Positions 1 through 64,000 of a DNA stretch of 64,000 bases are shown here, piece by piece. The notes beneath the pieces were generated by a model, which was not told the DNA's origin, made no database searches, and saw nothing but the letters and a program-made list of their open reading frames with translations. The stretch's first letter is position 1, and the number at the start of each line of letters is the position of its first letter. The stretch lies in contig JAKQIT010000146.1 of the NCBI GenBank assembly GCA_029556915.1, positions 1-64,000 of the forward strand, read 5' to 3'. The DNA is from Pseudomonadota bacterium (GTDB lineage: Bacteria; Pseudomonadota; Gammaproteobacteria; Burkholderiales; Methylophilaceae). Both the position numbers and the translations under genes were made by a program.

Positions 1-342
1 ATATGACCATACGATTTTTTGATTGTCGTTTAAGTCAAGTGCATATACGTTGTTTGGGAATGCTGTATGTACATACATCATGTTACCAACAACCACTGGA
101 GAACCTTCGTGACCACGGTTTACACCAGTAGCGAATGTCCATGCCATTTTAAGATTTTTAACGTTTGCCTTAGAAACTTGACCTAACGTACTATAACCTT
201 GGTTATTGTGTTGGCCACGAGGATGCAGCCAGTTGTTAGCATCCTTCATTGCAGCCTCTTGATCAGCAGCAGCTGAAGCAATCATTGGCAATGCCAATGC
301 GACGCTAACAGCAACGCCTAGTGCGTGTTTTTTTGTAAACAT
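1..342 (-). CDS. xoxF: XoxF-type PQQ-dependent methanol dehydrogenase, N-terminal 114 residues (truncated by window edge)
   Basis: Periplasmic quinoprotein alcohol dehydrogenase that oxidises methanol to formaldehyde; XoxF enzymes use a lanthanide with PQQ. The visible part has a signal peptide (MFTKKHALGV start, hydrophobic core, cleavage after ASA around residue 25) and the family N-terminal signature: NW near residue 37, NVKNLKMAWTFATG, GHEGSPVVV, and FPNNVYALDL. The ATG at 342 has a GGAGA ribosome site 6 nt upstream (348-352). The sequence after the signal peptide resembles XoxF more than MxaF, but the metal-coordinating Asp that separates them lies outside the window, so the XoxF call is an inference. 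Confidence 0.82.
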   Translation of the reverse strand, partial: MFTKKHALGVAVSVALALPMIASAAADQEAAMKDANNWLHPRGQHNNQGYSTLGQVSKANVKNLKMAWTFATGVNRGHEGSPVVVGNMMYVHTAFPNNVYALDLNDNQKIVWSY

Positions 343-926
343 AGTTATCTCCAAAGATAAATTTAAAGTTAAGGTATTACCCTTTTTTGCTTACTATTAA
401 CTGGCACTAGGAAGACAGCTAACTAAAAAATTTCACATTAAATAAAATCAACAATGTGAAATTGTTTCAATTTGTAAACAAGCACTACTTTATACAAAAA
501 ATATGCGTAATGCAAGAAAATTTATATTAAAACCTCTTGGAACTGTTTGATTAAATTAAACAAATTTTAAATTTAAAAAGATTAAATTTGGTTTAATTCA
601 GCCGTTTTATGGTTGCAACATCAATAATTTGGTTGCATTTAACCACCATTTACATGGCGCTCATTAAACTTACTATGATAAAAGATAAGCCAACACTTTG
701 AATTTTTATAAAAGTCTTTTTAATTCATATGGTTAAAATATAAAATCAACGCAAAATTTAACTTGGCACACGTTTTGCTGTATTCATCTTAGGAAGTACT
801 ATCACTAGGACTTTTTACTACTACATAATTATAAGGGTTGTGTGTTTAGTAAACTGGGTAGACTTCTTACTCAATTATAGTTTATTTGCATGTTACAAAA
901 TAAAAAGACACCTCAACGGTGTCTTT
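343..926. other. Long AT-rich intergenic region upstream of xoxF
   Basis: About 580 bp without a convincing gene on either strand. It probably holds the promoter and control sites of xoxF, which is transcribed leftwards. A weak candidate for the minus-strand promoter is TTGCAT / 15 nt / TATAAA, around 490-516. A direct repeat at 611-637 and a terminator at 897-933 are listed separately. Long A/T runs occur at 540-600. Confidence 0.5.
611..637. promoter_or_regulatory. Direct repeat GGTTGCA x2, two helical turns apart
   Basis: GGTTGCA occurs at 611-617 and again at 631-637, start-to-start spacing exactly 20 bp, 270-295 bp upstream of the xoxF start. Same-face spacing is typical of a dimeric activator site, but no regulator is identified from the sequence. 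Confidence 0.3.
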
Positions 927-933
927 TTATTTT
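897..933. terminator. Bidirectional intrinsic terminator after tilS
   Basis: Perfect 16-bp arms (AAAATAAAAAGACACC and its complement) flank a 5-nt loop at 913-917, giving a GACACC/GGTGTC stem with A and T runs on both sides. The tilS stop codon (927-929) lies inside the right arm, so the hairpin starts within the end of that gene. Confidence 0.85.
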
Positions 934-2318
934 GCAAAAGCACCGCTAGCACGCCCGCATTCCCAACGCACTACTAAACCTATCTCATCTTGCTTGGCAT
1001 TCAGAGTATAAGTAGCTCCAATATTAGGTACATAAACAAGCTTACCACTAAGGTAAAGCAATGGAAGTTCTTTGCGCCGCCACGGGGGCATGTCTATTTC
1101 TTGCATTAGGCGCTTCCATGATTTAGTGGGACGTAGCGCGCTTGTTTTAAAAGATTTCGGATAGTTATGATTAGATACGCTTAAATCTTCAGTTATTAGA
1201 TTCATCGCCAAGCCAGAACCTATTTTTTTTTCAAAAATTAATACATTACCATCAGGTAAAATTAACGTCTCTTCACCTTTCCAAATAATATCAAAAGGTA
1301 CTTTAAGCTGCGATTTAACTAAGTATGCGCGTTGCTTATAACGTTTTAAGGTTAAATGTTGGAGCTTTATGCCAATTGCAGCATCTGGCTTTGCATGAAG
1401 TAGTTGACGAACCACTTCATCAATCTGCGATGCGTTTGGCATGAGTAAGCCATTGCTTGCAAACCACCAACGCAATACATTTTTTATGCGCGCTACATCT
1501 TCAATCTGACCTAAACCAACCAAACACAGACTATTTTCAAATAACAAATTAGCAGCATCTAAGGATGCCAAAGTGTCAATCAAATTAGATGCTTCAGCAA
1601 TATGAGATGCTGCTCTTGCCAGAACAGTATTTATGGCGGAGTAACGTGAGCTTAACAGGGGCAATACTTCGTGGCGCACAAAGTTTCTATTAAAATCATG
1701 GTTACGGTTGCTTTCATCTTCGCACCAATTCAAATTATGCACTTGTGCATAATCTAACAGCGATGCACGCGTACTGTTGAGCAAAGGACGTAATAACCGA
1801 CGCTCACTGTCCACAGCCGCCATACTAGCCAAGCCCTTGACACCAGCCCCTCTAAACAACTGTAATAGTAAAGTTTCAGATTGATCATCTAAGTGGTGCG
1901 CAGTAACAATAAAATCAGGTGAATTATCGTTTAACTTAAAATTAAATAGCGCTTCATAACGCAGTTTTCTGGCCTCTGCCTCGATGCCTAAGCCTGCCCC
2001 ATCCACACAGACATGCTTAATTTCTAATGCAACATTTAATAAGTCACATTGCTGTTTGCAAAAAGTAGCCCAAGTATTCGCATTTTGGCTTATTCCATGA
2101 TGCACATGCAAGGCATATAAATTAAAGGGGAAGTCGTTTTTGATATTTGCTAGCAAATGTAGCAAGACCACTGAATCTAAGCCTCCACTCAAGGCAAGTA
2201 ATAGCGTTGATTCGGGCTTTACACAAGGAGCAAGAACAGCTTGCACCCCTGCAAGTAATGCTTGCTCAGCGTTCTGTGCTTTATTTTTTTTCAGTTTGAC
2301 GGCGATCTTTTTCAACAA
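927..2318 (-). CDS. tilS: tRNA(Ile)-lysidine synthase TilS
   Basis: Ligates lysine to C34 of tRNA-Ile(CAU) using ATP, changing its decoding from AUG to AUA. The PP-loop ATPase signature SGGLDS is at about residues 44-49, followed by HVHHGIS and the [21 protein letters not shown] motif region typical of TilS. The C-terminal third matches the TilS substrate-binding domains. The 463 residues fit the family (430-480). The start shown is TTG at 2318, overlapping the end of accA by 38 nt; no ATG precedes the PP-loop, so TTG or a later GTG is used. Last gene of the dnaE-accA-tilS run and followed by an intrinsic terminator. Confidence 0.93.
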
Positions 2319-3276
2319 CTTCTTTATATTGGCCGTAGCCCATTAAACGCTCATATCGCGTGACCAACATAGACTTAACCGATTTAGCCTTTAGACTTTT
2401 CAACTCCTCTTTAAGCGCTTCTCGTAAAGTTTTCATCATCTGCTCATAATCACGATGTGCGCCACCCAGTGGCTCTGACACAATGCGGTCAACCAAGCCT
2501 AATGCTTTTAAGCGTTGAGCCGTTATAGCAAGCGACTCTGCCGCGACAGAGGCTTTGTCAGCACTTTTGTATAAAATAGATGCGCAGCCCTCAGGCGAAA
2601 TAACTGAGTAAGTACCGTACTGTAGCATTAACAATTGGTCAACTACCCCTAAAGCCAATGCACCACCGGAGCCACCCTCGCCGATAATGACACCAATAAT
2701 TGGCGTTTTAAGTTCAGACATCACGTATAAATTACGTGCGATGGCTTCAGATTGACCACGCTCTTCAGCACCAATGCCAGGGTATGCGCCAGGTGTATCT
2801 ATCAACGTAATAATTGGAATATTAAACTTTTCTGCCAAGCGGAATAAGCGCAAAGCTTTACGATAACCTTCTGGCCGCGGCATACCAAAATTACGGTATT
2901 GGCGCTCTTTCACATCGCGTCCTTTTTGGTGACCAATCACCATCACGGCTTGCCCTTCAAAACGTGCTAAACCGCCCACAATAGCAGGGTCATCTGAGTA
3001 CGCACGATCTCCATGCAATTCCTCAAAGTCAGTAAACATACCCTGAATATAATCAAGCGTATATGGGCGTTGAGGATGGCGCGCCAGCTGCGAAATTTGC
3101 CATGCAGTTAAATTGCTGTAAATATCTTCAGAGAGTTTTTTACTTTTCTTTTCTAAGGCAGAAAGCTCTTTCGAAACGTCTAACGCTTCGTTAGCATCAT
3201 GCGCAGCTTGCAAACCCTCAATTTGGCTTTCAAGTTCTGCTATGGGCTGCTCAAAGTCTAGGTAACTTATTTTCAT
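2281..3276 (-). CDS. accA: Acetyl-CoA carboxylase carboxyltransferase subunit alpha
   Basis: Alpha subunit of the carboxyltransferase that moves the carboxyl group from biotin-BCCP to acetyl-CoA, the first step of fatty acid synthesis; partner is AccD, not in this window. The crotonase-like fold is shown by [43 protein letters not shown] and [12 protein letters not shown]. The ATG at 3276 ([10 protein letters not shown]) matches the usual AccA N-terminus; an upstream TTG would add six residues but has no support. Length is about 331 residues, as usual. It follows dnaE by about 30 nt, an order common in proteobacteria. Confidence 0.97.
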
Positions 3277-3305
3277 GCGATTTACTTTTCTCAAAAAAAC
3301 TTATA

Positions 3306-6300
3306 CTAATTATATAGGATTTTTACATTATCTTTACTTAACCAATCGTATAAACCTGCAATCAACTCATCGTGCAAATCTACCCGCCACTCACTTCCCA
3401 GCATCAGTTCAACTTGGCTAGTTTTGTTATGGTATTCCACTTTTACTAAACATCCTGATTGATGCTCAGAAGATACTTTTCGATAAGGTGCGAGTAGAGT
3501 TTTAAGTTTGACGGCATCAGCCTGACCATTGCAGGCAATTTTTAAAAAGCTTGCACGGCTATTTCGCAATGTGGCTAAATCATACAATTTACGCGCATTC
3601 ACGCGGTTACCGCCCGAAAAATCATCATAACTGACACGCCCTTCTACAATCACCAATTGATCATCTTTTAACAAATGTTGCGCTTGATTGAGCAAATCAC
3701 TACCCACCACCACTTCAATACGTGTTGTGCCATCATCAAGACCTACAATTGCCATTTTACCGCGCCCAGTCATCCGAATACGAATGCCAGAAACAATACC
3801 AGAAAGTAATTGCGGCTGCTCTTTGGGGGCAATATTTGCCAATGTACTAGAAATAAATTGACCAACATCTTTTTGATATGCTGCATATGGGTGGCCGCTA
3901 AAATAAAAACCCAACGCTGATTTTTCTTCTAATAACTCTTGCTGCTCACTCCACTTTGCAACCTTAGGTAATACACTTGCGGCATTATTTTCCACGTCAC
4001 CAAACAAGCTATTTTGGTTGCTATTCGCATTATTTTGCTCAGCCGCACTAATAGCTAAACTCACGCCAGCTAACAGTGCATTGCGGTTACGCTCTAATTT
4101 ATCAAAAGCGCCTGCGCGAATTAAAGACTCAATCACACGACGATTGACTTTACGCAAATCTAAGCGACTGCAAAAATCAAATAAATCAGTAAATGGCCCA
4201 GCTTTTTGACGTGCTTCAATGATAAGCTCTATCGCCGCTAACCCTGTTCCTTTTATGGCACCCAAGCCGTAAATCATTTGTGTTTTACTGATGGGTGTAA
4301 ACTTGAAATCACTTTGATTGATGTCAGGTGGCAAAACTTCTACCTGATTAGGCATACAATCATTATAAAAGGTATGTACGCTGTCGGTATTATTCATGTC
4401 AGCAGACATCGTTGACGCTAAAAATGCTGCTGGATAATGTGCTTTTAAATAGGCTGTTTGATATGCCACCAATGCATAAGCCGCCGCATGTGACTTGTTA
4501 AAACCATAGCCGGCAAATTTTTCTAGCAAGTCAAACAATTCATTGGATTGTTTTTCGCTCAAGCCATTCTTTTGCGCACCCTCATTAAAAATAGCGCGTT
4601 GCGCTTCCATTTCTTCAGGTTTTTTCTTACCCATCGCGCGGCGAAGCAAATCGGCGCCGCCCAAGCTATAGCCAGCCACTACTTGGGCAATCTGCATCAC
4701 CTGCTCTTGATATACGGCAATCCCATAAGTCTCTTTCAAAATGGGTTCTGTCAAAGGATGTGGGTATTCCACGCGTTGCTTACCATGCTTACGTCGGCAA
4801 AAATCAGGAATCAAATCCATCGGGCCAGGACGATAAAGCGCAACCAAAGCAATAATGTCTTCAAAGCAATCTGGCATCGCTTGCTTGAGCATGTCTTTCA
4901 TGCCTTTGGACTCAAGTTGAAACACCGCTGTGGTATTGGCTGTTTTGAGTAGCTGAAATGTCGCTTTATCTTTTAACGGCAAAGTTTCAAATGCAAGTGC
5001 GGGCAAGCCCTCCATAGCCCGTTGTTTATTGGCATTTTCTAAGGCCAACTCTAAAATTGTGAGCGTACGCAAGCCTAAAAAGTCAAACTTAACCAGACCT
5101 ACTGCTTCAACATCATCTTTATCATATTGGCTCACCAAACTGCCGCCATCGGCCTGACAATACACGGGTGAAAAATCTGAGATTTTTCCGGGTGAAATTA
5201 ACACACCACCTGCATGCATACCGATATTGCGCGTTAAGCCTTCTAACCTTAAAGCCAGCTCGAGTAGCTCACGGATTTCTTCTTCACTTTCACGGCGCTC
5301 AGCCAGTTGCGGCTCTTTTTCAAGTGCGTCAGATAGCGTAATTCCCAATTCCATCGGAATCAGCTTACTAATGCTATCGACAAAATTAAAGGGCAAATCA
5401 AGCACACGCCCCACATCGCGAATCACGGCCTTTGCCGCCATGGTACCGAAGGTGGCAATTTGCGAAACCGCATCTAAGCCATATTTTTGCTTCACGTAAT
5501 CAATCACGCGATCACGCCCTTCTTGGCAAAAGTCAATGTCGAAGTCTGGCATTGATACGCGATCAGGGTTTAAGAAGCGCTCAAACAGCAAGTTGTATTC
5601 AAGCGGATCTAAATCGGTAATGCCTAAGCTATAAGCCACCACAGAGCCTGCACCAGAGCCACGCCCGGGCCCAACAGGCACGCCATTATGTTTTGCCCAT
5701 TGAATAAAATCAGCCACTATTAAAAAGTAGCCTGCAAAGCCCATTTGGTTGATAACTTTGGTTTCAAAGTCTAAACGCGCTTCATATTCGGGTTGTTTAG
5801 CGACGCGCTTATCCGCATCTGGATAAAGCACTTCTAGTCGCTTAATCAAGCCACGATGCGCCTCCGCCACCAAAAAGTCGTTAAGGCTTTCACCATTGGG
5901 CGTAGGGAAATTTGGCAAATAGTTTTTGCCCAGCGTGAGGGTTAAATTACAGCGCTTGGCAATTTCAATACTATTGGCAAGCGCTTCTGGCATATCCGCA
6001 AAAAGCTCGGCCATTTGCGCTTGGGTTTTAAAATATTGCTCAGGCGTAAAGTTTTTTGGGCGGCGCGTATCTGCTAACACATAGCCTTCTGAGATACATG
6101 TACGTGCTTCGTGCGCCCTAAAATCATCTGGCGTGGTAAATTGAATGGGATGAGTTGCCACAATTGGCAAACTGAGTTTTGCCGCAATACTACGCACTTG
6201 CCGAATATATTGCTCTTGCTGGCCTTTATTTTCTGTAGCAACGCGTTGTACCTCAAGGTAGTAACGGTCAGGAAATAAAGCCTGCCAATTATCTGCAAGC

Positions 6301-6785
6301 TGGGTAGCTAAATTGACATTTTCTTGCAAGCACGCCTGCCCCACATCGCCAGCCATGGCGCCTGAGAGCATGATTAACCCTTCTGTACCGCATTCTACAA
6401 ACCATTCGCGTTTAAACTCAGCGCGCCCACGGTATTGATTAGTTAAATAAGCGCGGCTTAATAATTGGCAAAGCAATAAATAACCTGCATGCGACTGGCA
6501 AAGCAACAAAGCGCGCGAGGGTTGGTCACGATTATTGGTATTTTCTAGCCAAATATCACAGCCTAAAAGTGGTTTGACGCCTTTAGCGCGGGCGGCTTTG
6601 TAAAACTTCACCGCACCGAATAAATTGCTTAAATCGGTGAGCGCGAGCGCTGGCATTTGGTCAGCAATGGCATATTTCACATAATCATCAATACGCACAA
6701 TGCCATCGACAATAGAATACTCACTATGGCAACGCAAGTGAACAAAAGAAGGTGAATTTTTAGCAGAAAGACTGATTTGCGACAT
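3306..6785 (-). CDS. dnaE: DNA polymerase III subunit alpha
   Basis: Catalytic subunit of the replicative polymerase. The N-terminal PHP domain starts near residue 15 (FVHLRCHSEYSIVDG). The palm domain carries GPGRGSGAGSVVAY and the catalytic acidic cluster PDFDIDFCQ at about residue 413, with KFDFLGLRTL near 567. A helix-hairpin-helix follows, and a C-terminal OB domain (GIRIRMTGRGKMAIVGLDD) lies near residue 1000. The length of 1159 residues is full size. First gene of a probable dnaE-accA-tilS operon; the ATG at 6785 opens MSQISLSAKN. The 197-bp gap upstream holds a copy of the 3'-end hairpin repeat that belongs to chpA. Confidence 0.98.
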   Translation of the reverse strand: MSQISLSAKNSPSFVHLRCHSEYSIVDGIVRIDDYVKYAIADQMPALALTDLSNLFGAVKFYKAARAKGVKPLLGCDIWLENTNNRDQPSRALLLCQSHAGYLLLCQLLSRAYLTNQYRGRAEFKREWFVECGTEGLIMLSGAMAGDVGQACLQENVNLATQLADNWQALFPDRYYLEVQRVATENKGQQEQYIRQVRSIAAKLSLPIVATHPIQFTTPDDFRAHEARTCISEGYVLADTRRPKNFTPEQYFKTQAQMAELFADMPEALANSIEIAKRCNLTLTLGKNYLPNFPTPNGESLNDFLVAEAHRGLIKRLEVLYPDADKRVAKQPEYEARLDFETKVINQMGFAGYFLIVADFIQWAKHNGVPVGPGRGSGAGSVVAYSLGITDLDPLEYNLLFERFLNPDRVSMPDFDIDFCQEGRDRVIDYVKQKYGLDAVSQIATFGTMAAKAVIRDVGRVLDLPFNFVDSISKLIPMELGITLSDALEKEPQLAERRESEEEIRELLELALRLEGLTRNIGMHAGGVLISPGKISDFSPVYCQADGGSLVSQYDKDDVEAVGLVKFDFLGLRTLTILELALENANKQRAMEGLPALAFETLPLKDKATFQLLKTANTTAVFQLESKGMKDMLKQAMPDCFEDIIALVALYRPGPMDLIPDFCRRKHGKQRVEYPHPLTEPILKETYGIAVYQEQVMQIAQVVAGYSLGGADLLRRAMGKKKPEEMEAQRAIFNEGAQKNGLSEKQSNELFDLLEKFAGYGFNKSHAAAYALVAYQTAYLKAHYPAAFLASTMSADMNNTDSVHTFYNDCMPNQVEVLPPDINQSDFKFTPISKTQMIYGLGAIKGTGLAAIELIIEARQKAGPFTDLFDFCSRLDLRKVNRRVIESLIRAGAFDKLERNRNALLAGVSLAISAAEQNNANSNQNSLFGDVENNAASVLPKVAKWSEQQELLEEKSALGFYFSGHPYAAYQKDVGQFISSTLANIAPKEQPQLLSGIVSGIRIRMTGRGKMAIVGLDDGTTRIEVVVGSDLLNQAQHLLKDDQLVIVEGRVSYDDFSGGNRVNARKLYDLATLRNSRASFLKIACNGQADAVKLKTLLAPYRKVSSEHQSGCLVKVEYHNKTSQVELMLGSEWRVDLHDELIAGLYDWLSKDNVKILYN

Positions 6786-6897
6786 AAGGTAAATTTTACC
6801 TGATTAGCAAAAATTAAGAGAGTGAAAGTTAAAACTAATGTGCTAAATGCGGGTGAAAATGATGGTGCTAAAAGTTAATTAAATATGTAAGAAATTG

Positions 6898-6967
6898 CCC
6901 GAGAAAAAACAAATGCTCTGGAAGCCCCATGGTTACTGGCTTACAGAACACCTATTTTGATGTTGTG
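6898..6967 (-). repeat. 3'-end hairpin repeat, copy 1 (after chpA)
   Basis: Read on the minus strand, the element starts about 15 nt after the chpA stop, with a CATC-containing lead, then a stem whose inner arms are AAGCC and GGCTTCCAGAG, and ends in a T-rich stretch and CTCGGG. The hairpin's outer pairs are CTGTAAGCC against GGCTTCCAG. Divergent in the lead part compared with other copies. Confidence 0.8.
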
Positions 6968-6982
6968 TTAAAAATGGGTATT

Positions 6983-9900
6983 TTATTGCTTTAATAATGC
7001 GTTAACTTGGGCAATTAATTCTTCATCTTGCACAGGTTTACCTAAGAACGCGTTCACACCAATTTCAGTTGCTACATTGCGGTGCTTATCGGCGGTTCGT
7101 GAACTAATCACAATCAGCGGAATATTTTTAGTGACGCTGTTATCTCGCACATGGCGTGAGAACTCAAAGCCGTCCATGCGCGGCATTTCAATGTCGGTGA
7201 GAATAATATCGGGTGTGGTATCTTGCAATTTCTGAATCGCATCCATACCATCATTCGCGGTGATTACCTCAAAATCTTCACGTTCTAGCACGCGTGACAA
7301 CACTTTACGCATCGTCAATGAATCATCCACCACCAAGACTATTTTTCTGAGTTTTTCAACCACAGGCGCAAACGTTGTGGCTTTAACCGCGCCCACTGCT
7401 AAGGCTTCGCGATTTGCTAACTGAACAGCGTTGACCACCAATACAATTTCACCATCACCTAGCACCGTAGCGCCTATCATGCCAGGCACACGCGCAAGCT
7501 GCGTGCCGATTTGCTTCATCACCACCTCTTGGTTGCCCAAAATCTCATCCACATGTAAAGCAATGCGATAGGTACCGCTACGCAACAAAACAATAGGCGT
7601 GTAAACGTGCTGCTCTGCTACCAAATTAGCGTCACCAATCAATTTGGCAAAATAATGTAGCGGGTATTCACGGTCAGACCAAACAATATGTTGTGCTTGG
7701 TAGGCATTAGCCAAATCAGCAACTTTGAGCTTTTGCACTTGTTCAATCATCACCGATGGAATGGCAAACAATTGGTGGCCAACACGCGCCATCACCACTT
7801 GTGCAACAGATAATGTTACAGGCAGGTAAATATTAAACATCGCGCCTTGACCAGCCACGTTGCTTACGTCAATACGCCCACTTAAGGCCGCAATATCGCT
7901 CCGCACCACATCTAAACCTACACCACGACCAGCAATTTGAGAAATCGTATCTGCGGTTGAAAAACCAGGTTCAAAAATCACTGCCATTAAGGCTTGGTCA
8001 GATACTTCTTGCTGCGCATCTAGCAGACCTTTTTCAATCGCTTTTTGTTTTACTTTAGCTAAATCAATACCTGCGCCATCGTCAGTGACTACAAGTGTAA
8101 TCTCATCGTTTTCAACACTGATTTTTAATTTTATATGTCCAGTTTCAGGCTTGCCTAATTTTTTACGTTGTGCAGTGCTTTCTAAACCATGCGCTACTGC
8201 ATTACGCAATAAATGCTCAAGTGGCGCGCCCATTTTATCTAGAACGCCACGGTCAATCTCAATTGATTCACCTTCAATCGTCATTTCCACGCGCTTATTC
8301 AACTCACGTGCAGTTTGGCGCACAATACGTTGCATACGCTCTGCAATGGTGGCAAAGGGCAACATGCGCACCCCCATCAAACCTTGTTGCAGCTCACGAT
8401 TCATGCGGTTTTGCTGTTGTAAAGCGGCATCTGTTTGGTCAAGATTAAGCAACAAGTTATGCTGAACCGTCGCCACGTCGTTCACACTTTCCGCCATCAT
8501 ACGGGTCAACTCTTGTAAGCGTGTAAAGCGGTCAAACTCCAGTGGGTCAAATGACTCATTGGCTTCTTGCAATAAACTCATACGAGATTGCATTTGCGTT
8601 TCAGCTTCTAGTTCTAGCTCGCGCAAATATGCACGCATACGGCTAATACTATCTGTTAAGTCCGTAGATGATTGCTTAAAGTTTTGCATCTCTCTATCCA
8701 TACGAGAGCGCATAATAGAAACCTCACCAGCCTCATTAATCAGCCTATCTAACACATCAGCCCGCATACGCAAATATTGGTATTGACGATCTTTATTGCG
8801 GGTTGCAGGTGCTGCTTTAGATTTTTGTAAAGGCGCAACTTCTGCCAATTTCTCTTGCTTAGTCACGCCAGAGACATCTTCAAGCATGTAACCAATACGG
8901 TCAAACTCCGCAAACATTTCGTCAAAATCATGCTCATTGACATTGTTACGCAAGGCGTGAATAACGCGGTCTTCCATCAGATGCACGCTATCACCTATCG
9001 TGCCTAAACCCGCCATACGTGCACTACCTTTTAAGGTATGCAAAGCGCGTTGTAGCGAGTCTGAATACTCCACTTCATGTGGATTACTACGCCATCCGCG
9101 TAAATCTCTGCCTACTTGCGGCATTAAGTCCCTAGATTCTTCTAAGAATAAATTGAGTAATTCTTGGTCTGCCGCAGTAGCAGGCAACTTATCTTCTGAA
9201 GCATTTTTTACTACTTCAACATTTTCAAGGATTTGTGGCTCCACAACTGCTGATAGCGCAAGTGCTTCAGCAGCAACTGCCATCTCTTCTGGCATTGGTT
9301 GTTCAATCTCTACGGCAGGTTCAGTCGGCGTGCTGTCAGCTTGTGGCTCATTTGTGGCTTGTTCACTTTGTTGCACTGTGGCAGGTGCTTTTTGCGCTTT
9401 ACCTGCTTTAAGCTTAAGTTGTTTTAGCGGAATACCCGCTGCTTGGATTTCTTTTTCTAACTCTAAAGATGCTAACTCTGCTTGCTGTGCTGCCTCCGCC
9501 TGCATTTTGGCAGTTGACTCACTTAGCGCTAAAATAAGTGCTCGCGCTGATTTTGGGTTTTTGAGCGCTTTAATGCGCGTTAATCCATCATCTAATGCAC
9601 GCACTACATTGCCATACAATGTAATATGCTGCGCTGACCAAGCCACTCTATGTTCATCTAACCAATGCTCTAAAGCACGCGACAACTCACCAGTTGGGTT
9701 GAAACCAGCAGCTAATGCATTACTACCTAATGTGTGCGCAGCGCGGCAGCTGGCATCAGAAGGCAGTTCTAAATCACCTTCTTTTAAAGCTTGTTGTGCT
9801 TCAAGCAAGGTTGTTAAATGTTGCTGCGCCTCATTAATAAAGATATTAAAGAATTCTAGGCTCAGCTTGCGTGTGCCCCCAATCAACACTTCTTCTTTTT

Positions 9901-12157
9901 TTGGTTTTTCTTGCTTTTGGAGCAAAGCTAGCTCTAACACACGTTCAAACTCAGCAGCTTCTTTTTGAAATACACTAGGATTTAGTGTGACTTTTTTATC
10001 CGCTTGTAAGTGACCTACACAACGGGAAAAAGCGCCTGCAACACGCTCTACAAAATCAAGATGTGCTGGGCTAGGTAAAGCCTTAAGCTCAATAATTAAA
10101 TTGAGCAACTTTTCAACAGACCATGCCACTTTACTCATGCCGACTAAACCTACGGTACGCCCACTTCCTTTAAGTGTATGGTACGCACGGCGCAAGTCTG
10201 CTAATGCTTCGCTGTCAGTAGCATTTACTGACAGTAATTTTAAGTAATTAGCGATATTCGCTAGCACTTCTTCAGCTTCAGCCAAGAAAATATCCTGCAA
10301 CTCATCGTCTAATGCTTGATCAGTCACTTCTTCAGTAAAGTCATTATCAGTAGGTGCGCTAACAATTGTCGGCGTTTGTTCACCCACAGGCACTATAGCT
10401 TCAGAAACATCTTCTACTTTCTGCTCCGCATCAAATTGCGTGAGCGAGACATCTTCTACAGCCAGACCCAATTCTTTTGCACGCTCTTGCATCCTGTTTA
10501 CAGCATCTGCTAAGGCCTGTTGTGCTTCAGCACGCACATTTGGCATCGCCTCAGCGTATAAGCCCAACATACTTAAGCTTTCAGCGACCAACTCAAAATT
10601 ATTGATGTCAGTTTTACCCACATTTTTTTTAAAATACGCCACAAATGCTGTACTTAGGGTGGCAATAGATTTAGGCGCTGCTAACTCAAGCATATCAAAT
10701 GCGGCCAACACTTGCTGTAACGGTGTTTCAGCATCTACTAGTACACTGGCATCATCTGGGTTTCTAAAAAAGCCATCTAATGCTTTTTCGACTTGTTGTA
10801 GCGCTGCTAGCACTTGTTTAGCTACCGCCGCAACTACCGTGCCATCAAGTTTATTTTGATGTCCATCGCTATCAAGCGCTGGTAAAAGTGGAACGCCGTC
10901 TGAGATGGCGCGTAAACGCGCTATTTGTGTACTGACTTTAGTGTGTAATTCTGCATCTAATTGCGCATAATGTTGTGTTATAAACTCAACTAAATTAAGT
11001 GATGATGCAATTTCAATGGCTGATATTTCGTTAAATTTAGCAACATCGGATGCCAAAGATTGTGCCGTTGAGTCGAGCGTTACAAACAAATCAACCACAT
11101 CAGTTTGATTTAGTCCGTTTTGAGCAGATTTAATGTTTGATAATTTATTTACAAAATGGGTTAAATCTATAGATAAGTTTTGACTGCTTGCCATTTTTTC
11201 CCACGCATCTTTAATGGCAGGTAAATCAGCGGCAATTTTAGCCAATGCAGTAGTTTCAGAATCCGTGACTATATGACTTTGATTGGCTGCTGTGGGTAAG
11301 GCATTTTCCAGTTCAAAGACTTCTTTAATTTTGGTCAGGGTATCAGTATTACTATCACTGATTGCCACATAATAAAGCGCGTCACGTAACAATTGTGAAG
11401 GCGCTTTTGTTTCACCTTCAGCCATATTTCGCAACTGCTGATCAAGCCGTCTGCACAGTTTTTTTGCTCCATTCAGATGCGCAACACTGCTTTGAGCTAA
11501 GGCATCCATCAAGCCAGTCGCCACCCACCACAGTGTTTTTTGTGCATTTTTATGCTGAACCTGTTGCACGTTAGCTAGGGCATCACGCATGCGTGCAAGC
11601 GCACTTGCATCTGAGCTGCGTAGCCAATCTAATAGAGACTTTTGAAAAACTGTACGCTGCTCAGTGACAAAAATAGGCACTGCAAACTCTGCTAGAGATT
11701 GGGTAGGCAAGTCTTTAGGTGCGCTAAAATCGATGTCTGGAAAAAACAACTCAGTGATTTCTAAAACTTCACCTTGTGCTTCAACCAGTGGTTTTAATGT
11801 GTCAAATAACTGTGTAGGTCGATCTGGCAACCCATTTAATAAATCTTGCAGGTACTGTGAAAGTGTAGCCACTGCCGTAGATAACTGCGTCATTAATTCA
11901 TTTGTGACAGCAATTTCTTGTTTTTCAAGTTTATTGGTGAGCTTTTCAATTTCTAAACAATAGCGCTTACAGCCCTCTAGACCGACCATATCTAGCGCGC
12001 CACTCACTTGAAATAAGTGTGCAACTGTAAAACGCAAAGAGGCAAATTCACTGGGCTTATTTGCGACTACCGTAAAGCTCTCTTGCACTTTTTTGAGTGA
12101 GCGATCAATTTCATCTTTCACCCAAGACAAAGAGCCAGCGTCAAATGCTTCAGCCAT
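6983..12157 (-). CDS. chpA: ChpA: hybrid CheA-type histidine kinase with multiple Hpt domains and a receiver
   Basis: Central kinase of the Pil-Chp system that controls type IV pili and surface sensing; it phosphorylates PilG and PilH. About 1724 residues. Hpt-type histidines are visible in YHTLKGSGRTVG (near residue 662), AAHTLGSNAL (near 804) and LHTLKGSARMAG (near 1041), after a long helical N-terminus with further Hpt-like helices. Then come the dimerisation helix, the ATP-binding domain (LLRNAVAHGLE near 1317, DDGAGID, GRGVGLDVV), a CheW-like domain, and a C-terminal receiver with VVDDS and phospho-acceptor Asp in DIILTDIEMPRMDG near 1654. The ATG at 12157 has AAGGTG 7 nt upstream; the TTG 15 nt earlier is less likely. 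Last gene of pilGHIJ-chpA. Confidence 0.93.
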   Translation of the reverse strand: MAEAFDAGSLSWVKDEIDRSLKKVQESFTVVANKPSEFASLRFTVAHLFQVSGALDMVGLEGCKRYCLEIEKLTNKLEKQEIAVTNELMTQLSTAVATLSQYLQDLLNGLPDRPTQLFDTLKPLVEAQGEVLEITELFFPDIDFSAPKDLPTQSLAEFAVPIFVTEQRTVFQKSLLDWLRSSDASALARMRDALANVQQVQHKNAQKTLWWVATGLMDALAQSSVAHLNGAKKLCRRLDQQLRNMAEGETKAPSQLLRDALYYVAISDSNTDTLTKIKEVFELENALPTAANQSHIVTDSETTALAKIAADLPAIKDAWEKMASSQNLSIDLTHFVNKLSNIKSAQNGLNQTDVVDLFVTLDSTAQSLASDVAKFNEISAIEIASSLNLVEFITQHYAQLDAELHTKVSTQIARLRAISDGVPLLPALDSDGHQNKLDGTVVAAVAKQVLAALQQVEKALDGFFRNPDDASVLVDAETPLQQVLAAFDMLELAAPKSIATLSTAFVAYFKKNVGKTDINNFELVAESLSMLGLYAEAMPNVRAEAQQALADAVNRMQERAKELGLAVEDVSLTQFDAEQKVEDVSEAIVPVGEQTPTIVSAPTDNDFTEEVTDQALDDELQDIFLAEAEEVLANIANYLKLLSVNATDSEALADLRRAYHTLKGSGRTVGLVGMSKVAWSVEKLLNLIIELKALPSPAHLDFVERVAGAFSRCVGHLQADKKVTLNPSVFQKEAAEFERVLELALLQKQEKPKKEEVLIGGTRKLSLEFFNIFINEAQQHLTTLLEAQQALKEGDLELPSDASCRAAHTLGSNALAAGFNPTGELSRALEHWLDEHRVAWSAQHITLYGNVVRALDDGLTRIKALKNPKSARALILALSESTAKMQAEAAQQAELASLELEKEIQAAGIPLKQLKLKAGKAQKAPATVQQSEQATNEPQADSTPTEPAVEIEQPMPEEMAVAAEALALSAVVEPQILENVEVVKNASEDKLPATAADQELLNLFLEESRDLMPQVGRDLRGWRSNPHEVEYSDSLQRALHTLKGSARMAGLGTIGDSVHLMEDRVIHALRNNVNEHDFDEMFAEFDRIGYMLEDVSGVTKQEKLAEVAPLQKSKAAPATRNKDRQYQYLRMRADVLDRLINEAGEVSIMRSRMDREMQNFKQSSTDLTDSISRMRAYLRELELEAETQMQSRMSLLQEANESFDPLEFDRFTRLQELTRMMAESVNDVATVQHNLLLNLDQTDAALQQQNRMNRELQQGLMGVRMLPFATIAERMQRIVRQTARELNKRVEMTIEGESIEIDRGVLDKMGAPLEHLLRNAVAHGLESTAQRKKLGKPETGHIKLKISVENDEITLVVTDDGAGIDLAKVKQKAIEKGLLDAQQEVSDQALMAVIFEPGFSTADTISQIAGRGVGLDVVRSDIAALSGRIDVSNVAGQGAMFNIYLPVTLSVAQVVMARVGHQLFAIPSVMIEQVQKLKVADLANAYQAQHIVWSDREYPLHYFAKLIGDANLVAEQHVYTPIVLLRSGTYRIALHVDEILGNQEVVMKQIGTQLARVPGMIGATVLGDGEIVLVVNAVQLANREALAVGAVKATTFAPVVEKLRKIVLVVDDSLTMRKVLSRVLEREDFEVITANDGMDAIQKLQDTTPDIILTDIEMPRMDGFEFSRHVRDNSVTKNIPLIVISSRTADKHRNVATEIGVNAFLGKPVQDEELIAQVNALLKQ

Positions 12158-12205
12158 ATTACACCTTACCAATATTTAGTAATATCATCATGCTGAATGT
12201 GCTAC

Positions 12206-13945
12206 TTAGAGTTTAAAACCTGCAACTGAAGTACGCAGTTCTTCTGCAAGTGAGGTCAATTGGCCAACAGAGTTCGCAGTCAGTTGTGTACCTTCCGTTG
12301 TTTGTGTCGTAATCTCTTGAATCATCTGCATGTTGTTAGCTACAGTGGTGGCAGACTCAGTTTGTGCTTTGGTTGCAGTAGAGATAGACTCAATCAGTCG
12401 CGCCAAATTCACCGTAACTGTTTCTATCTCATTCAATGCCTGACCTGCTGCATCAGCAACACGTGCTCCCTCTACCACACCCTCGGTACTTTTTTCCATC
12501 GCAGCAACCGCACCCAATGTATCCGTTTGAATGGTTTTAACAATCGCACTAATTTGCTTGGTCGCTTCAGATGAACGCTCCGCAAGCCGCTGAACCTCTT
12601 CCGCAACCACCGTAAAGCCCCGCCCAGCTTCACCCGCTGAAGCTGCCTGAATCGCCGCGTTCAACGCTAGAATATTGGTTTGCTCGGTAATATCTGAAAT
12701 CAACTCCACAATTTCACTAATTTCTTGTGAGCTTTCACCCAAGCGTTTAATACGTTTTGATGTTTCTTGAATTTGGCTACGAATATCATTCATTCCAGAA
12801 ATGGTATTTTGTACCGCCTGTGCACCTTGGTTGGCCGCTTCAAGCGAACGTTGCGCCACTTCAGATGCTTGAGTCGCGTTATGCGAAACCTGTAAGATAG
12901 AACGCGTCATGTCAGTTACCGCATCCGTTGTTTGCAAAATCTGCTCAGATTGCGTTTCTGCTGCTGACAAAAGTTTTGTTGAAGTGTCCTGCGCTACAAC
13001 TGTTGCGCTTGTCACTTGCTCTGTCGCACGATTAATCTCAACCACCAAATCACGCAAGTTATCTATCGTGTAGTTAATTGAGTCGGCGATTGCCCCGGCA
13101 ATATTGTCTTTCACTTGCGCTTTTACACTCAAGTCACCGTCCGATAAATCACCCATTTCATCGAGCAACTGCAACACAGCCTCTTGGTTACTTTGGCCTT
13201 CTAGCGCTAATTGTTCAGTTAAGGCTGACGCTTGTTTAGCCTGCTTTCTACCTAAGAAGAACATCAAAGCTACTAGCGTAAGTGCAAGTAACAACAAGCC
13301 TATTAACACATTACGAATAAAACTTTGTTGAGAATCCAATAATTTCTCTTGCTCTGCTCTGACCGATGCCATCAATACACTATCAGCCACTTGCATCCCC
13401 TCAAAGGCAGTAGTCAGCTCTGAAAGAGGAGCAGACGCAGCGACTGTACCTAGCGGTAGCGCAGGAATTAACCTTGTTTTGGCTACTGAGAAAAAGTTAT
13501 TACCTGCTTTAATAACGACTTCTAGCGCACCTTGGTGCGGCGTACCATTTAACTTCTCTGTCCAATAAGCTGAGCGCTCTTTAAATAGAACCTCAAACTT
13601 GGCAGCATTGGCTAACGCTTGGTCACGTTTATCGTTATTGAAATTAGCTGAAGCCACATAAGCTTGGTTATAGGCTGCAAAGGCATCCACTGGATACAAA
13701 GGTGGAGGCAACGCATCCGCCACTAAATCCTGCTGCTCCTTAATGGTGTTATACACTGGGCCATTGACGCGAACTTGGTTAATTACCCAGAAAGCCAAAG
13801 CAGCAAACAGAATAAACGCAGCAATTTGCAAATAGAGTTGTTTTAAACCAGAGCCAGCTCCACTAGCAGCCGAGGCTCCCGCCCCTGAAAATTTGCTTAA
13901 TATTTGTTTTGGCCAATCTTTGATTGCTGATAAATTTAGCGCCAT
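12206..13945 (-). CDS. pilJ: PilJ-type methyl-accepting chemotaxis protein
   Basis: Transmembrane chemoreceptor of the Pil-Chp array, coupled through PilI to ChpA. A cytoplasmic leader is followed by a first membrane segment ([20 protein letters not shown], near residues 39-58), a periplasmic PilJ-type sensing region, and a second segment ([20 protein letters not shown], near 211-230). After a HAMP-like linker, the signalling domain has the conserved tip [20 protein letters not shown] near residues 417-436 and the [18 protein letters not shown] stretch. Length 579 is close to characterised PilJ (about 680) but with a shorter periplasmic part. It lies between pilI and chpA, 66 nt after pilI. 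Confidence 0.93.
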
Positions 13946-14010
13946 GTTTAACCCCAGTTTTTACTTATCATGTTATTTTTACAAAAAAATTACACCCAAC
14001 TACTAAAACT

Positions 14011-14526
14011 TTATATGGTCGGTTGAATAAACACCTCATCTTGAACCAACGCATCTAAATCTAACTCTACCCACTCATTTAAGCTTGCATCTACAAATGT
14101 GAGAGCTGTGTATAAAACATCTTGCTCCGCTATTTTTACTTGCATATCATCAAGATTACGCAAGCCTAACAGCCCACTCACCACCAGTGCAGACTGGGTT
14201 GTATGATGCGAATTAAGTAGCAATATGCGCTGATTAGCAGATTTAGCAGGTGCAGAAACACGCATCAATTGTGCCAAATCCGTCAAGTTGTAAAGCACAC
14301 CCCGCACATTAGCAACGCCTAAAAACCACGGTTGCGTAAAGGGCACCTGTTGAAAAGCTGGCACGGGCAAGACTTCGACGATTTCACTCAATTTAACGAG
14401 TATGCGTTTATCTCCCACCATGACACCTAAGCGTGAGGTTGATTCAGCAGCCCCTTGAGAAGTCGCCTCCTTCAGCTTAAGCAAGATTGCTTCTTGAAAC
14501 TCGCGTAGATTTGAACTTTTAGCCAC
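14011..14526 (-). CDS. pilI: PilI, CheW-like adaptor
   Basis: CheW-domain coupling protein that links PilJ receptors to ChpA. 171 residues; the CheW fold is recognisable from GVMVGDKRILVKLSEIVEVLPVP, the FTQPWFLGVANVRGVLYNLTDLA block and the C-terminal VSGLLGLRNLDDM region. It sits between pilH and pilJ, with 26 nt to pilH. The N-terminus MAKSSNLREFQEAIL is preceded by a helical leader as in PilI proteins. Confidence 0.92.
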   Translation of the reverse strand: MAKSSNLREFQEAILLKLKEATSQGAAESTSRLGVMVGDKRILVKLSEIVEVLPVPAFQQVPFTQPWFLGVANVRGVLYNLTDLAQLMRVSAPAKSANQRILLLNSHHTTQSALVVSGLLGLRNLDDMQVKIAEQDVLYTALTFVDASLNEWVELDLDALVQDEVFIQPTI

Positions 14527-14552
14527 AGCTTAAGTATTTTCTGCTTGATGAA

Positions 14553-14915
14553 TTACAGGGTTTTGATAAGCGCTAATAAATCAGCACTAACCACTGGTTT
14601 AGTGATACAAGCTTTTGCACCCATTTTTAAAGCCCACGCTAAATCAGTCGCCTGTGATTTACCCGTAATCAAAATCACTGGCACATGCGCAGTAGTAGCA
14701 TCTTTTGTTAACATACGTGTCACTTGAAAACCTGTTAAACCAGGCATCACTACATCCATTAGAACCAAATCTGGCGCGGCAGTCTTCACTTTTTCCAAAC
14801 AATCTTCACCACTATCCGCACCAGTTACTTCAAAGCCCGCCGTCTGCAACAACTCCGTTAAAAAGAAACGATCTGTTGCTGAATCATCTACTACTAGTAT
14901 GTGCTGAATTGCCAT
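14553..14915 (-). CDS. pilH: PilH, single-domain response regulator
   Basis: CheY-like receiver of the Pil-Chp system, proposed in Pseudomonas to act as phosphate sink or retraction regulator. About 120 residues with the full receiver set: acidic pair VVDDS near residue 8, phospho-acceptor Asp in PDLVLMDVVMPG near 52, ITGKS (Thr switch), and KPV (conserved Lys near 104). The ATG at 14915 is chosen because it has GAGG about 9 nt upstream and gives the standard MAIQHILVVDDS start; a longer reading from 14957 would overlap pilG in another frame. Confidence 0.93.
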   Translation of the reverse strand: MAIQHILVVDDSATDRFFLTELLQTAGFEVTGADSGEDCLEKVKTAAPDLVLMDVVMPGLTGFQVTRMLTKDATTAHVPVILITGKSQATDLAWALKMGAKACITKPVVSADLLALIKTL

Positions 14916-14916
14916 G

Positions 14917-15363
14917 TTATTCTGCCTCTGAAGCGTTAGCTCTAGCAATAGCTGCATAAGTTTGCACAGCTTCTACTAAAGTATCTTGGGTAAAAGGTTT
15001 AGTGAGATATTGGTCTGACCCCACCATGCGCCCACGCGCACGATCAAACAGACCATCTTTACTGGAAAGCATAATTACTGGGGTTGATTTGTAGCGGGCA
15101 TTACGTTTAATAAGTGAGCAGGTTTGATAGCCATCTAAACGCGGCATCATAATATCTACAAATATTACATCGGGTTGTTCATTGGCTATTTTCGCTAATG
15201 CGTCAAAGCCATCTTCAGCTAATATCACCTTACAGCCTGAATTTTTTAAAAAAATTTCCGCACTGCGCCTAATGGTATTACTGTCATCAATCACCATGAC
15301 TTTAACTTCTGCAAGCTGATCAATGCTTAATTTTTCGCCCTGTTTTAGCTTTTCTTGTGACAC
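14917..15363 (-). CDS. pilG: PilG, single-domain response regulator
   Basis: CheY-like receiver at the head of the Pil-Chp operon; in Pseudomonas it promotes pilus extension. 148 residues: a polar leader (MSQEKLKQGEKLSIDQLAEV), then VMVIDDSNTIRRSAEIFL, phospho-acceptor Asp in PDVIFVDIMMPRLDG, LSSKDG, and KPF. The stop abuts the pilH start. The leader before the receiver is also present in Pseudomonas PilG, which supports the start at 15363. The 242-bp gap to the divergent FIST gene must hold both promoters. Confidence 0.93.
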   Translation of the reverse strand: MSQEKLKQGEKLSIDQLAEVKVMVIDDSNTIRRSAEIFLKNSGCKVILAEDGFDALAKIANEQPDVIFVDIMMPRLDGYQTCSLIKRNARYKSTPVIMLSSKDGLFDRARGRMVGSDQYLTKPFTQDTLVEAVQTYAAIARANASEAE

Positions 15364-15605
15364 AAGTAAGCTCCCTTTTTTTGCTTAGTAGCCGCATTTA
15401 TACATAAAAATTAACCAAGATGCAACATTAACTTAAAGTAATACATTAAAAAATTTGCTTTAACTATGTACATTTTGTAAATTTCATACAATAATGCGCT
15501 TTACAAACACTTACAAACTATTAATAAACTAAATACATTTTATTAACCAAATAAATCAAGTTGAAAGTTAATTGCAGGATTAAAACCTCAACTTTAGGAA
15601 AAAAG

Positions 15606-16757
15606 ATGATTGTTAGACAAGAGTTACTTAACGCAAAAGCTGCACTTAAAGATTTAGCAACCGCATCACCATTACCCAGCGCTAGTTTGGTAATGGTTTT
15701 TGGGGCGCGAGAGCGTTTTAATGATAGTAAGTTAGCATCGACATTAAAAGCGCGCTATCCAAGTGCACAGATTATTGGCTGCTCAACCGCTGGCGAAATC
15801 ACCGGCACAGGTGTGATGGATGATAGCTTGCAAATCACCGCCGTACAGTGGGAGAGAACCGTACAACGTGTCACGCATACTAAAATGAGCAGTATGCAAG
15901 ACTCTTTCGGCACGGGGGCTGATTTAGCACGTCAATTAAAATCCGATGAATTAAAAGCCGTCTTAGTGTATTCAGACGGCTTACATGTCAATGGTTCTGA
16001 GCTACTCGAAGGCTTTAAAAGCGTGCTGGGCAATACGCCCGTCATGGGCGGCATGGCGGGAGATGGCTTTAATTTCAGCAAAACGTTGCAATTGTTTAAC
16101 GACAATGTGGCTGAAGGCTTAATTATAGCTGTGGGCTTATATGGCAAACACCTGATTGCCGCTACCGGCGTTGGACGCGGCTGGAAACCATACGGCCCAC
16201 CCCGAAAAGTGACGCGATCAAATAAAAATGTGGTGTTAGAGCTTGATGGCAAACCTGCCTTACCGCTTTATAATATGTATATTGGCGCGCACGCTGCAAA
16301 GGGCTTACCTGGTAGCGGCTTAAACTTTCCACTCGCAGTGATGGAAGAAGGCAAACGTGATGTAGAAAAAATTCGTACTATCCTCGCCGTTGATAACGCC
16401 AGCAACAGTTTAACCTTTGCAGGCAACGTGGATGAAGGGGCAACTGTGCGATTGTGTCAATCAAACCATGATCGCCTTGTTGAAGGTGCTGGAGATGCAG
16501 CGCATTTAGTCACCAAACAAGCCAGCACCAACCAAACTGGCTTGGCTATTTGCGTCAGCTGCGTTGGCCGAAAAGGGGTAATGGCAGACCAAGTTGCAGA
16601 TGAGGTTAAATTAGTGCAGCAAATTCTTGGCCCACAAACCACGCTCACCGGTTTTTACTCCTATGGCGAATTTTCACCGCGCCCAGACACCACAGATAGC
16701 GTATTACACAACCAAACCATGACCATTGGTTATTTAAGTGAAAATCTAATTGCATAA
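15606..16757 (+). CDS. FIST-domain sensory protein
   Basis: Stand-alone FIST protein (FIST-N plus FIST-C), a family proposed to bind small ligands, perhaps amino acids, and often attached to or encoded near signalling proteins. About 383 residues. FIST-N is marked by LVMVFGARERF, QIIGCSTAGEITGTGVMDDSLQITAV and GNTPVMGGMAGDG; FIST-C by YNMYIGAHAAKGLPGSGLNFPLAV and CVSCVGRKGVM ending in GFYSYGEFSP. The ATG at 15606 has AGGA 8 nt upstream; a TTG 45 nt earlier is disregarded. No signal peptide or membrane segment. It is divergent from pilG, which suggests but does not show a role with the Pil-Chp array. Confidence 0.88.
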   Translation: MIVRQELLNAKAALKDLATASPLPSASLVMVFGARERFNDSKLASTLKARYPSAQIIGCSTAGEITGTGVMDDSLQITAVQWERTVQRVTHTKMSSMQDSFGTGADLARQLKSDELKAVLVYSDGLHVNGSELLEGFKSVLGNTPVMGGMAGDGFNFSKTLQLFNDNVAEGLIIAVGLYGKHLIAATGVGRGWKPYGPPRKVTRSNKNVVLELDGKPALPLYNMYIGAHAAKGLPGSGLNFPLAVMEEGKRDVEKIRTILAVDNASNSLTFAGNVDEGATVRLCQSNHDRLVEGAGDAAHLVTKQASTNQTGLAICVSCVGRKGVMADQVADEVKLVQQILGPQTTLTGFYSYGEFSPRPDTTDSVLHNQTMTIGYLSENLIA

Positions 16758-16804
16758 TTTAAAAAGCCCTTATTAAAACAAGGGTTTATAATTGCAATAA
16801 AAAT

Positions 16805-16834
16805 AAAAACGCGCAGTGCAAACTGCGCGTTTTT
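16805..16834. terminator. Intrinsic terminator after the FIST gene
   Basis: Perfect 13-bp arms, AAAAACGCGCAGT and its complement, around a GCAA tetraloop and followed by a T run. It lies 48 nt after the FIST stop codon. A weaker CCCTT/AAGGG hairpin sits just before it at 16766-16788. Confidence 0.85.
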
Positions 16835-16890
16835 GCTTTATGATACTAACAATCTTATCCACTAACCCACTACAAAAAAGGAAAAACACT

Positions 16891-17394
16891 ATGGCAAATT
16901 CAGTCACATTAAAAGGTAACCCAGTCGCAATCGGCGGCAACTTTTTGCAAAAAGGCCAAACTGCTCCTGATTTTCAATTAGCTGACGCTAAACGTAATAT
17001 GCTTTCACTCGCAAACTTTGCGGGCAAACGCAAAATTCTCAACATCTTCCCCAGCATCGACACCCCGACTTGCGCCACTTCTGTACGCACATTCAACCAA
17101 AAAGCCAGCGGCATGCATAATACTGTAGTGCTTTGTATTTCTGCCGATTTACCATTTGCACAAAGCCGTTTTTGCGGTGCGGAAGGCATTGAAAACGTGC
17201 AAACACTTTCTACTTTCCGCGACACAGCTAAATTTGCAAAAGATTATGGCGTACAAATTGTGGATAGTAGCTTGGCAGGCTTAACTGCGCGCGCTGTTGT
17301 GGTGCTAGATGAAAACAACAAAGTGTTGCATAGCGAATTGGTGTCAGAAATTGCCAATGAACCCAATTATGATGCAGCTTTGGCAGCTTTATAA
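16891..17394 (+). CDS. tpx: Thiol peroxidase (Tpx, atypical 2-Cys peroxiredoxin)
   Basis: Reduces lipid and other hydroperoxides with electrons from thioredoxin. 167 residues. The peroxidatic Cys is in [14 protein letters not shown] near residue 61 and the resolving Cys in SRFCGAEGI near residue 95, as in E. coli Tpx. The ATG at 16891 has AAGGA about 8 nt upstream and gives the standard [16 protein letters not shown] start. Monocistronic: terminator before, and a 3'-end hairpin repeat (17418-17473) after. Confidence 0.96.
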
Positions 17395-17417
17395 AGTTTA
17401 AAGTATCTTAAAAACAC

Positions 17418-17473
17418 GTGCCCTGCAAGCCTTATAGAATAACGATTCCAGGGCATTAAATTTTTCTTGGCGC
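17418..17473 (+). repeat. 3'-end hairpin repeat, copy 2 (after tpx; loop subtype B)
   Basis: Begins 23 nt after the tpx stop. Outer stem GCCCTG/CAGGGC instead of the common CCTCTG/CAGAGG, a compensatory change. Apical part TTAT-AGA-ATAA. Followed by ATTAAATTTTTCTTGG, the equivalent of the T-rich tail and CTCGGG end of other copies. Lies between convergent tpx and mazG-like genes. Confidence 0.7.
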
Positions 17474-17480
17474 TAATATC

Positions 17481-17834
17481 TTACTGATATTCGGTATATT
17501 TAGCATTACTCCCCCGCACTTTTTCAGCAGGGTATTTTTTGGCGTTCAAGTCAATTTTTTGGTTGGCGGCGTCAATCAAGTCAATGTTCAGCACCTCGGC
17601 AATGCGCAATAAATAGACAAAAGTATCCGCTAACTCATGGCTCACCGCCTCGCGTTTTTCGGGCGTGAGTTGCGTACTTTCTTCAGGTGTGTTCCATTGA
17701 AACTGCTCAACTAACTCTGCCGCTTCGACTATCATCGCCATGGCTAAATTTTTGGGGGTGTGAAATTGCGCCCAATCGCGCTCAGCAACAAATTGGTCTA
17801 TACGGATTCGTAAATCTGCTAATGAGTCACTCAT
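17481..17834 (-). CDS. MazG-like nucleotide pyrophosphohydrolase
   Basis: All-alpha NTP pyrophosphatase, likely house-cleaning of non-canonical nucleotides (dCTP-pyrophosphatase-like). 117 residues. The metal-binding EXXE...EXXD signature is seen as EAAELVEQFQW near residues 33-43 and HELADTFVYLLRIAEVLNIDL near residues 66-86. Single domain, no partner. The start at 17834 is ATG. Substrate cannot be read from the sequence. Confidence 0.88.
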   Translation of the reverse strand: MSDSLADLRIRIDQFVAERDWAQFHTPKNLAMAMIVEAAELVEQFQWNTPEESTQLTPEKREAVSHELADTFVYLLRIAEVLNIDLIDAANQKIDLNAKKYPAEKVRGSNAKYTEYQ

Positions 17835-17855
17835 GTTAAAACCCTTAAAAAATCC

Positions 17856-17927
17856 CCCGAGAAAATTTTATGCCTCTGCAAGCCGCTTGCAGACTGGCTT
17901 ACAGGGCGCCCCAAAGAAGTGCTTGTG
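17856..17927 (-). repeat. 3'-end hairpin repeat, copy 3 (after rlmL)
   Basis: Minus-strand sense, starting about 18 nt after the rlmL stop. Stem arms CCCTGTAAGCC and GGCTTGCAGAGG (one G-U pair). Then CATAAAATTTTCTCGGGGG at the 3' end. Loop carries CAGTCTGCAAGC rather than the common CAGTATCCATGC. Confidence 0.85.
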
Positions 17928-17945
17928 TTTTTAAGCTAAAAATAG

Positions 17946-19088
17946 CTATTTACGATTGCTGCCTGCCACCATTTTTATCTCAAATAAGCGGCATTCCAGC
18001 GGCCCGTTAAACAACGGCGTTTTTTTGCTGGGCGACAAGCGCATCAACTTAGGCAAACGTAAATCGTTGGTTAAAAAATAGGTGTTCCAGCCGGCAAAAT
18101 TGCGTTTAAGCACCTCGCCCATTTTGGGGTAAAGTTGCGCTAATTCTTCGTCTTCGCCAATGCGCACACCGTAGGGCGGGTTGGCAATCATCACGCCACT
18201 TGTCGCGGGTGGATTTAATTCGGTAAAATTGGTTTGCGCTAATTTAACGGCTTCCATCAAACCCGCTTCTTCGAGATTTTGCTTGGCGACACGCACCGCA
18301 CGAATATCCAAATCACTGCCGTAAAGCTGTTGAAAAGTCGTTGGCTTAGCTGCTTTTACAGCAGTATTTTTGATTTTTTTCCACGTATCAGACTCAAAAT
18401 TTTTAAGTTTTTCAAATCCAAAATCGCGCTTGAGGCCTGGCGCAATATTAAGCACCATCATGGCGGCTTCTAGTAAAAAAGTGCCGCTACCGCACATTGG
18501 GTCAAGCAAAGGTTGGCCTGCTTGCCAGCCTGAAAGTTGCAAAATTCCTGCGGCTAAATTTTCACGCAATGGTGCTTCAATACTGGCGCGGCGGTTGCCA
18601 CGCTGATACAGCGCCGCGCCTGAGCTATCAATATAATAAGTGTAGCTATCCGCCGTTAAATAGGCATGAATACGCACCGCTGGATTTTTGGTATCAATAT
18701 ACGGGCGCGAACCGACCACTTGCCTAAACTTATCACACACGGCATCTTTGATGCGCAAAGTGGCAAACTCCAAGCTTTTGAGCGGGCATTTAACGCCAGT
18801 AACTTTTACCATAAAATCATGTTTGACATCAAACAAGTTCGGCCAGTTAAGTTTGTAAGCAGCCTGATATAAATCGTCTTCACTTGTGTATTTTCCGCGC
18901 CCGACTTGCATTAAAACGCGCGTGGCTAAACGAGAGTGCAAATTAGCCCGATAACACACCGCCAAATCACCCATAAAACTCACACCACCATCGGTGACTT
19001 GCACATTACGGGCTTGCTGAGCTTTAAGCTCTTCACTTAACAGTTGCTCTAAACCACGTGGACAGGTGGCAAAATATTGAAGTTCCAT
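17946..19088 (-). CDS. rlmL: 23S rRNA (guanine-N2)-methyltransferase, RlmL-type (THUMP plus methylase)
   Basis: SAM-dependent methyltransferase of the COG0116 family, equivalent to the N-terminal RlmL half of E. coli RlmKL, which modifies G2445. 380 residues: ferredoxin-like N-terminus (YFATCPRGLEQLLSEEL), THUMP domain (about 45-155), then the Rossmann methylase with DPMCGSGTFLLEAAMM near 199 and the NPPYG catalytic motif near 300. The RlmK half is absent, as in many betaproteobacteria. Single gene followed by a 3'-end hairpin repeat. Confidence 0.88.
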   Translation of the reverse strand: MELQYFATCPRGLEQLLSEELKAQQARNVQVTDGGVSFMGDLAVCYRANLHSRLATRVLMQVGRGKYTSEDDLYQAAYKLNWPNLFDVKHDFMVKVTGVKCPLKSLEFATLRIKDAVCDKFRQVVGSRPYIDTKNPAVRIHAYLTADSYTYYIDSSGAALYQRGNRRASIEAPLRENLAAGILQLSGWQAGQPLLDPMCGSGTFLLEAAMMVLNIAPGLKRDFGFEKLKNFESDTWKKIKNTAVKAAKPTTFQQLYGSDLDIRAVRVAKQNLEEAGLMEAVKLAQTNFTELNPPATSGVMIANPPYGVRIGEDEELAQLYPKMGEVLKRNFAGWNTYFLTNDLRLPKLMRLSPSKKTPLFNGPLECRLFEIKMVAGSNRK

Positions 19089-19137
19089 ACGACTTTTTGA
19101 TTCCTAATATAATGGCGGCAAAATAGTAAGCTATATT

Positions 19138-20907
19138 TTAATAAGCCGATTTTGCAATAAATGTATCCAACGCTTTTAATAAATTGTCGGGCTTTTTCAT
19201 TTCAGCAGCCAGTTGCAGGGCAATGACAATATCTTCTTTACCCATACTTCTGCCTATCTGCGCAAGGTTTTCGGGCGCATTTGCCTCGGTGGTGACTTCG
19301 TTAGCGGCAGAGACATCATAAAGTGCATAGGCCAAAATTGCAGATTTTTTGACGCCCTCACCCGTTTCATATTTCAAGGCCAAGTTATTTTGTGCGCTGG
19401 CATGGCCTTTTGCAGCGGCTTTGCGGTACAGTGCAATCGCCCTGTCATGGTTGACTTCAAAACCCTGACCCTCTTCATAGCGTGAGGCAAGGTTATATTG
19501 TGCATCCATATCATTCTTAGCAGCGGCTAATAAATACCATAGATTGGCTTTAATATCGTTTTTCTTCACACCATTGCCATTAGCATACATCAATGCCAAA
19601 TTATATTGCCCAGTGACATTTTTTTGATTAGCTGCTTTGCGATACCAAATTAGCGCCTTTTTATCACTTAATTTCTTATCATTTATTTCAACCCCTCGAC
19701 CCTCTTCATACATCCAGCCCAAATACGTTTGCGCATCTGATGACCCTTGCATGGCGGCTCTGGCTATCCAAGCAAAGGCTTTTTTGCTGTCTTCAGCCAC
19801 AACTTTGCCATTATCGTAAAACCAGCCCACTTTATATTGCCCATCTATATCGCCCACTGCGGCGGCTTTTCGGTACCATTTTAGCGCTTCTGTATCATCT
19901 ACCGGAACACTTAAACCTTTTTCGTAAAACCAGCCCACCTGATATAAACCATACCCATCGTTTAAGGCGGCTGTTTTTCTAAATCTTGCCAAAGCCTGAG
20001 CGTTATCCTGCGCAACGGCCTTACCCTCTTGGTAAAACCAGCCTACATTATTAATTGCTTCAGAATCACCCAAAGCCTCACCTTTTAAGTACAAAGCAAA
20101 AGCTTGCGCTTCATCTGCCTCAACAATATTGCCATCGCGATACATACGCGCCAAATTCATCTTATCTTCTAGTGTGCCTTTTTCAGCCCATTTGTTAAAC
20201 CAAATTGATGCTTGTTTATTATCTTTTTTAACGCCTTGTCCATAGGCATAAAACGTGGCAATTTGATAGCTGGCTTGATGATCACCTTGTTTTTCTGCGC
20301 GCTGATACCAAGCTAAAGCCTCCAGAAAATCTTGCGGAACTTGAATACCTTCGGCAAACAAATTACCGATGTAAGTTAAATCTGACGCTTGGCCATTACG
20401 CACATATTGATTAAACAATGCGGTTGCCCGTGCTTTATCTTGAGAAACGTTTGCACCTTTGGTGTACAAAATGGCTAAATTTAAAATAGCATCTCGATCA
20501 TTTTTTTCCGCTGCTTTTCCATACCAGAGAACAGCATTTTTGTAATCTTCTAACGCGTAATATAGCTCGCCTAAATGGTTTTGTGCCGTAACATTGCCTT
20601 GATTGGCAGCCTTAGTGAGCCAAAAAATAGCTTGCTTACCATCATCATTAGCCACGACGCAGATTTCATTGTGATATAGCTCTCCCAATTTAAGTTGTTT
20701 TTCAACGTTGCCTTTTTCAGCCTGCGCTTTATAAAGCGCTATCGCCTCTTCTAGTTTTTTAGTATCAACTTCCTCTTCTTCACCTTCGCACACATCAATT
20801 ACACGCTCAGCTTCTTGTAGGGTCATGGCAGCAAACGCCATGTTAACTTGGAGTGGCAGCCACAACATGGTGCTGGCTAAAGCCAATTTAATAAATTGTT
20901 TTTTCAT
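19138..20907 (-). CDS. Exported Sel1-repeat (TPR-like) protein
   Basis: 589 residues with a signal peptide (MKKQFIKLALASTMLWLPL...AFA, cleavage near residue 27) and then about a dozen Sel1-like repeats of 36 residues from end to end, recognisable by A-WY-KAA...G-A-YNLA-Y--G-GV units. Such solenoids hold proteins together in the periplasm or at the envelope; no enzymatic motif is seen. The acidic stretch EGEEEEVDTKKLEE follows the signal peptide. Monocistronic, no specific function can be assigned. Confidence 0.88.
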   Translation of the reverse strand: MKKQFIKLALASTMLWLPLQVNMAFAAMTLQEAERVIDVCEGEEEEVDTKKLEEAIALYKAQAEKGNVEKQLKLGELYHNEICVVANDDGKQAIFWLTKAANQGNVTAQNHLGELYYALEDYKNAVLWYGKAAEKNDRDAILNLAILYTKGANVSQDKARATALFNQYVRNGQASDLTYIGNLFAEGIQVPQDFLEALAWYQRAEKQGDHQASYQIATFYAYGQGVKKDNKQASIWFNKWAEKGTLEDKMNLARMYRDGNIVEADEAQAFALYLKGEALGDSEAINNVGWFYQEGKAVAQDNAQALARFRKTAALNDGYGLYQVGWFYEKGLSVPVDDTEALKWYRKAAAVGDIDGQYKVGWFYDNGKVVAEDSKKAFAWIARAAMQGSSDAQTYLGWMYEEGRGVEINDKKLSDKKALIWYRKAANQKNVTGQYNLALMYANGNGVKKNDIKANLWYLLAAAKNDMDAQYNLASRYEEGQGFEVNHDRAIALYRKAAAKGHASAQNNLALKYETGEGVKKSAILAYALYDVSAANEVTTEANAPENLAQIGRSMGKEDIVIALQLAAEMKKPDNLLKALDTFIAKSAY

Positions 20908-20978
20908 AAATACATTCTCACTTAAACTAAAAAAATTGGGGCTAAAATCATTTGCTACTCAGCATGTTGGGTTGCTAG

Positions 20979-21563
20979 CTATTCAGGTTTTCTAAAATGT
21001 CCAGTTATTTGATAACTCAATAAACTCGCTTCTTCTTTTGTGCCACGTCCAATGTTGTGTATCACTAGAGGTTCATTATTAGTTAAGAATCCACGCGCTT
21101 TTGCATCACTCACCAGCATAATATGTGGCAAATTACCGGGTAACATCACCGTTACCACATCACCCGCTTGATATTGCGCAACATCTTGGGTGATAGCTAA
21201 GCTTTTCCAATGTCGCTTAAAATAAATCTGCAAATTAGGTACACGCCTATGATCAATATTTTTATCGGTTTTCTTTAAACCCCAGTTTTTTGGGTAAAGC
21301 CTAAAATTTTCAGCCATATCTTCATGTACTAGTTTTTGCAAATCTATTTGGTGTGCCTCACGCAAAGCACGAATAACCACGTCTGTACAAACACCCTTGC
21401 TTCTATCCACATCACCATTAGGATAAGCAAGTTTTGTATATTGCGGGTCATAACTTTTGGTAACACCAATTTGTTTACGTGCCGCCTCTACTAGCTTTAA
21501 ATCTTCAGCAAGAGAAAATTGTGCAAAAGTCAGCATACAAACTATTAAAAAAACTTTAAACAT
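20979..21563 (-). CDS. DUF1287 family exported protein
   Basis: 194 residues with a signal peptide (MFKVFLIVCMLTFAQFSLA). The family pattern is clear: ARKQIGVTKSYDPQYTKLAYPNGDVDRSKGVCTDVVIRALR, then HEDMAENFRLYPKNWGLKKTDKNIDHRRVPNL, and GDVVTVMLPGNLPHIMLVSD. The conserved Cys (GVCTDV) and His (PHIMLVSD) resemble an NlpC/P60-like Cys-His arrangement, but activity is unproven in the family (E. coli YijF belongs here). Start lies 2 nt after the stop of the upstream spermidine-synthase-like gene. Confidence 0.85.
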   Translation of the reverse strand: MFKVFLIVCMLTFAQFSLAEDLKLVEAARKQIGVTKSYDPQYTKLAYPNGDVDRSKGVCTDVVIRALREAHQIDLQKLVHEDMAENFRLYPKNWGLKKTDKNIDHRRVPNLQIYFKRHWKSLAITQDVAQYQAGDVVTVMLPGNLPHIMLVSDAKARGFLTNNEPLVIHNIGRGTKEEASLLSYQITGHFRKPE

Positions 21564-21565
21564 AG

Positions 21566-22357
21566 TTAGTCGCTTTTAAAAACCACTTTGTTGTGTTGTA
21601 CAGGGTTGTCATCAATCAGCCGCCCTACAAAATGACTAAATTCAATTTTATGGTGTGTTTCTAGCCATTTCGCACGTTCTTTTAAGCTGGTTAAACTCAA
21701 ATTGGCAGGCGTTTTATTAAAACCAAACACCACAATATTGCCAGGGTTACCCGTGCGTAGTATCAACACCCTTTGTTTAAAGCTTTGCTCGATACGTTGT
21801 AAGTAAATATCAAATTTAACGTCGCTGCCCCACAAGTTAATTGCAAAAATGCCATTTATTTTTAGTGTGCGCGCGCATGAATCAAAAAAATCTTGGCTGC
21901 AAAAGTCAGGCGGAATGCCATAGCCATCAAACGCATCTGAAAGCAATAGATCTGTACTTTCTGGGTAATCTGCTAAATATTGCAGTCCATCGCCTTCAAT
22001 GACCTCAAGTCGCTGATCGTTTTCTGGCACATAAAACTGACTGCGTGCCACTTGAATCACTTTGGGATTGATTTCCACTACGGTTGTGGCTATTTCTGGG
22101 CAATAAGTGTGTATATATTTTGCAATCGAGCCGCCGCCCAAACCAATTGAAAGCACATTTTTAACTTGTGTATTAAATAGCAAAAAACACATCATACCGC
22201 GCGTATAGGTAAGTTCTAAAGCATTAGGGTCGCGAATTTTCATTGCACTTTGAATCGTGTCAGAACCCAAATGCAGCGAGCGCACGCCATTGCTTTCACT
22301 CACATCCACAGAGTCGCCTTTTACTGCTTTCATTAAGTGTTTAGCTACGCGAAACAT
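21566..22357 (-). CDS. Spermidine-synthase-like methyltransferase-fold protein
   Basis: 263 residues with a Rossmann fold of the SpeE family: VLSIGLGGGSIAKYI (SAM-binding loop), VVEINPKVIQVARSQF, and DLLLSDAFDGYGIP where the spermidine-synthase catalytic Asp would be. It lacks the full N-terminal beta-strand domain and several polyamine contacts, so it may be a relative with another substrate. The ATG overlaps the stop of the RNB gene by 1 nt, and the DUF1287 gene follows at 2 nt, giving a tight three-gene operon. Confidence 0.75.
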   Translation of the reverse strand: MFRVAKHLMKAVKGDSVDVSESNGVRSLHLGSDTIQSAMKIRDPNALELTYTRGMMCFLLFNTQVKNVLSIGLGGGSIAKYIHTYCPEIATTVVEINPKVIQVARSQFYVPENDQRLEVIEGDGLQYLADYPESTDLLLSDAFDGYGIPPDFCSQDFFDSCARTLKINGIFAINLWGSDVKFDIYLQRIEQSFKQRVLILRTGNPGNIVVFGFNKTPANLSLTSLKERAKWLETHHKIEFSHFVGRLIDDNPVQHNKVVFKSD

Positions 22358-24312
22358 TAACCAACCACCTCTTGATTAAGCTCTGGCGCTTGCGCTTCTT
22401 CAACTGCTGGAGTTTCAACCACAGGCGGCGCTTCAATAAACACGTCATCTTCATCTATGGCTAAAATGGTGGGGGCTTCCTCAAGCACGCAAATAAATTT
22501 AGTGCGTAATTCCATCATGAGCGTATCCACTTCTTGCACTTTTAAACTCACGCGCATGCCCGCTTTTAGCTCTGGTAAACCATACACTTTGGTCATATAC
22601 GGGGGAAAATCAATTTTAACGATATTTTCACGCCAAACGGTCGCATGCACTTCTTCTATATGTTCTTGAATCAAATATTGCAGGCACCAGTAGCGCTCCA
22701 TACGGGTTTGAAAATCACTATAGTTTTTGTAGGTCAATTCAAAGTTACGCATGTGCGTGGTGAGTGCATCGCTTTTTGGCGGGTATGTTGGTGCTGTACC
22801 TTGCACCACGCTCATAATTTGGCGCTGGTTAATTAAATCCACCGCACGACGCAATGGCGATGTACTCCACGCATATTGCGCCACGCCCAAACCTTGATGC
22901 GGCTCAGCCTTGGTAGTCATATACACTTTGCCGCCCATTTGCGCTCTATATAAACCTGGCACTTCATGCGCAGCCAGCAATGCACCCCATTGCTGGTTGG
23001 CCTCTATCATCAACTCTGCCACCAGTTTATCCATTGGCGAACCGCGCCGACGACCAATAATGCTCACAATGCCATTTTCTACATAAAAATTGTAGTCCAT
23101 TTGCGGCGGTTTAGTGGGGTCGTATTTGCCTCGTGCTTTCTCTAAACTTTCCGCCAAGTTAAACAAAAACAAACAGTTAGCCCAATATGGATGACCACTA
23201 TCGGCACTTAAGGTTTCTTCATTAAAATAAGGTTCTAAATTATCGTGGCGCAGGTTATCGGCAATCTTGATGCGCTCCACTTTGCTCTCACGGTGCGTAA
23301 TGGTGTAATCCGCCGCCACATCTAAATACAGTGACAGCACGGGCTTAATTTCACCTGCGTCTAAACTAAAAGGCCGAATCGCGGCCTCGGGCAGCATGGT
23401 GATTTTATTGCCCGGCATATACACGGTTGATAGCCGCTTCATCGCTTCCACATCAAGTGGACTATCAGGCAAAATACCTAGCGCAGGTGCAGCAATATGA
23501 ATGCCAACGCGCATTAGCCCATCCGCCAAAGCTTGCATTGAAAACGCATCGTCAATTTCAGTGGTAGTGCTGTCATCAATACTAAAAGCTTCGGCTTCAG
23601 CAAGTGGCAAATTATCGGGGATTTCCGCAATTTCTTCATTCGCAAACTGTGTGCCTTTTGCAAAATACTCGCGTAAAAACGCACCTAAATGGTAATCATG
23701 CACAGAGGGAATTGCCCCGCACGCGTGTAGCAACTTGATGTGGTTGACTTTTAATTCGTTAGCGGCAGCATCTAAGGTTTTGTATTCAAAGGTGTTTTTA
23801 TCTGGTGCGTAGAGCAACATATCAAGCTTTTGCATCAGTTCTTCTGGCATTTCGTGCGCTTTAAGTTGCGCCACATAAGCTGCCATTCTTTCTGCCAGCA
23901 GGCGTTTTTTCTCTAGGCCCGCAAGCGCGGCTTTTAAAATCTCCGCTGGCGCAGCTTTGTAACGGCCTTTACCTTTGCGGTTAAAATAAACAGGTGCGCT
24001 GTGTAATTTAATAGCAATGGCGGCAGTTTCGGTGGGTGTAGGTTTGCGGCCGTAATATTCGGTGGCAAATTCTACCGTGCCAAATTCATCTTCACCGCAA
24101 CACTCCCACAAAAAGTCTAAATCCAGCGTGGCGGCCTCAGAATTGGCGGTATCCATAAAACCACTTAATGGCGCTTCAAAACGCAGCAACACCGTATTTG
24201 CCTTAATTTTGCTACGCTTACCCGAGGCTGACTCTACCTGCAGCGCGCTATCGGTTTCACTCATCACGCTGGCGACTTTAAAACTGCCGTCTTCTTCAAA
24301 AAATACGTTCAT
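22357..24312 (-). CDS. RNB-domain exoribonuclease (RNase II/R family)
   Basis: 651 residues. The RNB catalytic domain begins near residue 245 with the acidic cluster in FSIDDSTTTEIDDAFSM, followed by GIHIAAPAL, YMPGNKITMLPE, and the C-terminal RNB signature YAWSTSPLRRAVDLINQRQI. The N-terminus has no obvious cold-shock domains and the C-terminal S1-like part is short, so it belongs to the short RNB group common in betaproteobacteria rather than typical Rnb or Rnr. First gene of the RNB / spermidine-synthase-like / DUF1287 operon. Confidence 0.87.
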   Translation of the reverse strand: MNVFFEEDGSFKVASVMSETDSALQVESASGKRSKIKANTVLLRFEAPLSGFMDTANSEAATLDLDFLWECCGEDEFGTVEFATEYYGRKPTPTETAAIAIKLHSAPVYFNRKGKGRYKAAPAEILKAALAGLEKKRLLAERMAAYVAQLKAHEMPEELMQKLDMLLYAPDKNTFEYKTLDAAANELKVNHIKLLHACGAIPSVHDYHLGAFLREYFAKGTQFANEEIAEIPDNLPLAEAEAFSIDDSTTTEIDDAFSMQALADGLMRVGIHIAAPALGILPDSPLDVEAMKRLSTVYMPGNKITMLPEAAIRPFSLDAGEIKPVLSLYLDVAADYTITHRESKVERIKIADNLRHDNLEPYFNEETLSADSGHPYWANCLFLFNLAESLEKARGKYDPTKPPQMDYNFYVENGIVSIIGRRRGSPMDKLVAELMIEANQQWGALLAAHEVPGLYRAQMGGKVYMTTKAEPHQGLGVAQYAWSTSPLRRAVDLINQRQIMSVVQGTAPTYPPKSDALTTHMRNFELTYKNYSDFQTRMERYWCLQYLIQEHIEEVHATVWRENIVKIDFPPYMTKVYGLPELKAGMRVSLKVQEVDTLMMELRTKFICVLEEAPTILAIDEDDVFIEAPPVVETPAVEEAQAPELNQEVVG

Positions 24313-24439
24313 ATTTATAACTCATTGCGAATTACCGTCATGATACATGAGTCATTGCTTTAATCGCCGCAAAAAAGCAACACTTCGTTAAAAGTGCCAG
24401 CAAAAACCCAGCATTTTATCGTTGAGTTGACCTATATCG

Positions 24440-24467
24440 TTGACAAGCCGTTTCAAAGGCATACCAT
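24440..24467 (+). promoter_or_regulatory. Candidate sigma-70 promoter of ppk2
   Basis: TTGACA (24440-24445), 16-nt spacer, TACCAT (24462-24467), 32 nt before the ATG at 24499. The -35 is a full match and the -10 matches 4 of 6. Confidence 0.4.
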
Positions 24468-24498
24468 GATACTCAATGATTTAATTTTTGGAGGCAAT

Positions 24499-25647
24499 AT
24501 GGCAACAAACACCAATACTGAAAAAAGCCCTAAAACCACGGTAGCCAAACGCTCAAATCGCGTGGCTAATCCAACTACGCCCACGGCTGACAACGTCGCG
24601 CACATTACGGTAAATAAAGAAGTTGCCGCCGCGCGCGAATCAAAAGTGGCGGCAGTTTCAAACATTGTAGAGCACATGGCAGGCATGAACCCCGCGCAAA
24701 TTTCTGCCGCTTTACAAGCTATTTTAGATGGTGCATCGCCCGATGATGCCGCCATATTAAGAAGCATGCTGGTTGGCACTGCGGCGGGCAATGTTAAACA
24801 AGCCAAAAATGCCGATACCGAACTAGCAAGTGATTGGCGCGAAGGCGGCTACCCATATAAAAACCTGCTGTCTCGACGCAGTTACGAAAAACAAAAATAC
24901 AAACTGCAAGTAGAACTGCTGAAGCTACAAGCATGGGTAAAAGAAACAGGCCAGCGCGTAGTGATTATTTTTGAAGGCCGCGATGCAGCCGGCAAAGGCG
25001 GCGCCATTAAACGCTTTATGGAGCATTTAAACCCTCGTGGTGCGCGCGTAGTGGCGCTTGAAAAACCGAGCGAAGTCGAACGAGGCCAATGGTATTTTCA
25101 ACGCTATGTTTCACAGTTACCCACCGCAGGCGAAATTGTACTGTTTGACCGCTCTTGGTATAACCGTGCAGGGGTTGAGCGCGTCATGGGCTTTTGTAGC
25201 AATGAAGAATATTTGGAATTTATGCGAGAAGCCCCAGAGTTTGAAAAACACTTAGTGCGTAGCGGCATACATCTCATCAAGTTCTGGTTCTCCGTCAGCC
25301 GCAAAGAGCAGCGCCGCCGCTTTAAAGAGCGCGAAGTGCACCCGCTAAAACAATGGAAACTCAGCCCGATTGATTTAGCCTCGCTCGAAAAATGGGACGA
25401 CTACACCAAAGCCAAAGAAGCCATGTTTTTTCATACCGACACCGCCGAAAGCCCTTGGACGGTAGTGAAATCGGACTGCAAAAAACGCGCGCGCCTTAAC
25501 GCCATGCGCTATGTGCTGCACAAATTACCATACAAAAACAAACAGTTAGATGATATTGGCTCAGTTGACCCACTACTGGTTGGGCGCGCACAAGTAGTGT
25601 ATGAACGCGGTGAAAAAGATCTCACCATTCAAGATGCGATAGTTTAA
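24499..25647 (+). CDS. ppk2: Polyphosphate kinase 2 (PPK2, class I-like)
   Basis: Uses polyphosphate to phosphorylate nucleoside diphosphates (or the reverse). 382 residues from the ATG at 24499, which has GGAGG 5 nt upstream; a reading from 24394 would add 35 unsupported residues. The first 120 residues are low-complexity and helical. The PPK2 domain has Walker A (IIFEGRDAAGKGGAIKRF), the lid region EVERGQWYFQRYVSQLP, and Walker B (VLFDRSWYNRAGVERVMGFC). Class I membership is inferred from these motifs and single-domain length. Divergent from the RNB operon. Confidence 0.93.
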   Translation: MATNTNTEKSPKTTVAKRSNRVANPTTPTADNVAHITVNKEVAAARESKVAAVSNIVEHMAGMNPAQISAALQAILDGASPDDAAILRSMLVGTAAGNVKQAKNADTELASDWREGGYPYKNLLSRRSYEKQKYKLQVELLKLQAWVKETGQRVVIIFEGRDAAGKGGAIKRFMEHLNPRGARVVALEKPSEVERGQWYFQRYVSQLPTAGEIVLFDRSWYNRAGVERVMGFCSNEEYLEFMREAPEFEKHLVRSGIHLIKFWFSVSRKEQRRRFKEREVHPLKQWKLSPIDLASLEKWDDYTKAKEAMFFHTDTAESPWTVVKSDCKKRARLNAMRYVLHKLPYKNKQLDDIGSVDPLLVGRAQVVYERGEKDLTIQDAIV

Positions 25648-25656
25648 AGATGCCGC

Positions 25657-25691
25657 TATAATGGTGCGTTGTATTTCAATCAGCGCACCAT
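25657..25691 (+). promoter_or_regulatory. -10 element with overlapping inverted repeat before the CobW gene
   Basis: TATAAT (25657-25662) overlaps the left arm of a perfect 8-bp inverted repeat: ATGGTGCG (25661-25668) and CGCACCAT (25684-25691), 15 nt apart. The right arm touches the ATG at 25692 and no Shine-Dalgarno sequence is visible. An operator covering the promoter is the simplest reading; no clear -35 is present. Confidence 0.45.
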
Positions 25692-26708
25692 ATGGACAAA
25701 CGCATCCCCGTCACCCTGCTTACTGGCTTTTTAGGCTCAGGCAAAACCACTTTACTCAACAAGCTGTTGGCAAACCCCGCGATGAAAGACAGCGCGGTGA
25801 TTATTAACGAACTGGGCAACACGGGGCTAGACCATATTTTAGCCACGCAGGTGGAGAGTGAGCAAATTGCCGATAACACAGTGTTGTTGCAAAGCGGCTG
25901 TGTGTGTTGCACACTTAAAAATGAGCTGGCAGATACCATGCGCGACTTATTTTTTAAGCGCGCTTTGCAGGCCATCCCGCAATTTAATCGGCTGGTGATT
26001 GAAACCACAGGCATGGCCGACCCCGGCCCAATTTTGGGCAATTTAATGAATGAGCCTGTGATAGAAAGCGTGTTTCGGCTAGATGCAGTGGTGGTGACTA
26101 TTGATTGCGTTTACGGTTTAAAACAGCTTGAAGAACATGCCGAAGCCCGCAAACAGGCCGCGGTGGCCGATGTATTGCTGCTCACCAAAACCGATTTAGC
26201 CAGCGCGGAAGAAATTAGCGCACTGAAGGAAAAGCTAATTGAAATTAACGCAGGCGCTACGCAACATAAAATCGCACATGGCGAAATTGACCCCGATTTT
26301 ATTATTGATGTTGGCCTGTTTGACCCCAGCGGCAAAAGCGCTGAGCCGCAGCGTTGGCTACGCGCGCCTTTAAAGCTTGCAAAGCCAAAAGGCACTTTGC
26401 CGCAAACCAACCAACACGATGAAATTAGCAGTTTTACAGTCACCCTTCCCAGCCCGCTGAATTGGCGCGATTTAAAACCAGTGATTTTGCGCCTGTGCCA
26501 AATACATGGTGAAAAATTGCTCCGCTTAAAAGGCATTATTCACGCGGCTGACCAAGCGGCACCATTGGCGATTCACGCTGTGCATTTCACCCCCTACCCA
26601 CCCACCTTGCTAGAAGGCTGGACAGAAGACGAACCCGAAAACCGCATTGTATTAATTGGCAAAAATTTAGATGAAAATGCGATTAGAAAGCTACTGATGG
26701 AAGTGTAA
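25692..26708 (+). CDS. CobW/COG0523-family GTPase (metal chaperone)
   Basis: G3E-family GTPase, a group that delivers metals such as zinc or cobalt to client enzymes. 338 residues: G1 GFLGSGKTTLLNKLL (residues 12-26), metal-binding GCVCC at 69-73, ETTGMADPGPI (G3 region), TKTDLA (G4), and a C-terminal CobW_C domain beginning near residue 236. No histidine-rich linker is seen, so the metal cannot be named. Monocistronic, 44 nt after ppk2, with its own -10 and an inverted repeat at the start. Confidence 0.9.
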   Translation: MDKRIPVTLLTGFLGSGKTTLLNKLLANPAMKDSAVIINELGNTGLDHILATQVESEQIADNTVLLQSGCVCCTLKNELADTMRDLFFKRALQAIPQFNRLVIETTGMADPGPILGNLMNEPVIESVFRLDAVVVTIDCVYGLKQLEEHAEARKQAAVADVLLLTKTDLASAEEISALKEKLIEINAGATQHKIAHGEIDPDFIIDVGLFDPSGKSAEPQRWLRAPLKLAKPKGTLPQTNQHDEISSFTVTLPSPLNWRDLKPVILRLCQIHGEKLLRLKGIIHAADQAAPLAIHAVHFTPYPPTLLEGWTEDEPENRIVLIGKNLDENAIRKLLMEV

Positions 26709-26759
26709 ATAGCACAAAAATTTTGTGCCAATTTTTAAGGCTTTTGTAACGTAAAAAAT

Positions 26760-26839
26760 CCTCCGTACAAAAAAATATGCTCTGAAAGCCCCGCCGTTAT
26801 TGGCTTGCAGAGCAGGTGTTATGAAGATGTGCTAAAAAT
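26760..26839 (-). repeat. 3'-end hairpin repeat, copy 4 (after the HDAC-like gene)
   Basis: Minus-strand sense, starting about 31 nt after the HDAC-like stop. Stem GCTCTGCAAGCC / GGCTTTCAGAGC, with the outer C-G pair of other copies swapped to G-C. Lead retains CATCTTCAT. The tail is degenerate (ATATTTTTTTGTACGG in place of the usual CTCGGG end). Between convergent genes. Confidence 0.8.
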
Positions 26840-26870
26840 GGTGCTTTTTGGGTATGTTACCGATCAAAAA

Positions 26871-27794
26871 TTAAAGCTCGGCAAGGCACTTCACGTGCGT
26901 CATCACACTGCGGCCTAGAGCGTGCAACTCATAGCCGCCTTCTAGCGCAGAAACGATGCGTTTATGACAAAATTGTGCGGCAATTTTTTTAAGTTGTTGC
27001 GTCACCCACAAATAATCTTTTTCATTCAAAGCCAAGCCGCCCATATCATCTTCTCTGTGTGCGTCAAAGCCTGCTGAAATCAATATCAATTGCGGTTCAA
27101 AGCGTGCGAGTGCAGGCAGCCAATGCGCTTCAACCGCCGACCTAAAGCCTTCGCCATTGGTGCCAGCGGCCAACGGCACGTTAATAATATGATCATTGCT
27201 ACTCTCAGCACCACAAAATGGGTAAAAAGGGTGCTGAAAAGTGGAGCACAGCATCACACGTGGGTCATCGCGAAAAATATCTTCCGTACCGTCACAATGA
27301 TGCACGTCAAAATCCGCAATCGCCACACGTTGCAAACCGTGATACTCAAGCGCATAAGCCGCTGCCACTGCCACATTGTTAAAAATACAAAAGCCCGATG
27401 CGCCATTGCGCTTGGCATGGTGGCCCGGTGGGCGAATATTACAAAAGGCGTTGTTTACCTCGCCAGACATCACTAAATCTACCGCATTCACCACTGCACC
27501 TGTGGCATATAGTGCGGCATCTAGCGTGTAAGGGTTCATCAAAGTGTCGCCATCTAAATCAATTAAGCCGTCACTTGGTGCGTTTTGGTAAACCCAATCA
27601 ATATAATCCACGTTGTGCGCTAGGGCGAGTATTTCTTTGCCCACTTTTGATGCCTCGTAGTGATTTAAATAATCTAATATGCCGGAAGCAATCAGTTGGT
27701 CAGAGATAGCGTACATGCGCGCTGGGCATTCTGGGTGGTCTGGCCCCATGTCGTGCTTGAGAAATTCAGGGTGAGAAATATAAGCCGTGCGCAT
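26871..27794 (-). CDS. Histone-deacetylase-family deacylase
   Basis: Zn-dependent amidohydrolase of the HDAC/AcuC/APAH family. 307 residues: catalytic His pair in RPPGHHAKRNGASGFCIFNN near 121, zinc ligands in DFDVHHCDGTEDIF near 165, the later DAHREDDMGG (Asp ligand) and the GGYELHALG tail. Bacterial members remove acetyl groups from proteins or small amines. It starts 8 nt after the Pat-type acetyltransferase stop, so the two are probably co-transcribed, which favours protein lysine deacylation here. Confidence 0.92.
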   Translation of the reverse strand: MRTAYISHPEFLKHDMGPDHPECPARMYAISDQLIASGILDYLNHYEASKVGKEILALAHNVDYIDWVYQNAPSDGLIDLDGDTLMNPYTLDAALYATGAVVNAVDLVMSGEVNNAFCNIRPPGHHAKRNGASGFCIFNNVAVAAAYALEYHGLQRVAIADFDVHHCDGTEDIFRDDPRVMLCSTFQHPFYPFCGAESSNDHIINVPLAAGTNGEGFRSAVEAHWLPALARFEPQLILISAGFDAHREDDMGGLALNEKDYLWVTQQLKKIAAQFCHKRIVSALEGGYELHALGRSVMTHVKCLAEL

Positions 27795-27802
27795 ATCAGC
27801 CC

Positions 27803-30481
27803 TTATAAATCTAAATACACATTTTTAATGTTGCTATCATCTTCACTGGTTTTAGCGTTAAAACCCAAACGCTTCATCAGTTTTAGCATACTGGTGTTAT
27901 TTTTGAGCACTTCACCTTCAATCCGTTTTAGACCTCGGGCACGGGCAATATCCATTAAAGTGGTCATCAGTTTGTAACCTAAACCCGTACCCCGCATGCT
28001 GTCTGCAATCACCAAAGCAAATTCGCAACTTTGTCCATCTGGGTTAATCGCATAGCGCGTAACGCCCAATTCCACTTCTTTATCGTTTTCATTTTGCACT
28101 GCAATGAGCGCCATTTCACGGCTGTAATCAATTTGGGTAAAACGAATGAGCAAGGTTTCACTCAGTGCTTCAACACTTTTCATAAACCGGAAATAGCGTG
28201 CTTCTTCTGATAAGTTTTTTACAAAATCTTGCACCAACCAAACGTCTTCTGGCCGAATGGGGCGAATCGTAACATCCGTGCCATCGGCTAATTGCCAGTT
28301 GCTCACCAAATGCGTGGGATAAGGGTAAATCGCCATGTGCTCATAACGCTCGCTACTTGGGTTCACATCCACCATAATGCGCGCATCGGCTGCCAGCACA
28401 CCATTTTCATCTAAAATCAATGGGTTAATATCCATTTCCATCAACATTGGCAGCTCACAGACCATCTCAGAAACGCGCAACAGCACACTCTCAAGCGCCT
28501 CCATATTCACCGGCGGCATATTGCGGAATTCACCCAACATTTTAGCCACATGCGTCCCATTAATTAAATCTTTCACCAAAAAGCTATTTAACGGTGGCAA
28601 TGCTACGGACCTATCGTGCACAATTTCAACCGTTGTGCCCCCAGCGCCAAAGGTAATAATAGGGCCAAAAACAGCATCGTGCGTGACGCCCACCATCAAC
28701 TCACGGCCATTTTTTTTAACAATCATGGGCTGAATCGAAATACCGTTAATAAAGGCATCTGGGCGTTTACGTGTGACGTTTTCAATAATTTCATGATAAG
28801 CCGAGCGGACTTCTTGCGCATTCACTAGATTAAGCATGACCCCGCCAACATCTGATTTATGGGTAATATCGGGTGAATTAATTTTCATCGCCACCGGAAA
28901 ACCCAATTGCTGCGCAATCAATAATGCCTCATTGGGCGAGCGCGCCACCATGGTATGCGCTACCGGAATGTGAAATGCGGAAAGCAAGGCTTTGGATTCC
29001 ATTTCACCTAAAATTTTGCGTTTTTCCTGCAATGCGCCTTCAATAATCATGCGCGCACTTTCTACATCAGGCTCAAGATGATGCGAAAGTGGCCCGGGCA
29101 TTTGCATTAACAGTTTTTGGTTTTGGTGATACGCCGATAAAAATGAGAATACATCAACCGCAGATTCTGGGTTACGAAAGCTCGGTTTTCTTGCGTAGTT
29201 AAATGCCGCGCGAGATTCATTGACCTGCGCTTCGCCCATCCAAGAAGTGAGCAAAGGTTTTTTATATTGATTGCTCAATTCAATTACTACGTTGGCCACA
29301 TCCAGAGGTTTAGTCATGGCTTGCGGGGTTAATATTGCCAGCACACCATCGACATTGGGGTCTTCTAAACAAGCTTTTACCGCATGCTGGTAACGGTCAG
29401 CTTGTGCATCGCCCACTATATCTACTGGATTGCCATGCGACCAAGTAGCTGGAAGCACTTGGTTTAACGTGGAAATGGTGTTGTCAGATAATGTGGCCAT
29501 TTCTAAGCCTAAATCAATGGCATAATCTGTCGCCATCACGCCTGGCCCGCCGCCATTGGTGACAATCGCCAAGCGCTTACCAGTAGGGTCAAAACCGCAA
29601 GATAACGCCTTTGCAGCAGAGAATAACTGCGTAATGGTTTGCACACGCACCACGCCAGCACGGCGAATTGCCGCATCAAAAGCATCATCCGAGCCCACAA
29701 AAGAAGCCGTATGCGAAATGGCCGCTTTAGAAGCCGCTGGGTGACGCCCAACTTTCACTAAAATCACCGGTTTAACCCGTGCTGCCGCGCGAATGGCACT
29801 CATAAACCCTCGTGCATCATGAATGCCTTCAATGTAAAGCAAAATACTGCGCGTTTTGGTGTCTGAAATTAAATAATCTAAAATTTCACCAAAATCAATA
29901 TCCAAGCTAGCGCCCATCGAAACCACGCTAGAAAAGCCCACATCATTCGCATTTGCCCAATCTAAAATCGCGGTACAAAGCGCGCCCGATTGCGATACAA
30001 AAGCAATGTTGCCAGAAATGGCGTTGCCTTTATTAAAGGTCGCATTTAGGCCAATATCGGGGCGCATCACGCCTAAACAATTGGGCCCAATTAAACGGAT
30101 GCCGTAGCGCCGCGCATTTTCAAGCACTTGCGCTTCTAGGGCTTTTCCAACCGCATCGCCCGCCTCACCAAAACCCGCGCTGATGATAATGGCCGCTTTT
30201 ACGTTATGCTCGCCACACTGCGCAATAATGCCCGGAACGCGTTGCGCGGGCGTCGCAATAACCGCTAAATCAACTGTCTCTGTAATATGTGAAATGGCTG
30301 GGTAAGCTTTACAGCCTTGTACCGTAGCGTGGCTGGGATTAACTGGATAAAGCTTGCCTTTGTAGCCACTTTGCAACATGTTTTGAAAAACAATTTGCCC
30401 TACCGAATCCACGCGATCACTTGCCCCAAACACTGCAACTGATTTGGGGGCAAATAAAGGTTTAAGATGGTGCTGGCTCAT
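27803..30481 (-). CDS. Pat/PatZ-type protein acetyltransferase (NDP-forming acyl-CoA synthetase fold plus GNAT)
   Basis: 892 residues. CoA-binding NDP-forming acyl-CoA synthetase domains occupy about 1-470 (VAVFGASDRVDSVG, IGPNCLGVMRP, SQSGALCTAILDWA), an ATP-grasp part follows at about 485-700, and a GNAT acetyltransferase closes the protein (VTIRPIRPEDVWLV near 745, RGTGLGYKLMTTLM near 840). In enterics this architecture acetylates acetyl-CoA synthetase. His257 in the SHTA motif sits where ADP-forming synthetases carry their phospho-histidine. Upstream of and probably co-transcribed with the HDAC-like gene. Confidence 0.9.
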   Translation of the reverse strand: MSQHHLKPLFAPKSVAVFGASDRVDSVGQIVFQNMLQSGYKGKLYPVNPSHATVQGCKAYPAISHITETVDLAVIATPAQRVPGIIAQCGEHNVKAAIIISAGFGEAGDAVGKALEAQVLENARRYGIRLIGPNCLGVMRPDIGLNATFNKGNAISGNIAFVSQSGALCTAILDWANANDVGFSSVVSMGASLDIDFGEILDYLISDTKTRSILLYIEGIHDARGFMSAIRAAARVKPVILVKVGRHPAASKAAISHTASFVGSDDAFDAAIRRAGVVRVQTITQLFSAAKALSCGFDPTGKRLAIVTNGGGPGVMATDYAIDLGLEMATLSDNTISTLNQVLPATWSHGNPVDIVGDAQADRYQHAVKACLEDPNVDGVLAILTPQAMTKPLDVANVVIELSNQYKKPLLTSWMGEAQVNESRAAFNYARKPSFRNPESAVDVFSFLSAYHQNQKLLMQMPGPLSHHLEPDVESARMIIEGALQEKRKILGEMESKALLSAFHIPVAHTMVARSPNEALLIAQQLGFPVAMKINSPDITHKSDVGGVMLNLVNAQEVRSAYHEIIENVTRKRPDAFINGISIQPMIVKKNGRELMVGVTHDAVFGPIITFGAGGTTVEIVHDRSVALPPLNSFLVKDLINGTHVAKMLGEFRNMPPVNMEALESVLLRVSEMVCELPMLMEMDINPLILDENGVLAADARIMVDVNPSSERYEHMAIYPYPTHLVSNWQLADGTDVTIRPIRPEDVWLVQDFVKNLSEEARYFRFMKSVEALSETLLIRFTQIDYSREMALIAVQNENDKEVELGVTRYAINPDGQSCEFALVIADSMRGTGLGYKLMTTLMDIARARGLKRIEGEVLKNNTSMLKLMKRLGFNAKTSEDDSNIKNVYLDL

Positions 30482-30649
30482 GGGCAGAAAAAATTGAAGT
30501 AAAACGTTATGTTAGCGCATTACCGAGTTGATTTGATGACATAGCGCAACAAACATCGTGGTTTTAATCAAAGTTAAAAAACTGTATTGCGCATAAAATT
30601 TTGCTAAAAATTGAATCTGAAAATAATCAATAATTAGCTGTTAATTTCG

Positions 30650-30718
30650 CCCGAGAGAATTTTATGCCTCTGGAAGCCGCATGGATACTGGCTTACAGAA
30701 GCGGTGAAATGAAGATGC
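30650..30718 (-). repeat. 3'-end hairpin repeat, copy 5 (after the TonB-like gene)
   Basis: Minus-strand sense, about 22 nt after the stop at 30741. Lead GCATCTTCATTTCACCG, stem TTCTGTAAGCC / GGCTTCCAGAGG with loop AGTATCCATGC, tail CATAAAATTCTCTCGGG. Close to the consensus. Confidence 0.9.
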
Positions 30719-30740
30719 GTAAAAAAAGTGTCTTTTTAGC

Positions 30741-31655
30741 TTAAAATTTGGCTTTATAATGCGTGCCATAAAACTCCATCATCAAAAAATTTTCAAGCTC
30801 TGCGTTATCTTCTAAACGTGCAGATTTCACCACCGTGCGGTTTAAGCGTTGCGACTCCCAATTAAAATCGCCTTGATAATGCGTGCGAATTAAACTGATC
30901 ATTTTTTGCACAGCCAGCAAGCGCACATCTTCATCTTGCATGGCTTCAACTTCAAAATATTCGCGCCGCGCATTGCTATAATCGTTCGTCCACCCTTTAA
31001 ATGAAAAAGTGATGCGGCGACTACTTTTGCTGGTGATTTCAAATATGCCATTGGTGCCCACTTTTAAATTATTTTTAATGCGTTCCTCGCGTTTTTGTTC
31101 TTCGCTTGGACCTTGCTCGCGCGCAATCGCCTCTGCATTTTGCTGTGCCGCATCGCCTTCTCCAGCATTGCGTTTGGCTTGTTGCGCTTTGATGTATGAA
31201 GCCATGTCGGTAGGCTCGCTTGCAGATGGCACATTGACTGGCGGCGTTGGCGCTGGCGTGCTTTCAACAACCGGCTTAGTGTCTTCTTCAGGCATGGTAA
31301 ATACTGGCTTTTGTGCGGCGTTTGCTGGTTTAGCCATCACTTTGCGTTTGGGTTTCACTTTTTTTTCGACCTTTTTCACCACTGGTTTTTCAGGCACAAG
31401 TTCAGGCAAAGGTTCGGGGTTGGCTTCTGGCACAATAGGTTTTTCTATCTTGGCTGGGGCAAGGCTGATTTCTAGTGTGGTTGGCGGTGGAGAGGCTTGA
31501 TTAAAAAGCAACATTGGCGCCACAAACACCAAAATGAGCGCATGAATGACCAGTGAAAAAATTACTGCGATTAATGTGTTTCGGCTAATTTGCAGGCGGA
31601 TAGAGGCATCACCGCGTGGTCTTAATATTTGAGTTTGTAAGCGTTGGTTTTGCAT
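30741..31655 (-). CDS. Inner-membrane protein with TonB-like architecture, unknown function
   Basis: 304 residues. A short cytoplasmic arm, one membrane segment (LIAVIFSLVIHALILVFVAPMLLF, near 28-51), a proline-lysine-rich periplasmic spacer (about 55-150: EKPIVPEANPEPLPELVPEK, then KKVEKKVKPKRKV), and a C-terminal folded domain (about 200-304) that I do not recognise as a TonB beta-domain. The N-terminal anchor with SHxxH-like VIHALI and the spacer are TonB-like, but no exbB/exbD lies nearby. It follows hrpA by 6 nt on the same strand. Confidence 0.7.
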   Translation of the reverse strand: MQNQRLQTQILRPRGDASIRLQISRNTLIAVIFSLVIHALILVFVAPMLLFNQASPPPTTLEISLAPAKIEKPIVPEANPEPLPELVPEKPVVKKVEKKVKPKRKVMAKPANAAQKPVFTMPEEDTKPVVESTPAPTPPVNVPSASEPTDMASYIKAQQAKRNAGEGDAAQQNAEAIAREQGPSEEQKREERIKNNLKVGTNGIFEITSKSSRRITFSFKGWTNDYSNARREYFEVEAMQDEDVRLLAVQKMISLIRTHYQGDFNWESQRLNRTVVKSARLEDNAELENFLMMEFYGTHYKAKF

Positions 31656-31661
31656 CGCTAA

Positions 31662-34600
31662 TTAAAAGCGCATGTCTGCCCACGTTTTTTCAAGCCGCTT
31701 AATCGAGACTGGATAAGGTGTGCGCAACTCTTGCGCAAAAAGCGAAACACGTAACTCTTCTATTTGCCATCTAAACGCTTGCAACTCTGGCGGAACATCT
31801 AAATGCGCGCTAAACAGCGCATGGGTTTTAGCCTGCCATTTATCCCAAATTTGCCCCACGCTGGCTGCATTTTTGCCATCACGGTCTGGGTTGGCAGGTT
31901 GTTTTTCAATGCGTAAGCGCAAAGCTTTTAAATAGCGCGGCACGTTCTGCAATTGCTCCCACGGTGTTTGGCTAAAGCAACCTTTATACACCAACAAACC
32001 AATTTGTTGTTCACAATCGCGTTTTAGGCGATTGACCGTAGTAGGCATTTTGGCTTGCTGCGCTATCAGTAATTGATATTCCGTTGCAATCGCTTGGGCT
32101 TGGCGCGCTATCGCTTCTGTCACCGCTGGCAAGCGCGTTATGGCTCTGGCTTTCAGTTTCATAAAATCGGCATTAGTGCGCGGCACATCATCATCGCCAA
32201 TAAAAGCACGGTCGGCAATGGCGCTAATCATATCTTCTCGCAAATCATCGGGCGAAATCACCCCTCGCAACGTAAGCGCATATTGGTTAAAATTCGGCAG
32301 ACTTTTCTCAAGCTGCTTCATTTGTTCTTTTAACTCAAAACGCATTAATCGGCAAACACCCTGCCGCAGATTTACCGCCGCCTCACGCTCAGTATCAAAT
32401 AACTTAACTGAAACGCTCTCAACATCATCTTCAAGCGCTGGGTAACCCACCATTTTTACACCATCACGCTCAAAATTTAAGGTCTCTGGTAAATCGCCAA
32501 AATCCCACTGTTTTAAGCCATTTTTTTCAATATCGGGCGATGTGTTTCTAAAGGTGAGCTGCGCGGCTGAACCTAATTGTTTTTTTAGGGCATTCCAATC
32601 GCGCCCCATGGCAAGTTCGCGCCCAGCATCATCAATCACACTAAAGTTCATTAAATGGTGCGGTGAAACCTCCGCTAAATCCCAGTCTTCTTTGCTAATT
32701 TTCAGGGTGGTTTTGTGTTGAATATAGGCCGCTAGCGTTTCTAATAGCGGCGTGTTGTAACGATGGTCAATATGTTCTAAAAACCCTGTCACGAACTCAG
32801 GCACTGGCACGCATACGCGACGAAAAGTTTTAGGTAACGCTTTAATTAAATAGGTGAGTTTTTCACGCAACATGCCTGGCACCAGCCACTCTGTTTGCAC
32901 CGGGTTGAGTTGGTTGAGCAAAGCGAGTGGAATCGTCGCCGTAACGCCATCTAAAACATGATTAGGTTCAAAACGGTATTTAAGTGCAATATCCACGGTT
33001 TTTCCCTCACCCGCACTGTCGTGCACCCCTCTCCCGCTTGCGGGAGAGGGGCTGGGGGTGAGGGAAACATGGATGGCTGAAAGCATCAATGTTTCAGGAA
33101 ACTGTATTTCAGTAATTGCATCCGCGCCATGACGCATTAAATCATCGCGTGTTAAATAAAGCAGCTTTGGGTTAAGTTTTTCTGCGCCTTCGCGCCATTT
33201 TTCAAAAGTTGCCGCTTGGCAAATATCAGCTGGAATTTTGCTATCGTAGAAGGCAAAAAGCTGATGTTCGTCTATTAACACATCTTGGCGTCTTGCCTTA
33301 TGTTCAAGCTCTTCAACTTCGGCGATTAAGCGCTCATTAGCTGTGAAAAAAGCAGCTTTGGTATCAAACTCACCATTGGCTAATGCTTCACGAATAAAAA
33401 TTTCACGCGACTCTTGCGGGTTAATTGGCCCATAATGCACGCGGCGCTTTGGGATAATCGTTAAACCATAAAGTGAAACACGTTCCCACGCGTTCACCAT
33501 GCCCATGCGCCTATCCCAGCGCGGGTCGGTATATTGGCTATCGGTCAAACCGCGCGCCAGCGGCTCTATCCAATCAGGTTCAATTTTGGCGACACAACGC
33601 GCATATAGCTTTGTCGTGTCAACCAACTCCGCCGCAATCACCCATTTTGGGCGCACTTTTTTGAGCGTTGAGCCCGGTGCAATATGAAAGCGAATGCCTC
33701 GCGCACCTGCATAAGATTCGTTTTCACCATCTTTAAAGCCAATATTGCCCAATAAGCCTGCCAATAAAGCCTTATGAATTTGCTCATAATTAGCCTCTTT
33801 GTCATTGAGCTTAAAATCCATTTCTTGGACTATCTCTAGCAACTGCGCATGGAGCTCTCGCCACTCTTTTAGGCGTAAAAATGACAGAAAATTGGTGTGA
33901 CACTGATTGAGTAAATCTTTATTAGACTTTTTGTTTTTGAGCGCGCTATCAAACCAATTCCAAAGCTTAAGGTAGCTCATAAAATCCGAGCCTAGACTTT
34001 CTAATGTGTTAGATTGGGCAAACTTACTATGCGCATTATCGGCTGCTTCACGCTTATCCATTGGGCGCTCGCGTGGGTCCTGAATACTGAGCACGCTGGC
34101 AATAATGAGTATTTCTTTTAAACATGCTTCCCGTTTAGCTGCCAAAATCATGCGTCCCACTCGAGGGTCTAAAGGCAGTTTAGCGAGCTGCAAGCCAGTT
34201 TCGGTAATTTGGCGTTTGGCATCCACTGCGCCAAGTTCTTGCAATAGCAAATAACCATCGGCTATTAAACGTGAGCTAGGCGCCTCAATAAACGGAAACT
34301 CCGCCACATCGCCCAAGCGCAAGGCTGACATGCGCAAAATGACACTCGCTAATGAGCTGCGTAAAATTTCTGGCTCAGTAAATTCTGGGCGGCCATTAAA
34401 ATCTTGCTCAGAATATAACCTAACGCAAATACCATTTGAAACTCGCCCGCAGCGCCCCGCCCTTTGCTTGGCGGCGGCTTGGCTGATTTTTTCAATCTGC
34501 AATTGCTCAACTTTTGCGCGCGGGCTATAGCGATTCACGCGCGCTAACCCTGCATCTATCACATATTTGATGCCCGGCACGGTGAGTGAGGTTTCTGCCA

Positions 34601-35804
34601 CATTGGTGGCCAACACAATACGACGCGCGCTGTGCGATTTAAAAATCTTTTGCTGGTCTTCAATACTCAAGCGCGCAAACAGCGGCAGCACTTCAATATG
34701 CTTGAGTTTGGCAGAGCGACCTTGATATTTGCGTAAATGGTCGGCCACATCGCGAATTTCGCGCTCGCCAGGCAAAAATACTAAAATATCGCCATCACCC
34801 TGACGCAACAAATCATCGGCCGCATCTAAAATGGCCTCTTCAATCGCTTCTTCTTCGTCATCTTCTTCCAGCCAGCGTGCCTCGGTGCGAGCTTTGCGCT
34901 TTATACCCATTAAATCTTGGCCTAGCAGCTCAATGTCGCCTTCATCATCATCCGCTGTCAGCTCTTTTGCCGTGAAGCCAGCTTTTCCCAGCGGGCGATA
35001 ACGCACTTCTACTGGAAAAGTCCGCCCAGAAACTTCAATGACGGGTGCGCCGTTAAAATGTCGCGAAAAACGGTCGGCATCAATGGTAGCCGAAGTCACA
35101 ATCACCTTTAAATCTGGCCGCTTTGGCAAAAGTTGCTTTAAATAGCCAAGCAAAAAATCAATATTTAAGCTGCGCTCATGCGCCTCATCAATAATAATCG
35201 TGTCGTAAGCGTTTAAAAATTTATCGCCTTGCGTTTCAGCCAACAAAATACCATCCGTCATCAGCTTGACGTAGCTGCTTTCAGAGAGCTTATCGTTAAA
35301 GCGCACTTTGTAACCCACCGCCTCACCTAATGGTGAGTTTAATTCTTGCGCAATGCGGCTAGCCACCGAGCGTGCGGCGATACGTCTTGGCTGCGTGTGC
35401 CCAATTAAACCAGCCACGCCACGGCCTAACTCTAAACAAATTTTGGGTAGCTGCGTGGTCTTACCTGAGCCGGTTTCGCCACACACAATCACCACTTGAT
35501 GTTGTTGTATCGCTGCTGCAATCTCATCTTTTTTGCCGCTAACTGGCAATGCTGGTGGATAAACAGGCTTTGGTAAACGTGTTAACCGCGCACTAAATTT
35601 AGCCTGTGAGGCACGTACTTTTTGCGCGACATCATTGAGCAGTCGCTGCGCTGTTTGGGTTGATTTCTCATCGGTGGTTTTTTGCAGGTCTTGCACATCG
35701 CGCAATTTGCGTCGCAGTGCATGGCGGTCAGTCAACATGCAGTTGGCAAGCGCCTTTAAAAATGAAGATACTTGGCTAGAATGGTGGTTGTGTTGACTTG
35801 TCAT
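31662..35804 (-). CDS. hrpA: ATP-dependent RNA helicase HrpA (DEAH box)
   Basis: 1380 residues, near E. coli HrpA (1300). Motif I CGETGSGKTTQLPKI, motif II DEAHERS, motif III SATID, motif VI QRAGRCGR, followed by HA2/OB and the long HrpA-specific C-terminus. An in-frame insertion of about 21 residues near 914-935, containing LTPSPSPASGRG, is the translation of a palindromic repeat (33004-33064). A second family feature is an acidic insertion in the helicase core (EEDDEEEAIEEAILDAADD). ATG at 35804. Co-directional with the TonB-like gene 6 nt downstream. Confidence 0.95.
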   Translation of the reverse strand: MTSQHNHHSSQVSSFLKALANCMLTDRHALRRKLRDVQDLQKTTDEKSTQTAQRLLNDVAQKVRASQAKFSARLTRLPKPVYPPALPVSGKKDEIAAAIQQHQVVIVCGETGSGKTTQLPKICLELGRGVAGLIGHTQPRRIAARSVASRIAQELNSPLGEAVGYKVRFNDKLSESSYVKLMTDGILLAETQGDKFLNAYDTIIIDEAHERSLNIDFLLGYLKQLLPKRPDLKVIVTSATIDADRFSRHFNGAPVIEVSGRTFPVEVRYRPLGKAGFTAKELTADDDEGDIELLGQDLMGIKRKARTEARWLEEDDEEEAIEEAILDAADDLLRQGDGDILVFLPGEREIRDVADHLRKYQGRSAKLKHIEVLPLFARLSIEDQQKIFKSHSARRIVLATNVAETSLTVPGIKYVIDAGLARVNRYSPRAKVEQLQIEKISQAAAKQRAGRCGRVSNGICVRLYSEQDFNGRPEFTEPEILRSSLASVILRMSALRLGDVAEFPFIEAPSSRLIADGYLLLQELGAVDAKRQITETGLQLAKLPLDPRVGRMILAAKREACLKEILIIASVLSIQDPRERPMDKREAADNAHSKFAQSNTLESLGSDFMSYLKLWNWFDSALKNKKSNKDLLNQCHTNFLSFLRLKEWRELHAQLLEIVQEMDFKLNDKEANYEQIHKALLAGLLGNIGFKDGENESYAGARGIRFHIAPGSTLKKVRPKWVIAAELVDTTKLYARCVAKIEPDWIEPLARGLTDSQYTDPRWDRRMGMVNAWERVSLYGLTIIPKRRVHYGPINPQESREIFIREALANGEFDTKAAFFTANERLIAEVEELEHKARRQDVLIDEHQLFAFYDSKIPADICQAATFEKWREGAEKLNPKLLYLTRDDLMRHGADAITEIQFPETLMLSAIHVSLTPSPSPASGRGVHDSAGEGKTVDIALKYRFEPNHVLDGVTATIPLALLNQLNPVQTEWLVPGMLREKLTYLIKALPKTFRRVCVPVPEFVTGFLEHIDHRYNTPLLETLAAYIQHKTTLKISKEDWDLAEVSPHHLMNFSVIDDAGRELAMGRDWNALKKQLGSAAQLTFRNTSPDIEKNGLKQWDFGDLPETLNFERDGVKMVGYPALEDDVESVSVKLFDTEREAAVNLRQGVCRLMRFELKEQMKQLEKSLPNFNQYALTLRGVISPDDLREDMISAIADRAFIGDDDVPRTNADFMKLKARAITRLPAVTEAIARQAQAIATEYQLLIAQQAKMPTTVNRLKRDCEQQIGLLVYKGCFSQTPWEQLQNVPRYLKALRLRIEKQPANPDRDGKNAASVGQIWDKWQAKTHALFSAHLDVPPELQAFRWQIEELRVSLFAQELRTPYPVSIKRLEKTWADMRF
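33004..33064 (-). repeat. Palindromic repeat inserted in frame within hrpA
   Basis: CCCTCACCC at the left and GGGGGTGAGGG at the right flank a perfect inner hairpin CCCTCTCCCGC-TTGC-GGGAGAGGG plus a short GCAC/GTGC stem. On the minus strand it reads as LTPSPSPASGRG..., the well-known translation of GC-rich REP-like repeats that are usually intergenic in proteobacteria. No stop codon or frameshift results. Confidence 0.85.
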
Positions 35805-35894
35805 ACGTGGCGCATTTTATCATGCTATGTGACACAATATAGGCTATTCTCAGCGGCAAATATATGCAAAATAACAACAGTACACCGCGTTATT

Positions 35895-35923
35895 GTGACA
35901 ATTTAAGTACATTTAGCTATAAT
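35895..35923 (+). promoter_or_regulatory. Sigma-70 promoter of the GAF gene
   Basis: GTGACA (35895-35900, 5 of 6), 17-nt spacer, TATAAT (35918-35923, 6 of 6), about 53 nt before the ATG at 35977. Confidence 0.75.
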
Positions 35924-35976
35924 GCCTACCAGCGTACTACGCATAAGCCCCATTGTTGCAACCTTTAGGACAACAG

Positions 35977-36522
35977 ATGATGATAACAGTGCCAACACCA
36001 ATAAATGAAAAAGCACGCCTTGAAAAACTGCACCAGCTCATGGTGCTAGACACGCCACCAGAAGCTATTTTTGACGAAATTGTAAAGTTAGTGAGCCAAG
36101 TCTGCGCAGCACCCATCGCGCTCATTAGCTTAGTAGATGCAAATAGACAGTGGTTTAAAGCCAATGTAGGTTTGGAAAGCGTAAAGGAAACGCACCGTGA
36201 CTTGGCATTTTCAACCATTGCCAACTTAGATAATCAGATGATTGAAGTGTCTGATGCCAGCTTAGACGCACGATTTTCTGATAGCCCCTTTGTCACAGCC
36301 TATCCGCATATTCGCTTTTATGCTGGTGTGCCGCTCAAAATGCCAAGTGGTGAAAATATTGGCAGTATCTGCATTATTGGGCAAGAACCCAAAACGCTCA
36401 CGCTCTACCAAAAAGGCATTTTACTTGGCCTAGCTAATATCGTTGTACAAGCCTTGATTCATCGTGCTGCGCTTTTAGAGTTCAACAATATGAACGACAG
36501 CAGCGTATTAAAAAAAGTTTAG
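35977..36522 (+). CDS. Stand-alone GAF-domain protein
   Basis: 181 residues from the ATG at 35977 (AGGA about 9 nt upstream). The whole protein is one GAF domain of the type found at the N-terminus of many sensor kinases and cyclases: EKARLEKLHQLMVLDTPPEAIFDEIVKLVSQVCAAPIALISLVDANRQWFKA, then F-YAGVPL and GSICIIGQEP. No output domain follows. The ligand is unknown; it may act as a soluble sensor or partner of one of the local signalling proteins. Divergent from hrpA. Confidence 0.85.
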   Translation: MMITVPTPINEKARLEKLHQLMVLDTPPEAIFDEIVKLVSQVCAAPIALISLVDANRQWFKANVGLESVKETHRDLAFSTIANLDNQMIEVSDASLDARFSDSPFVTAYPHIRFYAGVPLKMPSGENIGSICIIGQEPKTLTLYQKGILLGLANIVVQALIHRAALLEFNNMNDSSVLKKV

Positions 36523-36535
36523 CGCAAAACAAGCT

Positions 36536-37426
36536 TTAATCGTTTCTCACCCGCAAAAAGCTAGCAAATTTTGGCTTGCCATTTTTTGTAACTTCACGGT
36601 AAGTATAAGTCACCACACTGCCAATTTTGGGCGGGTTTTGGCGCTCGGCGTCACTTAAACCAGTGCCTAACTTAAACTGCACCCCTTCTGGCGTTTGCAC
36701 CACCAGCGCACCAAGCTTGCCTTGATATTTTCCGCGCCCTGCGGTGTGCGCAATCACGGTTGCCTCAGCATCTAACAACAGTTTTAGTTTGAGTAGCGCA
36801 TCATTGCGCCCCGTTACATAAAGTGCATCTGCACGATGCAACATCAAACCCTCGCCACCTGCCGCTACAATTTGCTTTAGCTTTAGGTTGAGCTCCGCTT
36901 CATTTTTTAGCCGAAACTGCTTTACCGCTTTTAAATGCGCTAAATGAGCTTCTTCTACAATTTCTTCAATGTGTTTTGCGCGTGCTTCAAATGTGCCAGC
37001 GTCACCCGGCAACTCAAACACGTTATAACTAATATTTTTCCATTCTGCCTCTACAGGCACCTCTTTACGCACCGCAGCAGAAAGCGCATCAAATTGCCTG
37101 CGCGCTAGCCACAATTCACCATCCAGCGCTGTGGCAGGCAATGGTTTGGTAAACCAAAATGGCGCGTTAATCACATTACCAGCGCGCGTGCGCAACACTT
37201 TGCCATCCCAAATCGCGCGCACGCCATCTAATTTTTCACTCACTAAATATTGCTTAACATCCACACCGCGCTGGTAAATGTGTGCAAGTAAAATGTCGGG
37301 CGATTTCTGCGCAGTTTTAGCAACTTCATCCGCAAGAGTATTGGGTGAAAAATGCGCGCAAACAAGCAGCCAAATCCACACGAAAAATTGTGAAAATTGA
37401 ATATGCATTTTATTACACTGTAGCAT
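36536..37426 (-). CDS. Exported ATP-dependent DNA ligase (Lig E-like)
   Basis: 296 residues. Signal peptide (hydrophobic FFVWIWLLVCAHFSPNTLA) then a minimal ligase: adenylation Lys65 in SEKLDGVRA (motif I), LDGELW (motif III), and GGEGLMLHRADALY (motif IV), followed by KLKLLLDAEATVI (motif V) and a short OB domain. Such periplasmic ligases occur in Gram-negative bacteria with DNA uptake systems. Two ATG starts (37426 and 37408) both allow a signal peptide; neither has a strong ribosome site. Convergent with the GAF gene, 13 nt apart. Confidence 0.87.
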   Translation of the reverse strand: MLQCNKMHIQFSQFFVWIWLLVCAHFSPNTLADEVAKTAQKSPDILLAHIYQRGVDVKQYLVSEKLDGVRAIWDGKVLRTRAGNVINAPFWFTKPLPATALDGELWLARRQFDALSAAVRKEVPVEAEWKNISYNVFELPGDAGTFEARAKHIEEIVEEAHLAHLKAVKQFRLKNEAELNLKLKQIVAAGGEGLMLHRADALYVTGRNDALLKLKLLLDAEATVIAHTAGRGKYQGKLGALVVQTPEGVQFKLGTGLSDAERQNPPKIGSVVTYTYREVTKNGKPKFASFLRVRND

Positions 37427-37435
37427 TAAAAAACG

Positions 37436-37502
37436 TCCGAGAGATTTTTATGCCGCTGCAAGCCTCATGCTGACTGGCTTACAGAGGTGGTCAAATGATG
37501 TT
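37436..37502 (-). repeat. 3'-end hairpin repeat, copy 6 (after the methyltransferase gene)
   Basis: Minus-strand sense, about 54 nt after the stop at 37557. Lead ACATCATTTGACCA, stem CCTCTGTAAGCC / GGCTTGCAGCGG, tail CATAAAAATCTCTCGGAC. Confidence 0.88.
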
Positions 37503-37556
37503 GATATAAAAAAGCCAAAAAAACCTTATTTTTTAGCGTTATATTTGCTGTGTTAA

Positions 37557-38393
37557 TTATGCGCAAAAACTAAAACGATGCTGTATGTCTTGCAGGTTAA
37601 ATTCTTGCAAAATTGCCTCCATACGCGCTTGCGCATTTTTGCGTGGCTGGCCAGTATATTTGGCAATAATCAGCTCATTTTTCATCGAATGTTCCCAGCC
37701 CACCAACTCGGTCACCGTCACGCTATAGCCAGCGGCTTCTAGCTGCAAACAGCGCAACACATTGGTAATTTGGCTGCCAAATTCGCGCGTGTGTATGGGG
37801 TGACGCCAAATTTCACTCAAAGGCGTTTTGCCAAAGCTCTCATTTTTATGCTTGCGCAAGACTTCTGCCACCTCGGCTTGGCAACACGGCACCAGCACCA
37901 TGTATTTTGCGTGCTTTATTAAACCAAATTGAATGGCGTCATCGGTAGCTGTATTACAAGCGTGCAACGCGGTGACAATATCAACCCTTTCAGGAATCGT
38001 AGCAGAAGTGATGGATTCTTCTACGGTTAAATGCTCAAAATGCATACGCTCAAAACCGCACTGCAGTGCTAAAGTCTTTGATTTTTCTACTAATTCTTCG
38101 CGTGTTTCAATGCCAATCACCTGCCCGCTGCTATGTTGCTTGATGAGCAAATCATACAAAATAAACCCTAAATATGACTTGCCCGCACCGTGATCCACCA
38201 ACGTTGGATTAGCGTTTTGTGCCAATACGGCATTAAAAAGTGGCTCGATGAAATTCACCAAATGATAAACCTGTTTTAACTTACGGCGGCTATCTTGGTT
38301 AAGTTTGCCGTCACGCGTCAATATATGCAGCGCTTTAAGTAAGGCAACAGATTGATTCGGCTTGATTTCTGAGTGTTCAGTCGCGGTATTCAT
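37557..38393 (-). CDS. SAM-dependent methyltransferase (Methyltransf_32-like)
   Basis: 278 residues. Rossmann-type motifs: VDHGAGKSYLGFILYDLL (SAM loop), VIGIETREELVEKSKTLA, and IVTALHACNTATDDAIQFG with VPCCQAEVA, the ALHACN / PCCQ pattern of the Methyltransf_32 group that includes RNA methylation proteins. The substrate is not known. Single gene, with a 3'-end hairpin repeat after it and 279 bp of non-coding sequence before it. Confidence 0.82.
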   Translation of the reverse strand: MNTATEHSEIKPNQSVALLKALHILTRDGKLNQDSRRKLKQVYHLVNFIEPLFNAVLAQNANPTLVDHGAGKSYLGFILYDLLIKQHSSGQVIGIETREELVEKSKTLALQCGFERMHFEHLTVEESITSATIPERVDIVTALHACNTATDDAIQFGLIKHAKYMVLVPCCQAEVAEVLRKHKNESFGKTPLSEIWRHPIHTREFGSQITNVLRCLQLEAAGYSVTVTELVGWEHSMKNELIIAKYTGQPRKNAQARMEAILQEFNLQDIQHRFSFCA

Positions 38394-38672
38394 GCGCTTA
38401 TTTTAATTGAAAAAGCAAGCTTCAAGCGCATATTTGCATTAGCTCACACGCATAAGCGCTATTTTTGTTCATCAATTTAACAACTGCGTTGAAAGTTGGA
38501 CAATTTTCAGCAGGGCTAAGCGATTGCATGCTGGCTTAAACTCGCAAAATTTGAATAATGCCCACGCATAGTTAGCGTTATTGCTAAGCATTTATTTAAT
38601 TTACATAAATTAACGTTTATGGCATTATTTTTGCTTGATAAATGATTAAATATTCTCCTAGTAATAATAAGC

Positions 38673-39155
38673 ATGATCATACCCCCCTTAAAATTAAAGC
38701 CACGCTATATAAAAAAACATCGCGGCTTTACGCTGATAGAAATGATGATTACAGTTGCCATTATTGGCATTTTGGCTGCAATTGCCATCCCCGCATATAA
38801 AGACTATACGGAGAAGGCCAAAATAAGCGGGGCAGTTTCTGATATTGCCGCGATGGGCACAATAATTGAGCAATTTTTTCAAGAAAATCGCAGATACCCA
38901 GACTCTTTGGCCGAAGTAAACCTAGATACAAAACGAGACCCGTGGGACCAGCCCTATGTTTACCTTAATTTAACTGGCCCTGGTAATGGTGGCGCCAGAA
39001 AAGACCATGCCTTAAACCCGATTAACACCTATTTTGATTTATATAGTATTGGTAGCAGTCATGACACACATGTGCAAGTGTCGCACGCCAGAAGCAAAGA
39101 GGATGTCATTTGGGGCAGAGATGGAAAGTTTATTAATGTAGGTGCTAAGTTTTAA
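38673..39155 (+). CDS. GspG-like type II pseudopilin / type IV pilin-like protein
   Basis: 160 residues. Prepilin leader [18 protein letters not shown] then the mature [22 protein letters not shown] helix, with the +5 Glu. The C-terminal half has the GspG pattern [21 protein letters not shown] and [10 protein letters not shown], where calcium-binding loop residues lie. The other general secretion genes are absent, so it is an orphan. Its stop is 4 nt before the GGDEF-EAL gene, which suggests co-expression. Confidence 0.88.
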
Positions 39156-39159
39156 TTAA

Positions 39160-41958
39160 ATGGTGATTACGGGTACTTTTTTAAAAAGCAAAGTTTCTCA
39201 ACGGATTGCTATTTTACTGTTTTTGGCAGCGGCCATTCCTGCCATGCTGGTGTCTGGTCTCACGCACCGCAATATGGGGCGGCTCATTCATGAATATGAG
39301 CACCAATCAGAAATAGACCTGAGCAAAAACTATGGTTTATCCACTTTTAGCAACTTGCTATTTGCCAGATCAATGCTACAGCACTTTACGACAGCGCATG
39401 CAAATGAGGCGCAAAATGCCGAGCAATTATGGCAATTAATTGCGACAAAATCTTATGAAATCCCTATTTTCAAATCACTCGTGCAAGTTGGCGTTGATGG
39501 CCAAATGACTGCCAAATATGGTGACGCTAATCAAATCGCCGAATTTTTAAATCATCCAATGGTTATGCCAGCGCAAACTTCAGTACGTGAGCAAAGAATG
39601 CAATTATTGGTGTTAGCGCCTAAAAACCTAAGCCATGCGCCCTTAATTAGCCTTGTGATGCCAACTAACCACGCAAATACCACCTGGCTAGTTGCCGAGC
39701 TTAACCCTGTTTATGTGTGGCGAAATAAAGACGAATATCCATCTGATATTAAAGTATGCGCCTATCGCAACGCTGCCAACACTAAACTTACCTTATTTTG
39801 CTCTAGCGATGAAGCCAGCCCTAATAAGACCCAGCAAGCCAATAGTAATACCGCAGGCTCGTGGGAGTTATTTTTAAATGCGGAGTTTAATGATGAGCCT
39901 TGGACTTTTGAAACCACGCGTTTAACGCCTAGTGCCAGTAGCGGCCTGTGGGATTTTTATGGTGATAATGGTTATATCTGGATAGCCGTGTTAAGTTTGC
40001 TCATTATCGGGCTGTTAAGCTTATCGCAAATTAGACGCACCATGATTCCGCTTGAGCATTTAATTGCTGGCACCAGAAAAATCTCAAAAGGCCAATTTGA
40101 AGCAGTGCAAGTGGATGATAAATCAGAGTTTTCTGAATTAGCCAGCGCATTTAATCATATGTCGTCTGACATTAAACGCCAGCTCAATACGCTGCAAGTG
40201 TTGGCCGATGTGGACAAAAAAATGGTTGCAAAACTAGATGTTGACCATCTAGTTAAGCAAATCATCCAGCGTATTTTGCAACTCAAGCCGCATACTTATG
40301 TGCAAGTGTTTCGCATTGCCGAAAGCACCGAGACGGAAGCACACGGCTTGGTCAATTTTGCGTATGCTGGTATAGAGTCACACTTTCCACTGTCTATTCC
40401 ATTAATTGAAATCTCTGCATTAACTGAGCAATCAATGGGGCAATTTTCTGAGCTTGATGCCAACTTGGTATATCAGCATGAAATAGCCAAACTAGGTGCG
40501 CAGTATTTATGGGTGCTACCTATTTTTTGGCAGGGAAACATTTGCGCGTTGCTCACGGTCGGTAGCAAGTCCGTCTTTAACGCTGATGATAGCGACTGGA
40601 GTGAAATTCGTGACCTTTCAAACCGCATTGGTATTGCCATTTCTGCCCAAAAGCGTGAAGAACAATTGCTCATTCAAGCCCATCATGACCAGCTTACCGG
40701 CTTGCCAAACCGCATTTTATTAGATGATCGCTTGCAGCAAGCCATAGAGCACAGCCAACGCACAAAACTGCCTACTTGGGTCGTGTTTTTAGATTTAGAT
40801 CGCTTTAAATATATCAACGACAGCATGGGGCATCACCTTGGCGATCAAGTATTAATTGAAGTATCTAAACGCCTGCAAAGTGCCATTAGAGAGTCCGATA
40901 CTGTGGCGCGCTTTGGTGGAGATGAGTTTATTATTGTATTACAAGGCCACAGCAATGAAGCGTTGGTGATGGGGGTGCTGCAACGCATCATAGAGTTTGT
41001 AGCGCAGCCGCTCACAATTAACCAACTTGAGCTTAATATGACATGCAGCGTGGGCGTTGCGGTTTATCCCAATGATGGTGACACGGTGGGCACGCTTATT
41101 CAGCATGCTGACATTGCCATGTATCGCGCTAAAGAGTTAGGTAAAAACAACTTTCAATTTTTTACTGAAGCGCTCAACAAAAAAGTGGCAGACCGAATTT
41201 ATATGGAGAACTTGCTACGCCATGCGCTGGATAAAAATGAGCTTGTTCTGCACTATCAACCCAAAGTCAATTTACAAACCATGCAAGTGGTCGGCATGGA
41301 GGCACTTATTCGCTGGCAAAGCCAAGAATTGGGCTTTGTTTCACCCGTGCAATTTATACATATTGCGGAAGAAACAGGTTTGATTGTACCGATAGGTGAA
41401 TGGGTGATTAAAACCGCCTGTGCCCAAGCAACTGCTTGGCAAAAAGCAGGTTATGGCAATCTACTCATGTCCGTCAATTTATCAATGCGCCAATTTGGAC
41501 AATCCAACCTACTTGATTCGATTAAAAATATTTTGAGCGAAACTGGCTTGCAAGCACATTACTTAGAAATTGAACTCACCGAAAGTATGGTGATGAGCGA
41601 ACTAGGTGCGTCACTCAAAATACTGCATGAAATCAAAGCGTTGGGAGTAAAAATTTCAATTGATGATTTTGGCACTGGGTATTCAAGCTTATCGTATCTC
41701 AAACAATTGCCGTTAGATACGTTGAAAATTGATAAATCGTTTGTAGATGATGTTGTGATGCATAACAACAATGTGCCTATCGTGCAAACAATTATTGCAC
41801 TGGCAAAAAATCTTAATCTTAAAATAGTTGCTGAAGGGGTTGAGTCGCAAGAGCAAGTGCTGTATCTGCAAGCGCATGCTTGCGATGAGATGCAAGGCTA
41901 TTTTTTCAGCCGCCCAAAACCTGCCAATGAAATTACTCCTTTGCTGCACAACACGTAA
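39160..41958 (+). CDS. Membrane HAMP-GAF-GGDEF-EAL protein (c-di-GMP turnover)
   Basis: 932 residues. Membrane segments near 16-36 (IAILLFLAAAIPAMLVSGL) and 271-290 (YIWIAVLSLLIIGLLSL) bracket a periplasmic sensor domain. HAMP (about 290-345) and a GAF-like region (about 360-500) lead to a GGDEF domain with intact RFGGDEF near 585 and an EAL domain with MEALIRW near 713, later ELTESMV, DDFGTGYSSL and KIDKSFV. Both active sites look intact, so it could make or break cyclic di-GMP. Probably co-transcribed with the pseudopilin gene. Confidence 0.93.
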   Translation: MVITGTFLKSKVSQRIAILLFLAAAIPAMLVSGLTHRNMGRLIHEYEHQSEIDLSKNYGLSTFSNLLFARSMLQHFTTAHANEAQNAEQLWQLIATKSYEIPIFKSLVQVGVDGQMTAKYGDANQIAEFLNHPMVMPAQTSVREQRMQLLVLAPKNLSHAPLISLVMPTNHANTTWLVAELNPVYVWRNKDEYPSDIKVCAYRNAANTKLTLFCSSDEASPNKTQQANSNTAGSWELFLNAEFNDEPWTFETTRLTPSASSGLWDFYGDNGYIWIAVLSLLIIGLLSLSQIRRTMIPLEHLIAGTRKISKGQFEAVQVDDKSEFSELASAFNHMSSDIKRQLNTLQVLADVDKKMVAKLDVDHLVKQIIQRILQLKPHTYVQVFRIAESTETEAHGLVNFAYAGIESHFPLSIPLIEISALTEQSMGQFSELDANLVYQHEIAKLGAQYLWVLPIFWQGNICALLTVGSKSVFNADDSDWSEIRDLSNRIGIAISAQKREEQLLIQAHHDQLTGLPNRILLDDRLQQAIEHSQRTKLPTWVVFLDLDRFKYINDSMGHHLGDQVLIEVSKRLQSAIRESDTVARFGGDEFIIVLQGHSNEALVMGVLQRIIEFVAQPLTINQLELNMTCSVGVAVYPNDGDTVGTLIQHADIAMYRAKELGKNNFQFFTEALNKKVADRIYMENLLRHALDKNELVLHYQPKVNLQTMQVVGMEALIRWQSQELGFVSPVQFIHIAEETGLIVPIGEWVIKTACAQATAWQKAGYGNLLMSVNLSMRQFGQSNLLDSIKNILSETGLQAHYLEIELTESMVMSELGASLKILHEIKALGVKISIDDFGTGYSSLSYLKQLPLDTLKIDKSFVDDVVMHNNNVPIVQTIIALAKNLNLKIVAEGVESQEQVLYLQAHACDEMQGYFFSRPKPANEITPLLHNT

Positions 41959-42081
41959 CTAGCGAGCAAAAATATTTAAGTTTTTTTTCATACTCTTGTC
42001 GTCAAACACTATTTGACTGCGTTTTGATAGTTAAGAGCACGCTATTTTGCGTGTTTTAAACCCAACAAAAAGGAAAATATC

Positions 42082-42450
42082 ATGAAAAAAAGTTTAATTC
42101 TTATTAGCACCCTATTTGCATTAGGCACTTCATACAATGCGATGGCGGATAAAGCCACTTATCTGGACAAAAAAGGTGACCGTATTGAAGATCGCTTAGA
42201 TAACCGTGGTGATCGCATTGAAAACCGTTTAGACAACAAGGGTGATCGTATTGAAGACCGTTATGATGCCAGAGCCGATAAAGCACGCGCCAATGGCCAT
42301 GAGCAACATGCCAATGCGCTTGAGCAAAAAGGTGATCGTATTGACCAACGTTTAGACAAACGCGGTGACCGCATTGATAATCATCTAGATAGAAAAGGGG
42401 AGCGCATCAATAACCGCCTAGACAAACGTGCAGCGCATCATCGTAAATAA
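42082..42450 (+). CDS. Exported charged 11-residue-repeat protein, unknown function
   Basis: 122 residues. Signal peptide MKKSLILISTLFALGTSYNAMA, then three tandem undecapeptides (KKGDRIEDRLD type), a degenerate helical stretch rich in Ala, His and Glu, and three more repeats, ending in RAAHHRK. Consensus x(K/R)GDRIxxRLD. The period of 11 and the alternating charges suggest a long amphipathic helix or right-handed coiled coil. AAGGA lies 8 nt before the ATG. It is 57 nt upstream of an ECF sigma gene on the same strand. I do not recognise a named family. Confidence 0.75.
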   Translation: MKKSLILISTLFALGTSYNAMADKATYLDKKGDRIEDRLDNRGDRIENRLDNKGDRIEDRYDARADKARANGHEQHANALEQKGDRIDQRLDKRGDRIDNHLDRKGERINNRLDKRAAHHRK

Positions 42451-42506
42451 TTGCTGTAGGGTGTTTTGAATAGCTACAATGGTGGTTTGGCAGAATAAAA
42501 ATTTGC

Positions 42507-43043
42507 ATGCAATATTTTTTGAGTAGCATAGAAGGTCGTGCTTTTCGCATCGCGCAGATTGCCACAGGCAATCGCGACGATGCGCTCGACATCGTACAAG
42601 ATGCCATGATAAAAATGGTGCAAAATTACAGCATGCATGCCAAAGATGAATGGAAAGCGCTGTTTTATAGCATTTTGCAAACGCGTATCTTAGATTGGCA
42701 TCGGCGGCAAAAAGTACGCAATCGTTTTAGAAGCTGGTTTAACTGGAATAGCGCTGAGAATGAAGACGACGAAGAAGACTTTATAGCCCAACAGCCTGCC
42801 AACCAAGCCTATGCGCCCGATGTAAAGCTGCAAGATGCGCAGTTTATGGATGATTTAAACACCGCGCTTTCTACCCTGCCCTTGCGTCAGCAACAAGTGT
42901 TTTTAATGCGCGTGTGGGAAGGCTTAGATATTGCTGAAACTGCCACCGTCATGCAATGCTCAGAAAGTAGCGTCAAAACCCATTATGCGCGCGCTTTAGA
43001 AAAACTACGCGGCCAATTAGCACAACACCATGAGGTTAATTAA
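42507..43043 (+). CDS. ECF-type RNA polymerase sigma factor
   Basis: 178 residues. Region 2 (GRAFRIAQIATGNRDDALDIVQDAMIKMVQNY) and region 4 (LSTLPLRQQQVFLMRVWEGLDIAETATVMQCSESSVKTHYARALEKLR) are clear; the linker between is acidic (NEDDEEDF). The ATG at 42507 lacks a strong ribosome site. It heads a run with a DUF3619 gene, a small exported protein and a DUF3106 gene, an arrangement seen in betaproteobacteria. No classical zinc-finger anti-sigma factor is encoded next to it. Confidence 0.93.
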   Translation: MQYFLSSIEGRAFRIAQIATGNRDDALDIVQDAMIKMVQNYSMHAKDEWKALFYSILQTRILDWHRRQKVRNRFRSWFNWNSAENEDDEEDFIAQQPANQAYAPDVKLQDAQFMDDLNTALSTLPLRQQQVFLMRVWEGLDIAETATVMQCSESSVKTHYARALEKLRGQLAQHHEVN

Positions 43044-43044
43044 C

Positions 43045-43416
43045 ATGCAAACCGACTTTGAAAATAGAATAAAAGCCAACCTAGATGCCAGCGTCAATAG
43101 CATTGATGCCGACACGCGCAAGCAATTAGCAGATATTCGTCGTCAATCTTTGCAGGCAAATACGTCAAGCCTAGCCCCAGCAAGATGGCTCACGCTGAGT
43201 TTTTTACATCAGCATTGGCTTGCAGTTACCGCGATGATGGTCGTGTTTAGCTTGGTTGCTTTCATGTTGCTGTCACCAAGCGCTTCACCCACAAATCACC
43301 AAGACCTTGCCTTGCTTGAAGCTTTAAATAATGCAGAAGATTTGGAAGTGATGAGTGACCCTGATTTTTATCTATGGGCTGATGAAGTATTAATGGAAGA
43401 AACCCATGCTTTATAA
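43045..43416 (+). CDS. DUF3619 single-span membrane protein, possible anti-sigma factor
   Basis: 123 residues from the ATG at 43045, which has GAGG 9 nt upstream and lies 2 nt after the sigma stop. A cytoplasmic N-terminal domain of about 57 residues, one membrane segment (HWLAVTAMMVVFSLVAFMLL), and a short acidic periplasmic tail (LLEALNNAEDLEVMSDPDFYLWADEVL). DUF3619 assignment is from the overall pattern. The topology and coupling to the sigma gene are those expected of a membrane anti-sigma factor; this is inference. Confidence 0.75.
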   Translation: MQTDFENRIKANLDASVNSIDADTRKQLADIRRQSLQANTSSLAPARWLTLSFLHQHWLAVTAMMVVFSLVAFMLLSPSASPTNHQDLALLEALNNAEDLEVMSDPDFYLWADEVLMEETHAL

Positions 43417-43621
43417 ATGGCAACTTGTGTGCTGCTTGTTGTGCTTATTATTACTGCCAGCTGCGCAAGCACAAACGCCTCCATTACCCATTGATTTGAT
43501 TGAATTATTGGGTGAATTGGATGATGAGGATAGCGAATCTTTAGCCGCTGCACTGGCAGATGTACAAGCTGAACAAAATAATACGCAAAGCCAACCTTTG
43601 CCGCAGGAGACAAAAAAATGA
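43406..43621 (+). CDS. Small exported acidic protein in the ECF operon
   Basis: 71 residues: signal peptide (LVCCLLCLLLLPAAQA, cleavage near 22), then an acidic Leu-rich segment (IDLIELLGELDDEDSESLAAALADV) and a Gln-rich tail. Overlaps the DUF3619 gene by 11 nt and the DUF3106 gene by 4 nt (ATGA), so all are translationally coupled. Related short proteins accompany these operons; no function is known. The double overlap supports it as a real gene. Confidence 0.7.
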   Translation: MLYKWQLVCCLLCLLLLPAAQAQTPPLPIDLIELLGELDDEDSESLAAALADVQAEQNNTQSQPLPQETKK

Positions 43622-44154
43622 ATGTATTTTCTTTCTACTATACAAAAATAAAAATGCTTGCAAAAAGCATCTCTTTTAGCGCTGTACTATTATGTCAGCT
43701 CAGTTTTTTGCCATTAAATGCCCACGCTGAAGCAAGTATTGCTTGGGATAGCTTGAGCACTCAGCAGCAAGAAACGCTCGCCCCAATGAAAGATCAATGG
43801 CAAAACTTGCCAGCCGAACGCCAGCTTCGCTTAAGCAAAGGGGCTGAAAAATGGGCTAATATGGATCCAGCGCAACGTGAAAACTTAAAATCGGGTTTGC
43901 AACGCTATAAAAAACTTTCAAAAGAAGAAAAGGCCGAAGTGAAGGCGCAGATGCGTGCCTTTAAAGCGCTGCCGCCTGAAGAGCGCAAGTTGCTGCGTGA
44001 GCGCTGGAAAAACTTATCCCCAGAGCAAAAAGCCCAGTTTCGCCAAAAATTTAAAAATATGACGCCAGAGCAACGCCAAGAAATTCGCGAAAAAAGAAAA
44101 CTTCGCCAGCAAGAAAGACGAGAACGCAAAGCGCAACGCGAATTAGCGCAATAA
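43618..44154 (+). CDS. DUF3106 exported helical protein
   Basis: 178 residues. An N-terminal hydrophobic export signal (LAKSISFSAVLLCQLSFLPLNAHA, near residues 14-37), then repeating helical units LSTQQQETL, MDPAQREN, LSKEEKAE, LPPEERKLL, LSPEQKAQF, MTPEQRQEI, and a very basic tail (KRKLRQQERRERKAQRELAQ). The L-P/S-x-x-Q/E-x units resemble the LTxxQ motif of CpxP/Spy-type periplasmic stress proteins. A second ATG (43651) is possible. Last gene of the ECF operon, followed by a 3'-end hairpin repeat. Confidence 0.82.
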   Translation: MNVFSFYYTKIKMLAKSISFSAVLLCQLSFLPLNAHAEASIAWDSLSTQQQETLAPMKDQWQNLPAERQLRLSKGAEKWANMDPAQRENLKSGLQRYKKLSKEEKAEVKAQMRAFKALPPEERKLLRERWKNLSPEQKAQFRQKFKNMTPEQRQEIREKRKLRQQERRERKAQRELAQ

Positions 44155-44212
44155 GCGCAATATTGCGTTAAATTTTTAAGTAACAAAACTCGCTTTTTAA
44201 ACCTGAATTCAC

Positions 44213-44282
44213 ACATCTTCCCTTCACCACCTCTGCAAGCCAGTATCTATGCGGCTTCCAGAGGCATGATTTTCTCTCGGGC
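44213..44282 (+). repeat. 3'-end hairpin repeat, copy 7 (after the DUF3106 gene)
   Basis: Plus-strand sense, about 58 nt after the DUF3106 stop. Lead ACATCTTCCCTTCACCA, stem CCTCTGCAAGCC / GGCTTCCAGAGG with loop AGTATCTATGC, tail CATGATTTTCTCTCGGG. One of only two copies on the plus strand, and both follow plus-strand genes. Confidence 0.9.
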
Positions 44283-44388
44283 AGTTTTTAGGCTTGTTTT
44301 ATAGATTTATTTGAGGTGAATCATACACCTCAAGTTAGCGCAAACAACTCATGTACTAAATGTTAAAATACCAAGGTGGCCTAACTTC

Positions 44389-44483
44389 GTTTCAAAATAA
44401 AAAAAGACAAGAAGGCGAGCCGCAGACAGTACATTTTAGTACGGCAAGGCGATGCCGACGCAGTATTTTTTCAATTATCAAAC
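44389..44483. repeat. Imperfect palindromic element before rbgA
   Basis: About 95 bp with GTTTcaaaa... at the left and ...TATCAAAC at the right, and GTAC-ATTTTA-GTAC at the centre. Contains CAAGGCG-N6-ACGCAG (44445-44463), also found in the palindrome at 53410-53502. The region 44155-44492 otherwise holds only repeat copy 7 and the rbgA ribosome site CGGAG (44483-44487 area). Confidence 0.45.
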
Positions 44484-44492
44484 GGAGTTTAA

Positions 44493-45455
44493 ATGGCGAT
44501 TCAGTGGTATCCGGGGCACATGACCCAAGCACGCAAAAAGGCGGAAGAAACCATGGAATTTACCGACATGGTGATTGAGGTGCTCGATGCGCGCGTGCCT
44601 GCTGCCAGCCATAACCCGATGATTGATGAAATGCGGCTGTTTAGGCAACGCCCCCAACTTAAAGTGCTCAATAAATCAGACCTAGCCGACCCCAAAGCAA
44701 CTGAAGCTTGGCTAAATTACTTTAACAAACTACCTAATACCAAAGCGATTGCCCTTTCATGTAAAAAAGCCGGAGAAGCACAAAAAATATTAAAGCATTG
44801 CTTAGCGCTTACGCCGCATCGCGGCACACATTTAAAGCCATTGCGCATGTTGATTATGGGCATTCCTAACGTCGGCAAATCTACCCTGATGAACGCCCTG
44901 CTCAACCGCCGCGTGGCCAAAGTGGGCGATGAACCTGCCGTGACTAAAACACAGCAACGCTTTGATTTATCTGAAACCATGAGCATTACCGATACGCCCG
45001 GCATGATGTGGCCAAAAATTGAATATGAAAGTGACGGCTATATGTTGGCTGCCAGCCACGCCATTGGCCGCAATGCCGTAATTGATGAAGATGTGGCGCT
45101 TTTTTTAGCCAATAATTTGCTAAAAACTTACCCAGATTTACTCAATGCGCGCTATAAATTAGATGCGATGAAGATTGATGTCACCAAGATTGACGGCGTA
45201 GATTTGCTTGAAGCCATCGCAAAACGCCGCTCTTACAAGCGCCATGATGGTTTTTTTGATATGGAAAAAACAGCGATGGCTTTTTTAACGGATTATCGTA
45301 GCGGTGCGATTGGTCGCGTGAGCTTGGAAACGCCATTGAGTCGTCAAGCAATGATTGAAGCTAGCCGTGAAAAGGCTATTTCCAGTGACAAAAATAATGC
45401 TGCGCAAAACGCAGCATCAGCAATTGATGAGCGTGCATCCAACAATACTGACTAA
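44493..45455 (+). CDS. rbgA: Ribosome biogenesis GTPase (YlqF/RbgA family)
   Basis: Circularly permuted GTPase that helps assemble the large ribosomal subunit. 320 residues: G4 NKSD at 60-63 precedes G1 GIPNVGKST at 123-131, with G3 DTPG at 167-170. The N-terminal PGHMTQARK helix and C-terminal helical domain fit the family. The start ATG has a CGGAG site about 8 nt upstream. The last 20 residues are low complexity. Monocistronic. Confidence 0.92.
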   Translation: MAIQWYPGHMTQARKKAEETMEFTDMVIEVLDARVPAASHNPMIDEMRLFRQRPQLKVLNKSDLADPKATEAWLNYFNKLPNTKAIALSCKKAGEAQKILKHCLALTPHRGTHLKPLRMLIMGIPNVGKSTLMNALLNRRVAKVGDEPAVTKTQQRFDLSETMSITDTPGMMWPKIEYESDGYMLAASHAIGRNAVIDEDVALFLANNLLKTYPDLLNARYKLDAMKIDVTKIDGVDLLEAIAKRRSYKRHDGFFDMEKTAMAFLTDYRSGAIGRVSLETPLSRQAMIEASREKAISSDKNNAAQNAASAIDERASNNTD

Positions 45456-45480
45456 GTTTTGTTGCGCATTAATTACAAGG

Positions 45481-46827
45481 CTATTTGCATTGCCCTAAAG
45501 CAACTTCGCCTTGCGAACAAGTGCGTTGTTGTGAGCCTTGTTTTACGCTATCTTTAAAGCTATCCCAGCCTGATTTATCGGCAGATTTCTTTTCTACTGC
45601 TTTTTGATGATTCGCTGTTTGTGGTTCCGTCTTGGCAGGCTCGGTAGTTTTTTGCTCTGGCTCGTTTTCTGTAGTTGCTGTTTGTGTTACTTGGCTTGTT
45701 TCCTGCCCCGCATTTACAGCGCTCTCGCTAGCGGATTTTTTATAAACCCGCTTATTAACGCGTTTTGATTCCGACTTAGACCCTTCATCAGTCACCGTTA
45801 TTTTTGCGGCTTCAGGTGCAACTGGCTGGTCTTTATTTACCGTTGCCTGACTGGTTTTAGTCTCCATTTTTGGCAACTCTTCAATGGTTTCATTGGGTAG
45901 CAAACCATGTGTGTCTTGTGTGCTGGTAGCGGTAGCGCTTTGTGCAGCTAAAGCCGCGTCATCGTTCGCAGTAGCTGGCTTTGTTGCTTCAGGTTTAACA
46001 ACTTCTTGTTCAATAGGTTCAGGTGAACTCATGATGATTTCTGGCGTTTTTGGTGCATTCAGAACCGTGATCACCACATATAATCCAAGCAAAATCGCCA
46101 ATCCAGCTAACATTACTTTCCAATTTAGCTTACTAAAAATACTGGTGCTTTTATCTGGTTGGTAAGCTGGTAATAGGCCTGGTTGTTCTACTGGGGCAGC
46201 TTCTGTAGTGGGTTCAGGCTGCACTTCATTGGCCAAAAGGCTTTCAATATGATTTGCCGAATCTAAAGCATATGCTTGGTATTCCGTGGCTTTTGGATCT
46301 TTTTTAAAGCCTGAATATGCGTACAAAGCGGCTATTTCACTAGGTAAAGGTAATGTGACTGCATAATAGGCAGGTGAAACAACAATGCCATTTTCTTGCG
46401 CAAAATGCGTAATACGTTGCGCTTCGTTTAAACCCTCGCCTATAAAATTAGGCTGCTCATTGACATCGTGCACCACGCGCACCGCCCCAAGGTGAATACC
46501 GATGCGCACAAATATTGGCACCAAACCTTGTGCGTTATGCTGCATAATCTGCTGACGTATATCTACCATAATCGCCAACATGTCTTCAGGCGTAGCCAAA
46601 TAAGCCATCACTACACCATCACCTTTGTCCAGCAATATGCGGTCATAGCGTGCATATTCTTTTAATGCCGCATTGACCAACTGGTTTAAACTATATTTGC
46701 TATTAATCTGCTCGGCGTCATTTTTCTTAGAAAAATCGACAATTTCGATGGCCGCAATGGCGCAAATGGTCGTTTTATTTAATTTATCGTTCATCTTTGT
46801 TGTCATCATTTTTGATTCTATCAACAA
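45481..46827 (-). CDS. Membrane protein with class III nucleotide-cyclase homology domain (possibly degenerate)
   Basis: 448 residues. Cyclase-homology domain at about 20-195: AIEIVDFSKK where the first metal Asp of the usual DIVGF motif is replaced by Glu, KGDGVVMAY with the second Asp kept, RIGIHLGAV, and IGEGLNEAQRI with the catalytic Asn and Arg kept. One membrane segment (VMLAGLAILLGLYVVITVL, near 233-252). Then a long Thr/Pro/Glu-rich tail ending in WDSFKDSVKQ and a Cys pair (CSQGEVALGQC). Several ATGs (46827, 46809, 46794) are possible starts. Convergent with rbgA. Confidence 0.75.
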   Translation of the reverse strand: MLIESKMMTTKMNDKLNKTTICAIAAIEIVDFSKKNDAEQINSKYSLNQLVNAALKEYARYDRILLDKGDGVVMAYLATPEDMLAIMVDIRQQIMQHNAQGLVPIFVRIGIHLGAVRVVHDVNEQPNFIGEGLNEAQRITHFAQENGIVVSPAYYAVTLPLPSEIAALYAYSGFKKDPKATEYQAYALDSANHIESLLANEVQPEPTTEAAPVEQPGLLPAYQPDKSTSIFSKLNWKVMLAGLAILLGLYVVITVLNAPKTPEIIMSSPEPIEQEVVKPEATKPATANDDAALAAQSATATSTQDTHGLLPNETIEELPKMETKTSQATVNKDQPVAPEAAKITVTDEGSKSESKRVNKRVYKKSASESAVNAGQETSQVTQTATTENEPEQKTTEPAKTEPQTANHQKAVEKKSADKSGWDSFKDSVKQGSQQRTCSQGEVALGQCK

Positions 46828-46911
46828 CTTAAGTAGCTGCCAACTAAAATCATTTTTTAATTTAATATCAATAACTTAATATTTTATATCACCATAATTA
46901 CCAGCTATTCA

Positions 46912-46934
46912 TTTATGCGTAGCGCAGGCATAAA
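46912..46934. repeat. Small inverted repeat between the cyclase-homology gene and rep
   Basis: TTTATGC (46912-46918) and GCATAAA (46928-46934) with a 9-nt loop, in the divergent region 46828-47109. No T run follows, so it is more likely an operator or incidental hairpin than a terminator. Confidence 0.3.
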
Positions 46935-47109
46935 TCAAAGTGCATTAAAACTCTACTGATGTTAAAAGCAATTACTATGCCATTAGTGGATTATTTAATT
47001 GGCATCGAGTTAGCACTAAACGATTGATATTTTAATAGCCAGTTTTGCCCATAAAAGCTAAAATCGCACGCTTGCAAGTTCAGTGTACTTCCGTCAACGT
47101 CAGAACCTT

Positions 47110-49146
47110 ATGCTTAACTCCCTCAATGCGCCCCAGCGCGAAGCCGTAAAATATTTAGATGGCCCACTTCTGGTGTTGGCTGGTGCTGGCTCTGGAAAAA
47201 CGCGTGTTATTACACAAAAAATCAGCTACTTAATTAACGAGGCTGATTATCAGCCCAAAGAAATCGCTGCAATCACTTTCACTAATAAAGCTGCATTGGA
47301 AATGCGCGAACGCGTGACTAAACTCATGCAAGGCAAAAACCTCAAAGGCCTCACCATTGCCACTTTCCACTCGCTAGGGCTACAAATATTACGCCAAGAG
47401 GCAGCACTTCTGGGCTATAAGCCTCAGTTTTCCATTTTAGATGCTAGCGATAGTTATAAAATTTTAAGTGATGTGCTTGCCACTACCGACAAACAATTAT
47501 TACGCAAAACCCAATGGCAGATTTCAAACTGGAAAAACGGCTTTGTGAATCCAGACCAAGCTAAGGCCACGGCGAATGAAGAACTCACCCACGCTGCGGC
47601 CAAGGTTTATCAGATTTATCAACAAACCTTAAAAGCGTATCAAGCGGTTGATTTTGATGATTTAATTAAACTGCCAGTTGAATTATTTGATACACACGAA
47701 GACGCTCTTAATCGCTGGCAACGCAAATTGCAATATTTGCTGATAGATGAATATCAAGACACCAATGCTTGCCAATATAAGCTCGTCAAAATGCTCACCG
47801 GCGTGCGTGGCCAATTTACAGCCGTAGGGGATGATGACCAAGCCATTTACGGCTGGCGCGGTGCAGACGTTGAAAATTTACGGCAACTCACCGAAGACTT
47901 TAGCAAGCTAAAAGTGATTAAATTAGAACAAAATTATCGCTCTACCGTGCGGATTTTACGTGCTGCAAATCAAGTCATTAGCAATAATCCCAAATTATTT
48001 GAAAAGAAACTTTGGAGCGAGCTTGGCACTGGCGATTTAATGCAAATCACCGCCTGCATGAGTGAAGAGCATGAAGCAGAAAGTGTGCTCATGAAACTGC
48101 AAGCACATAAATTTGAACATAGAACACAATTTAAAGATTATGCAATTCTCTATCGCGGTAACCATCAGGCCCGCATTTTTGAAAAAGAATTACGTAAAAA
48201 TAATATTCCCTACACGATTTCTGGTGGTCAATCTTTTTTTGATAAAGCTGAAATCAAAGACTTAGTCAGTTACTTACGCCTGATTGCGAATGAAGATGAT
48301 GACCCTGCGTTTATTCGCGCCGCTACCACGCCCAAAAAAGGCATCGGCAACACGACATTAGAACGATTGGGGGAATACGCGAGTGCGCACAAAATATCGC
48401 TCTTTGCTGCAGCTTTTGAAAGTGAATTTCAAAGTGAAATCGGCCATAAGCAATGCGATGATTTACTCAATTTCTGCCAGTATATCAATAAGTTGCAAGA
48501 TAGAGCAGTTAGCGATATTGCGGGCGAAGTGCTCAATGACTTACTAACTGCCATTCAATATGAATCTTATTTATATGATATTGAAGAACCACGCGCCGCA
48601 GAAGCTAAATGGTCGAATGTGCTAGACTTTGTCGGTTGGCTAACTAAAAAAGGCGAAGCTAGCACCGAATTTGGCGCTGAGACTGAAGGCAAAAACCTGC
48701 TAGAGCTCACGCAAATGGTATCGCTGATGAGCATGTTGGAAGGTCAAGAAGAAGGTGAGCCCGATGCCGTTAAACTCTCAACTTTGCATGCCGCTAAGGG
48801 CTTGGAGTTTGGCCATGTATTTTTAATTGGCGTAGAAGAAGGTATATTACCGCACAGAGAAAGTGTTGATTTGGCCACTTCTGACCCGACTAAAATCGAG
48901 GAAGAACGCCGCTTAATGTATGTGGGCATCACGCGCGCGCAAAAATCGCTCAATATCTCATGGTGCAAAAAACGTAAGCGGGCGGGCGAAATGGAAATGT
49001 GCGAACCCAGCCGCTTTATTGGTGAAATTCCTAAAGAAGATGTGCGCCATTTTGGCAACCCTTTCAATAAAGACCCAGAAGCCAGTAAAGACTTTGGTAA
49101 ATCTAAAATGGCCAACATTAGAGAAATGCTCGCAAAAAATAGTTAG
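47110..49146 (+). CDS. rep: ATP-dependent DNA helicase Rep (UvrD/Rep superfamily 1)
   Basis: 3'-5' helicase that clears proteins ahead of replication forks. 678 residues from the ATG at 47110 (MLNSLNAPQREAVKYLDGPLLVLAGAGSGKTRVI); a GTG 27 nt upstream would extend it but adds nothing conserved. Motifs: Walker A AGAGSGKT, Ia TFTNKAALEM, II LIDEYQDTN, III DDDQAIYGWRGAD, IV LEQNYRS, V LSTLHAAKGLEF, VI EEERRLMYVGITRA. The conserved length and the Rep-like C-terminus favour Rep over UvrD. Confidence 0.94.
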   Translation: MLNSLNAPQREAVKYLDGPLLVLAGAGSGKTRVITQKISYLINEADYQPKEIAAITFTNKAALEMRERVTKLMQGKNLKGLTIATFHSLGLQILRQEAALLGYKPQFSILDASDSYKILSDVLATTDKQLLRKTQWQISNWKNGFVNPDQAKATANEELTHAAAKVYQIYQQTLKAYQAVDFDDLIKLPVELFDTHEDALNRWQRKLQYLLIDEYQDTNACQYKLVKMLTGVRGQFTAVGDDDQAIYGWRGADVENLRQLTEDFSKLKVIKLEQNYRSTVRILRAANQVISNNPKLFEKKLWSELGTGDLMQITACMSEEHEAESVLMKLQAHKFEHRTQFKDYAILYRGNHQARIFEKELRKNNIPYTISGGQSFFDKAEIKDLVSYLRLIANEDDDPAFIRAATTPKKGIGNTTLERLGEYASAHKISLFAAAFESEFQSEIGHKQCDDLLNFCQYINKLQDRAVSDIAGEVLNDLLTAIQYESYLYDIEEPRAAEAKWSNVLDFVGWLTKKGEASTEFGAETEGKNLLELTQMVSLMSMLEGQEEGEPDAVKLSTLHAAKGLEFGHVFLIGVEEGILPHRESVDLATSDPTKIEEERRLMYVGITRAQKSLNISWCKKRKRAGEMEMCEPSRFIGEIPKEDVRHFGNPFNKDPEASKDFGKSKMANIREMLAKNS

Positions 49147-49264
49147 TATATGTTTATATTCATATAGTTAATTTATATATATAAAGTTTAGCTTTAACTT
49201 TAATGCGCCAAACCACTACACTACTATCAATCTACAAAAAAAAGCCAATAAACCACGAAAAACA

Positions 49265-49331
49265 CCCGAGCGAAAATCATCGCCCTGGAAGCCACATGGA
49301 TACTGGCTTCCAGCGGTGATCAAATGATGAC
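49265..49331 (-). repeat. 3'-end hairpin repeat, copy 8 (orientation exception)
   Basis: Well-formed copy whose sense strand is minus: CATTTGATCACCGCTGGAAGCC, loop AGTATCCATGT, GGCTTCCAGGGCG, then ATGATTTTCGCTCGGG. The inner stem is perfectly paired here (CTGGAAGCC/GGCTTCCAG). Unlike the other ten, no annotated minus-strand gene ends upstream of it. Confidence 0.88.
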
Positions 49332-49667
49332 ATGCAAATATGAGTACTCAATAACGCAGAAAACGACTGCATAACTACCATTGCTTTGTAATAGACATGG
49401 CGCAATAACTTAAATCGCCCGATTTTGCTGGCTATTTAGCCAAAATAATTAAATTAAACGCACAATCAGCCGTTATAAAATGCAGCTATAGCGCTTATGA
49501 AACAGCTAATCTATTGAATTATTTACAAATATTCACATTGCAGATAAGCACATAAATTCTTAATGCAGTTACTTATCAAGTTTGTTTAAGTGTTTGTTAG
49601 TATTTGATAAAAATAGATTTTATTTACCTACAGTTACTTTATGCAGTTATAATTATTCTATGCGATT
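49332..49667. other. Non-coding stretch between repeat copy 8 and the PAS-GGDEF-EAL gene
   Basis: About 335 bp, AT-rich, no convincing coding frame on either strand. It must contain the promoter of the gene at 49668. Because repeat copy 8 at its left edge normally marks the 3' end of a transcription unit, a minus-strand RNA could end there. Confidence 0.35.
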
Positions 49668-52600
49668 ATGGGCAGTTTCAGGGACTATCACAGCATGACT
49701 ATCGGCCGTAAGCTGATGTTAATTGTGGCCACTAGCGTTGCACTAGTGACCTTACCTGCTGCCACGGGCATTTACGCATACGTTAAACATAAGCTGTTGG
49801 CCAGTGAATCAGCCGTTCAACTTGCTGAAACAAAAAACCTTGTTGAAGCCAACACGCAAAAAATCATCGCTTATGAAACAGGCTTAAAAGCGTTATCTCT
49901 TACACTGAAACAAACATTAACCCCTCCCCCGATTGCTGGCGAAGAGGCTGCTTTTAATCGCATCATTCAGCAAGATCCAGATGGTGCTTGGCGCAATAAT
50001 GCTGCCATATTTGATGGCAAGCATGAATCTGGGCTGTTTTTACCGCCTGATGCAAAGCTTGACGCGCATCAAAAATCATTTCATTTACGCACCAAACTAG
50101 CGTTAGATGCTTTTGGCAGTTCAATCACTACCAACACGGGCAATATTTGGGTGCTCACTTTAGATAAAACTGAAGTTATTTTTGATCACCTTTACCCCAA
50201 TTTTACTTCACTCATGAAGGCCGACACTGATTACACCAATACTCCTTGGCTCACCTTAGGCAACCCAAAAACCAACCCGCAGCGTGAAGTGCGCTGGACC
50301 AGCCCCACGCTCGACCCAGTGTCAATGGATTGGATTATCAGCGCCGTTTTGCCCATTGATTTGAATGAAAAATGGGTTGGTACTGTTGGGCGTGATATTG
50401 GTCTGAGAAAAGAATCGCTTGATATTTTTCAACAAAACAATCGTTATCAAGGTGAGCAGCGTTTTTTATTAGATGCTGAAAATCACATGATTGAAGCTGG
50501 CCCTTGGCAAGAAATACTGAGAGCTAACCCAAAAGATATTGAACCCTATTTAGAAAAAGAGCCTGCACTTAAAAAGCTATTACGCGCTAACAGTAGCAAT
50601 GACTCCACACCAAAACTGCAAAAGGTCGTCTTTCAGGGCAAATCATACATGGTGACCTCCATGCAGTTACCCGTTGTGAAGTGGCAATACTTTAGACTGG
50701 TGCCGATTGATGAAATTTTATCCCCGATGCGGCAGCTATTTTATTCTCTCACCTCTATGGTACTTGCCATTGGCTTACTGATTGGATTTTTAATTGATCT
50801 TGCCGTAGAGCGCCACATTGTTTCACGCGTCAAAAAGCTCGCCAATACTATTCATCAATACAGTAGCGGTAAATTAGATGCACGCGCTAATTTAGGTGGT
50901 AACGATGAAATTGCATTGGCTTCCACCGAGTTTGACATCATGGCAGGCCAACTTACCTCTACTTTAGAAGCCCTACCCGACATGTTGTTTGATTTAGGGC
51001 TAGATGGCCGCTATTACGCTATCCACGCCCCTGATGAAAGCTTACTTGTCGCGCCTATCAAAGAAACACTAGGTAAAACTGTGCCGCAAATGTTGCCGCA
51101 ACGCGCTGCCACCGTCATCATGGGTGCTTTACAAGAGGCTAACACACAAGGTTGGTCTCGTGGGAAGCAGTATCCTCGTTCCACTCCCAAAGGTGAATTA
51201 TGGTTTGAGTTATCCATCGCAAAAAAATCAGATTCAGACCCCAATAATCCACGTTTTATTGTGCTTTCACGCGACGTGACTGAGCGTAAAAATTATGAAA
51301 CTCAATTAAGCGAAAGTGAGAATCGCTGGAAACTAGCTATTGAGGGCTCGGGCGATGGCGTGTGGGATTGGGATATACCTTCAAATGAAATTAAATATTC
51401 GACACGCTGGCTACACTTATTTGGTTATGGTGACACGGACAAACTCCCTTCTAGCTATGAAGAGCGAATAGCGCTTATCCACCCTGATGATAGCAAACAA
51501 GTCACTGCAACATTAAAAGACTATATAGACGGTAAATCAGACCACTACTTAATAGAATATCGGCTGAAGTGTAAAGACGGTCAATACAAATGGATTTCCA
51601 GTCGTGGACTGGTGGTAAACCGTGATGAAAATGGTAAACCCTTGCGCATGATAGGCACGCATACTGACATTACCGATCGCAAAAACACTGAGCTCAACTT
51701 GAGCATTTCGGCAATTGCCTTTGAAGCGCAAGAAAGCATGATGGTGTCAGACCATAACCAAGTCATTTTGCGCGTCAATAAGGCGTTCACAGAGATTACT
51801 GGTTATGAGGCTAGTGAGGTCATTGGAAAAACGGCATTACCGCTCAGGTCAAATCTGCATGATGCTGATTTTTACAAGGGCATATGGGATAGCGTAAACA
51901 CCCATGGCGCTTGGAAAGGTGAACTTTACAGTATGCGTAAAAATGGTGAAGTTTACCCTGGTATCCTATCCATTACTGCCGTCAAAGACTCAGACAATAG
52001 AGTGACTAACTATGTGACGACTTTGGTGGACATTACGCGAGAAAAATCTACCGCCGATGAAATTCAGTTTTTAGCGTTTTACGACCCACTGACTGGTTTA
52101 GCGAATCGCCGTTTACTGATTGATAGACTTAACCATGCACTGGTATCGCATGCGCGTAGTGGCAGAGATGGTGCTCTGCTATTTTTAGACTTGGACCATT
52201 TTAAATCCTTAAACGACACCTTGGGTCACGACGTAGGCGACATGCTATTAAAAGAAGTGGCTAAACGCCTGACAGACTGCGTACGTGAAGACGACACAGT
52301 TGCCCGTTTAGGTGGTGATGAATACGTGGTATTACTTGAAAACCTGAGCGAAAAACCACTAGAAGCTGCAAGGCAAGCTGAAATTATTGGCACCAAGATT
52401 TTAAATGCCCTAAACGCGCCTTACCAACTGGGCATACATGAGCACCATAACACGCCTAGCATAGGTGCAGCGCTGTTTAGTGATCATAACGAATCACAAG
52501 AAGAGCTACTCAAACACGCTGACATTGCCATGTATCAGGCCAAAAAAGCAGGTCGCAACAACTTACGTTTTTATGACCCCCAAATGCAAGAAGCAATTCA

Positions 52601-53396
52601 TCAACGCGTTGAGCTTGAGCGCGAGCTTAGAAAAGCCGTTGAAAAAAGACAACTTGAACTATATTACCAAATTCAAGTAAACCAAAAATGTGAAATCATT
52701 GGCGCAGAAGCTTTAGTGCGCTGGATACACCCTACGCGCGGTCTCGTCCCACCGCTACAATTTATTCCACTTGCGGAAGAAACAGGTTTAATTTTGCCTA
52801 TTGGCCAGTGGGTGTTAGAAACCGCGTGCGCACAAATTAAGAAATGGCAAAAAAATGATTTAACACGCAACATTGTTTTATCTGTTAATGTCAGCGCTAA
52901 GCAATTTCACCAAAATACTTTCGCTAAGCATGTTAAATCAGCCTTGCAAGCAAATAACATCAATCCTAAATTACTCACTCTTGAACTTACAGAAAGTATT
53001 TTATTAGAAGATTTTGATGCCACCATTGCTACCATGAATACATTGAAAAAAATAGGCGTACAATTTTCGCTCGATGACTTTGGTACTGGTTATTCATCAT
53101 TGCAATATCTCAAACGCTTGCCACTTAGCCAGCTTAAAATCGACCAAACTTTTGTGCGCGATATTTTTACAGATAGCAGCGATAAAGCCATTGTCACCAC
53201 GATTATTGCCATGGCCAACAGCTTAGATTTAGAAGTCATTGCCGAAGGCGTTGAAACTGCAGAGCAACAATTACAATTATTTGATTTAGGTTGCAATGCT
53301 TATCAAGGATTTTTGTACGGCAAACCCATCCCGATTGCGCCATTTGAAGACATGCTCAAAGCCTTAGCCAGTAAGAAACAATCAGGGGACTTCTAA
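49668..53396 (+). CDS. Membrane sensor with Cache-like, HAMP, PAS, GGDEF and EAL domains
   Basis: 1242 residues. Membrane segments at about 14-38 and 358-380 bracket a large periplasmic Cache-like domain (with DTDYTNTPWLTLG). HAMP at about 380-430; three PAS domains (about 433-545, 552-675, 685-800), the second and third with typical PAC tails (DITDRKN, DITREKS). GGDEF domain motif is GGDEY near 882, EAL domain has AEALVRW near 1012, ELTESIL, DDFGTGYSSL and KIDQTFV. The Phe-to-Tyr change in GGDEF is mild. The start may instead be the ATG at 49695. Confidence 0.92.
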   Translation: MGSFRDYHSMTIGRKLMLIVATSVALVTLPAATGIYAYVKHKLLASESAVQLAETKNLVEANTQKIIAYETGLKALSLTLKQTLTPPPIAGEEAAFNRIIQQDPDGAWRNNAAIFDGKHESGLFLPPDAKLDAHQKSFHLRTKLALDAFGSSITTNTGNIWVLTLDKTEVIFDHLYPNFTSLMKADTDYTNTPWLTLGNPKTNPQREVRWTSPTLDPVSMDWIISAVLPIDLNEKWVGTVGRDIGLRKESLDIFQQNNRYQGEQRFLLDAENHMIEAGPWQEILRANPKDIEPYLEKEPALKKLLRANSSNDSTPKLQKVVFQGKSYMVTSMQLPVVKWQYFRLVPIDEILSPMRQLFYSLTSMVLAIGLLIGFLIDLAVERHIVSRVKKLANTIHQYSSGKLDARANLGGNDEIALASTEFDIMAGQLTSTLEALPDMLFDLGLDGRYYAIHAPDESLLVAPIKETLGKTVPQMLPQRAATVIMGALQEANTQGWSRGKQYPRSTPKGELWFELSIAKKSDSDPNNPRFIVLSRDVTERKNYETQLSESENRWKLAIEGSGDGVWDWDIPSNEIKYSTRWLHLFGYGDTDKLPSSYEERIALIHPDDSKQVTATLKDYIDGKSDHYLIEYRLKCKDGQYKWISSRGLVVNRDENGKPLRMIGTHTDITDRKNTELNLSISAIAFEAQESMMVSDHNQVILRVNKAFTEITGYEASEVIGKTALPLRSNLHDADFYKGIWDSVNTHGAWKGELYSMRKNGEVYPGILSITAVKDSDNRVTNYVTTLVDITREKSTADEIQFLAFYDPLTGLANRRLLIDRLNHALVSHARSGRDGALLFLDLDHFKSLNDTLGHDVGDMLLKEVAKRLTDCVREDDTVARLGGDEYVVLLENLSEKPLEAARQAEIIGTKILNALNAPYQLGIHEHHNTPSIGAALFSDHNESQEELLKHADIAMYQAKKAGRNNLRFYDPQMQEAIHQRVELERELRKAVEKRQLELYYQIQVNQKCEIIGAEALVRWIHPTRGLVPPLQFIPLAEETGLILPIGQWVLETACAQIKKWQKNDLTRNIVLSVNVSAKQFHQNTFAKHVKSALQANNINPKLLTLELTESILLEDFDATIATMNTLKKIGVQFSLDDFGTGYSSLQYLKRLPLSQLKIDQTFVRDIFTDSSDKAIVTTIIAMANSLDLEVIAEGVETAEQQLQLFDLGCNAYQGFLYGKPIPIAPFEDMLKALASKKQSGDF

Positions 53397-53409
53397 AAAT
53401 GTAGAGTTT

Positions 53410-53502
53410 GGGATGCAGTTCAAGGCGCACGGAACGCAGAAACCGAGATAGTATGCCCTATACAGCGAGGTTACGAATACCGCGCAACGAAGTAATGCAC
53501 CC
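53410..53502. repeat. Imperfect palindromic element between the PAS-GGDEF-EAL gene and uup
   Basis: About 93 bp with outer arms GGGATGCA / TGCACCC and a centre AGTAT-GCCCT-ATACA. Left half contains CAAGGCG-N6-ACGCAG (53421-53439), matching 13 of 19 positions with the element before rbgA. Could act as a terminator for the upstream gene or be a dispersed repeat. Confidence 0.5.
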
Positions 53503-53549
53503 AAAAAATGTATTTATAGAAGACCCCATCAAAATAAAGCGCCTTAAAT

Positions 53550-53558
53550 TGGTATAAT
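53550..53558 (+). promoter_or_regulatory. Extended -10 promoter of uup
   Basis: TGG-TATAAT (53550-53558) is an extended -10 (TGn plus perfect hexamer), 61 nt before the ATG at 53620. No good -35 is seen, as is common for extended -10 promoters. Confidence 0.5.
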
Positions 53559-53619
53559 GCGCGACTTAACTTCAGCCGCTAAGTGTATTTAGCTCTGTAA
53601 CAACCAAATAGAAATTACC

Positions 53620-55530
53620 ATGCCTTATATCACGCTAGACAATGCCTGCCTTGCTTTTGGTCACCACGCCCTGCTGGATGGCGCTGCCTTTCAATTAGAT
53701 GCTGGTGAGCGCGTTGGCCTGATTGGGCGCAATGGCGCTGGTAAATCTAGCCTATTAAAAGCGATTGCTGGTACGATTAAACTCGATGATGGCGTAGTGT
53801 GGCGTGCACCTAATGCACGTGTCGTTTATGTGCCACAAGAGCCAGAACTCAATACCGAACACACGATTTTTGAAGCTGTGGCGGAAGGTTTGGGTAACTT
53901 GCAACAAATCATCCTAGATTACCATCAAGTGACACACGACATGGGCATGATAGATGCCGATATTGATGCACTGATGACTAAAATGCAGCATTTGCAGCAC
54001 GAAATGGATGCCCAAAATGGCTGGGCGGCGCAATCACGCGTTGAAACGGTACTCAGCCGCTTAAATTTAAACGCCGATGCATTAATTAGCACGCTTTCAG
54101 GCGGCTGGCGCAAACGCGTGGCTTTAGGCCGCGCGCTGGTAGCCGAACCTGAAGTGTTATTACTCGATGAACCAACGAACCATTTAGATTTAGAAGCGAT
54201 TGAGTGGCTAGAAAATCTGCTACTAGGCTTTCAAGGTAGCGTGTTATTTATCACGCACGACCGTCGTTTTTTAGACAGTTTAGCCACCCGCATTACCGAA
54301 TTAGACCGTGGCAAACTCACTGACTTTACTGGCAACTTTACGCAATACCAAGTTAAAAAAGAAGAACTCATCGCGGTGGAAGAAACCCATGCCGCGAAAT
54401 TTGACAAAGTGCTCGACCAAGAAGAAGTTTGGATACGTCAAGGCATTAAAGCACGTCGCACCCGTAACGAAGGTCGCGTTCGCAGACTAGAAGCCTTGCG
54501 ACTTGAGCGCGCTGCCCGCCGTGAACGCCAAGGTAACGTTAAGCTCAATATTGATGCGGGCGAACGTAGCGGAAAATTGGTAGCAGAGCTAGAAAATGTG
54601 ACTAAAGCCTATGGCAATAAAACATTGATTAAGAACTTTAGCACGCGCATTTTGCGTGGCGATAAAATTGGCTTGCTTGGCCCAAATGGTGTTGGCAAAA
54701 CGACGTTACTTAAACTCATTCTAGGTGAAATTGAGGCTGACAGCGGCAAAATTGAACGCGGCACCAAAATTAACGTCGCCTATTTTGACCAAATGCGCGA
54801 ACAACTCAACGAAGAAGCCACACTCGCGGATACGATTAGCCCAGGCTCAGACTTTGTAGAAATTGGAAACGAACGCAAACACGTCATTAGCTATTTGGAA
54901 GATTTTTTATTTCCGCCACAGCGTTCACGCTCCCCCGTGAAGTCGCTTTCTGGTGGTGAGAGAAACCGTTTATTGTTAGCCCGTTTATTTGCCCGCCCTG
55001 CCAATGTGCTGGTGCTAGATGAGCCAACTAACGACCTCGACATTGATACGCTTGAATTGCTTGAAAGCCTATTACAAGACTTCACAGGCACGCTGTTTTT
55101 AGTCAGCCATGATCGCGCTTTTTTAGAAAACACCGTGACCCAAGTGATTGCGTTTGAAGGCAATGGCGTGCTAACAGAATTTGGCGGCGGCTATGATGAC
55201 TGGCAGCGCTTTACACTGCAACGCCAAGCTGACGCTGCGCAAGCTGCGAAAGTAGCGCCTAAGGCTGCCGCCAATGCAACCAAGGTAGAAGCAAAAACCG
55301 CCGCTAAACTCAGCTTTAAAGAGCAAAAAGAGTTAGACGAAATTCCCACACAAATTGAGCAATTAGAAACTGAACAAGCTAATATCAACACACAATTAGC
55401 GAATGGCGAACTTTACAAAACGCAAGCGGATTTGGTAAAAACCCTGCAAACCAGGCTGACAGAAATTGACCAATTACTAGAAAATTTACTCGCGCGATGG
55501 GAAACGTTAGACGCCAAAAACAGCAAATAA
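53620..55530 (+). CDS. uup: ABC-F family ATPase, Uup-like
   Basis: 636 residues with two ABC cassettes and no membrane segment. Cassette 1: Walker A GRNGAGKSS, signature LSGGWRKRV, Walker B VLLLDEPTNHLD. Linker with the basic coiled coil (IKARRTRNEGRVRRLEALR). Cassette 2: GPNGVGKTT, LSGGERNRL, LVLDEPTNDLD. The C-terminal coiled coil (about 560-630: FKEQKELDEIPTQIEQLETE) is the DNA-binding domain that distinguishes Uup. Members act on ribosomes or recombination intermediates. Confidence 0.92.
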   Translation: MPYITLDNACLAFGHHALLDGAAFQLDAGERVGLIGRNGAGKSSLLKAIAGTIKLDDGVVWRAPNARVVYVPQEPELNTEHTIFEAVAEGLGNLQQIILDYHQVTHDMGMIDADIDALMTKMQHLQHEMDAQNGWAAQSRVETVLSRLNLNADALISTLSGGWRKRVALGRALVAEPEVLLLDEPTNHLDLEAIEWLENLLLGFQGSVLFITHDRRFLDSLATRITELDRGKLTDFTGNFTQYQVKKEELIAVEETHAAKFDKVLDQEEVWIRQGIKARRTRNEGRVRRLEALRLERAARRERQGNVKLNIDAGERSGKLVAELENVTKAYGNKTLIKNFSTRILRGDKIGLLGPNGVGKTTLLKLILGEIEADSGKIERGTKINVAYFDQMREQLNEEATLADTISPGSDFVEIGNERKHVISYLEDFLFPPQRSRSPVKSLSGGERNRLLLARLFARPANVLVLDEPTNDLDIDTLELLESLLQDFTGTLFLVSHDRAFLENTVTQVIAFEGNGVLTEFGGGYDDWQRFTLQRQADAAQAAKVAPKAAANATKVEAKTAAKLSFKEQKELDEIPTQIEQLETEQANINTQLANGELYKTQADLVKTLQTRLTEIDQLLENLLARWETLDAKNSK

Positions 55531-55558
55531 AATGGCTTAAAATTTAAGCAATATTTCA

Positions 55559-55682
55559 CCCGAGAGAAAATCATGCCTCTGTACCAGCACTTGGCATCCC
55601 CATTCTCGCTAAGTGCGTGCGCACTAAGTCGAATGTGAAAGCCGCATGTAATAAGGCTTGCAGAGGTGGTCAAATGAAGATA
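55559..55682 (-). repeat. 3'-end hairpin repeat, copy 9, interrupted by a nested palindrome
   Basis: Minus-strand sense, about 42 nt after the YkgJ-like stop. Outer parts are standard (lead TATCTTCATTTGACCA, CCTCTGCAAGCC, GGCTT, tail CATGATTTTCTCTCGGG), but about 58 bp (roughly 55582-55638) are inserted between GGCTTT and CAGAGG. The insert folds on itself: CATTC...CTAAGTGC-GTGC-GCACTAAG...GAATG. The loop carries the TTAT of subtype B. Confidence 0.85.
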
Positions 55683-55724
55683 GGCATATTTCCAGTTGAA
55701 TTTCACTTTGAATACGCCAAAAAT

Positions 55725-56051
55725 TTAGTGAGGTTCGTTGGTATCTAACACAGGCAAATGATAGTATTTTCTCGCCTCATGGCATTCTGGCGAGCCAGCT
55801 TGAAACTCGCGGCAAGTGCTTGAGCGCAACGCATAAATCTCACAACGCACTTGCTCACCCACCTCCCCTTTAAGGGCGATGCATTTAACAGGCTTTTTTT
55901 CAGTGCCTTTCATACAAACATAGTGCGGATTAACACTTTGCGTGAGTTGCGCAGGCACTTGCCCCAAAGGATGCGCGTCGGTTTCAGCCCAATAAAATGA
56001 CACACGAAACGCAGCGCAACAAGCGCCACAATGTTGGCAATCTAGTGACAA
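55725..56051 (-). CDS. YkgJ-family cysteine cluster protein
   Basis: 108 residues. N-terminal Cys cluster LDCQHCGACCAAF, then YVCMKGTEKKPVKCIAL, VRCEIYALRSSTCREF, and ECHEARKYYHLP: the eight or so Cys pattern of the YkgJ family, thought to bind zinc or an iron-sulphur cluster. The start is TTG at 56051 (GGGTAAA upstream), since no ATG precedes the first Cys cluster. Function in the cell is unknown. Flanked on both sides by 3'-end hairpin repeats. Confidence 0.85.
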   Translation of the reverse strand: MSLDCQHCGACCAAFRVSFYWAETDAHPLGQVPAQLTQSVNPHYVCMKGTEKKPVKCIALKGEVGEQVRCEIYALRSSTCREFQAGSPECHEARKYYHLPVLDTNEPH

Positions 56052-56083
56052 ATTTTACCCTTAAAAAAAGCGTACTAATAATA

Positions 56084-56151
56084 CCGATAAATTTTTATGC
56101 CTCTACAAGCCTTATAGAATAAGGATTGTAGAGGTGGCTTAATGATGTTGT
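56084..56151 (-). repeat. 3'-end hairpin repeat, copy 10 (after the RND pump gene; loop subtype B)
   Basis: Minus-strand sense, about 27 nt after the RND gene stop. The longest stem of the family: CCTCTACAA-T-CCTTAT, loop TCT, ATAAGG-C-TTGTAGAGG. The outer pair set CTACAA/TTGTAG replaces CTGnAA/TTnCAG on both sides, a compensatory change. Tail CATAAAAATTTATCGG. Confidence 0.88.
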
Positions 56152-56178
56152 GCTATAAATTAACTTTTAAATATCACT

Positions 56179-59100
56179 TTAAGCGGCAAAAGTCTGACCT
56201 TTGCTGCCAAACTTTTGGTACAACATCGGCAACAATATCAGCGTTAAAAATGTGCTGCTAATCAAGCCGCCAATCACGACAATTGCCAGTGGTTTTTGAA
56301 TTTCTGAGCCTGGTCCTGTAGCAAACAGCAGCGGCACTAAGCCAAACGCAGCAATACTGGCGGTCATCAGTACTGGGCGCAATCTGCGTTTTGCCCCTTC
56401 AATCACCACTTCCATCATCGCATAGCCTTCAATTCGTAGTTGATTGAAATAACTCATCATCACGACACCATTAAGCACAGCGATGCCGAGTAAAGCAATA
56501 AAGCCAACGGATGCGGGCACCGATAAATACTCGCCAGACAACCAAAGCGCAAACACGCCACCTATCATGGCAAAAGGAATATTCGCTAAGATTAGCACGG
56601 TTTGGCGGATAGAATGAAAGGTAGAGAATAACAATATAAATATTAATAATATGGCAATAGGAATTACAATTGAAAGCCGCTGTGCGGCGCGCTGCTGATT
56701 TTCAAACTGACCGCCAAATTGAATGCGATAACCCGCATCTAACTTCACTTGTGCGCCAATTTTTTGCTTGGCTTCTTCCACAAAGCTCACCAAATCGCGG
56801 TCTTTCACATTGCTAGTCACCACAACCATACGGCTGGCACGTTCTCGATCAATTTTAACAGGGCCTTCCACGCGTTCTAAAGCGGCTAGGGTAGCCAGTG
56901 GTACGCTCACACCTTCATTTGAAGTAATGCGAATTTGTGCAAAATCAGTGGGCGATATGCGCAAGCTTTCTGCGCCCTTAATGACAAGCGGCGTTCGCCG
57001 CTCTGCCTCTTGCACAATGCCAAGTTGCATGCCTTCTACTTGCGTACGCAGCGCTTCTTGAATACGGGCAATATCAAAGCCTAAGCGCCCTGCTTTTTCA
57101 CGGTCAATTTTCACTGAAAAATATTGCACACCGCTGTTTTGGGGCGTGTAAACATCCTCTGCACCATTAATCCCTTCTAAAATAGATTTGATTTGCGCAG
57201 CTTTTGCACTTAACACTTTTAAGTCTGCACCATAAAGTTTTATTGCCAAATCGCCACGCACACCCAAAATCATTTCATTGACACGCATATCAATCGGCTG
57301 GGTAAAACTGTAATCAATGCCCGCAAAATCAGCCATCACATTGCGCAAACTATCTACAATGTCTTCTTTATTTTGTGTGCGCCACTGGTCACGCGGCTTC
57401 AAAATAATAAAATTATCTGTTTGATTTAAGCCCATTGGGTCAAGCCCTAACTCATCAGAACCCACGCGCGATACAATCTGCGCCACCTCAGGCACATTTT
57501 TTAGCACCGCAGCCTGCACGCGTAAATCAACGGCGACACTTTGCTCTAAGGTAATCGAGGGTAGCTTTTCAGTGCCCATGATAATGTCACCTTCATCCAT
57601 CGTAGGCATAAAGGTTTTACCAATTTGCGTGTAAATACCTGCGGTAATCAGCAGCATAACAACTGCAACCGTCATGACTAATTGGCTTCTTTTTAACGCA
57701 AAGTTGAGGATAGGTGTGTATAAGCGTAATGCTTGCCGTACCAGCCAAGGTTCTGCATGATGCTTGGTTGAAATCAGCATGGTGGCAACAACGGGAATTA
57801 CCGTAAGTGATAACAATAAAGAAGCCGCGAGTGCAAATACAATTGTGAGCGCTACGGGCGCAAATAACTTGCCTTCTAGGCCCTGCAAGGTGAGCAAAGG
57901 CAAAAACACGATAATGATAATCGCAATACCCGATAACACAGGCGTGCCAACCTCTTCTACTGCTTTAAGCACTAAACCAACTTTTGAACCCTTGCCAGAA
58001 AAATGCGCAAGTTTAGATTCTACATTTTCTACCACCACAACCGCAGCATCTACTAACATCCCGATGGCAATGGTTAGGCCGCCCAAGCTCATTAAATTTG
58101 CACTCATGCCAAAATAACGCATCAACATAAATGTACACAAAGCCGAAAGTGGCAAAATAATGGCTACGGTAATAGCGGCGCGCAGATTGCCTAGAAACAA
58201 AAACAGTAAAACCATGACCAGCGCAATCGCTTCAACCATGGCTTTTGACACGCCTTGAATTGCACGATCCACCAAATTGCCACGATTATAAAAAATATTG
58301 AGTTTGACGCCTTTAGGTAAAGTTGGCTCAATTTCTTTGAGTTTGGCTTCAACCCCTTGCACCAGTTTTTGTGCGTTTGCACCACGTAAGCCCAGCACCA
58401 ATCCTTCCACCACTTCGCCTTGCCCATTATGGCTCACTGCGCCATTGCGAGTCAGATGACTAATATTAACGGTAGCAACATCTTTAACGCGCACTACTGT
58501 GCCAGCATCCGCTTTAACAACCGTATTTAACATGTCATCTATGCTATTGATACGCCCTTCAGAACGCACAATAATGGCTTCTTCACCTTGGCTTAGCCGC
58601 CCTGCGCCATCGTTGCGATTATTACGCTCTACCGCAGTTTGCAGGCTTTCTAGCGTAATGCCACGCGCTTGCATTGCAGCTAAATCAGGCACAATCTCAA
58701 AGGTTTTTACCCTGCCGCCCAGCGCATTGACATCGGCAACACCTTCTAAACTACGCAGTTGCGGGCGTATCACCCAATCAAGCAAACTGCGCTGCTCAGC
58801 CAAACTCAAACCACCGCCTTCTACGGTAAACATCAGCATTTCGCCCAAAGGCGTGGTCATAGGCGCAATACCACCGGTTGCATCACTGGGCAAATCTCCA
58901 CGTATTGCGTTGATACGCTCAGCCACTTGGTTGCGCGCCCAGTAAATATCGGTGCCATCGGCAAAATCAATAGTGATGTCGGTCAGGCCATATTTTGCCA
59001 CTGAGCGCAACATCGTTTGATTCGGCAAACCCAGCATTTCAATTTCAATCGGTGCAGTAATGCGCGCCTCAACCTCTTCTGGCGTCAGACCGGGCGACTT

Positions 59101-59250
59101 CATGATAATCTTTACCTGTGTGCTAGAAACATCAGGAAAAGCATCAATGGGCAATTCTTTTGCCGCGAAAAGCCCACCTGCTATCAGGCAAACGGTGAAT
59201 ACAATGACCAATAGCGGATTTCTTAAAGCAAGTTCAATTAACTTATTCAT
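56179..59250 (-). CDS. RND-family heavy-metal efflux pump (CzcA/CusA type)
   Basis: Inner-membrane proton-driven pump of a tripartite metal exporter. About 1023 residues: MNKLIELALRNPLLVIV (TM1), paired large periplasmic loops, PVASVGFIALLGIAVLNGVVMMSY and the RRRLRPVLMTASIAAFGLVPLL repeat. The TM4 stretch AIGMLVDAAVVVVEN matches the AxGxxxD...EN pattern described for monovalent-cation (CusA-type) pumps rather than the DFGxxxD pattern of CzcA. The ATG at 59250 overlaps the upstream stop (TGATG); an upstream reading from 59274 is rejected. Third gene of the efflux operon. Confidence 0.92.
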   Translation of the reverse strand: MNKLIELALRNPLLVIVFTVCLIAGGLFAAKELPIDAFPDVSSTQVKIIMKSPGLTPEEVEARITAPIEIEMLGLPNQTMLRSVAKYGLTDITIDFADGTDIYWARNQVAERINAIRGDLPSDATGGIAPMTTPLGEMLMFTVEGGGLSLAEQRSLLDWVIRPQLRSLEGVADVNALGGRVKTFEIVPDLAAMQARGITLESLQTAVERNNRNDGAGRLSQGEEAIIVRSEGRINSIDDMLNTVVKADAGTVVRVKDVATVNISHLTRNGAVSHNGQGEVVEGLVLGLRGANAQKLVQGVEAKLKEIEPTLPKGVKLNIFYNRGNLVDRAIQGVSKAMVEAIALVMVLLFLFLGNLRAAITVAIILPLSALCTFMLMRYFGMSANLMSLGGLTIAIGMLVDAAVVVVENVESKLAHFSGKGSKVGLVLKAVEEVGTPVLSGIAIIIIVFLPLLTLQGLEGKLFAPVALTIVFALAASLLLSLTVIPVVATMLISTKHHAEPWLVRQALRLYTPILNFALKRSQLVMTVAVVMLLITAGIYTQIGKTFMPTMDEGDIIMGTEKLPSITLEQSVAVDLRVQAAVLKNVPEVAQIVSRVGSDELGLDPMGLNQTDNFIILKPRDQWRTQNKEDIVDSLRNVMADFAGIDYSFTQPIDMRVNEMILGVRGDLAIKLYGADLKVLSAKAAQIKSILEGINGAEDVYTPQNSGVQYFSVKIDREKAGRLGFDIARIQEALRTQVEGMQLGIVQEAERRTPLVIKGAESLRISPTDFAQIRITSNEGVSVPLATLAALERVEGPVKIDRERASRMVVVTSNVKDRDLVSFVEEAKQKIGAQVKLDAGYRIQFGGQFENQQRAAQRLSIVIPIAILLIFILLFSTFHSIRQTVLILANIPFAMIGGVFALWLSGEYLSVPASVGFIALLGIAVLNGVVMMSYFNQLRIEGYAMMEVVIEGAKRRLRPVLMTASIAAFGLVPLLFATGPGSEIQKPLAIVVIGGLISSTFLTLILLPMLYQKFGSKGQTFAA

Positions 59251-60350
59251 CACTCGCCACCCATACCCTGCCAACTCGCCTTAATTGCCGCAGTGCCACT
59301 GAAAGCCACTTGTTCCGTACCATTTAATTGGCTCGAAATCGTGCTGGTAACCCCTTGCGTACTTAATACTTTTGCCTCGCGCACCTCAAACCCTTTGCTG
59401 GTTTGCACAAAAATAACAGTGCGGGATTGATGGTTGACTAACGCTACGGTTGGCACGGTAAAACTTGCATTCCCCAATGTGGTGCTGGCAGGCGCTATCA
59501 TGGCATCGACCATTTGGCTAGGGAATAAATTATCTGCGCCTTGTCTGACTTCTGCGCGCACTATCGCAGTTTGGTCTTGCGATTTAACACTAGGCAATAG
59601 CGCAATGACGGTGCCGGTAGCATCCAGCCCTTTCACAGAAATCAGCGCCCCTTTTTGAATGTTACTACGCTTAATATCCGCCAAAGGGACGTGAATCTCT
59701 ACCCATAATGGATGCATTTGGGCGATTTTTAACAAAGGTGAAGTTGCATCAATGCGCTGCCCTTGTGCCACCATTTGCTCTAACACCACCCCAGCCACTG
59801 GCGCTGTTAGCGTAATACCATTCTGAAAGCGCCCACCTTTATCTAACTGGTTAATCGAACTATCGCTCAAGCCAGATAGTTTTAACAGTTGGCGACGCTC
59901 ATTATGTTGCGCAGCACTTTCTAAATGTGCATTTTGCGAAGCTTGCAACCGCTTTTCTGCCACAATTCCTTCTTTAAAAAGCGTTGCATCGCGGTCTAGC
60001 GACTGTTTGGCTAGTCGCTGCTGCGCACTACTTTGTAAATATTCGCGCTGCATAATAATCAATTCAGGGCTAGTAATATGCGCTAACACTTGCCCTTGCT
60101 TTACTGTTTGCCCCGCAGTAACCAATAACTGATCTACCAAACCCGCGTAAGCGCTGCTCACAACGCGCACTTGGTTGACGGGCACCACAACTTCAGCGGG
60201 GTAAGCTTGGCCTGTAACTTGCCTAGCCGCCTGCAACTTAGTTACTTTCACTCCTAAGTTTTTTTGCTGCAACACCGTCATGGGAATCATTTCTGCAGCC
60301 ACTACACATTGGCTGAATAAAGTTAACGCGATAAATATAATACTTTTCAT
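59250..60350 (-). CDS. Periplasmic adaptor subunit of the metal efflux system (CzcB/CusB-like)
   Basis: 366 residues. Signal peptide (IIFIALTLFSQCVVAA), then the membrane-fusion-protein order: beta-barrel half, lipoyl half (VVSSAYAGLVDQLLVTAGQTVKQGQVLAHITSPEL), a long coiled hairpin (about 110-170), second lipoyl half (ITLTAPVAGVVLEQMVAQGQ), and barrel domains. Links the RND pump to the outer membrane factor. Its ATG overlaps the stop of the outer-membrane gene by 4 nt and its stop overlaps the pump start. Confidence 0.9.
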   Translation of the reverse strand: MKSIIFIALTLFSQCVVAAEMIPMTVLQQKNLGVKVTKLQAARQVTGQAYPAEVVVPVNQVRVVSSAYAGLVDQLLVTAGQTVKQGQVLAHITSPELIIMQREYLQSSAQQRLAKQSLDRDATLFKEGIVAEKRLQASQNAHLESAAQHNERRQLLKLSGLSDSSINQLDKGGRFQNGITLTAPVAGVVLEQMVAQGQRIDATSPLLKIAQMHPLWVEIHVPLADIKRSNIQKGALISVKGLDATGTVIALLPSVKSQDQTAIVRAEVRQGADNLFPSQMVDAMIAPASTTLGNASFTVPTVALVNHQSRTVIFVQTSKGFEVREAKVLSTQGVTSTISSQLNGTEQVAFSGTAAIKASWQGMGGE

Positions 60351-61597
60351 GGTAAGTCTCCTACTGCCTGGTTATACCGTGCAGTGTTCCAAAGCTGTTG
60401 AATTTGTTGGTTTTTAAAGGCGCGCTCAGCATTAAATGCTTGCGTTTGTACGCGTAAATAATCGCTTAAATCTAGCTCACCCACTTGAAAAGCTTTGCGC
60501 GTGACCGCCAAACTTTGCTGCGCAATCTGATGCTGCTTAGTGAGCACTTCAAGCTGCATCTTGCCAACTTCCAGGTTATGCTCAGCCTCGTGCATGGCTG
60601 CGGCAAGTAACTGTTTTAACTGGCTTAAATTAACTTGCTGCATCACATATTGCATTTCTGCCTCTGCGCGCGCAGGGGCATTACGCGTTTCACTACTTAA
60701 GGGAATGGTGAGCGTAACCCCGAGACTATCGTTATAGCTATTATCAAAAGCACCGCGCGTGGTGCGCGTGCCGAACAACACTTTAGGATTATCGCGCGTT
60801 TCAATTTTTACCAAATTGCGTTGTTCTGCTCTCAACGCGATTTTCCCTTGCGCATCTAACAAGGCTGGATGACTTTCTTCCACATCTTGCTTACTAGATT
60901 TAGTTTCTGAATATTCAGCCGGGATGACTTGCAAACCTGTTAAATTGATATAGCGAAACTTAGCATGCTGAACTTCAGCTTCAGTATTAATTTTCTCGGT
61001 TTTGGCCTGTAAAGTTTCGGTTTGCGCTACGAGCAAATCTTTTTGCGCCATATCACCCAATTTCACGCGCATTTCCACATCACGCTCTAACTGGCTGGCA
61101 GATTCAAGCTTCGCTTGCGCTATTTCGGCTAACCCTTGCGCGAGTTGAATATCCCACAAGGCATCGCGGATAAGCCCAGTCAATTGCAGACGGACATTTT
61201 GTGTATCATTACCTAAATTTTGCGCAGAAATAGCGGCAATAGCCTCACGCGCTTGTCGCTGACCGCTGAGCCAAATAGGCAACTCAATACCCACTTCCCA
61301 TTCCATTTCACCGCGGTTACTTAATATTTTATCGTTTTGATTACGCAACATCACGCTGGGCGCATGTGGCAAAAAACTTTTTGCGTGCGTTTTTCGCGCC
61401 TCAATTTCAAGTCTTTTTGCAGCGAATAGTTGGCTAGTTGGGTAGTGTGGCAACGCTTTTTCAACTAAATCTTTAAGCGTTAAACGGTTATCAACGGTTA
61501 ATAAGTCTTCATGTGGCGCTTCTTCCGCGCGCACAGACACACTATGAAAAGTCAATAACAGTAGTATAGGCCACAGTAAACGTGGTAAATGCATCAT
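60347..61597 (-). CDS. Outer membrane factor of the metal efflux system (TolC superfamily, CzcC-like)
   Basis: About 416 residues. Signal peptide (LLWPILLLLTFHSVSVRA), then two OEP repeats of long amphipathic helices (EARKTHAKSFLPHAPSV; QKDLLVAQTETLQAKTE; LKQLLAAAMHEAEHNLEVGKMQLEVLTKQ). The ATG at 61597 has GAGG about 7 nt upstream and is preferred over the ATG 12 nt earlier. First gene of the three-gene pump operon, 59 nt after the small His-rich gene. Confidence 0.88.
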   Translation of the reverse strand: MMHLPRLLWPILLLLTFHSVSVRAEEAPHEDLLTVDNRLTLKDLVEKALPHYPTSQLFAAKRLEIEARKTHAKSFLPHAPSVMLRNQNDKILSNRGEMEWEVGIELPIWLSGQRQAREAIAAISAQNLGNDTQNVRLQLTGLIRDALWDIQLAQGLAEIAQAKLESASQLERDVEMRVKLGDMAQKDLLVAQTETLQAKTEKINTEAEVQHAKFRYINLTGLQVIPAEYSETKSSKQDVEESHPALLDAQGKIALRAEQRNLVKIETRDNPKVLFGTRTTRGAFDNSYNDSLGVTLTIPLSSETRNAPARAEAEMQYVMQQVNLSQLKQLLAAAMHEAEHNLEVGKMQLEVLTKQHQIAQQSLAVTRKAFQVGELDLSDYLRVQTQAFNAERAFKNQQIQQLWNTARYNQAVGDLP

Positions 61598-61655
61598 ATA
61601 AATCCTCATTAAATCAATTGGTTAAAACTAACCAATATAAACAAATTTGATTTAA

Positions 61656-62051
61656 TTAACGAGGAGGTGCACGTGGGCTGGGGTGGTTGTAACTAAGCCG
61701 CTTGCGAAACAGTGGTTTTAAAGGAGGATAGCTAATATGCGTTTGCTGAGACATTAACAGCAAAGCAAAGCTAAAAAATATTGCGATGCCCAATATTGGA
61801 CTTAGCATTAAATCATCCATATTTTGTGGCACTATGCCATTTGCCACTGTTACCACATAACCTATAGCTTGCTCGGTTGATGTGTCCATCAGCATATTCG
61901 AAGTTGATTGTGCGGTTGCGATATGGCTATGAATATGTACCGCACGCTCATTTAACGAATCCAGCCCGAACGCGTGGGCGTGAATAAACGGCCCAATGAG
62001 TTGTAAACCGATTAAGCAAAATGCGAGATAAATTTTAAGACTGTTTAGCAT
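61656..62051 (-). CDS. Small His-rich membrane protein leading the efflux operon (CzcI-like?)
   Basis: About 131 residues. N-terminal hydrophobic segment (LKIYLAFCLIGLQLIGPF), then HAHAF and HIHSHIA clusters that could bind metal, a second hydrophobic segment (LSPILGIAIFFSFALLLM, near 85-102), and a tail ending in HPSPRAPPR. CzcI proteins of czc operons end in a similar Pro/Arg tail and hold His/Cys clusters, which suggests a metal-sensing or regulatory role; the match is by feel, not by alignment. The ATG at 62051 is preferred over GTG at 62057. 59 nt before the outer-membrane gene, likely the same transcript. Confidence 0.55.
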   Translation of the reverse strand: MLNSLKIYLAFCLIGLQLIGPFIHAHAFGLDSLNERAVHIHSHIATAQSTSNMLMDTSTEQAIGYVVTVANGIVPQNMDDLMLSPILGIAIFFSFALLLMSQQTHISYPPLKPLFRKRLSYNHPSPRAPPR

Positions 62052-62196
62052 GCGCACATTATAGTGTTTTAAGTACCAGATTCAATTTTAGTTGGCAAAT
62101 ATTAAGGATTTCTTAAATGAGTCATTCAGTGCTAAAAAAGTTGCATTCTAATCACAAAATTGCAAAATAATAACGTTAATACACCACCAAAAAAAC

Positions 62197-62264
62197 TGCC
62201 GAGAAAATTTTATGCCTCTGGAAGCCGCATGGATACTGGATTGCAGAGGCACACAAATGAAGAC
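62197..62264 (-). repeat. 3'-end hairpin repeat, copy 11 (after the tRNA-Arg 3' half)
   Basis: Minus-strand sense, about 28 nt beyond the 3' end of the tRNA-Arg fragment. Lead TGTCTTCATTTGTG, stem GCCTCTGCAATCC / GGCTTCCAGAGGC, loop AGTATCCATGC, tail ATAAAATTTTCTCGGC. Presumably the original transcript end of the split tRNA gene. Confidence 0.88.
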
Positions 62265-62292
62265 ACACAATTTTACGTTAAAAAAAAACATT

Positions 62293-62338
62293 TGGCGCCC
62301 CCGACACGAATCGAACGTGTGACCTCTCCCTTAGGAGG
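62293..62338 (-). pseudogene. 3' half of tRNA-Arg(CCT): attachment-site remnant
   Basis: From the anticodon loop CTCCTAA onward: GGGAG (3' anticodon stem), variable loop, T arm ACACG-TTCGATT-CGTGT, acceptor strand CGGGGGC, discriminator G and encoded CCA. The 5' half is missing: upstream of the loop the sequence turns AT-rich and does not pair with GGGAG. Splitting at the anticodon loop is the classic crossover point of tyrosine integrases at tRNA genes. The matching 5' half should lie at the other end of the element. Confidence 0.85.
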
Positions 62339-62398
62339 GATTATTTAAAATGAATATAAGATATTGTTTTTAAATAGTATTCTATTTTTTTATCATTT

Positions 62399-62462
62399 TT
62401 TTTGTCAAATTTTTGTCAAATAAAATAATGCTGTTTAGTGTTTTTTGTCAATTTTTGTCAAA
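62399..62462. repeat. Four copies of an 11-bp arm-type repeat TTTTTGTCAAA
   Basis: Two tandem pairs: 62399-62409 with 62410-62420, and 62442-62451 with 62452-62462; pairs are 42-43 bp apart, four helical turns. They lie 60-125 bp from the anticodon-loop core, on the element side. This is the layout of integrase arm-binding sites at an att site. The rest of 62341-62464 is AT-rich non-coding. Confidence 0.75.
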
Positions 62463-62464
62463 AT

Positions 62465-62539
62465 TGGTATCCCCGACAGGAATCGAACCTGTATTTATCG
62501 CTTAGGAGGCAATTATTCTATCCGTTGAATTACGAGGAC
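62465..62539 (-). tRNA. tRNA-Arg(CCT), complete, element-borne
   Basis: 75 nt including encoded CCA. Acceptor GTCCTCG / CGGGGAT (with G-T wobbles), D arm around ATTC-AACGGATA-GAAT, anticodon stem ATTGC / GCGAT with loop CTCCTAA (anticodon CCT, reads AGG), T arm ACAGG-TTCGATT-CCTGT, discriminator A. It differs from the host half at 62293-62338 outside the anticodon loop and T loop, so it is not the reconstituted host gene. Confidence 0.92.
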
Positions 62540-62642
62540 TTTAAAGAGTGAATTTTACACGATTAGAGCAATTATTTTAGGCTAATTGATATGGTTGTAT
62601 CAAAAAACTATTTTAAGCCGTTTAAATGAGCCTTAATGAGCT

Positions 62643-62658
62643 TATGCATATATGCATA
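62643..62658. repeat. Perfect 16-bp palindrome TATGCATATATGCATA
   Basis: Uninterrupted self-complementary sequence in the non-coding stretch between the tRNA and the element operon, next to a terminator. Could be a binding site for a dimeric protein, or chance in AT-rich DNA. Confidence 0.35.
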
Positions 62659-62665
62659 TGAATAA

Positions 62666-62703
62666 ACCCCCGAAGAAAGCCAACAAGCTAATTCGTAGGG
62701 GGT
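62666..62703 (-). terminator. Terminator-like hairpin after the element operon
   Basis: ACCCCC / GGGGGT arms with inner GAA/TTC and AGC/GCT pairs. On the minus strand it is followed by TTTATT, about 36 nt after the stop at 62739. The GC block stands out in the AT-rich surroundings. Confidence 0.6.
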
Positions 62704-62738
62704 CTTATGATTGTGTATATGTGTGTAAGGTTATTGTA

Positions 62739-63101
62739 TTAATTAAGATTATAAACTTTACTATTCTTTATATAGATATAATTGTTTAAAACAAAATCTT
62801 TAATTTCTGCATGGCTTTCATATGAGTTTATTTCATTATATAAAAGAATAAAGAATATATTTTTATCAATATCTTCATTATTTTTATCAGCTTCATCAGC
62901 TAAATTTTGAATGAAATTAACCCATTCCAAAGAAAAAATAGGTAAATCTTCTTTTTTAATATGATTTAATCTTAATTCTTCATAATGATTTAAAGCACCT
63001 ATTAAACAATTTTTAATTACTTTAAATGAAAGTTGCTCTAAAACATTTTTGTTAGCATTATGATTTCTTAAATATTGTTCTTGATTTAGTATATATGCCA
63101 T
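62739..63101 (-). CDS. Element protein C, unknown, paralogue of protein A
   Basis: 120 residues, no known motif, no signal or membrane segment, predicted mostly helical, very AT-rich codons (Asn, Lys, Ile dominate). Residues 21-68 align without gaps to residues 13-60 of the protein at 63395-63778 with 17 of 48 identities, and a second block (HAEIKDFVLNNYIY) aligns to HKDIKEFITNLYLF. The ATG has AAAGGGG about 8 nt upstream and lies 1 nt after the stop of the middle gene. Confidence 0.75.
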   Translation of the reverse strand: MAYILNQEQYLRNHNANKNVLEQLSFKVIKNCLIGALNHYEELRLNHIKKEDLPIFSLEWVNFIQNLADEADKNNEDIDKNIFFILLYNEINSYESHAEIKDFVLNNYIYIKNSKVYNLN

Positions 63102-63102
63102 T

Positions 63103-63393
63103 TTAAACCCCTTTATTTTTGTTAAGTATATTTTTTTCTAATGCAATCATTGAGAAGCATAGAGTAGCTAAAATTGCAGTATTTTCGTGTTCTTTACTGT
63201 CCTTAAATTTACTTCTATCTAAATAACTTAAATGAAATTCAAGTAATTTATCAAAAGCTAATGGCAAGTTTTTAGCTGTATCTTCTCTTTCAAGCATATC
63301 GCTTAATGTAGCTATTACACCTTCTTTTAATGGATTTTTGTTTCTTTCATTAAAAGTAGAGTTTTTTAAATAGTTATCTAATAAGCTTTTCAT
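63103..63393 (-). CDS. Element protein B, unknown
   Basis: 96 residues, helical, no recognisable domain. Contains EGVIATLSDMLEREDTAKNLP and a C-terminal hydrophobic helix TAILATLCFSMIALEKNIL that may be buried rather than membrane-spanning. Starts 1 nt after the stop of protein A with no separate ribosome site (translational coupling) and ends 1 nt before the start of protein C. AT-rich like its neighbours. Confidence 0.7.
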   Translation of the reverse strand: MKSLLDNYLKNSTFNERNKNPLKEGVIATLSDMLEREDTAKNLPLAFDKLLEFHLSYLDRSKFKDSKEHENTAILATLCFSMIALEKNILNKNKGV

Positions 63394-63394
63394 A

Positions 63395-63778
63395 TTAAAT
63401 AGTCACAACAATGGGGTTATAGTATTCTTTTAATTCTTTTAATCTTGCTGCTCTTTCACATTCAAATAAATAAAGGTTTGTAATAAATTCTTTAATATCT
63501 TTGTGTTTTTTACAAGATAATACTTTACTTGTTAGTTCAGCTTCAAAATCTTCAAAAACATTATCAAGGTCAAAATAACCATATCTATTAGTTTGAATTG
63601 CAAAAATGTCTAAATATGTTACCCAAGTTAAAGCACGAAGAGGTATTTCTTCGTCTGTAATATTATCTAAGGCTAATTGTTTGTATATTGGTAAAACAGA
63701 AATCAAAGAGGTTTGAATTTGTTTTAATGTGAATTGGTTTAATGCTTTATTGATTTTTTCTAATGTGTAATATGACAT
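63395..63778 (-). CDS. Element protein A, unknown, paralogue of protein C
   Basis: 127 residues, mostly helical, no named family. Pattern LNQFTLKQIQTSLISVL, EEIPLRALTWVTYLDIF and HKDIKEFITNLYLFECERAARL is shared with protein C. AAGGA lies about 9 nt before the ATG, and a good sigma-70 promoter lies 90-120 nt upstream. First gene of a three-gene coupled operon on the integrated element. Confidence 0.75.
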   Translation of the reverse strand: MSYYTLEKINKALNQFTLKQIQTSLISVLPIYKQLALDNITDEEIPLRALTWVTYLDIFAIQTNRYGYFDLDNVFEDFEAELTSKVLSCKKHKDIKEFITNLYLFECERAARLKELKEYYNPIVVTI

Positions 63779-63868
63779 TTGATGTATTCCTTTTAAATCT
63801 TAGTTTAGTTTTGTTTCTCCTTTGTATTGCACCCGTAATTCTTTTGTTGGGTAATCATTAAAGATTTA

Positions 63869-63897
63869 ATTATATCACAATCAAATATAGTTCACAA
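63869..63897 (-). promoter_or_regulatory. Sigma-70 promoter of the element operon
   Basis: Minus strand: TTGTGA (63897-63892), 17-nt spacer, TATAAT (63874-63869), 91 nt before the ATG at 63778. The long leader 63779-63862 has no clear structure. Confidence 0.75.
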
Positions 63898-63910
63898 GTA
63901 TTATTATAAA

Positions 63911-63942
63911 GTTAATTAAAAAGCCATTATTAAAAATGGCTT
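63911..63942 (-). terminator. Intrinsic terminator of a gene entering from the right edge
   Basis: Minus strand: AAGCCATT / AATGGCTT stem, 6-nt loop, then TTTTTAATT. It separates the partial gene at 63950-64000 from the promoter of the element operon. Confidence 0.75.
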
Positions 63943-63949
63943 GTGTTTA

Positions 63950-64000
63950 TTAAAATTCAAATATTGTTTTTAAGTTATTTAGTTTCTCTGTTTTAAAAAG
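63950..64000 (-). CDS. C-terminal end of an unidentified element gene (truncated by window edge)
   Basis: Only about 16 codons, ending ...KTEKLNNLKTIFEF then TAA, placed 8 nt before an intrinsic terminator, which is the main support. The AT-rich composition matches the neighbouring element genes. No function can be inferred. Confidence 0.4.
   Translation of the reverse strand, partial: LFKTEKLNNLKTIFEF

Follow-up and report, generated by a model that had tools for sequence, protein, structure and literature searches.

REPs are reported to lie in convergent and unidirectional intergenic gaps close to gene 3' ends, with some copies intragenic, and the BIME-2 elements of E. coli are described as gyrase sites (PMC3733652). 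The gyrase motif is reported to be symmetric and 130 bp long, with a central part from -16 to +19 and flanks that are GC-periodic at 10.75 bp; transcription attracts E. coli gyrase to the DNA downstream of it, and these downstream regions are reported not to be hard-wired for the enzyme (PMC6379681). Whether gyrase is sent to gene ends by sequence or by supercoiling only is an open point, and it could be put to the test in a genome where most convergent gaps carry a phased, two-fold symmetric site.

Here we describe a repeat in a 64,000-nt stretch of DNA (the window) from a methanol-eating bacterium, in which the repeat occurs hundreds of times. Its core is a 35-bp palindrome composed of 12-bp arms, with one free mismatch, and an 11-nt loop. 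The exact core, CTGNAAGCC-N11-GGCTTNCAG, is carried by seven of the eleven window copies, and a whole-genome pattern count gave 208 exact cores in 3.28 Mb, as against none with the reversed pattern. A covariance model built from 42 copies recovered, with E at most 3.4e-6, all eleven copies that a sequence-only reading of the window had listed (Table 1); because nine of the window copies helped to build the model, only the matches at 17391 and 55545 test it independently. The layout of lead, hairpin and tail is as that reading described, although all three vary among copies. The loop, lead and tail are conserved, the lead and tail being long and asymmetric, the stem pairs covary, and the hairpin is stable (mean z -4.07). 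Repeats are mostly single rather than in head-to-head clusters, and related subfamilies occur in other Methylotenera. An Rfam search of the window returned tRNA only and no repeat family, the 30.6-kb copy gave only sub-threshold Rfam matches (best E 0.47), and a plasmid search with one copy found no match. A DNA uptake sequence was considered and rejected: in 464 kb, the four CTGNAAGCC half-sites occur 105 times inside elements and 26 times outside, each 5-8 times outside, which is near chance by estimate, with reversed controls at 0-2.

Table 1. Copies of the repeat in the window. Gene names chpA, tpx and rlmL follow the sequence-only reading.
Position	Strand	Setting	Covariance-model score	Remark
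6884..6978	-	after ORF 6983-12172 (chpA)	78.4 bits	
17391..17485	+	convergent gap, tpx / mazG-like gene	36.1 bits, E 3.4e-6	diverged copy
17842..17935	-	between rlmL and mazG-like gene	73.9 bits	
26748..26842	-	after histone-deacetylase-like gene, convergent with cobW-like gene	70.0 bits	orthologous copy in genome G051
30636..30730	-	after ORF 30741-31655	90.5 bits	hairpin centre ~30684
37422..37516	-	after methyltransferase gene	89.9 bits	
44201..44295	+	after DUF3106 gene	90.7 bits	
49251..49345	-	antisense to tandem plus-strand genes on both sides	81.7 bits	
55545..55695	-	after CxxCxxCC (YkgJ-like) gene	51.6 bits over 151 nt	long form, ~56-nt insert in hairpin
56069..56163	-	after AcrB-type RND pump gene	68.9 bits	compensatory stem change CTAC / GTAG
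62184..62278	-	~200 nt downstream of tRNA-Arg(CCT)	83.6 bits	

The copies concentrate at gene 3' ends. Among gaps of at least 60 nt in 464 kb, an element was present in 27 of 36 convergent, 33 of 127 tandem and 3 of 43 divergent gaps; together with the genome-wide cores and the covarying stem, this bears out the view of a dispersed, structured 3'-end element. The strict orientation with the preceding gene that had been proposed reduces to a bias: of the copies in tandem gaps, 24 are sense and 9 antisense (p=0.014), some of the nine perhaps following small uncalled genes, and 7 of 74 matches fall within called genes, three of them below 25 bits and possibly due to chance. Within the window, ten of the eleven copies had been placed 15-60 nt past a gene 3' end. 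Measured from stop codon to lead, nine follow a gene on their own strand at a distance of ~8-58 nt, the gene at 55.6 kb being an ORF ending at 55725 that is absent from the gene-finder calls. The tRNA-Arg copy is much farther away, and the copy at 49251 has no callable same-strand gene upstream and follows a plus-strand gene ending at 49146. Nor is each copy the last of its transcription unit, as the copy at 17842 splits rlmL from the mazG-like gene, which by eye are neighbours in most relatives read. The doubt raised there about REPs is answered in part, since REPs too are reported near 3' ends in convergent and unidirectional gaps (PMC3733652).

A new fact emerged at the DNA level: helically phased A/T arms surround the repeat. 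When 99 copies from the host genome were aligned on the hairpin centre, A/T positions recurred every 11.4 bp (11.40; bootstrap 11.35-11.40) in one coherent phase from about -138 to +145. On each side, 0 of 1000 random-shift controls reached the signal in the 58 copies where the phasing was found, in 41 further host copies, and in 19 copies from genome G009, as did 0 of 2000 for 30 copies from G051; the period was 11.3 bp in G051 and 11.25 bp in G009. Phasing was weak or absent in 33 copies from G001 (22 of 2000 controls on the left, 1247 of 2000 on the right), where 2 and 3 of 1000 controls were counted for a set of 19 copies. For the single copy at 30636, phased arms are expected to about 140 bp on either side of the centre, an extrapolation from the averaged profile. 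The phased flanks of the host copies are not homologous, their mean identities of 0.314 and 0.308 being equal to those of column-shuffled flanks, and beyond about 45 bp from the centre A and T are interchangeable; with either base equally good, the phased positions are not a U-tract. Coding cells of the upstream flank are phased as well (0 of 1000 controls). The signal persists once palindromes are masked, which rejects a by-product of flanking palindromes, and autocorrelation elsewhere is weak, which rejects a general genome property. At 93 ordinary terminators phasing was absent, with amplitudes of 0.006 and 0.010 as against about 0.086 at elements (left side, equal copy numbers). It was not significant in 54 pattern matches to E. 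coli REPs (164 and 68 of 1000 controls), a contrast that is not clean, because a faint signal of borderline significance was present in ten isolated E. coli REPs (41 and 9 of 1000). With A/T-rich spots spaced at roughly one helix turn around it, the repeat looks more like a place of DNA wrapping or bending than a simple RNA stop signal.

Positions and phase also persist between genomes. Thirteen orthologous pairs, involving 12 host copies with one counted twice, have clearly related flanks (gapped scores 12.8 and 9.5, as against -0.5 and -1.6), and both partner sets keep the phase though the flanks differ by indels. Their cores are no closer than those of random copies (25.9 against 22.8, sd 9.4). 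These pairs replace a comparison of 17 supposedly orthologous pairs, discarded because it allowed no gaps and because four pairs stood on alignments of less than 30 aa, one of the four, L277, being contradicted by another analysis. A place in the host sequence analysed could be predicted for 22 of 68 copies from relatives, and a host element lay within 250 nt in 19 of the 22. The figure is 15 of 17 after five matches below 30 aa are dropped, and 9 of 11 in stretches chosen irrespective of elements, with such matches likewise dropped; part of this sharing may be coincidence, because element occupancy is so high.

The sequence-only reading had suggested a propagated terminator or a 3'-end RNA element. 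On this view the stem would end or protect the transcript, and the element would have taken over sites of intrinsic terminators. This explanation is possible but not the best one, and we regard it as unlikely. It accounts for elements past stop codons, for the sense bias in tandem gaps and for the covarying stem pairs, and it draws support from the tpx 3' end opposite mazG, where 31 loci in relatives, judged by eye, had a canonical bidirectional terminator at 19, the element alone at six and both at one. An intrinsic terminator is a hairpin followed immediately by a U-tract. Here the hairpin is present and a family-wide U-tract is not: 27 of 58 copies have at least 5 T in some 7-nt window just past the stem, the best window, but within the 8-nt stretch +18..+25 this number of T is reached in 17 of 58, and runs of A alternate with runs of T. 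None of 70 elements overlaps a strictly called terminator, and a looser rule accepts 6 of 28 convergent-gap elements, on one strand. Among stem pairs, G-U is not significantly commoner than A-C (57 to 40, p=0.10; 13 to 19 in the host genome). The idea that element-bearing convergent gaps do without other terminators was not upheld, other T-tailed hairpins being present in 24 of 28 gaps with an element and 7 of 11 without (p=0.19). Copies inside genes and antisense copies also speak against a terminator, and the strongest signal, the phasing of non-homologous flanks, is left unexplained, as an RNA terminator does not need phased A/T in its flanks.

Mobility offers two further explanations. An ordinary REP mobilised by a RAYT (REP-associated tyrosine transposase) would fit short palindromes that number in the hundreds and lie at gene ends, and the search for a RAYT that had been proposed did find one RAYT-like gene in the genome; no RAYT cognate to the element was found. 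The repeat is not a RAYT/GTAG REP. Of 99 copies, one has the GTAG tag within 10 nt of its stem; at 20 loci examined by eye, most RAYT relatives have GTAG palindromes of their own alongside rather than this element; and a 13-mer from the GTAG palindrome of the host RAYT has one exact match in the genome. An element copy does lie across the 3' end of the host RAYT gene, with none found on its 5' side, and at RAYT locus L090 a copy lies upstream, beside the preceding gene. A CGTC REP (CGTC/TGTC tag, 8-9 bp stem, 4-5 nt loop) is likewise rejected, CGTC being found in 0 of 99 copies and the arms and loop being 12 bp and 11 nt. Mobilisation by a RAYT accordingly appears very improbable. A mobile element whose enzyme prefers phased, curved sites, so that the arms are target only, would explain the copies across the RAYT gene end, between rlmL and mazG and inside genes, and the phasing of flanking coding sequence. 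We consider it improbable, given that the surroundings of ordinary terminators are unphased, that other intergenic DNA is only weakly autocorrelated, and that orthologous flanks shifted by indels are phased in both partner sets. Protein-free pinning of plectonemes or a cruciform, with phased bends and palindrome holding the supercoil tip, or wrapping by another nucleoid protein, is harder still to credit. The period above 10.5 bp and the long coherent range agree with it, and A-tract periodicity has been linked to plectonemes (PMC9825172); the conserved loop, lead and tail instead suggest a factor that reads sequence.

Computation here established the repeat and its placement, the covariation of its stem, and arms that are phased in three genomes, are absent at ordinary terminators and persist at orthologous places whose flanks differ by indels. 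Our tentative reading is that this is a dispersed DNA-topology element, a set of hard-wired DNA-wrapping, probably gyrase, sites at the ends of transcription units. The palindromic core would stand at the two-fold axis of ~280 bp of DNA with A/T every 11.4 bp, and the phased A/T would let the DNA bend or wrap around a two-fold symmetric protein. That protein would most likely be DNA gyrase, with the core at the cleavage gate and the arms on the GyrA C-terminal wheels. Past 3' ends, and above all between convergent genes, the element would hold gyrase where the positive supercoils of transcription collect; it may also affect termination. The symmetric, helically phased G/C arms of a strong gyrase site were found in three genomes and were weak in G001, with a period and length unlike those of E. 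coli. Against gyrase count this longer period and reach, the weak phasing in G001, the report that downstream regions in E. coli are not hard-wired and the unclean contrast with E. coli REPs. In addition, the lead is unlike the tail, an asymmetry for which a symmetric protein has no use, and gene-end placement alone is common to known REPs. More speculatively, and somewhat doubtfully as a whole, some Methylotenera lineages may have built gyrase, or a wrapping protein that resembles it, into the layout of their genes. Several hundred palindrome-centred, phased 280-bp sites beyond gene ends, occupying roughly three quarters of wide-enough convergent gaps, would be kept at orthologous places while their cores change in concert, would in places replace terminators, and would set topology and perhaps, as roadblocks, transcript ends. 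If true, short palindromic repeats gain a DNA-level reason for 3'-end placement, without a transposase.

Compared with known systems, the element occupies the same places as intrinsic terminators, among them those that serve both genes of a convergent pair, and alternates with them between genomes at the tpx 3' end. Unlike them, it lacks a conserved U-tract and has intragenic and antisense copies and phased arms. With the REPs and BIME-2 of E. coli and with the GTAG or CGTC palindromic repeats, it shares the form of short dispersed palindromes near 3' ends (PMC3733652); it differs in having no GTAG/CGTC tag or cognate RAYT, in being mostly single, and in its long asymmetric lead and tail and phased non-homologous arms. 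The gyrase motif and strong gyrase sites, as reported for the phage Mu SGS and from E. coli Topo-Seq, are symmetric, with a centre of ~36 bp and GC-periodic arms, as in the element, whose period is 11.4 bp rather than 10.75 bp and whose reach is ~280 bp rather than 130 bp (PMC6379681). Unlike the gyrase motif, the element has a conserved, covarying palindromic core and stands in hundreds of copies at gene ends.

All eleven copies of the hairpin repeat that the sequence-only reading had picked out in the window were recovered with a covariance model trained on 42 copies, nine of them from the window. The host genome (3.28 Mb in 165 contigs, the window being contig C155) has mostly Methylotenera as its closest named relatives in the comparison of one protein. 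The element consists of a lead (approximately CAACATCATTTNACC), a 35-bp hairpin, and a tail (approximately CATAAAATTTTCTCGGG), and its exact core, CTGNAAGCC-N11-GGCTTNCAG, has 208 occurrences across the whole genome versus none for the reversed pattern. In a fully read sample of 464 kb (the window together with 20 stretches of 20 kb each), a profile search returned 74 matches at E <= 1e-3; two of them come from a single long copy split in half, and the weakest may be due to chance; by extrapolation, the genome would hold about 500 copies.

Placement relative to genes was assessed with a simple purpose-made gene finder, which missed some small genes. In the 464 kb, the element was found in 27 of 36 convergent gaps of at least 60 nt (27 of 43 at any width), 33 of 127 tandem gaps, and 3 of 43 divergent gaps (convergent versus divergent, p=2.2e-10); one more convergent gap holds a long copy slightly below the score limit. 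Copies in tandem gaps were oriented sense in 24 cases and antisense in 9 (p=0.014). In G001, another genome carrying the element, of 33 copies in 420 kb, 17 lay in convergent gaps, 7 were tandem sense, 4 tandem antisense, and 5 intragenic, with none in 42 divergent gaps. These counts show that the proposed preference for gene 3' ends is real, but that the strict orientation proposed with it is not. Seven of the 74 matches, three of them below 25 bits, lie inside called genes; hosts whose reading frame is unbroken (see table) include what we take to be a ZIP-like transporter ('KKSANIKGDALQASKYKASSGAKNARA') and a PabB-like protein. Apart from the element, the window has a 122-aa ORF containing repeats spaced 33 bp (11 residues).

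Coordinates of element copies and associated features (for intragenic copies, of the enclosing stretch)
Feature	Contig or stretch	Position
Long-form copy	window	55545-55695
Long-form copy	L014	
Long-form copy	L009	
Long-form copy	L008	
Long-form copy	L001	
Long-form copy	L018	
Intragenic copy, frame unbroken	C14, L013	15044-15973
Intragenic copy, frame unbroken	C14, L019	16457-17776
Intragenic copy, frame unbroken	C4, L020	17861-18802
Sole RAYT-like gene found, 3' end spanned by a copy	L031 (= G000:C14 ~239690-240239)	3690-4239
122-aa ORF	window	42082-42450
Repeats in the ORF	window	42175-42254 and 42331-42410

The sequence around the hairpin is phased. When copies were aligned on the loop centre, A/T was nearly invariant at about -62, -51, -40, +39, +51, +62, and +74, and beyond about +-45 there was mostly no preference between A and T. 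The Fourier amplitude of the two flanks (+-44 to +-95) was 0.099 and 0.101 in 58 discovery copies, against maxima of 0.061 and 0.054 in randomly shifted controls, and 0.119 and 0.124 in 41 own-genome copies unused before (0 of 1000 controls). Phase was nearly constant across all 34-bp bins from -138 to +145 in the 99 own copies (0/1000 each). Two other carrier genomes are phased too, G009 at 0/1000 on both sides (19 copies) and G051 with amplitudes of 0.078 and 0.079 (30 copies, 0/2000), while phasing in G001 is weak (2 and 3 per 1000 for 19 copies; 22 and 1247 per 2000 for 33). With a single phase through the centre, the best period was 11.40 bp (11.35-11.40) in the own genome, 11.3 in G051, and 11.25 in G009. 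Flanks of different own copies show no homology, their identity being equal to that of column-shuffled flanks. Phasing was present in coding and non-coding cells (1/1000 for right-side coding, 0/1000 for the other three), persisted after palindromes were masked, and was alike in convergent, tandem-sense, and tandem-antisense copies.

Ordinary terminators lack this property: the flanks of 93 terminator hairpins with T tails, all lying over 200 nt away from the nearest element, gave 0.006 and 0.010 (810 and 381 per 1000), and an equal number of element copies gave about 0.086 on the left side. Among E. coli K-12 REPs, 54 pattern matches in 300 kb, some matched on both strands, were not significantly phased (164 and 68 per 1000), and ten isolated REPs were borderline (41 and 9 per 1000). 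A/T autocorrelation at lag 12 reached 0.018 next to elements and was lower both in the remaining intergenic DNA (0.006) and in coding DNA (0.008).

Three pairs of the hairpin stem, those +-10, +-15, and +-17 from its centre, covary in the 181 copies compared across four genomes, with 147, 132, and 142 Watson-Crick pairs versus shuffled maxima of 119, 112, and 104; at +-11 pairing is not maintained (58 versus a shuffled mean of 51.7). Because sense-strand wobble pairs show no clear excess over the mirror mismatch (57 to 40, p=0.10; 13 to 19 in the own genome), pairing may be kept at either the DNA or the RNA level. In a minority of copies, the loop is inverted relative to lead and tail (6/99 in the own genome, 7/19 in G009, 6/30 in G051, 2/33 in G001). 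A long form has about 56 extra nt inserted in the stem; its inside is seen either way round with respect to lead and tail, and its marker has 28 matches in the own genome at <=2 mismatches; in G009 (L230), the marker sequence lies 3' of the methyltransferase gene. In a G001 subfamily (L158, L179-L198), the stem (ACATGCCCTGCGAGCC...GGCTCGCAGGGCATGTG) is longer and more symmetric and the phased arms are weak or absent; it may reveal what disappears along with the arms.

Under the strict setting of search R1, which counted at least 103 own-genome copies, the element was found in 9 of 41 genomes; all nine belong to the 25 congeneric genomes, and the 16 from elsewhere in the order had none. G051 has at least 150 copies, and core subfamilies vary from genome to genome. 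For 13 orthologous pairs, gapped flank scores averaged 12.8 and 9.5 versus -0.5 and -1.6 for unrelated pairs, core similarity (25.9) was no closer than for any two copies (22.8, sd 9.4), and phase was kept in both sets (1 and 0 per 1000 in relatives, 0 and 0 in own copies). These results fit descent in place, with arm indels whose register has been regained and cores that change in concert.

Individual sites were compared by eye. At the tpx 3' end opposite mazG, readable in 31 of 40 relatives' loci, several with gaps of more than 500 nt containing other genes, 19 had an ordinary A-run/hairpin/T-run terminator, 6 (plus the own genome) the element alone, and 1 both; a TAGGAGCG-type palindrome stood in 2, some other hairpin in 2, and in 1 no structure was seen. 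The TAGGAGCG-type palindrome, which two other genomes (L064 and L068) have at this junction, makes it look as if repeats compete for the place. In the rlmL-mazG gap, short in most relatives, only L068 among 38 flanks has the element. The deacetylase gene has it within 190 nt in the own genome and G051, with 26 other loci lacking it; the methyltransferase gene has it in the own genome only, of 30 loci.

One RAYT-like gene was found in the own genome, and a copy overlaps its last codons; the protein diverges from its relatives after DWPYSNF, where the copy overlaps. Most relatives of this RAYT, judged by eye, have GTAG palindromes of their own on their flanks. The 13-mer of this RAYT's own GTAG palindrome is present once in the genome, and among 99 copies of the element one has the GTAG tag adjoining its stem. 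By sequence comparison, the element appears not to be a RAYT REP.

A search of the available literature found nothing matching the element, nor phased arms on such repeats. We infer that it may act as a gyrase site, sited where transcription would leave positive supercoils. PMC6379681 describes the motif of E. coli gyrase as symmetric around the cleavage point: a central part spans -16 to +19, and the arms, interpreted as wrapping around the GyrA C-terminal domains, vary in GC content with a period of 10.75 bp; BIME-2 palindromes are also cut, loops and unpaired parts being preferred. For other gyrases, a preprint (PMC12324340) describes 10-11 bp periodicity up to 120 bp from the cut. Gyrase attraction to downstream regions is reported as not hard-wired in E. 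coli (PMC6379681); here, in contrast, it would be hard-wired by the element. The element follows the plan of the gyrase motif, its 35-bp core lying on the dyad between symmetric phased arms, but its period and reach differ from those of the E. coli motif.
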